Source: a virus. Taken from it: a stretch of DNA of 22,150 nt. Below are positions 1-22,150 of the stretch, piece after piece. Location of the stretch: positions 1 through 22,150 of IMG/VR virus record IMGVR_UViG_3300030102_001337; one strand, written 5' to 3'. Under the pieces are notes generated by a model. The model had not been told where the DNA came from and searched no databases. It was given only the letters and a program-made list of their open reading frames with translations. Both the position numbers and the translations under genes were made by a program. The stretch's first letter is position 1; each line of letters opens with the position of its first letter.

Positions 1-1
1 A

Positions 2-1381
2 GCAACTGATTCAACGCCTACTGTATTATTTTATCAATGTACGAACCACGCGTTAATGGGAAATACAGTAAATTTTGACACTAGAAATTTAACTGGTTTT
101 GATACAGCTGATTTAACAGAGGGAACTAATTTATATTATACAGATGCTAGATTTGACACAAGACTAGCAGCTAAAGATACAGACGACTTAACAGAGGGGT
201 CAAGTAATTTATATTTCTCAGATGAAAGGGCGCAAGATGCAGCTGCTTCAATGATTACTGGAGGCTCACATACAAACTTAACAGCAACTTATAACGATGG
301 GTCTAATACAATAGACTTAGCTGTAAGTGGTGGCGGTTCTGTTTCAGATGCTTTTAAAAATATTGCTGTAAGTGGTCAGTCAAATATAGTTGCTGATTCC
401 TCAACTGATACCCTAACATTAGCAGCTGGAGATAATATAACACTTACAACAAATGCCAGCACAGATACTGTAACAATAGCTTCAAGTGCTAGCGGCTCTG
501 GAACATTAACTATAGAACAGCAAACTTTTAGCGGAGATGGTTCAGACACTACTTTTACTTTAACTTCAACTTGTAATAACGAAAATAAATTACAAGTATA
601 TATAGACGGAGTTTATCAGTCAAAAAGTAATTTTTCTGTCAGCGGTACTACTTTAACTTTTTCAACTGCGCCAGCTGCTGGAACAAATAATATAGAAGTA
701 ATTCATTTAGAAGCTTTAGCTGGGACAGTACAAGTAGATACATTTACTGGAGATGGCTCAGACACTACTTTTGATTTAACAACTACTATAAGCTCAGAAA
801 ACAATACTCAAGTTTATTTAGACGGAGTCTACCAGTCTAAAGGGAACTATTCTATTTCTGGCACAACAATAACATTTAGTACAGCTCCAGCTAATAATGT
901 AGCTATCGAGGTAGTCCATTTATTACCCTCTGGAGATGTTTCTATAAATGCTATAGATAGTTCTGACGACGCTATTATTAGACTTTCAAGTACAAATGGA
1001 GCAACTGACGACGTTAAGCTGGTTGCTGGTAGTAACATAACAATAACGCCAAGCGGAGATGACATAACAATAGCTTCAAGTGTAAGTACAAGTTATTCAG
1101 TTTCTGTTATTTCTTCTAATACAACAGCAGTTGCTAATACACTTTATGTGTTAACAGCTAGTTTAACTTTAACTTTACCAGCCTCTCCGAGTGCTGGAGA
1201 TAGTATCAAAATATCAAATAGAAGCGGCACAGCTACTGCAACTGTAGCTAGAAATAGTGAAAAAATTATGGGTGCTACTTCAGATTTAACTTTAGATAAA
1301 TTAAACGCTGGTTTTGAAATGATTTATTCTGGTTCAGCTCAAGGATGGGTATTAATAGGAGTAGAGGGTACAAGTGCATAA
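2..1381 (+). CDS. Tail fibre protein with tandem repeats (5' end missing)
   Basis: Probable phage tail fibre, a host-contact structural protein. The reading frame is open with no stop from base 2, so the ATG at 56 is internal and the true start lies left of the window. Residue numbers here count from that ATG. Residues 16-60 hold two copies of a DLTEG..NLY..D.R motif common in marine phage fibres. Residues 160-218 and 232-289 are a tandem duplication of a beta-rich module (GDGSDTTF ... VY.DGVYQSK ... TFSTAPA ... IEV.HL). The C-terminal part (about 350-441) ends in GWVLIG, as in many fibre C-termini. Composition is rich in Ser, Thr, Gly and Asn with no membrane segment. The fibre role is inferred from these repeats and from the following fibre and chaperone genes; the receptor is unknown. 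Confidence 0.8.
   Translation, partial: ATDSTPTVLFYQCTNHALMGNTVNFDTRNLTGFDTADLTEGTNLYYTDARFDTRLAAKDTDDLTEGSSNLYFSDERAQDAAASMITGGSHTNLTATYNDGSNTIDLAVSGGGSVSDAFKNIAVSGQSNIVADSSTDTLTLAAGDNITLTTNASTDTVTIASSASGSGTLTIEQQTFSGDGSDTTFTLTSTCNNENKLQVYIDGVYQSKSNFSVSGTTLTFSTAPAAGTNNIEVIHLEALAGTVQVDTFTGDGSDTTFDLTTTISSENNTQVYLDGVYQSKGNYSISGTTITFSTAPANNVAIEVVHLLPSGDVSINAIDSSDDAIIRLSSTNGATDDVKLVAGSNITITPSGDDITIASSVSTSYSVSVISSNTTAVANTLYVLTASLTLTLPASPSAGDSIKISNRSGTATATVARNSEKIMGATSDLTLDKLNAGFEMIYSGSAQGWVLIGVEGTSA
533..709 (+). repeat. Fibre tandem repeat, copy 1
   Basis: First copy of an approximately 72-codon in-gene repeat encoding the GDGSDTTF...DGVYQSK...TFSTAPA module. It lies exactly 216 bases before copy 2. 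The first 30 or so bases are nearly identical at nucleotide level, which suggests a fairly recent duplication or gene conversion. Confidence 0.85.
749..922 (+). repeat. Fibre tandem repeat, copy 2
   Basis: Second copy of the approximately 72-codon module in the fibre gene. The encoded blocks GDGSDTTF, DGVYQSK and TFSTAPA recur in the same order as in copy 1. The intervening residues have diverged, and two residues are lost before IEVVHL. Confidence 0.85.
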
Positions 1382-1401
1382 TAATAATTAAATAAAAAAA
1401 T

Positions 1402-2370
1402 ATGGCAAATTTTTCAAGTTTTTTTCCGACAGCAGCAACTGGAGGCGGCGGTTTTACAAAAATGAATAAATATACAACTGCTAGAGGTTTAGGAGATGCT
1501 ACAAATAAAATTAGCTCTTTAAACAATAATAGCGGAACATTGGTAACTGATGGAAGCGCTGGAACTCCGTTTGATTTAATTTATGACCAACCAGCTCAAT
1601 CTATTGCTGCTGCTCCCTCAACTTATACTATAAACAATCTAAGATTTGATTCTTCAACTGCTTTAAATGTAGGTGCTGTAATACCAGCTAATTTTTTTGC
1701 TGGTGGTACTGTTAGATTTTCATATAGCGGAGTTAATAACATTAACTTGCAACGAGCTTCCTTAATTTCTTCTCATCCAGAGTTCACTTATGCTAATTCA
1801 AGTAGCTCTTTAGTTTTAAGCTATTCAACCAACCCAGATGGTGCTTTTTCAGCAAGTGCTAGAACAAACTTAGGAACTGGTGACACAGTACCTTTAACTT
1901 TACCGACTTCAATAACAGTAAATCCAGCTACTGACTTAGGTTTGTCTGATGGCGACAGTATTGGTTATATGTTAATAGGTGCTGGAAATTCAAATAATTC
2001 AAGCACAGAAAAAGGAGGCGCTGGAGGTAATATTTTGCAAGGCACTGCTATTATAAGTAATGCTTCAACAAATTTAACAATAACTCCAGCAGCAGTTACT
2101 GGAACTAACTCAGCTGGTGCAGCTAGTACAATAACTGGCGGCTTAACTTTAAGTAGCGCTGATGGTATGCCAGCTGGATGGGGTGCTTTTGGAACTTCAA
2201 CTAGAGCTGCTGCGGCTTGGAGTGGTATAAATGGCTATTCTTTAGGAGGTGGTCAGCATAACGAAGGGGGTGCTGGAGGTGTATTAGGTAATAACGGAGA
2301 TGGTTTTGGTTGGGGGTCTTATAACTCTGGCGTTAGAGCTAGCGATGGTGCAGTATTATTATATTATTAA
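1402..2370 (+). CDS. Glycine-rich tail fibre tip / adhesin-like protein
   Basis: A 322-residue probable virion surface protein. The N-terminus (MANFSSFFPTAATGGGGF) is followed by a Ser/Thr/Asn/Ala-rich middle with beta-strand-like stretches. From about residue 200 Gly and Ala become dense, with GGAGG-type runs near 207 and 288-296, and the protein ends SDGAVLLYY. A glycine-rich distal domain ending in DGAV plus aromatic residues is typical of phage fibre tips and adhesins, where Gly-rich loops carry receptor specificity. The start at 1402 is preceded by an A/T-rich stretch with no Shine-Dalgarno. It lies 20 bases after the preceding fibre gene and 11 bases before a fibre-chaperone-like gene. 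The adhesin role is inferred from composition and context, because no specific family could be assigned by eye. Confidence 0.65.
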   Translation: MANFSSFFPTAATGGGGFTKMNKYTTARGLGDATNKISSLNNNSGTLVTDGSAGTPFDLIYDQPAQSIAAAPSTYTINNLRFDSSTALNVGAVIPANFFAGGTVRFSYSGVNNINLQRASLISSHPEFTYANSSSSLVLSYSTNPDGAFSASARTNLGTGDTVPLTLPTSITVNPATDLGLSDGDSIGYMLIGAGNSNNSSTEKGGAGGNILQGTAIISNASTNLTITPAAVTGTNSAGAASTITGGLTLSSADGMPAGWGAFGTSTRAAAAWSGINGYSLGGGQHNEGGAGGVLGNNGDGFGWGSYNSGVRASDGAVLLYY

Positions 2371-2381
2371 AATTTTAGATT

Positions 2382-2738
2382 ATGTATTTTAGAATAAAAG
2401 AAAGATTTAATACAGACGGAGAAATAGAAGAATATGGAATAGCAGACGCTAAGCAATCTATAATAGATGGCTTTGAGGGAAACTGGGTTGAACAAGCTGA
2501 GGGTTTTGACGTTGGAGATTGGTATTCTGAAACAAATGGCTGGTCTAAACCTATTTTAACAACTCAAGAACAAGAAGCAAATGCTAGAGATTGGAGAGAC
2601 AAAGAATTAAAAAATACAGATTTTATAGTTCCTCTTAGTGACTATCCAAATAGAGACGCTTGGCTAACATACAGACAAACATTAAGAGACTGGACATCTA
2701 CTGATGACTTTCCAGAAACAAAACCGAGTAAACCATAA
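2382..2738 (+). CDS. Tail fibre assembly chaperone-like protein
   Basis: A 118-residue acidic protein. Its C-terminal half (about residues 66-115) reads ARDWRDKEL..TDF..PLSDYP.RDAWLTYRQTLRDW....DFPE.KP. This matches my recollection of the phage tail assembly chaperone family (Pfam Phage_tail_APC), whose hallmarks are R.WRd..L..tD followed by W..YRq.LRd and a final FP...P. The N-terminal half may adapt it to its client fibre. Such proteins help fold or attach neighbouring fibre proteins and are normally not in the virion. The natural client is the Gly-rich protein encoded 11 bases upstream. No Shine-Dalgarno is visible before the ATG. The family call is good; the client assignment is inferred. 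Confidence 0.75.
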   Translation: MYFRIKERFNTDGEIEEYGIADAKQSIIDGFEGNWVEQAEGFDVGDWYSETNGWSKPILTTQEQEANARDWRDKELKNTDFIVPLSDYPNRDAWLTYRQTLRDWTSTDDFPETKPSKP

Positions 2739-2743
2739 TTTCG

Positions 2744-2753
2744 TAAATTTGTA
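2744..2753 (+). promoter_or_regulatory. Bacteroidota-type -7 promoter element
   Basis: TAAATTTGTA fits the Bacteroidota primary-sigma -7 box TAnnTTTG, here extended by a pyrimidine and A. It is intergenic, 11 bases before the ATG at 2765, so transcription would start only a few bases before that gene. I could not find a convincing TTG -33 element at the usual spacing, so this is a candidate only. Confidence 0.45.
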
Positions 2754-2764
2754 AAAAATAAGAT

Positions 2765-3175
2765 ATGGCAATAACAAAAGTAACTGGAGACGTTTTAACA
2801 GATGACACTGTTAAGCATAATCATTTAGAGGCTAGATATACAGCTACTGGAAGCATAACGACTTATACTGGAGCGGTCTCAGTAGATTGGTCTAGTGCTA
2901 CAAATTTTGTTATGGGTTCAAGTTTGACTGGCGCTATTGAATTTGATTTCACAAACTATAAAACTGGACAAGTTTTGACCATTCATAATTTGACTGGGTC
3001 TCAAACTATAACGCTAGACTCAGACGCAGCTACAAGTGAGACATTTAATAAAATAGGCGGTAATGATTATGATGGCAGTTCTACAAATGTCTTAATGATT
3101 GAATGTATAGACGATGACGCTACTGCTGTATTTAATTATTCAATATTAACTTATACTTCAGATACTACTCCTTAA
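2765..3175 (+). CDS. Hypothetical fibre-region structural protein
   Basis: A 136-residue acidic, Thr/Ser/Asp-rich protein with no Cys pair, signal peptide or membrane segment. It begins MAITKVTGDVLTDDTV, resembling N-termini of marine phage fibre or collar proteins. Alternating hydrophobic patterns (residues 35-45, 58-65, 70-83 and 105-130) suggest an all-beta fold. I do not recognise a defined family. It is preceded by a candidate promoter and followed after one base by the next ORF, so it probably belongs to the fibre operon. A small structural or fibre-linker role is inferred from neighbours only. Confidence 0.55.
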   Translation: MAITKVTGDVLTDDTVKHNHLEARYTATGSITTYTGAVSVDWSSATNFVMGSSLTGAIEFDFTNYKTGQVLTIHNLTGSQTITLDSDAATSETFNKIGGNDYDGSSTNVLMIECIDDDATAVFNYSILTYTSDTTP

Positions 3176-3176
3176 T

Positions 3177-3626
3177 ATGAAAGCAATAGACATAAATGGT
3201 AATATAAAAACATTTTCAAGCGTTCCTAAGTCTTGGAATGGTAAAATAGGCTTACAATATGCAAGCGACACGGAACTAGAAAATTTAGGTTTTTTTAATG
3301 TATATGAGCCAGAAATAACAGCCAGCCAAGAATATGGAGCTATAGAATGGGATGCTGCTAACAATAGGTTTACTTATCCTATTGTAAATAAAACTTATAC
3401 AGAAACACTAGCGGAATTAAAAGAGCAAAAAATAAACACTTTAAAAGCAATATATAAAACTAAGCTAGCTGTAACAGATTGGTATATAATTAGAAGCTCT
3501 GAGGGTATTTCAGCACCTCAAGAAATTTTAGACTTAAGAGCTGGATTAAGAGCGGATTGTTCTACTAAAGAGTCTGAAATAAATTCTTTAAATAATAAAA
3601 GCGCTGTTATAGAGTATATTATATAA
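3177..3626 (+). CDS. Second fibre-assembly-like small protein
   Basis: A 149-residue protein. The N-terminal 80 residues are beta-rich (DINGNIKTF, NVYEPEI, GAIEWD). The C-terminal part (about 80-149) is predicted helical: L.ELKEQKINTLKAIY, then TDWYIIRSSEG, then P.EILDLRAGLR. The TDWY.IR...G...P..I...R..lR pattern recurs in C-terminal helical segments of phage fibre-assembly and tail proteins. It resembles the R..R.tDw...YR..LR segment of the protein encoded at 2382, though the sequences are clearly different. It lies one base after the upstream stop and five bases before the next fibre gene. The likely role is helper or connector for the fibre protein at 3632; this is inferred. Confidence 0.55.
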   Translation: MKAIDINGNIKTFSSVPKSWNGKIGLQYASDTELENLGFFNVYEPEITASQEYGAIEWDAANNRFTYPIVNKTYTETLAELKEQKINTLKAIYKTKLAVTDWYIIRSSEGISAPQEILDLRAGLRADCSTKESEINSLNNKSAVIEYII

Positions 3627-3631
3627 GTGAT

Positions 3632-4621
3632 ATGAAAAAAAGCTTATTACAAAGTGGAACTGTAAGTTCTACGACTGATTTTTTACAAATAGGAACTTAT
3701 ACTGGTGGTGGTTCAACTGATGTAAGCGTTTCGGGATTAGGATTTAGACCAGATTTGGTTGTACTTAGAAATTTAGATGCAACTTCTACTTTTTCTTATT
3801 GGATTGACGGAAATAAAAGAGGTCATTTTGTTGGTCAAGCTGGTAATGAATACCAATATACTCAAAACTTAACAAATTATATTACACACGATACTGATGG
3901 TTTTACAGTTACAACAAATTCTGGTGCAAGTGATTTAACAAATAAAAGTGGTGATGAATTTTTATACTATGCTTGGCTTTTAGATGGCAATTTAGGTGAT
4001 ATATCTGGTAGTGATACTGCTGGAGTTTATATTGGTAAATTTGGTGGCACTGGCGGAAGCGGTTCACAAACTTATAGCACTGGTCTAAGCAGTGTTACAT
4101 TTGAACATAAGTTTAATGGTTATAATTTCTATTTTAAAGATGGCACAAATCAAGACACTTTTCAAATGTCTAATTATTGGACACACGCCTCTCAAGGTTG
4201 GTCAGCAAATAATTCAAGTACTGGAATTGAAGCTCAAAGGTCAACTGCTTATGGGTATTATGGTGGTGGGGATGTCGATGGCGTTTCTAAAACTGATTAC
4301 TATAATGGTGGTAATAGTGGCTCTAGTAATCAAATTACAGTAGGGTTTTCCCCTAGGATTCTAATGGTAGTTAGAGACCCAGCTACTTCGACTACTTCCG
4401 TTGATAAGGTTTGGTGGTGGTCAACTGCTTTAGACACAGATACAGTAAAATATACTAGATATAGAAGCGCTGAATATTCTGGAGGTGTAGCTGGTAAAGT
4501 AACTTCACACGATAGCGGTTTCGGTGTAACTTTTACTGACACTGGTTTTTATTGGGACTCATCTAGCGAAAGCGCTACTAATGCCTCTGGCTCTAGATAT
4601 AGATATTGGGCTTTAGGATAA
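3632..4621 (+). CDS. Tail fibre protein with duplicated beta module
   Basis: A 329-residue Gly/Ser/Thr/Tyr-rich probable fibre. Residues 19-120 show a module with YTGGGS, then GLGFRPDLVVLRN, then THDTDGFTV and FLYYAWLLDG. This is typical of phage fibre domains that read YTGNG...GF.PD.V.IKN...DGF.V...YVAW. A diverged copy covers about 223-329: YYNGGNSGS, VGFSPRILMVVRD, TSHDSGFGVTF, and YRYWALG at the C-terminus. The middle (about 128-215) holds a less regular segment with KFGGTGGSG. No signal peptide or membrane segment is present. It is the last gene of the fibre block and is separated from the tail tube gene by a 57-base promoter-like gap. The fibre call is supported by the module; the ligand is unknown. 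Confidence 0.7.
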   Translation: MKKSLLQSGTVSSTTDFLQIGTYTGGGSTDVSVSGLGFRPDLVVLRNLDATSTFSYWIDGNKRGHFVGQAGNEYQYTQNLTNYITHDTDGFTVTTNSGASDLTNKSGDEFLYYAWLLDGNLGDISGSDTAGVYIGKFGGTGGSGSQTYSTGLSSVTFEHKFNGYNFYFKDGTNQDTFQMSNYWTHASQGWSANNSSTGIEAQRSTAYGYYGGGDVDGVSKTDYYNGGNSGSSNQITVGFSPRILMVVRDPATSTTSVDKVWWWSTALDTDTVKYTRYRSAEYSGGVAGKVTSHDSGFGVTFTDTGFYWDSSSESATNASGSRYRYWALG

Positions 4622-4648
4622 CATAAAAAAAATAACAAATAAAATAAC

Positions 4649-4658
4649 TATATTTGTA
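4649..4658 (+). promoter_or_regulatory. Bacteroidota-type -7 promoter element before tail tube gene
   Basis: TATATTTGTA matches TAnnTTTG plus pyrimidine-A in a 57-base A/T-rich intergenic gap, 20 bases before the ATG at 4679. The same gap holds AAGG ten bases before the start, one of the few Shine-Dalgarno-like sequences in the window. That would suit the strong expression needed for a major structural protein. No clear -33 box is visible. Confidence 0.5.
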
Positions 4659-4678
4659 TTAAATTTAAAAGGTAAAAA

Positions 4679-5110
4679 ATGGCTTCAAGCGTATTTAACG
4701 GAACTAACTTAGTTTTAAAATTAATTGCAGACGGAGGGACTCTAGAGGCTCTAGGACATTCTACAAGCTGCTCAATGACAATAACTCAAGACTTACCAGA
4801 GGCAACTACAAAAGATAGCGCTGGATTTCAAGAAGTAATTAGCGGTCTTAGAAGTGCTGAGATTTCTTTCGACGGACTTATAGACTATACAGACGCTTCT
4901 AATAGTTTAAGAAATGCTGACGGATTAGCTTCTTTATTAATAGGTAGAAATAAAATAGACTGGAGTTTTGGAACTTCAGCTACTGGCGATACTATTTTTA
5001 CTGGAGAGGGTTTTATAGCTTCTTTAGAGCAGTCAGCTGAAATGGAAAGCCCAGCTACTTATTCTGGAACGATTACAGTTACTGGCGCAATTACTCAAGC
5101 TACAAACTAA
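4679..5110 (+). CDS. Major tail tube protein
   Basis: A 143-residue protein with the features of siphophage tail tube proteins of the TP901-1 type. It opens MASSVFNGTNLVLKL, followed by LEALGHSTSCSMTITQDLPEATTKDS near residues 23-47, SGLRSAEISFDGLIDYTD at about 55-72, and a C-terminal ATYSGTITVTGAIT strand pair. These are the characteristic segments of the family that polymerises as stacked hexamers around the tape measure. Its position directly before the chaperone pair and the tape measure gene is the standard order. It has its own candidate promoter and an AAGG ribosome-binding-like sequence, consistent with high copy number. I am confident in the role. Confidence 0.87.
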   Translation: MASSVFNGTNLVLKLIADGGTLEALGHSTSCSMTITQDLPEATTKDSAGFQEVISGLRSAEISFDGLIDYTDASNSLRNADGLASLLIGRNKIDWSFGTSATGDTIFTGEGFIASLEQSAEMESPATYSGTITVTGAITQATN

Positions 5111-5128
5111 GAGTTTTAAACTAAAATT

Positions 5129-5512
5129 ATGGCAAACAAAAAAAGAGGGTATTATACCCTAGAGCTAGGTGGTCAAAAGAGGAACCTACATTTCTCTATG
5201 AACTTCTGGGCTAATTTCACTGATATACTTAAAACGCCTCTTGATAAAATAGGAAATATTTTTGACGGAGGTTTATCTATTACTGGTATTAGAGCGCTAG
5301 TTTATTCTGGCTTATTAGCTTATGACCAAGAGGAGGGAAACGAAATAGATTATAACGAGTTCAAAGTAGGTAGCTGGCTAGAAGATTTAAAACCAGAAGA
5401 GCTAGAAAATATGGTTAACGCTATGCTAGAGTCTAGAATTTTAGGAAACGACCTTAACTTAGGCATAGAGAGAAAACCTAAAGCAGAGGGAAAGCCTCAG
5501 CCGACTCCTTAA
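5129..5512 (+). CDS. Tail assembly chaperone, short form (gpG-like)
   Basis: The 127-residue zero-frame product. It begins MANKKRGYYTLELGGQKRNL and continues with FSMNFWANFTDIL and a helical region SITGIRALVYSGLLAYD (about 50-67). An acidic segment, SWLEDLKPEELENMVNAM, lies near 88-105. Small helical proteins between the tube gene and the tape measure gene act as chaperones that coat the tape measure during tail assembly, as lambda gpG does. The last residues (about 116-127) are Lys/Pro-rich, like a linker, and contain the slippery site GGGAAAG that produces the longer gpGT form. Position, length and the frameshift signal together make this call strong despite little overall sequence identity across the family. 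Confidence 0.85.
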   Translation: MANKKRGYYTLELGGQKRNLHFSMNFWANFTDILKTPLDKIGNIFDGGLSITGIRALVYSGLLAYDQEEGNEIDYNEFKVGSWLEDLKPEELENMVNAMLESRILGNDLNLGIERKPKAEGKPQPTP

Positions 5513-5847
5513 CTTGGAACGACCTACTAGACTATTTTATTGGGCAAGTCGGCATAAATCCAAATGAGTTTTGGACTAATACTTGGGTCGAAAACCAGCT
5601 TCTAGGAGAGTCTTATAATATAAAACAAAATTTAGAATGGGAGCGTCTAAGATATTTGGCGACTCTTATACATAACGTAAACTGTTCTAAAAAGAGTCAA
5701 ACCATAAAACCTACCGACCTTTTTGAGTTACCTCAAGACAAGCTAATTAAAAAGAAAAAGTTTGAGCCTAAGTCAACGCCAAAAGAGTTAGATAAATTCC
5801 TAGAGCAAATCGCAAACGTCAAGGAAACAACTGAGTTTAAAATTTAG
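5129..5847 (+). CDS. Tail assembly chaperone, -1 frameshift form (gpGT-like)
   Basis: Extended product made by a -1 ribosomal frameshift at 5488-5494. It comprises 122 zero-frame residues, then 117 from the -1 frame (codon at 5494 to the TAG at 5845), about 239 in all. The -1 frame is open from well before the slip site. Its first residues after the slip, ASADSLTWNDLLDYF, are followed by VGINPNEFWTNTW, WERLRYLATLIHN and a Lys/Pro segment with PTDLFELPQD. The W...L...vG..P.eFW...E pattern and the later LP.D motif are typical of T-domains that connect tape measure to tube subunits. No plausible ATG exists for a separate protein; the only start in the last third is a TTG at 5656. The frameshift is inferred from the sequence but very well supported. 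Confidence 0.85.
5488..5494 (+). promoter_or_regulatory. Programmed -1 frameshift slippery site GGGAAAG
   Basis: The zero-frame codons GAG GGA AAG present G.GGA.AAG, the same heptamer used for the lambda G-T frameshift. Slippage by one base joins the gpG-like frame to the downstream T-like frame 16 bases before the zero-frame stop at 5510. I did not identify a clear stimulatory hairpin or pseudoknot downstream. Confidence 0.85.
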
Positions 5848-5857
5848 TAAATTTGCA
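5848..5857 (+). promoter_or_regulatory. Possible -7 promoter element overlapping tape measure start region
   Basis: TAAATTTGCA matches TAnnTTTG plus pyrimidine-A. It begins right after the gpGT stop and ends two bases before the ATG at 5860. If used, the transcript would be leaderless or nearly so. It could also be a chance match in A/T-rich sequence, and no -33 box is evident. Confidence 0.3.
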
Positions 5858-5859
5858 TT

Positions 5860-7947
5860 ATGGCAAATATTCTAGAAGTAATTTTAAAAGGGGACGCTAA
5901 ACACTTAAATAGCTCCCTAGGTAGAGCTAGCAGAAGTTTAAAAAGTTTTGGAAGTCAAGTTACTGACGTTGGTAAAAATTTATCTTTAAAATTATCAGCT
6001 CCTTTAGCTTTAGTGGGTACAAAAGCCTTGAGTTCAGCTATGAATTTTCAAAAGCTACAAACTCAATTAGATGTATTAACTGGAAGTGCTGAGGCTGGTG
6101 CTGACGCTTTCGCAAGACTTGTTAAATTTTCAGCTGGCACGCCTTTCCAATTAGACGAACTTGTAAAAGCTAATAATACATTAATGGGCTTTGGCGTTAG
6201 TGCCGAAGATGCTTTTCAACATTTACAATCTATAGGAGATATAGCAGCGGTTTCTGGTGGAGACTTGCAAGGTATATCTGTTGCTTTTGGTCAAGTAGCT
6301 GCGGCTGGTAGGCTTATGGGTCAAGACCTATTACAACTCATTAATAATGGAGTTCCTATTATTGATATGTTAAGTAAGTCTATGGGAGTTGCTAAGTCTG
6401 AAATTAAGGATATGGTTTCAGAGGGCGCTGTAACTTTTCCAGTGTTAATAGAAGCTTTTAGACAAGCTACAACTGAGGGCGGTAAATTTGAGGGCGGTAT
6501 GGGTAAACTGTCCCAAACTCTTGGAGGCGTTTTATCTACTCTTAAAGATAATTTAAATATTGCTTTTGCTGAACTAGGTAAGGAAATAATTAACGCTTTT
6601 GACCTTACTGCTAATATGCAAAAATTTATAGATTTTATAAAAGGCATAACAGAGCATTTTAGAAGCTTAGAACCGCAAACAAAAAAAATAGTTATAGCTA
6701 TTGGTGCTTTAGCGGTTGCATTACCTCCTTTATTAATTGTATTAGGTTCTATTATTAGCGCTGTAGGAACTTTAACAGCTGCTTTTGGAGCTTTAAATTT
6801 AGTTACTGGTGGAGTAGTCTTAGCAATAGGAGCTTTAGCAGCTGCACTAGCAGCAGTATCAAAACATAATTTTTTAACAGAGACTATAGAAGATTTAAAT
6901 GTAGAGCTAGAAGAAAATAAAAAATTATTAGGCGAAGTAAAAGAAAAAAACGAAAAAGGAGCAGCTGCTGTTTTAAAATTACATAAAGCAGAAAGAGAAC
7001 TTCTAAAGACAGAGCTTAAATTAAAAAAAGCACAACAAGACAAGGAGCAAGGTTTAGTAGCTTCGCTTTTAGGCATTGAGTCTGAAGAATATAAAAAGTT
7101 AGCTAAAGAAATAGCAAAAACAGAGCAAGAAATAATAGGCTATGATAATACTATAAAACTTTTAGAAGATTCTCTTAAAAATGTAGGTAATCAAGCTGAC
7201 AATACAAAAAATAAAATTACTCAAGTTAAAGACCCAATAAGAGATTTAGTAAAAGAGGTAAGTGCTTTGACTTTAACTAGCGAAGTTGGCGACTTTGATT
7301 TTACGAAAGGAGAGCGTTCTATTGCAGATATAGCTAGAGGCGCTCAAACTATACCTTTAGAATTAGATATAAAAGTTCCTAGTCCAGAAATAATAAACGA
7401 AAAGCTAAAAGCTTCGTTAGATACTTTAAAAGCTACAACGAAACAAACAGCTGCTGAAATTAGTATTGATTTTGGTAATATGGCTATGGGAGTAGCTGAC
7501 GCTTTAGGTAGTGCTTTAGTAAGTGGAGAAAATGTTTTTGCTACTATAGGAGGTATTATTTTAAATTCATTAGCAGATATTATGTTACAATTAGGAACAG
7601 CCGCAGTAGCCGCTGCAAATCTGTCAGCTACTTTTGCTACGCCAGCTGGATTAGTGACTGGTTTGATAGCAATAGGCTTAGCTGGTGCTTTAAAAGCTGC
7701 CGCAAGTCAACTTCAAAACGTGCAATCATTTGCAAAAGGGGGTATTGTTTCAGCGCCAACTCTAGGACTTATGGGCGAATATGCTGGAGCAAGAAGCAAT
7801 CCAGAAGTTATAGCGCCATTAGATAGATTAAAAGGTATGATAGGGCAAAGAGAGTCTTCTGTAAATGTAACTGGCGGTTTTAGATTAGAGGGTCAAGACT
7901 TAGTAGTAGCTTTGCAAAGAGCTGAAAGAAATCGTTCAAGACTATAA
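5860..7947 (+). CDS. Tape measure protein
   Basis: A 695-residue protein that sets tail length and is delivered with the DNA. Residues about 55-240 match the N-terminal tape-measure domain: SAGTPFQLDELVKANNTL, FGVSAEDAF, GDIAAVSGGDLQGIS, GQVAAAGRLMGQDL, then GVPIIDML and EGAVTF. Residues 275-335 are strongly hydrophobic Ala/Gly/Leu/Ile helices, probably two or three membrane-active segments. Residues 340-445 are Lys/Glu-rich coiled coil. A second hydrophobic stretch (about 540-615) precedes FAKGGIV, LGLMGEYAGARSNPEVIAPLDRL, a C-terminal motif seen in many tape measure proteins. At about 1.5 angstrom per residue the tail would be near 100 nm. The gene follows the chaperone pair, as expected. 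Very confident. Confidence 0.95.
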   Translation: MANILEVILKGDAKHLNSSLGRASRSLKSFGSQVTDVGKNLSLKLSAPLALVGTKALSSAMNFQKLQTQLDVLTGSAEAGADAFARLVKFSAGTPFQLDELVKANNTLMGFGVSAEDAFQHLQSIGDIAAVSGGDLQGISVAFGQVAAAGRLMGQDLLQLINNGVPIIDMLSKSMGVAKSEIKDMVSEGAVTFPVLIEAFRQATTEGGKFEGGMGKLSQTLGGVLSTLKDNLNIAFAELGKEIINAFDLTANMQKFIDFIKGITEHFRSLEPQTKKIVIAIGALAVALPPLLIVLGSIISAVGTLTAAFGALNLVTGGVVLAIGALAAALAAVSKHNFLTETIEDLNVELEENKKLLGEVKEKNEKGAAAVLKLHKAERELLKTELKLKKAQQDKEQGLVASLLGIESEEYKKLAKEIAKTEQEIIGYDNTIKLLEDSLKNVGNQADNTKNKITQVKDPIRDLVKEVSALTLTSEVGDFDFTKGERSIADIARGAQTIPLELDIKVPSPEIINEKLKASLDTLKATTKQTAAEISIDFGNMAMGVADALGSALVSGENVFATIGGIILNSLADIMLQLGTAAVAAANLSATFATPAGLVTGLIAIGLAGALKAAASQLQNVQSFAKGGIVSAPTLGLMGEYAGARSNPEVIAPLDRLKGMIGQRESSVNVTGGFRLEGQDLVVALQRAERNRSRL

Positions 7948-7950
7948 ATA

Positions 7951-9624
7951 ATGAGCTACGGAGTAAAATTTAAACTGGATTTCGCTGATAATTTAGGAAA
8001 TCCTAGAAGACTAGAAATTTTAAAAAAAAATTACTCTGGTAGTGTTAATAGTTTAGTTGGAACTAACAACCCAGTAGTCATAAAATGGGACTCAGACGAC
8101 GACATTTATACGCCTATAATTGGTTCAACTTGCGAGCTTAATTTATTTGTTACTGACGACACAAGCTACGATAATTGGTACGATGCCGATGAAAGGGAAT
8201 ATAAGGTAAGAATATCTACTGGAGACGTATCTGGTGGGCATATCTGGAATTTAACAGAGGATACCTACGCAGCTGCTAATTTTGATTGGGACGAAGTGGG
8301 AGAAGATTTAGGTTTAGAGCCTTACTGGGAGGGTTTTTTAATTGTAGACAGATATTCAGAGGCTTTAACTACTAAGCCTTTTCCTATTAAATTGGTAGCC
8401 TCTGACGGACTAGGTACGTTATCTGGTTTTGATGCGCCTTTTTCAAATGCTATAAATATATCTGGAGAAACAAACCCAGACCCTAGCGCTAGCCAATCAA
8501 ACTTTGATAATTTATTTTACTACTTAAGAAAAATATTATTTAACACTGGTTTAGATTTTGATATTTATATAGCTAATAATATTAGAAGCTCAACTGGAGC
8601 TAATAACGAGACTTTATTTCACGACATAAGCGTTTATGAATTTGGTTTACTTAAAGATAATTTTCAAAGATACGACGCTAAGGAACTATTAGAACATATT
8701 TTAAAAGTAACTAATTCAAGAGTTTTCCAATCTAATGGACGCTGGTATATTATTAGTAATTCTAACATTATTGACGCTAGATTATTTACAGCTGCACCAA
8801 CTGTACAAGACTTAGAATTTACTATTTATAAAAATACAAGTAATAATGAATTAACTTTAATTGGAGTAGACCCACAAAATTTAAGTTTAACTTTTTCTCT
8901 TGTTGACGACGTTGATAATGGTAGCTCTAGTATTTCAAATAATATATTAACTTATACGCCTACTAATAATTTTACTGGTTCTGATTTTTTTACTTATAAA
9001 GCTAATAACGGAGTCGTAGACTCAAATATTGCTAGAGTAGATTTAATAGTAAAAGAAACTTCGGCTTTAACACCAGAACCAAATATAGCGCCACCTATAA
9101 GACAATTATGGAAAGGTAACACTATTCAGCAAGCTTTGTCTAATGCTAGAGGCTTTACTAATAGTTATGACAAAACACACACTGGAGAATTTTCTAGTGC
9201 TTACCAAGGCGCTAATATTGTAGATTTATCTTTTGCTTATGCTGGTAGTGCTACTGATGCTTCAGATGAGACTACTTGGAGATATGCTGGAATAGGTGCA
9301 AAACATTTAGTTTATGATAAAAGACAATATAGTAGCACAAAAGGAGTTTCAGACCCAAATATTCCAAGTACAGCTCAATTATCAAACGCTTATGTATATA
9401 ATTTAACAGATGGGTTTTATGCAATATATACTAGACCTTTGCTACTTTCTTCTGAAGAAATCGGAAGAAGATTTACTTACAATATATCTAGACAATATAG
9501 TTTAAATGAAATGCCAGTAGATTTTAAAGAGATTATACAAGTAAGAGGGGTCGAAAGACACTATATAGCAGTATTTAGAGTTATAAATTCAGAAATTGTA
9601 GAACGTTATTCATTCGCTAGATAA
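7951..9624 (+). CDS. Tail tip / baseplate protein with inserted cadherin-like domain
   Basis: A 557-residue protein starting three bases after the tape measure stop, where distal-tail and baseplate-hub genes sit. The N-terminal 155 residues (KFKLDFAD, RRLEILKKNYSG, PIIGSTCELNLFV, EYKVRI, YWEGFLIVDRYSE, IKLVASDGLGTL) resemble the tail-tip proteins found after tape measure genes in Bacteroidota phages. Residues 235-270 (LLKDNFQRYDAKELLEHIL...NGRWYIIS) continue that family pattern. Residues about 284-368 look like an inserted cadherin-like/Ig-like domain: LTYTPTNNFTGSDFFTYKAN followed by GVVDSN and VDLIV. Residues 385-557 resume a beta-rich, possibly carbohydrate-binding region. The tail-tip assignment rests mainly on position and remembered similarity; the inserted domain is a clearer match. 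Confidence 0.7.
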   Translation: MSYGVKFKLDFADNLGNPRRLEILKKNYSGSVNSLVGTNNPVVIKWDSDDDIYTPIIGSTCELNLFVTDDTSYDNWYDADEREYKVRISTGDVSGGHIWNLTEDTYAAANFDWDEVGEDLGLEPYWEGFLIVDRYSEALTTKPFPIKLVASDGLGTLSGFDAPFSNAINISGETNPDPSASQSNFDNLFYYLRKILFNTGLDFDIYIANNIRSSTGANNETLFHDISVYEFGLLKDNFQRYDAKELLEHILKVTNSRVFQSNGRWYIISNSNIIDARLFTAAPTVQDLEFTIYKNTSNNELTLIGVDPQNLSLTFSLVDDVDNGSSSISNNILTYTPTNNFTGSDFFTYKANNGVVDSNIARVDLIVKETSALTPEPNIAPPIRQLWKGNTIQQALSNARGFTNSYDKTHTGEFSSAYQGANIVDLSFAYAGSATDASDETTWRYAGIGAKHLVYDKRQYSSTKGVSDPNIPSTAQLSNAYVYNLTDGFYAIYTRPLLLSSEEIGRRFTYNISRQYSLNEMPVDFKEIIQVRGVERHYIAVFRVINSEIVERYSFAR

Positions 9625-9626
9625 TT

Positions 9627-10919
9627 ATGGGAACAATAGCCACAGCACAAAATACATTACTTACGACTACTGGAGAGGAATTAGTAGAATATAATGTTTA
9701 TGATAAGGATGGAAATTTTGTAGATACACATTCAGAAAATGTATTAATAGAAGCGCCTAGTTTTATTAAACCTATAAACAACGATTTAACAGTAGAGTTT
9801 TTAAGACCAGTAAAAAAAGTAGTTAGAGAAACTAAATTAAAAAAACTTAACATAGTAAACCAAGACCCTATGAGTAATTATGGCGGTTATAGAATGGATT
9901 TTACACACCCATCTAGTAACCCAACCACTAGGGCTGAAGTTGAAGTAAATTCTTTGTCATTATCTGGGGACAGATTAATAAAAGGACTTACAAAAACACT
10001 TAATACTGGCGATACTAAAATAAATAATCATTTTCCAGAAATAGCAATACAAAACAACTTAAATTTTACAAGCGTTAGAGTTGGTAATAAATACCAAGTA
10101 GGTTTTAGTTATTACATAGAAAATACAGTTTCTAGTTTAAATGACTTAGACTATTATTTTTTAATACATATATCTATTTATGATAGTGCTAATAACGATA
10201 GTTATTATTATGATTTTGAAAACCAAAAATTTGATAATTTTAATCAAACTGGATTAACTAATACAGCTGCTAATCAAAAATATTTTAAATATATAAAAAA
10301 CACAAACAGAGACGTATGGAATAATTTCAAAATAGAATTAGAAAGCGTTGAAGAAATCACTTCAGAAACTACTTTATTGTCATTTAATATAAGAGAATTA
10401 ACATACACAACTAGCGCAGCTAATACAGCTCATACAGCTTATTATATAGATAATTTTTTTATTGACCAAATTTGGGACGAGTCTACTAAATTTATAGCAG
10501 AGCGAAATTCAAGCGCTTCTACGACACTTACTGGAATACACGAGACAGAGGGCTTGTTATTGTCTAACAGCTTAGGAGATAGTTTGTTTGATGGAGGTTT
10601 TGACGGACAATTTTACACAAAGAAAAACGGAGACTCAACTTATTTTAAACTAGACGAACTTATAACTCAAGAAATATTAAACGACTATAGAGAATATATA
10701 AAGCGTTTTGAGGGAACTTTTTACAATGCTAATCCTCAACCTATACCAGTAGCTTTACATAATAAACTCTGGCTTAATTTTAACGCTGGTGGAGAAAGTA
10801 TTAGCGGTTATATAGATTCAATGAGATACGACGTAAAAAGCAATCAGTATTCTATAGTTATGCACTTACCTAATCAAGACGACGATTTTGCCTCTACATT
10901 TAGCATAAAATACGAGTAA
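9627..10919 (+). CDS. Tail tip-associated structural protein
   Basis: A 430-residue protein with no recognised catalytic motif. The N-terminal part is a beta-rich stretch (EYNVYDKDGNFVDTH, FIKPINNDLTVEFLRP). The middle (about 80-290) is Asn/Tyr/Thr-rich with alternating hydrophobics, like a jelly-roll carbohydrate-binding module. The C-terminal 110 residues contain FKLDELITQEILNDYREYIKRFEGTFY, then WLNF and YIDSMRYDVKSNQYSIVMHLPNQDDDFAS, resembling C-termini of long Bacteroidota phage tail-tip proteins. It starts two bases after the stop of the preceding gene. I infer that the two form a tail-tip complex, and that this gene may correspond to the C-terminal half of a protein that is single-chain in relatives. 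It is the last rightward late gene before a terminator. Confidence 0.6.
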   Translation: MGTIATAQNTLLTTTGEELVEYNVYDKDGNFVDTHSENVLIEAPSFIKPINNDLTVEFLRPVKKVVRETKLKKLNIVNQDPMSNYGGYRMDFTHPSSNPTTRAEVEVNSLSLSGDRLIKGLTKTLNTGDTKINNHFPEIAIQNNLNFTSVRVGNKYQVGFSYYIENTVSSLNDLDYYFLIHISIYDSANNDSYYYDFENQKFDNFNQTGLTNTAANQKYFKYIKNTNRDVWNNFKIELESVEEITSETTLLSFNIRELTYTTSAANTAHTAYYIDNFFIDQIWDESTKFIAERNSSASTTLTGIHETEGLLLSNSLGDSLFDGGFDGQFYTKKNGDSTYFKLDELITQEILNDYREYIKRFEGTFYNANPQPIPVALHNKLWLNFNAGGESISGYIDSMRYDVKSNQYSIVMHLPNQDDDFASTFSIKYE

Positions 10920-10939
10920 AACAAAAGTTATTTTTGTTT
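10919..10939. terminator. A/T-only hairpin at end of tail operon
   Basis: AAACAAAA and TTTTGTTT form an eight-pair stem around the loop GTTAT, starting in the stop codon of the tail-tip gene. The stem has only one G/C pair, so it is weak alone. Together with the following GC hairpin it may help terminate converging transcripts. Confidence 0.35.
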
Positions 10940-10943
10940 GCTT

Positions 10944-10980
10944 TCCCCAAAGGTATTTTTACTGGAGGGGATTTTTTTTT
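10944..10980 (+). terminator. Rho-independent terminator after tail module
   Basis: TCCCC (10944-10948) pairs with GGGGA (10967-10971). A smaller inner stem GTA/TAC caps it with a T4 loop, and nine T residues follow (10972-10980). The G/C run stands out in this A/T-rich region. It would stop rightward late transcription just where the leftward gene ends. Confidence 0.7.
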
Positions 10981-11278
10981 ATAAATAAGATGGCTTTTTT
11001 GTTTCGTTTGCTATTAAAAATTCAAAAGATTTATAAAATCCAAAACCTCTAAACCTAAAACCTATATGCCTCCATTTATTCTCGTATAAGTAATAACCTT
11101 TTTCATTCCAAGCTTTACCGCTTGTTTTACGAGACCCTAAAATATAACTGGTTTTAGGATATACTTCTTTAAAGTAGTTTTTACCAAACCCTCTAACGTT
11201 TTTTTCTGTTTCAGTCTGATACCTAAAAAATAGTCCCCAGACCTTTCCTTTTTTTTCGCTTACATAAATTTTATACAT
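10979..11278 (-). CDS. Hypothetical basic protein, only leftward gene
   Basis: A 99-residue protein rich in Lys, Arg, Tyr, Phe and Gly, and strongly basic. It has no Cys, no signal peptide and no membrane segment. Aromatic and basic residues alternate (VWGLFFRYQ, YYLYENKWRHIGFRFRGFGF), suggesting a compact beta-rich fold that might bind nucleic acid; that is a guess. No family is recognised. It converges on the tail operon and diverges from the early genes, so it sits in the genome's switch region. A regulatory or host-takeover role is possible from position only. The frame is free of stops over 99 codons in sequence with many A/T-rich stops, which supports a real gene. Confidence 0.6.
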   Translation of the reverse strand: MYKIYVSEKKGKVWGLFFRYQTETEKNVRGFGKNYFKEVYPKTSYILGSRKTSGKAWNEKGYYLYENKWRHIGFRFRGFGFYKSFEFLIANETKKPSYL

Positions 11279-11305
11279 AATTTTCAGTTTTTAATTGTAT
11301 TGCTA

Positions 11306-11327
11306 AATTAAAACTATTTTTTTAAAA
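11306..11327 (+). repeat. Control-region direct repeat, copy A
   Basis: AATTAAAAC is followed by a T tract (interrupted by one A) and then AAAA. It lies 71 bases before copy B. The shared AATTAAAAC core is identical in both copies, making it a possible regulator-binding site. Confidence 0.5.
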
Positions 11328-11376
11328 TCCAACTATTAGTATTTTTTTTTAAAATTTTTTTTAAATTATTTTGTAG

Positions 11377-11397
11377 AATTAAAACTTTTTTTTAAAT
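11377..11397 (+). repeat. Control-region direct repeat, copy B
   Basis: AATTAAAAC followed by eight T residues and AAAT, repeating copy A. It lies about 35 bases before the first early start codon at 11431. Confidence 0.5.
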
Positions 11398-11430
11398 TAG
11401 CGTCATAATTAACAACTAAAACAATCAAAA

Positions 11431-11682
11431 ATGAAAACACAAATTAAAAATTTAATGGATTACGAAATTAGATATTTAGTATATTCTAAACTAAAAAAAG
11501 TAAAAAGTATTGCTCATAATTTAGGTAGTTTATATGATAATAATTCAGATGCTTATGGTCTATTAATTACCTATGCTTACAATTTAATAAAAGAATATAG
11601 GTTATACGATTATTCTGTATACAATATCATTGACGCTTATTATTATGAGGATAGTAAATCAACAAGAAAAATTAAAAAATGA
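11431..11682 (+). CDS. Hypothetical small early protein
   Basis: An 83-residue Tyr- and Lys-rich protein, apparently mostly helical, with no recognised domain. It has no membrane segment or Cys cluster. It is the first gene rightward of the control region, so it is likely among the earliest expressed. Its start follows the A-rich AACAATCAAAA, typical of Bacteroidota initiation without Shine-Dalgarno. Its stop overlaps the start of a 25-residue membrane peptide (ATGA), suggesting translational coupling. Function unknown; first-gene position would fit a host-takeover or regulatory protein, but nothing in the sequence proves it. Confidence 0.6.
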   Translation: MKTQIKNLMDYEIRYLVYSKLKKVKSIAHNLGSLYDNNSDAYGLLITYAYNLIKEYRLYDYSVYNIIDAYYYEDSKSTRKIKK

Positions 11683-11756
11683 AAACATTTATTCTAGTAT
11701 TTAAAATGACTTTTTTAGTCATAATAATATTACAATTTATAAGAGCTATTATTTAA
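11679..11756 (+). CDS. 25-residue single-pass membrane peptide
   Basis: An ATGA overlap with the previous gene opens a 25-codon frame: MKTFILVFKMTFLVIIILQF followed by IRAII and TAA. Almost the whole peptide is a hydrophobic helix, with Lys at 3 and 9 and Arg at 22. The next gene starts nine bases later, so this frame fills what would otherwise be an 83-base hole in a tightly packed operon. A membrane-associated micropeptide is plausible. Its short length means it could still be an untranslated spacer. Confidence 0.4.
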   Translation: MKTFILVFKMTFLVIIILQFIRAII

Positions 11757-11765
11757 AATAAATAT

Positions 11766-11987
11766 ATGACAGAGAACATAAATAGAGTATTTAAAATGGA
11801 GCTTAAGCGTTTAGGTCTTAAGCGGTACGATGTAGCAAAAGAGTTGGGTATAACTTACCCAGCTCTTAAGGCTAAGGTAGACAATCCAGACAGATTGACT
11901 TATAGAGAATTAAAAAAACTAGCAGAGCTAGGAATTAACTTACAACTAAAATTATATGAAACCAGACTTAGCGAAGAAGATGTTTAA
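11766..11987 (+). CDS. Cro/CI-like helix-turn-helix protein
   Basis: A 73-residue protein. Residues about 20-58 (YDVAKELGITYPALKAKVDNPDRLTYRELKKLAELG) fit a Cro/CI (XRE-type) helix-turn-helix, with recognition helix near TYPALKAKV. There is no dimerisation or protease-cleavage domain, so a Cro-sized regulator rather than a CI repressor is likely. It sits in the early operon before the recombination genes. Its last 32 bases overlap the next ORF's ATG at 11956. It is a candidate to bind the A/T-rich control region 350 bases upstream; this is inferred. Confidence 0.75.
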   Translation: MTENINRVFKMELKRLGLKRYDVAKELGITYPALKAKVDNPDRLTYRELKKLAELGINLQLKLYETRLSEEDV

Positions 11988-12369
11988 CGTCTTTCATAAA
12001 GTTGAGGCGCTTAAAAAAGACAAATCAAACCCATTTTATAAAAGTTATTACACTGATATAAATTCAATACTTAAAGTAGTAAAACCTATTTTAAAATCGG
12101 AGAAACTTTTTTTAAGTCAGCCTATAATAAAAAACGAAGTTATAACAGTTATTATAGACTCCGACACTGGCGAAATATTTCCAGAACGTCCAGAGGGAAT
12201 AGTTTTAGAAACTTCAAAACCTCAAGAGCGAGGCTCTGAGATAACTTACTATAGACGTTATGGTTTACTTTCCTTATTAGGATTGGAAGCTGAAGACGAT
12301 GACGCTAACATAACTGTTAAGCGCCAAATAAATAAACCTATTAATAACCCTAATAAATTTGAATTATGA
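11956..12369 (+). CDS. ERF-family single-strand annealing protein
   Basis: A 137-residue recombinase that anneals complementary single strands in phage recombination and repair. Diagnostic segments are KDKSNPFYKSYYTDINSIL (about 21-39), VVKPILKSEKLFLSQP, then KPQERGSEITYYRRYGLLSLLGL (about 87-109) and EAEDDDAN. The Q..GS.iTY.rRY.l...LGL..EdDDa block is characteristic of the ERF superfamily. It is short for the family, whose members often have a longer C-terminal tail. The ATG at 11956 overlaps the upstream gene by 32 bases; ATG 11980 in the same frame is an alternative. It is followed with an ATGA overlap by an SSB-like gene, and a RecE-like exonuclease lies 1.2 kb downstream, completing a recombination set. 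Confidence 0.88.
   Translation: MKPDLAKKMFNVFHKVEALKKDKSNPFYKSYYTDINSILKVVKPILKSEKLFLSQPIIKNEVITVIIDSDTGEIFPERPEGIVLETSKPQERGSEITYYRRYGLLSLLGLEAEDDDANITVKRQINKPINNPNKFEL
12354..12361 (+). promoter_or_regulatory. Possible -7 element before SSB-like gene
   Basis: TAAATTTG matches TAnnTTTG inside the last codons of the ERF gene, four bases before the ATG at 12366. The gap to the start codon equals that of the element before the tape measure gene. It lacks the pyrimidine-A extension seen elsewhere and may be a chance match. Confidence 0.2.
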
Positions 12370-12626
12370 GTACATACGAACAAAAACCAAACTCCTTTAG
12401 TTTATTTAAAAACGAACAAAAACAAGAGGAAAAGCAGCCAGACTATTCTGGCACAATGACTGACGCTAGCGGTAAGCAATTTAGAATATCCGCTTGGGTC
12501 AACGAAGCTAAGTCAACTGGTAAAAAATACTTAGGCGGATTAATTTCAGAAATGCAACCAAGTCAGACAAAACCAGTAACTCCACCAAAAGAGGATACTT
12601 CTTTTTCTGACGACTTACCTTTTTAA
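12366..12626 (+). CDS. SSB-like protein with acidic DDLPF tail
   Basis: An 86-residue protein. Residues 8-65 (PNSFSLFKNEQK, QPDYSGTMTDASGKQFRISAWVNEA, KKYLGGLISEMQPSQ) look like a small five-stranded OB-type fold. The C-terminus is a Pro/Thr linker ending SFSDDLPF. An acidic tail ending D-D-(I/L)-P-F is the hallmark of bacterial single-stranded DNA-binding proteins, where it docks replication and recombination partners. It is translationally coupled (ATGA) to the ERF annealing protein. It is much shorter than E. coli SSB, so it is either a minimal SSB or an analogue. A strong Rho-independent terminator follows 13 bases after the stop. Confidence 0.65.
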   Translation: MSTYEQKPNSFSLFKNEQKQEEKQPDYSGTMTDASGKQFRISAWVNEAKSTGKKYLGGLISEMQPSQTKPVTPPKEDTSFSDDLPF

Positions 12627-12639
12627 TTATTTGATAACT

Positions 12640-12670
12640 GGCGGCTCTTATGGGGTCGCCTTAATTTTTT
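12640..12670 (+). terminator. Rho-independent terminator inside early block
   Basis: GGCGGCTC (12640-12647) pairs with GGGTCGCC-type sequence (12653-12660) as an eight-pair stem with two G-T wobbles and a TTATG loop. TTAATTTTTT follows. It ends only four bases before the ATG at 12675, leaving no room for a promoter between them, so downstream expression needs readthrough, antitermination or an internal promoter. Confidence 0.75.
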
Positions 12671-12674
12671 ATAT

Positions 12675-13376
12675 ATGAATACCAAAATAATACAAACAAA
12701 AGACTATAATAAATTTAATACGTTTAAAGAAAACAGACCAATAAATTTGAAGCACGTTAAAAATTTAGTTGATTCAATAAAAAAATTTGGTTTACTCGAA
12801 GAAATTACAATAAACGAAAATTATGAAATTATAGACGGACAACACAGATTTTTAGCTTTAAAAGAATTGTTTTTACCAATAGAAGCTAAAGTTAAAAAAG
12901 GGTATAATTTAGATTCAGTAATACCTTGTAATTTAACTCGAATTGGTTGGTCTTTAAAAGACTTTTTAAATTATTATGCGAGAATGGGCATTAAAGATTA
13001 TTTATTACTAGAAGACGTGCTTAGTTTAGAAAAAGAATTAAGTATAACTTCAACTATTTACTTATATCATAAAACTGGAAAATGTAGTATTCCAGAATAT
13101 AAAAATGGTAAATATGAAATAGACGTAGCTTACGGAAACTATTTAAGAAATATTTTGACTGAATTAGAGCCTATAATGTTTAAAAATGCCTATCATCAAA
13201 AATTTGCAAGACCACTAACTACTATTATAAAAAATAATAAAAATTTTAATTTAAAAAGATTAAAAAGTCAAGCTAAAAAATATAAAATTAATATTTATAG
13301 CACTCAAATTGATACCTATAAAGGTATTATAGAAATATATAATAAAAACTTAATTAAAGAAAATAGAATTTTTTAA
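12675..13376 (+). CDS. ParB-like domain protein
   Basis: A 233-residue protein. Residues 10-90 fit the ParB/sulfiredoxin-fold N-terminal domain: NKFNTFKENRPINLKHVKNLVDSIKKFGLLEEI, then YEIIDGQHRFLALKEL. The IIDGQHR.lA block (about 52-61) corresponds to the ParB nucleotide-binding GERR/GQHR motif. The remainder is Lys/Asn/Tyr-rich, lower in GC, and unrecognised. Without a ParA partner nearby, plasmid-like partition is unlikely. Phage ParB-like proteins are more often nucleases or regulators. It starts right after a terminator and ends nine bases before the next gene. The domain call is good; the function is open. Confidence 0.72.
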   Translation: MNTKIIQTKDYNKFNTFKENRPINLKHVKNLVDSIKKFGLLEEITINENYEIIDGQHRFLALKELFLPIEAKVKKGYNLDSVIPCNLTRIGWSLKDFLNYYARMGIKDYLLLEDVLSLEKELSITSTIYLYHKTGKCSIPEYKNGKYEIDVAYGNYLRNILTELEPIMFKNAYHQKFARPLTTIIKNNKNFNLKRLKSQAKKYKINIYSTQIDTYKGIIEIYNKNLIKENRIF

Positions 13377-13385
13377 ATAATAGAT

Positions 13386-13631
13386 ATGGCAAACAAGAAA
13401 CAAAGAGTCTTAATAGACGAAATAGAAGAAACTAGTCCAGAGTTTTTAGAGGCTACTAGAATGTTTTTTAGGGGTAAATTGCACGACTTAGAGAAACAAT
13501 TAAAGAAGACTGAAGATAATTTAGTTATTACTCAAGCAGCTGCAAATTATCATAAGAAAAAAAAAGATTACTGGAAAAATAAGTATCACGTTTTAAATAA
13601 CAAACTCAAAGAAAATGGAAAAAACATTTGA
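13386..13631 (+). CDS. Hypothetical coiled-coil protein
   Basis: An 81-residue, Lys/Glu-rich, probably all-helical protein. Residues 20-75 have heptad-like hydrophobic spacing (FFRGKLHDLEKQLKKTEDNL, then NYHKKKKDYWKNKY), suggesting a coiled coil. No catalytic motif, Cys cluster or membrane segment. Its last 17 bases overlap the start of the RecE-like exonuclease gene, so it is translationally coupled to it and may be an accessory factor. No family recognised. Confidence 0.6.
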   Translation: MANKKQRVLIDEIEETSPEFLEATRMFFRGKLHDLEKQLKKTEDNLVITQAAANYHKKKKDYWKNKYHVLNNKLKENGKNI

Positions 13632-14373
13632 TTCTAATAAAGACTACCATTCCAGTAGTAATATTTCAGCCTCTGGATTAAAAACAATTTATAGCCAGTC
13701 GGTCAGTTACTTTTTAAATCAAAAGTATAACGAAACCGAAGCTATGAAATTTGGGACTGCGGTACATACTTTAATTTTAGAGGGACGTAATGAGTTTAAA
13801 AAGAATTATTACTTTATGCCTAAGCTTGATTTAAGAAAAAAAGCTAATAAAGAAATAAGAGACCAGCATTTAAAAATTGCAAAAAACAAAATATTATTAG
13901 ACAGCGAAGTAGGTCGAAACCTTTTTACCATTGTAAAAAACCTAGAGCAAGATAAACTGGCGCTATATTATTGTAATGGTATTGTAGAGCAGTCTCATTA
14001 TGGTACTTTTGAGGGCGTTAAAATAAGAGTGCGCCCAGACTGCCATTCAGATACTTGGATTTCTGACGTTAAAACTTGTAGAGATATAAGTTTAAAATCT
14101 TTTAGAAGTGAAGTTAGAAATCGAAACTATGACTTACAAGCTACTTTTTATTGTGATGCTTTAGGATATGACCCTAGAAAATTTAGGTTTGTAGCTATAA
14201 GAAACCAGTACCCTTTTGACGTTGCTGTTTATTCTTTAAACGATGACCAAATTGAAGCTGGACGTTATAAATATTTACACGCTCTTAGGCTTTGGAAACA
14301 TTACAAAGATACTGGCGTAGCTCTTGGGATTTATAGTGATAATAAAAACGAAGATGGTTCTATAGTATTATGA
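13615..14373 (+). CDS. RecE/RecB-like PD-(D/E)XK exonuclease
   Basis: A 252-residue nuclease expected to degrade one strand of duplex ends and feed the ERF annealing protein. The N-terminal segment SSSNISASGLKTIYSQSVSYF is the usual start of this phage exonuclease family. Active-site motifs in order: FGTAVH (His51), Glu125, RPD (Asp142), DVK (Asp151 and Lys153), and QATFY (Gln175 and Tyr179), which is the QxxxY motif of RecB-like nucleases. All the metal-binding positions are present, so it should be active. It overlaps the coiled-coil gene before it and shares ATGA with the DnaA-domain nuclease gene after it. Confidence 0.85.
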   Translation: MEKTFDSNKDYHSSSNISASGLKTIYSQSVSYFLNQKYNETEAMKFGTAVHTLILEGRNEFKKNYYFMPKLDLRKKANKEIRDQHLKIAKNKILLDSEVGRNLFTIVKNLEQDKLALYYCNGIVEQSHYGTFEGVKIRVRPDCHSDTWISDVKTCRDISLKSFRSEVRNRNYDLQATFYCDALGYDPRKFRFVAIRNQYPFDVAVYSLNDDQIEAGRYKYLHALRLWKHYKDTGVALGIYSDNKNEDGSIVL

Positions 14374-15035
14374 TTAGTATAAGATTAACTCATATAAGAA
14401 GACTTGTAGAAAAAGACCAAGGTTTTAGTATAGCAGTCAAAAGCAGAAAAAGGCACTTAGTAGAAGCTAGATATATATTTTGTTTATTATGTCGTAAACA
14501 TACAGAATATACACTAGACCAAATAGGTATAGAAATTAATAGAGACCATTCAACTATAGTGCATTCTGAAAAGATGGCTAAAGAATTTTTGCAAGTCGAC
14601 CCAGAATTTAAACAAAAATTTAATAATTTAGAAAGAAAATTTAAAAGGTTGTATTCAAATAACTATGAGCGTTTTTTAAGTAAAGAAGATAAGCTTCAAA
14701 ATGCTGTTATGAGTTATATCCAAATGCAGTATCCTAGCGAGTTTGTTATTCACGTTCCTAACGAGGGTAAACGAACTCCATTTGAAAGGTTTAAATTTAA
14801 ATACTTAGGAGGTAAGGCTGGAGTTCCAGACATTCTTTGCTTTGCTACTAGAGGAGGATATTCTGGTCTAGCTATTGAGCTTAAAGTAGGTTACAATAAA
14901 CCAACGGAGAAACAGCTTGAATGCTTAGACAGATTGGAGGCTGGTAATTGGAGCGTCCACTGGTGCAACGATTTCGACAAAGCTAAAGACATTATAGACA
15001 ACTATTTTAAATACCGAATTGATTTAAATGTATAG
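14370..15035 (+). CDS. DnaA-domain-IV-like / VRR-NUC fusion nuclease
   Basis: A 221-residue two-domain protein. Residues 1-75 resemble the DNA-binding C-terminal domain of DnaA: SRKRHLVEARYIFCLL, then YTLDQIGIEINRDHSTIVHSEKMAKEF. The RDHSTIVHS block (58-66) matches the DnaA signature that contacts the DnaA box. Residues 105-212 match the VRR-NUC nuclease fold: LQNAVMSYIQ, HVPNEGKRT (Glu132), GGKAGVPDIL (Asp154), GLAIELK (Glu170 and Lys172), and TEKQLE (Gln182). There is no AAA+ ATPase domain. The fusion suggests a nuclease guided to origin-like or DnaA-box-like DNA, perhaps for replication initiation, host DNA attack or junction processing; that is inference. It is coupled by ATGA to the exonuclease before it and overlaps the next ORF by eight bases. 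Confidence 0.82.
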   Translation: MISIRLTHIRRLVEKDQGFSIAVKSRKRHLVEARYIFCLLCRKHTEYTLDQIGIEINRDHSTIVHSEKMAKEFLQVDPEFKQKFNNLERKFKRLYSNNYERFLSKEDKLQNAVMSYIQMQYPSEFVIHVPNEGKRTPFERFKFKYLGGKAGVPDILCFATRGGYSGLAIELKVGYNKPTEKQLECLDRLEAGNWSVHWCNDFDKAKDIIDNYFKYRIDLNV

Positions 15036-15282
15036 TAATTATAAAAAGGTTTACTACAACGAAGTTAGTCAGAAAGTTTGGCGAACTAATACCACTGCAA
15101 TAGAGCAAAGCGTAAACTATGAATATATAGGAACAATGACTTTAGCAGAATATGACTTACTTATTGAAACTTTATTTGAACTCTATGAGGATAATGAAAT
15201 TTCATTAGAGGCTTTTATAAGAATATTTGGAGACATTAGAACTTTCAGCGACCATATAAAAAAGCTTGTAGACAACGCCTAG
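15028..15282 (+). CDS. Hypothetical small acidic protein
   Basis: An 84-residue acidic protein. The N-terminus is beta-like (YKKVYYNEVSQKVWRT). The rest is helical (MTLAEYDLLIETLFELYEDNEISLEAFIRIFGDI). No recognised family, membrane segment or metal motif. It overlaps the nuclease gene before it by eight bases and ends three bases before the initiator-like gene, so it is co-expressed with the replication genes. A partner or adaptor of one of these is plausible. Confidence 0.6.
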   Translation: MYSNYKKVYYNEVSQKVWRTNTTAIEQSVNYEYIGTMTLAEYDLLIETLFELYEDNEISLEAFIRIFGDIRTFSDHIKKLVDNA

Positions 15283-15285
15283 AAT

Positions 15286-15954
15286 ATGAAGCCAAATTAT
15301 TACGCTATTTTACCAGCTGAGGTAAGATATTCAGAAAACCTATCGCCTAACTCTAAGCTTCTTTATGCAGAAATAAGTGCATTAACAAATAAGAGCGGTA
15401 AATGTTATGCGAAAAATCAATATTTTGCTGAGTTATATAATGTAGAAAAAGAGACTGTAAGTCGATGGATTTCACAATTAGTAAAATTTGGATTTATAAA
15501 AACCAAAGTTATAAGAAATGAAAATAACGAAGTAATAAAGCGCTACATTTCCGTCAATACCTCCCTTATAAAAAATCAATACCCTATTGACAAAAAAGTC
15601 AAAGATAATATATATACTAGTATTAATAATATAAAAAAGAATAGTAACAGCGCTTACAGCGAACAAGTTCTTAAAGCTTTTGAGTATATAGTGCCATTAT
15701 TTCCAGAGAGAAATAGACCTAAAAACGAAAAACAGAAAAACGATTGGTTAGAGGTTATACGTCTTTGTGAAACTCAAGACAAAGTAAATCCAAGACAATT
15801 ATATTATTTAATTGCTAAGGTTAGAAAAGACGAGTTCTGGAATAAAAACTTTTTTTCACTAACAACGCTAAGGCTATCTAAAAACGGAGTTAGAAAATTA
15901 GATAGGTTTTTAAATAATTTCGCAGACGATAATTTTAAAGCTATAACTAAATGA
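15286..15954 (+). CDS. Replication initiator-like HTH protein
   Basis: A 222-residue protein. Residues 1-80 fit the phage replication-protein winged helix: YYAILPAEVRYSENLSPNSK, LLYAEISALTNKSGKCYAKN, then LYNVEKETVSRWISQLVKFGFIKTK. This arrangement is typical of helix-turn-helix proteins at the start of phage replication modules, in which domain one binds the origin and the C-terminus recruits helicase. Residues 100-127 are a low-complexity Asn/Lys/Ser linker whose DNA is rich in dyads. The C-terminal domain (128-222) is helical and basic. It lies 1.1 kb upstream of the primase-helicase, with a four-base overlap to the gene after it. No helicase motif is present in it. Confidence 0.78.
   Translation: MKPNYYAILPAEVRYSENLSPNSKLLYAEISALTNKSGKCYAKNQYFAELYNVEKETVSRWISQLVKFGFIKTKVIRNENNEVIKRYISVNTSLIKNQYPIDKKVKDNIYTSINNIKKNSNSAYSEQVLKAFEYIVPLFPERNRPKNEKQKNDWLEVIRLCETQDKVNPRQLYYLIAKVRKDEFWNKNFFSLTTLRLSKNGVRKLDRFLNNFADDNFKAITK
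15587..15665. other. Candidate replication origin inside initiator gene
   Basis: The linker-coding segment contains TTGAC-A6-GTCAA (15587-15602), the perfect ten-base palindrome ATACTAGTAT (15614-15623) and a GTAA..TTAC dyad around AGCGCT (15646-15659). The intervening DNA is very A/T-rich. Lambda-like phages carry origins within the initiator gene at the same place. The DNA must also encode protein here, so some structure may be incidental. Confidence 0.35.
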
Positions 15955-16391
15955 GTTTTAAATCTACAGCTAAGAGAACTAAAGAAATAGAGTTAAGAGT
16001 TTTAAACGCTTTAAACTGCTATGGTAAATTTTATAAGTCAGAAGAAGAATTTTCTACTTATGATTTATATGGAGAAACTGGAGGCGATAAAACACTAATC
16101 GAAATAAAAGAGCGTAGTCAAATCTATAACTGGTGGAATATAGAAAAAGCTAAAATAACTAGACTCTTAGATTTAAGAGACAAAGCAAAATATAAGATAA
16201 GACTTTACTTGGTTATGGTCGTTAAAGATATGGCTTACTTATATAATATTGACGATGTAAAAAACTATCAAGTAGAAAAAAAAATGATGAATAACTACAC
16301 AAATGAGAGTTTTAAAAATGGAGTTAAGAAATCCATAAAAGTAGTATATTCGTTTCCCTTTACAATCCACAAACTAGAACTAAAAATATGA
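15951..16391 (+). CDS. PD-(D/E)XK-like nuclease or resolvase candidate
   Basis: A 146-residue protein. Residues 10-60 read TKEIELRVLNAL, then YDLYGETGGDKTLIEIKERSQIYNWWNIEKAK. Glu13, Asp38 and Glu51-x-Lys53 follow the order of a PD-(D/E)XK active site, in a strand-turn-strand setting like small phage Holliday-junction resolvases and restriction-type nucleases. The next helices (ITRLLDLRDKAKYKIRLYLVMV) complete such a core. The C-terminal 45 residues are basic. It shares ATGA overlaps with both the initiator-like gene before it and the primase-helicase gene after it. The fold assignment is by motif alone. Confidence 0.55.
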   Translation: MSFKSTAKRTKEIELRVLNALNCYGKFYKSEEEFSTYDLYGETGGDKTLIEIKERSQIYNWWNIEKAKITRLLDLRDKAKYKIRLYLVMVVKDMAYLYNIDDVKNYQVEKKMMNNYTNESFKNGVKKSIKVVYSFPFTIHKLELKI

Positions 16392-18061
16392 TACAAGACT
16401 TTATAGCGTTAGGTATTAAAATAAAATCTAATGCAAACAACCAAAAACTAAGATGCCCAAAATGTTCCGAAACAAGAAAAAATAAACAAGACCGCTGTTT
16501 AAGTATAAACTTAGAACAAGGTTTATATAATTGTCATCACTGCGGCTGGGGTGGGAATGTAAAATTTAAACCAAAAAAAGAATATGTTAAGCCAGTTATA
16601 GTTAAATCTAAATTAGGAGATAGGACAGTAAGCTGGTTTAATAAAAGAGGTATTTCAGAAGCTACTATAGTTAACTGGAAAATAACAGAAAGCCAAGAGT
16701 ATTTTCCTCAGACACAAAAAAACCGCAAAGCTATTAACTTTAATTATTACAGAGACAAGGAACTAATAAACGTAAAGTACAGAGATGCAGAGAAAAATTT
16801 TAAGCTAGTATCTGGAGCTGAATTAATTTTTTACGGACTTGACAATATTAAAGACAGCACTAGAGCTTACATAGTAGAGGGCGAAATGGACGCTTTAAGT
16901 TTATTTGAGGCTGGAGTTTATAACGTTGTATCTGTCCCTAATGGAGCTTCTAAAGGTAACCAGCGCCTAGACTATTTAGATAATTGTTATAGCTACTTTG
17001 AAGATAAAAAAGAAATAGTTTTATGTACTGATAACGATGACGCTGGACTAAACTTAAGAAATGAGTTAGCTAGAAGACTTGGAAAGTACCGCTGTAAGTA
17101 TGTAGAATTTAGCCAATACAAGGACGCTAACGAAGTTTTAATAGAAAAAGGTGCTGAGGTACTAAGGACTATTTTAAAAGGCGCTAAAACGTTTCCTTTA
17201 GACGGAGTCATAAATATTAATGATATTTGGGAAAATGTTTTACTATACAATGAGAGAGGAATTAAAAACTATTCAGTCGGTCTTAGCGACTCTAATAATT
17301 ATTTTAATATTGCTTTTGGCGAGTGGTCTGTTGTTACTGGAATTCCCAATAGTGGCAAGTCTGATGTTTTTGACCAGATTGCTGTCAACTTAGCTCTTAG
17401 TCAAGGTTTTAGAACTGCTTTTTTCGCTCCAGAGTCATTTCCTTACGAGGGTCATATTAAAAGGATTGCTAATAAACTCAATAAAAAAAACTGTCAAAAT
17501 GAAGACCTCAACAATACAAAAAATTTTATTGAAGACCATTTTTATTTTATTAAGATTGACTTAGAAAACTTAACTCTTAAGTCTATACTAGAAAAGTTTA
17601 AAGAGCTTGTATTTCAGAAAGGCGTAAATATTTTAGTAATTGACCCTTGGAATATGTTAGACCATTCAGCTCAAAAAGATTTTAGCTATATAGGCGCTAT
17701 GCTTTCTCAAATAACTCAATTTGTACAGCAAACTAATACCCATTTATTTTTAATAGCACACCCTAGAAAAATGGAAATTAACGGAGATGCTTATAAAGTG
17801 CCAACTCCTTATGATATTTCTGGCTCTAGTGATTTTTTTAATAAAGCTTACAACTGCTTAACAGTATATAGAAAGCTTGGAGAGATTACTAAGTTTGGCA
17901 CTGATGCAGTAGAGGTTCACGTTCAAAAAGTAAAACGTAAAGAGAATGGACAGCAAGGCTCTTTTATGATAGCTCCAGACTTTAAAAATGGTGGCTACTA
18001 TTGTGCTATTGACAAAGAAAAACAAAGACTAACAAGTATTAACGATAAACTACCTTTTTAA
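16388..18061 (+). CDS. Bifunctional primase-helicase (T7 gp4-like)
   Basis: A 557-residue replication protein. It has a zinc-ribbon (Cys23-x2-Cys26 and Cys49-x2-Cys52, in CPKC and CHHC), then a Toprim domain with VEGEMDAL (Glu164) and CTDNDDAG (Asp215, Asp217). A RecA-type hexameric helicase follows, with Walker A GIPNSGKS (318-325), Walker B ILVIDPWN (Asp419) and LIAHPRK (about 455-461). This is the domain order of T7 gp4 and Twinkle, which prime lagging strands and unwind DNA at the fork. All key residues are present, so both activities are expected. It ends with KLPF. The next gene begins on the base after its stop. Confidence 0.93.
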   Translation: MIQDFIALGIKIKSNANNQKLRCPKCSETRKNKQDRCLSINLEQGLYNCHHCGWGGNVKFKPKKEYVKPVIVKSKLGDRTVSWFNKRGISEATIVNWKITESQEYFPQTQKNRKAINFNYYRDKELINVKYRDAEKNFKLVSGAELIFYGLDNIKDSTRAYIVEGEMDALSLFEAGVYNVVSVPNGASKGNQRLDYLDNCYSYFEDKKEIVLCTDNDDAGLNLRNELARRLGKYRCKYVEFSQYKDANEVLIEKGAEVLRTILKGAKTFPLDGVININDIWENVLLYNERGIKNYSVGLSDSNNYFNIAFGEWSVVTGIPNSGKSDVFDQIAVNLALSQGFRTAFFAPESFPYEGHIKRIANKLNKKNCQNEDLNNTKNFIEDHFYFIKIDLENLTLKSILEKFKELVFQKGVNILVIDPWNMLDHSAQKDFSYIGAMLSQITQFVQQTNTHLFLIAHPRKMEINGDAYKVPTPYDISGSSDFFNKAYNCLTVYRKLGEITKFGTDAVEVHVQKVKRKENGQQGSFMIAPDFKNGGYYCAIDKEKQRLTSINDKLPF

Positions 18062-18268
18062 ATGACAGAACAGCATTACCAAGCCTTTAAATGGGCTACT
18101 GACAATAACATAAGAATTTACCCAAAAGTTAGAGGTAAGAAATTTATTTTAATATTAGAAAGAGATGGCAAGACTGAGACCTCTGGAAAGGAATACAACA
18201 AAAAAGACTATCAAGACGTAATCTGGGAATTTTACCTAACTTTGTACAATAAATTTAGGAATGACTGA
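18062..18268 (+). CDS. Hypothetical small basic protein
   Basis: A 68-residue basic protein starting directly after the primase-helicase stop (TAAATG). It reads as a small alpha/beta protein: a helical N-terminus (EQHYQAFKWATDNN), a strand pair (IYPKVRGKKFILILERDGK) and a C-terminal helix (DYQDVIWEFYLTLYNKF). No family recognised. Its stop overlaps the 44-residue ORF that follows, so both are probably translated from the primase-helicase message. Confidence 0.6.
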   Translation: MTEQHYQAFKWATDNNIRIYPKVRGKKFILILERDGKTETSGKEYNKKDYQDVIWEFYLTLYNKFRND

Positions 18269-18395
18269 AATACAAATTTATCCTTTAATGGGCTTTTGTG
18301 TAGGTATAGAATACTTAGACGCTTTTAAGGATGAAACAATGAAATCAATAGACATTTATTTAGGTATTTTTGGCGTTTCTTTTAGATGGAACTAA
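18261..18395 (+). CDS. 44-residue small protein between helicase and terminase
   Basis: A short frame overlapping the preceding stop by eight bases and ending in TAATG, which also provides the start of the terminase small subunit gene. It reads MTEIQIYPLMGFCVGIEYLD and ends IYLGIFGVSFRWN. Its pattern of two hydrophobic strands separated by an acidic helix and its position as an exact link in the overlap chain support a real gene. Small proteins ending in a similar IYLG...F.W segment occur in other flavobacterial phages, from memory. Function unknown. Confidence 0.55.
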   Translation: MTEIQIYPLMGFCVGIEYLDAFKDETMKSIDIYLGIFGVSFRWN

Positions 18396-18751
18396 TGGCA
18401 TACGACCCAAAAGAATTAGAAAAAAAAGCACTTATAGCAATAGAAAAACATAAGTTAATGTTTGTTGAGCATATAGTGGCTTTTTTACCTTGCTCTAAAA
18501 CTACTTTTTACGATTTAAAACTGAACGATTCGAACGCTATAAAAAAAGCAGTTGAAGAAATGCGAGTTTCAAAAAAAACTAAAATGCTTTCTAACTGGAT
18601 AAATTCAGAAACTCCTAGCTTACAGATTGCAGCTATGAAAATGATTAGCGAGGAACACGAAGCTCATAGGCTTAACGGAACAAGACAAGAAATAAAACAC
18701 GAGGGCGGTATTAAGTCAACTCTTATTGAATGGAAGCCAGCCAAAAAGTAG
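18395..18751 (+). CDS. Terminase small subunit-like protein
   Basis: A 118-residue protein from ATG 18395, which shares TAATG with the previous stop; an in-frame ATG nine bases earlier (18386) is an alternative. Residues 5-30 (PKELEKKALIAIEKHKLMFVEHIVAFLPCSKTTFYDL) form a helix-turn-helix region, followed by KAVEEMRVSKKTKMLSNW and SLQIAAMKMISEEHE. This layout matches terminase small subunits of Bacteroidota phages, which bind the packaging site and assemble as a ring. Its position directly upstream of TerL, with a 22-base overlap, supports it. Confidence 0.8.
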   Translation: MAYDPKELEKKALIAIEKHKLMFVEHIVAFLPCSKTTFYDLKLNDSNAIKKAVEEMRVSKKTKMLSNWINSETPSLQIAAMKMISEEHEAHRLNGTRQEIKHEGGIKSTLIEWKPAKK

Positions 18752-19914
18752 AACAGCTTTGCAATAGACAATTTTACGACCTTATTGACTCAGAGGCTAG
18801 ATATTTTGTTAGCCAAGGTGGCACTCGTTCTGGTAAGACCTACGCTATTTGTCAATACTTGATTTATTTGCTTACAGTTAGAGAAGACCCTATAGTTATA
18901 GATGTAATTAGGAAAACGCTGCCAGCTTTAAAAGCTTCTATTATGCGAGACTTTTTCTCTATAGCTGAGTCTACTGGAGTCTATTTTGATGGCGTACATA
19001 ATAAAGCAGAAAATACTTTTCAATATGGAAAGCACTTAGTTAGATTTTTATCAATAGACCAGCCGCAAAAGATAAGAGGGTCTAAAAGAAACATAGCAGT
19101 TCTCAATGAGGGAAACGAGCTAGACAAAGAAGACCTTGTACAAGTAGCTTTTAGATGTAGTGAAAAAATAATAATAGACTTTAATCCGTCAGACCCTATA
19201 CACTGGATTTACGAAGATATAATTCCTAGAGACGATTGCGAGACTATTATAACAACCTATAAGGATAATGAATTTCTAGCTCCAGAGATAGTAAAAGAAA
19301 TTGAAAGGATGCGAGAAAAAGACCCAGACTACTGGCGAGTTTATGGAGAGGGTCAAAGAGCTGTATATTCAGCAAGACAGATATTTAACAACTGGCACTT
19401 TATACCCTATAACGATTTCCCAGAGTTTGACCTAGAGAGTGAAGCGGTTATAGGCTTAGATTTTGGATTTTCATCAGACCCAGCTGCGGCTTGTTTAGTT
19501 TTTAAAAAACAAAATAAACTATATGTTCACGAGATACTATATAAAACTGGTATGACTAACCAAGACTTAGCTACATTCTTTAAAGATAATAACTACGATA
19601 GGACGCTTACTTTCTATGATAGTGCTGAGCCAAAGTCTGGAGAAGAGTTACGCAGAATGGGTATCTTTGCAAAAGCAGCGATAAAAGGTCAAGGGTCTAT
19701 AAACGCTGGTATAAGTTTATTAAAAGAATTTGACGTTTACGTTTCTAAGGAGTCTAAGAATTTCGCTAAAGAATATTCTGGCTACTATTGGGAACAATTA
19801 AAAGACGGAACTATCATAAATAAACCCAAAGACCGCCTTAATCATTTAATGGATAGTTTAAGATATTGCACCTATTCGCAGTATTCTAGGCGCTCTGAAT
19901 TTTTTGTAATATAA
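18730..19914 (+). CDS. terL: Terminase large subunit
   Basis: A 394-residue PBSX-type packaging ATPase and nuclease. Walker A is GGTRSGKT (30-37). The Walker B region is IAVLNEGNEL, with Asn126-Glu127 in place of the usual Asp-Glu. Next comes IIDFNPSDP (148-155), typical of the coupling motif. The nuclease domain follows: GLDFGF (Asp244), FYDSAEP (Asp297) and HLMDSLRY (Asp375), the three metal-binding positions of an RNase H-like fold. It cuts concatemeric DNA and pumps it into the prohead. It overlaps the small subunit gene and precedes the portal gene by 27 bases. Length is slightly short for the family but complete. Confidence 0.95.
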   Translation: MEASQKVEQLCNRQFYDLIDSEARYFVSQGGTRSGKTYAICQYLIYLLTVREDPIVIDVIRKTLPALKASIMRDFFSIAESTGVYFDGVHNKAENTFQYGKHLVRFLSIDQPQKIRGSKRNIAVLNEGNELDKEDLVQVAFRCSEKIIIDFNPSDPIHWIYEDIIPRDDCETIITTYKDNEFLAPEIVKEIERMREKDPDYWRVYGEGQRAVYSARQIFNNWHFIPYNDFPEFDLESEAVIGLDFGFSSDPAAACLVFKKQNKLYVHEILYKTGMTNQDLATFFKDNNYDRTLTFYDSAEPKSGEELRRMGIFAKAAIKGQGSINAGISLLKEFDVYVSKESKNFAKEYSGYYWEQLKDGTIINKPKDRLNHLMDSLRYCTYSQYSRRSEFFVI

Positions 19915-19918
19915 TTAG

Positions 19919-19928
19919 TATTTTTGTA
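19919..19928 (+). promoter_or_regulatory. Bacteroidota-type -7 promoter element before portal
   Basis: TATTTTTGTA matches TAnnTTTG plus pyrimidine-A, 13 bases before the ATG at 19942. It lies within an inverted repeat (TATTTTT then AAAAATA, 19919-19934), which may be a binding site for a regulator. No good -33 box is seen at normal spacing. Confidence 0.45.
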
Positions 19929-19941
19929 AAAATATATTTTA

Positions 19942-22150
19942 ATGGCTTCGATATTAGATAGGTTAAAGAACTTAGTAACCAAAAACAGTCAACAAACAAA
20001 CGCAGCTTTTAACAGAGCTATATATAATTTTTTAGGAGAAACCTTAATAACTTCAGAGGATAACGATGACAGCTATATTAATAAAGGCTATAGATTTAAT
20101 TCTACTGTTTATTCTATTATTAATCTAATAACAAAAGCAGCCTCGACAGTACCTTTTCAAGTATATGAAGTTCAAAACTCTAACGAATTAAAAAAATACA
20201 AAGCGCTTACTTCTGGTAGCTTCGTAAATACTACAAACCATAGAACTCAAATAACTTTAAAAAACGCTCTTGTAGAATTAGAAGACACTGAATTACACGA
20301 ATTACTAGAGCGCCCTAATCCAGCTCAATCTTATGCTAGCTTTATTTCTGAAATAATAGCCTTTGGTAAACTAACTGGAAACCGCTATATATATGGTATA
20401 GCTCCAGAGAATGGAGTTAATGCTGGTAAGTATGGAGAGCTTTACGTTTTACCTAGTCAGACTATAGAAATACATTCTGGCGGTATTATGAAACCAGTGG
20501 ACTATTATACAATGGAATATAACGGAACTTATAGAATGCTAGCAGAGGACGTTTGCCATATTAAAGACTATAATCCTTTGGCAGACGGAACTGGTGCTAA
20601 TCTTTACGGAATGAGTCCATTAAAAGCTGGTCTTAGGTCAATGGACGCTAATAACGAGGCGCTTACTACTGGTGTTAGATATTTACAAAACCAAACTGCG
20701 AGAGGTGTATTGATGTCTGAGGAGGGAGACCTCAACGAAGTACAAGCTAGACAACTTAAAGAGAAATTTAAAAAGCAGTACCAAGGTTCTAACAATGCTG
20801 GGGACGTAATCATTACTCCTAAAAAACTAAGCTGGGTTAACTTTGGACTTAATGCAGCTGACCTTTCTTTAATAGAGCAGTACAACACAACAATAAAAGA
20901 CCTTTGTAACGTTTACAATGTTCCAGCGGTATTACTTAATAACGTTGAGTCAGCTACTTATAACAATGTAAAAGAAGCTCGTAAAATGCTTTACACTAAT
21001 GCAGTAATACCAGAGCTTCTTAAAATCAGAGACGAGCTTAATAGATGGCTAGCGCCTAAGTTTGGGGAGAAACTATTTATAGATTTTGACACTTCAGTAA
21101 TACCAGAACTGCAAGAAGAAACAGAAAAAATAGTAGACCAGATGGCTAAGAGCTGGTGGCTTACTCCTAATGAAAAGCGTATGGCTATGAGTTACGGAAA
21201 GGATGAGGAAAATACTGAAATGGATGACTATTATGTCCCAGCTAACTTACTTCCTATAGGTAATTCAGATATGCCAGATATGACTCCAGACCCAGTTAAA
21301 GAAGACACTACTGAAAAAAGATTAGTAGCTGGTATGAACGACGTTTATACTACAATAGCAGAAGCAAGAGCTAGAGCTAGTGAATTGTCTAATGGAACTA
21401 ATAACGATTACCACGAACATATATTCGATGGCTTTACAGTTTATATGCCTTTTGAAACTCACGAGGAATATGAAGCAGCAAAAGATAATAAGTTAGATGA
21501 ATATTATGGCGAAATGGATGCAGACGCTTTTAACTATGACTTCGAGAGAGACTCTAGTTATTACGATGAAGATTCTGAATATGATGATGACGAAAATACA
21601 GAGTCTGAAGATTTAGAGATTATACAGAAAGCGCCAAGCATATCAGCAAGAATGGAAACAACTTTAAGAAACAAAGTAAAAGACCATAACGAAAAATACG
21701 GAGACGACCCAGCTAAAAGAGCTACTTATTCTATGCTAGCTAGGAGTTTTGTTAGAGGCGTTGGAGCTTATAGAACTAACCCTAGTTCTGTTAGACCTAA
21801 TGTTAGTAATGAGCAGCAGTGGGCTTTAGGTAGAGTTAATGGTTTACTATATGCGCTTAGAACTGGTAAATTCAGACGTAAGCCTTATGACACTGACCTA
21901 CTACCAGAGGCTCATAACCTCAGCTCTAAAAAAACAAAAGCGGAAACCTATGACAATTATCCACAAGGCGCAACTAATAACGCTAAACGTATGTTAGAAT
22001 GGAGAGAGAAATATGGTCGCAGCGTAGTACAAGGAGGCACTCCAGTTGGATGGCGTAGAGCTAACCAGTTAGCAAATAGAGAGGCGCTTAGTCTTTCTAC
22101 TGTTAGACGTATTAACAGCTTTTTAGCTAGGCATAAAGAAAACGCTAAAA
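19942..22150 (+). CDS. HK97-type portal protein fused to extra C-terminal domains (3' end missing)
   Basis: An open frame of 736 codons with no stop, continuing beyond the window. Residues 1 to about 430 are an HK97-family portal: NSTVYSIINLITKAASTVPF, LLERPNPAQSYASF, GNRYIY, YGMSPLKAGL, IEQYNTTIKDLCNVYNVP, then a helical stretch and YYVPANLLPIG. Portals form the dodecameric DNA gate. Beyond this lie a YHEHIFDGFTVYMPFETHEE segment, an acidic linker (about 517-560), and two basic domains. Domain A (571-659) has RGVGAYRTNPSSVRP, QWALGRVNGLLYALRTGKF and DTDLLPEAH; domain B (674 on) has AKRMLEWREKYGR, GGTPVGWRRANQLANRE and LSTVRRINSFLARH. I recall such domains in capsid-associated proteins of unrelated phages, but I cannot give them a name. 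Not in the ordinary ORF list because the frame runs off the edge. Confidence 0.85.
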   Translation, partial: MASILDRLKNLVTKNSQQTNAAFNRAIYNFLGETLITSEDNDDSYINKGYRFNSTVYSIINLITKAASTVPFQVYEVQNSNELKKYKALTSGSFVNTTNHRTQITLKNALVELEDTELHELLERPNPAQSYASFISEIIAFGKLTGNRYIYGIAPENGVNAGKYGELYVLPSQTIEIHSGGIMKPVDYYTMEYNGTYRMLAEDVCHIKDYNPLADGTGANLYGMSPLKAGLRSMDANNEALTTGVRYLQNQTARGVLMSEEGDLNEVQARQLKEKFKKQYQGSNNAGDVIITPKKLSWVNFGLNAADLSLIEQYNTTIKDLCNVYNVPAVLLNNVESATYNNVKEARKMLYTNAVIPELLKIRDELNRWLAPKFGEKLFIDFDTSVIPELQEETEKIVDQMAKSWWLTPNEKRMAMSYGKDEENTEMDDYYVPANLLPIGNSDMPDMTPDPVKEDTTEKRLVAGMNDVYTTIAEARARASELSNGTNNDYHEHIFDGFTVYMPFETHEEYEAAKDNKLDEYYGEMDADAFNYDFERDSSYYDEDSEYDDDENTESEDLEIIQKAPSISARMETTLRNKVKDHNEKYGDDPAKRATYSMLARSFVRGVGAYRTNPSSVRPNVSNEQQWALGRVNGLLYALRTGKFRRKPYDTDLLPEAHNLSSKKTKAETYDNYPQGATNNAKRMLEWREKYGRSVVQGGTPVGWRRANQLANREALSLSTVRRINSFLARHKENAK

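What the first reader, a model, noticed from the sequence alone, without database searches (positions are those of the whole stretch)
1..22150. Apparent complete absence of GATC and CATG (also GGCC and CCGG)
Reading the whole plus strand twice, once from every 'GAT' and once from every 'ATC', I found no GATC. Reading from every 'CAT' and every 'ATG', I found no CATG. I also saw no GGCC and no CCGG. All four are palindromes, so neither strand has them. At about one third GC, a random sequence this long should hold several tens each of GATC and CATG and a dozen or so each of the others. Other four-base palindromes such as CTAG, AGCT, GTAC and TGCA are common, so this is not just composition. The likely cause is long-term selection against restriction by host systems that cut these sites. 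Manual counting over 22 kb can miss a site.
Basis: partly seen in the sequence, partly recalled or inferred. Interest (0 to 1): 0.7.

Follow-up and report, generated by a model that had tools for sequence, protein, structure and literature searches.

The report
Marine phage missing many restriction sites
This ocean virus of bacteria has purged its genome of at least seven four-letter and two five-letter DNA words, apparently to escape host enzymes that cut DNA at those words, and its relatives show that the forbidden vocabulary is swapped quickly.

Summary
In detail: GATC, CATG, GGCC and CCGG occur 0 times in 22,150 bp. A shuffle that keeps protein sequence and codon usage expects 42, 26, 9 and 8. 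CVGG/CCBG is almost wholly forbidden, with CTGG/CCAG over-used in its place.

The window is a fragment of a marine tailed phage, probably of Flavobacteriia. Eighty terminase relatives mostly lack sets of words of their own. Sets change between close relatives: GATC 8 to 0 at 96% DNA identity; GGCC 44 to 0 one way and CTTC 19 to 0 the other way in one pair at 86%. Losses are almost all synonymous and hit varied positions. Control palindromes GTAC and TGCA are never eliminated.

Best explanation: selection by sequence-specific host DNA cutting, mainly restriction-modification, gained and lost quickly. The kind is known. New are the number of words, the asymmetric words (a 2018 survey found non-orthodox sites not systematically avoided) and the fast turnover. 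Host and enzymes are unidentified.

The parts
1..22150 (.). Whole phage fragment with no GATC, CATG, GGCC, CCGG, CAGG/CCTG, ACCGT/ACGGT or ACGGC/GCCGT on either strand
49..52 (.). Only CGCG in the window (expected about 21)
2263..2267 (+). Only GAAGG/CCTTC in the window (expected 17-26)
3732..3735 (+). Only CGGG/CCCG in the window (expected 13-15)
56..4621 (+). Tail-side module (six ORFs), which holds almost all residual forbidden sites; in relatives G001, G002, G003 and G006 the matching side of the genome holds nearly all CAGG sites
5860..7947 (+). Tail tape measure protein
   Evidence: PHROG match 2e-46
11956..12369 (+). Erf-like single-strand annealing protein
   Evidence: PHROG match 6e-30
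13615..14373 (+). Exonuclease VIII-like protein
   Evidence: PHROG match 2.2e-58
16388..18061 (+). Primase/helicase; region 16378-22150 is the best conserved and was used for site-by-site comparison
   Evidence: PHROG match 1.5e-87; alignments
18062..18385 (.). Slot that holds a C5 methyltransferase gene in relative G004; no methyltransferase here
18730..19914 (+). Terminase large subunit, used to find and place the 80 relatives
19942..22149 (+). Portal protein, open at the window end
   Evidence: PF04860 4.7e-57

Best explanation
The window is part of a lytic (inferred) marine tailed phage whose genome has been cleared, mostly by synonymous changes, of the words at which host defences cut unmodified DNA: GATC, CATG, GGCC, CGCG, CAGG/CCTG with CCGG and CCCG (together CVGG/CCBG), CCTTC and ACGGY. 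Each word most likely stands for one restriction-modification system, Type II palindromic or Type IIS/IIG/III asymmetric, in the range of hosts the lineage met. When hosts carrying a system are common, phages with fewer sites win until none are left. When such hosts fade, sites drift back or come in with exchanged modules. Shown: absence beyond codon constraint, lineage-specific sets, loss of orthologous sites by synonymous changes, turnover between close relatives, no methyltransferase of the four families tested in the window. Inferred: that the agents are R-M enzymes, the serial dynamics, and the identity of the host.
For: Codon-preserving null. No relative's ACCGT, CCTTC, GATC or CATG site is kept in the window, while control words are mostly kept at 30-80%; single-base losses are nearly all synonymous (for G004 ACCGT 9 syn to 0 nonsyn; G002 CATG 11 to 1; G005 GATC 14 to 1) and fall at several positions of the word. 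Different clades lack different sets; GTAC and TGCA are never eliminated in 80 records. Close pairs differ: L027/L014 GATC 8 to 0 at 95.9% identity with 86% of tetranucleotides otherwise kept; L065/L071 reciprocal GGCC and CTTC. CCTTC is the HpyAV site, ACGGC the BceAI site, GATC/CATG/GGCC/CCGG/CGCG are classical Type II sites (general knowledge). Other phages of Flavobacteriia lack some of the same words: Tenacibaculum phage JQ GATC, GGCC, CCGG; phage vB_RanS_PJN03 GATC, CATG, ACGT; Flavobacterium phage 11b GGCC, CCGG. No C5, N6/N4, Dam or D12 methyltransferase in the window.
Against: No host or cognate enzyme was identified. I found no enzyme for the bare four-base CAGG/CCTG, CCCG/CGGG or CTTC in the literature searched. 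A large survey found non-orthodox (Type I, IIG, III) sites not systematically avoided. The record is a fragment of a genome of about 32 kb; relatives G004, G010, G013 and G015 carry methyltransferases, so the missing part could hold one.
Confidence: 0.82

Rival explanations
1. The phage avoids sites of its own (or a co-infecting phage's) nucleases, which it uses to destroy host or competitor DNA, rather than sites of host restriction enzymes.
For: The window encodes a VRR-NUC domain protein (14370-15035) and a 146-aa protein without family match (15951-16391) in which I see a nuclease-like motif by eye; some phages do degrade host DNA.
Against: At least eight to nine unrelated words are missing, far more than candidate nucleases. 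Word sets change between genomes at 86-96% identity, and sets are shared in part with unrelated phages of Flavobacteriia.
Confidence: 0.05
2. The agents are other sequence-specific DNA-targeting defences (phosphorothioate Dnd/Ssp systems, BREX or DISARM type), not classical restriction-modification.
For: From memory: phosphorothioate systems use GATC, GGCC and GAAC type words, and BREX uses asymmetric words. Asymmetric words here are unusual for classical Type II avoidance.
Against: Several missing words are exactly classical Type II or IIS sites (CATG, CCGG, CGCG, CCTTC), and BREX words known to me are six bases long.
Confidence: 0.1
3. Chance, base composition, codon bias or an assembly artefact.
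For: AT-rich genome, so GC-rich words are expected to be few; CCGG has a low Markov expectation.
Against: Codon-preserving null; equally GC-rich GCGC is normal (42 against 39) and CCAG is over-used; relatives from many metagenome records with different sets; orthologous synonymous replacements.
Confidence: 0.01

Closest known systems
Restriction-site avoidance in dsDNA phages (survey of Rusinov et al. 2018, PMC6286503)
   Same: Near-complete loss of short Type II sites (elimination, observed/expected below 0.1) in a DNA phage, attributed to host R-M pressure
   Different: That survey found elimination in only 7.5% of cases and no systematic avoidance of Type I, IIG or III sites. Here at least six words pass the same cut at once in the window, several of them asymmetric.
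GATC-poor phage T7
   Same: Strong loss of one tetranucleotide palindrome: GATC 6 against 143
GANTC-poor pelagiphages (PMC9516812)
   Same: Marine phages in which closely related groups differ in depletion of one methylation motif
   Different: One motif with partial depletion; here many motifs with complete loss and reciprocal swaps
Cellulophaga baltica siphoviruses phi17:1, phi12:1, phi18:1
   Same: Nearest known portal proteins (35-36% identity over 58% of the query); similar order of terminase and portal
   Different: phi17:1 has no eliminated tetranucleotide and carries an annotated methylase; nucleotide similarity to known phages is nil by megablast

Membership tests
Restriction-site avoidance | Site count below 10% of expectation with expectation of about 15 or more | tested here: met
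   GATC 0/23, CATG 0/30, CAGG 0/76, CGCG 1/21, GGCC 0/15, CCCG 1/15; CCGG 0/6 is below the 15 limit
Restriction-site avoidance | Depletion not explained by protein sequence and codon usage | tested here: met
   Codon-shuffle null
Restriction-site avoidance | Missing words are recognition sites of known orthodox Type II enzymes | tested here: inconclusive
   True for GATC, CATG, GGCC, CCGG, CGCG (general knowledge), and for CCTTC and ACGGC as Type IIS; no enzyme found for bare CAGG/CCTG, CCCG/CGGG or ACGGT
Restriction-site avoidance | Host encodes cognate R-M systems | not testable with these tools
   Host unknown; one short MAG contig is the only relative in prokaryote genomes
Restriction-site avoidance | Non-temperate dsDNA phage | tested here: inconclusive
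   dsDNA phage genes; no prophage relative except one MAG contig; an integrase was not looked for in the missing part
Phage protected by its own methyltransferase | Phage encodes a DNA methyltransferase | tested here: not met
   No PF00145, PF01555, PF05869 or PF02086 match in the 22-kb window; about 10 kb of the genome is missing, and G004, G010, G013 and G015 have one

The most novel reading that the evidence does not exclude
This phage family is a sequence record of short-motif DNA-targeting defences in uncultured marine bacteria, including undescribed four-base asymmetric or degenerate specificities (CVGG/CCBG, CTTC/GAAG, ACGGY), with phages losing whole sets of sites within a few percent of divergence and regaining them when the pressure lifts.
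Probability: 0.35. Interest if true: 0.75.

Novelty: new variant of a known kind. Interest (0 to 1): 0.58.

Why it matters
It gives a natural, replicated record of phage escape from restriction: 80 related sequences with different forbidden words, some pairs very close. It runs against the view that asymmetric, non-orthodox sites are not avoided, and it could turn phage genomes into a read-out of the cutting specificities of marine hosts that cannot be cultured.

Tried and rejected
Orientation-dependent (Type III-like) tolerance of CAGG: the strand bias in the tail modules (17:2 in G001) matches composition (13:3), so rejected. CSSG as one motif (CCCG, CCGG, CGCG): fits clades E and F, but the window also bans CAGG, so CVGG plus CGCG fits it better; left open. 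ACNGT as the motif behind ACCGT: rejected, because ACAGT is present 32 times; ACGGY fits. GGTGA (HphI site, from memory): 3 against 25 by codon shuffle but 3 against 8 by Markov, so depleted only and not listed as eliminated. Host through prophage search: one short MAG contig only. Megablast against known phages: no match. Literature search for a CCTG/CAGG enzyme gave only the longer Type III motif CCTGA. Literature searches for multi-word avoidance in flavobacterial phages found nothing on the point.

Full report
Observation. Counting on the 22,150-bp window gives GATC 0, CATG 0, GGCC 0, CCGG 0 and CGCG 1. A scan of all 3- to 6-mers on both strands shows that the strongest missing word is the asymmetric CAGG/CCTG, 0 against 75.5, followed by CATG, GATC, CGCG, GGCC and CCCG/CGGG; among 5-mers CCTTC (1 against 17) and ACCGT (0 against 12). 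A null that shuffles synonymous codons across all genes, keeping proteins and codon usage, expects GATC 42, CATG 26, CAGG 78, CCTTC 26, ACCGT 17, CCCG 13, GGCC 9, CGCG 8 and CCGG 8, against 0, 0, 0, 1, 0, 1, 0, 0 and 0 in the coding sequence; ACGGC (0 against 9) is added by a second scan. GTAC is only mildly low; AGCT, CTAG and GCGC are normal or high. CCAG/CTGG is over-used (212 against 122). This follows from the ban on the other members of CNGG/CCNG: 220 CTGG against 0 CAGG, 0 CCGG and 1 CGGG.

What the window is. G000 is one IMG/VR virus record of 22,150 bp, with tail genes, tape measure, Erf, ParB-like protein, exonuclease VIII-like protein, replication initiation, primase/helicase, terminase and portal. 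Longer relatives are about 32 kb. No near match exists among sequenced phages. TerL is closest to Bacteroides phages (36%), the primase to a mix led by phages of Flavobacteriia, and the portal to Cellulophaga baltica phages (35.6%). A host in marine Flavobacteriia is likely but not shown. Only one relative turned up among 84,980 prokaryote genomes, on a 6.9-kb MAG contig, which fits a lytic life style (inference).

Relatives. The terminase relatives mostly lack sets of words of their own. The window's nearest kin L002, L003, L004, L008 and L081 share GATC, CATG and GGCC at zero. L005-L007 hold some CATG. L009-L013 (88-89% TerL identity) have about 80-100% of expected GATC and two thirds of expected CATG but still lack GGCC and nearly all CAGG. 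L014-L038 lack CATG, GGCC, CGCG and CTAG but have normal CCGG. L062-L065 and L075 lack CTTC/GAAG (0 against 194 pooled) and have normal GATC and GGCC. L080 lacks GATC, GGCC, CAGG, CCAG and CTCC. On the TerL tree the states need 2 to 7 changes for most words, whereas GTAC and TGCA are never eliminated in 80 records. Contigs are of unequal length and partly near-copies, so these are counts, not probabilities.

Site-level evidence. In alignments to relatives at 76-83% DNA identity, no orthologous ACCGT (9-19 per relative), CCTTC (8-19), CATG (15 in G002, 13 in G005) or GATC (28 in G005) site is kept in the window, while control words are mostly kept at 30-80%. Single-base losses are nearly all synonymous and, for GATC, CATG and ACCGT, fall at different positions of the word; this speaks for selection and against one mutational chemistry. 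CCTTC losses are mostly GAAGG to GAGGG. In other pairs the swap is stark: L027 to L014, 95.9% identity, GATC 8 to 0 with 86% of tetranucleotides otherwise kept; L065 and L071, 86% identity, GGCC 44 to 0 one way and CTTC 19 to 0 the other. Because pairs share branches, they are not independent tests.

Mosaic evidence. In G001, G002, G003 and G006 the CAGG sites sit almost only in the tail-side module (3-7 sites outside it in 21-29 kb), while GATC is zero and CATG zero or one there too. The window's own residual sites of CGCG, GAAGG and CGGG (49, 2263, 3732) also lie in its first 4 kb. Host-range modules therefore seem to be exchanged among phages that share some but not all forbidden words (inference). 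G004, which has the window's four-base set over 32 kb, has only two CCTG, and both lie inside a C5 methyltransferase gene in the slot after the primase; G010 has an N6/N4 methyltransferase starting just after its primase. The window has none of the four methyltransferase families tested.

Mechanism. The best explanation is selection by several sequence-specific host nucleases. Known sites fit part of the list: CCTTC is HpyAV, ACGGC is BceAI, CCTGA is a Type III motif, and GATC, CATG, GGCC, CCGG and CGCG are classical Type II sites (general knowledge). Unrelated phages of Flavobacteriia lack some of the same words, while Cellulophaga phage phi17:1 and Bacteroides phage BK735P2 lack none. A survey of prokaryotic viruses found elimination in 7.5% of cases and no systematic avoidance of Type I, IIG or III sites; this family departs from that. 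That enzymes with these specificities occur in the hosts is not shown.

Verdict. New variant of a known kind.

Noticed in passing
window 14370-15035: One ORF carries a DnaA C-terminal helix-turn-helix (PF08299, 5e-13) joined to a VRR-NUC nuclease domain (PF08774, 6e-6), an unusual pairing in a phage.
   Followed up: no
L090:842-1492 (G004) and G010:8946-9560; window slot 18062-18385: The gene slot after the primase holds a C5 methyltransferase in G004 and an N6/N4 methyltransferase in G010, and none in the window; the two CCTG sites of G004 are inside its methyltransferase gene.
   Followed up: partly
L062-L065, L075; G012: CTTC/GAAG, normally one of the commonest words in AT-rich genes, is completely absent (0 against 194 pooled; 0 against 82 in G012), as are CCTGA and CCTGC in the pooled loci.
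   Followed up: partly
L040-L060, L078; G010: CTAG (1 against 375 pooled) and CATCC/GGATG (13 against 236 pooled; 0 against 39 in G010) are nearly absent in this low-GC clade.
   Followed up: no
G015:15282-16394 (L107, L108): An N6/N4 methyltransferase match is split in two stretches with a TAA inside each, possibly a broken or frameshifted gene.
   Followed up: no
L104: The only relative among prokaryote genomes is a 6.9-kb contig in a Rhodobiaceae MAG; no eliminated tetranucleotide at this length; likely a misbinned phage contig.
   Followed up: no
window 1879, 3950, 3995: GGTGA/TCACC is low by the codon-shuffle null (3 against 25), and all three sites lie in the tail-side module; it is normal in close relatives.
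   Followed up: partly
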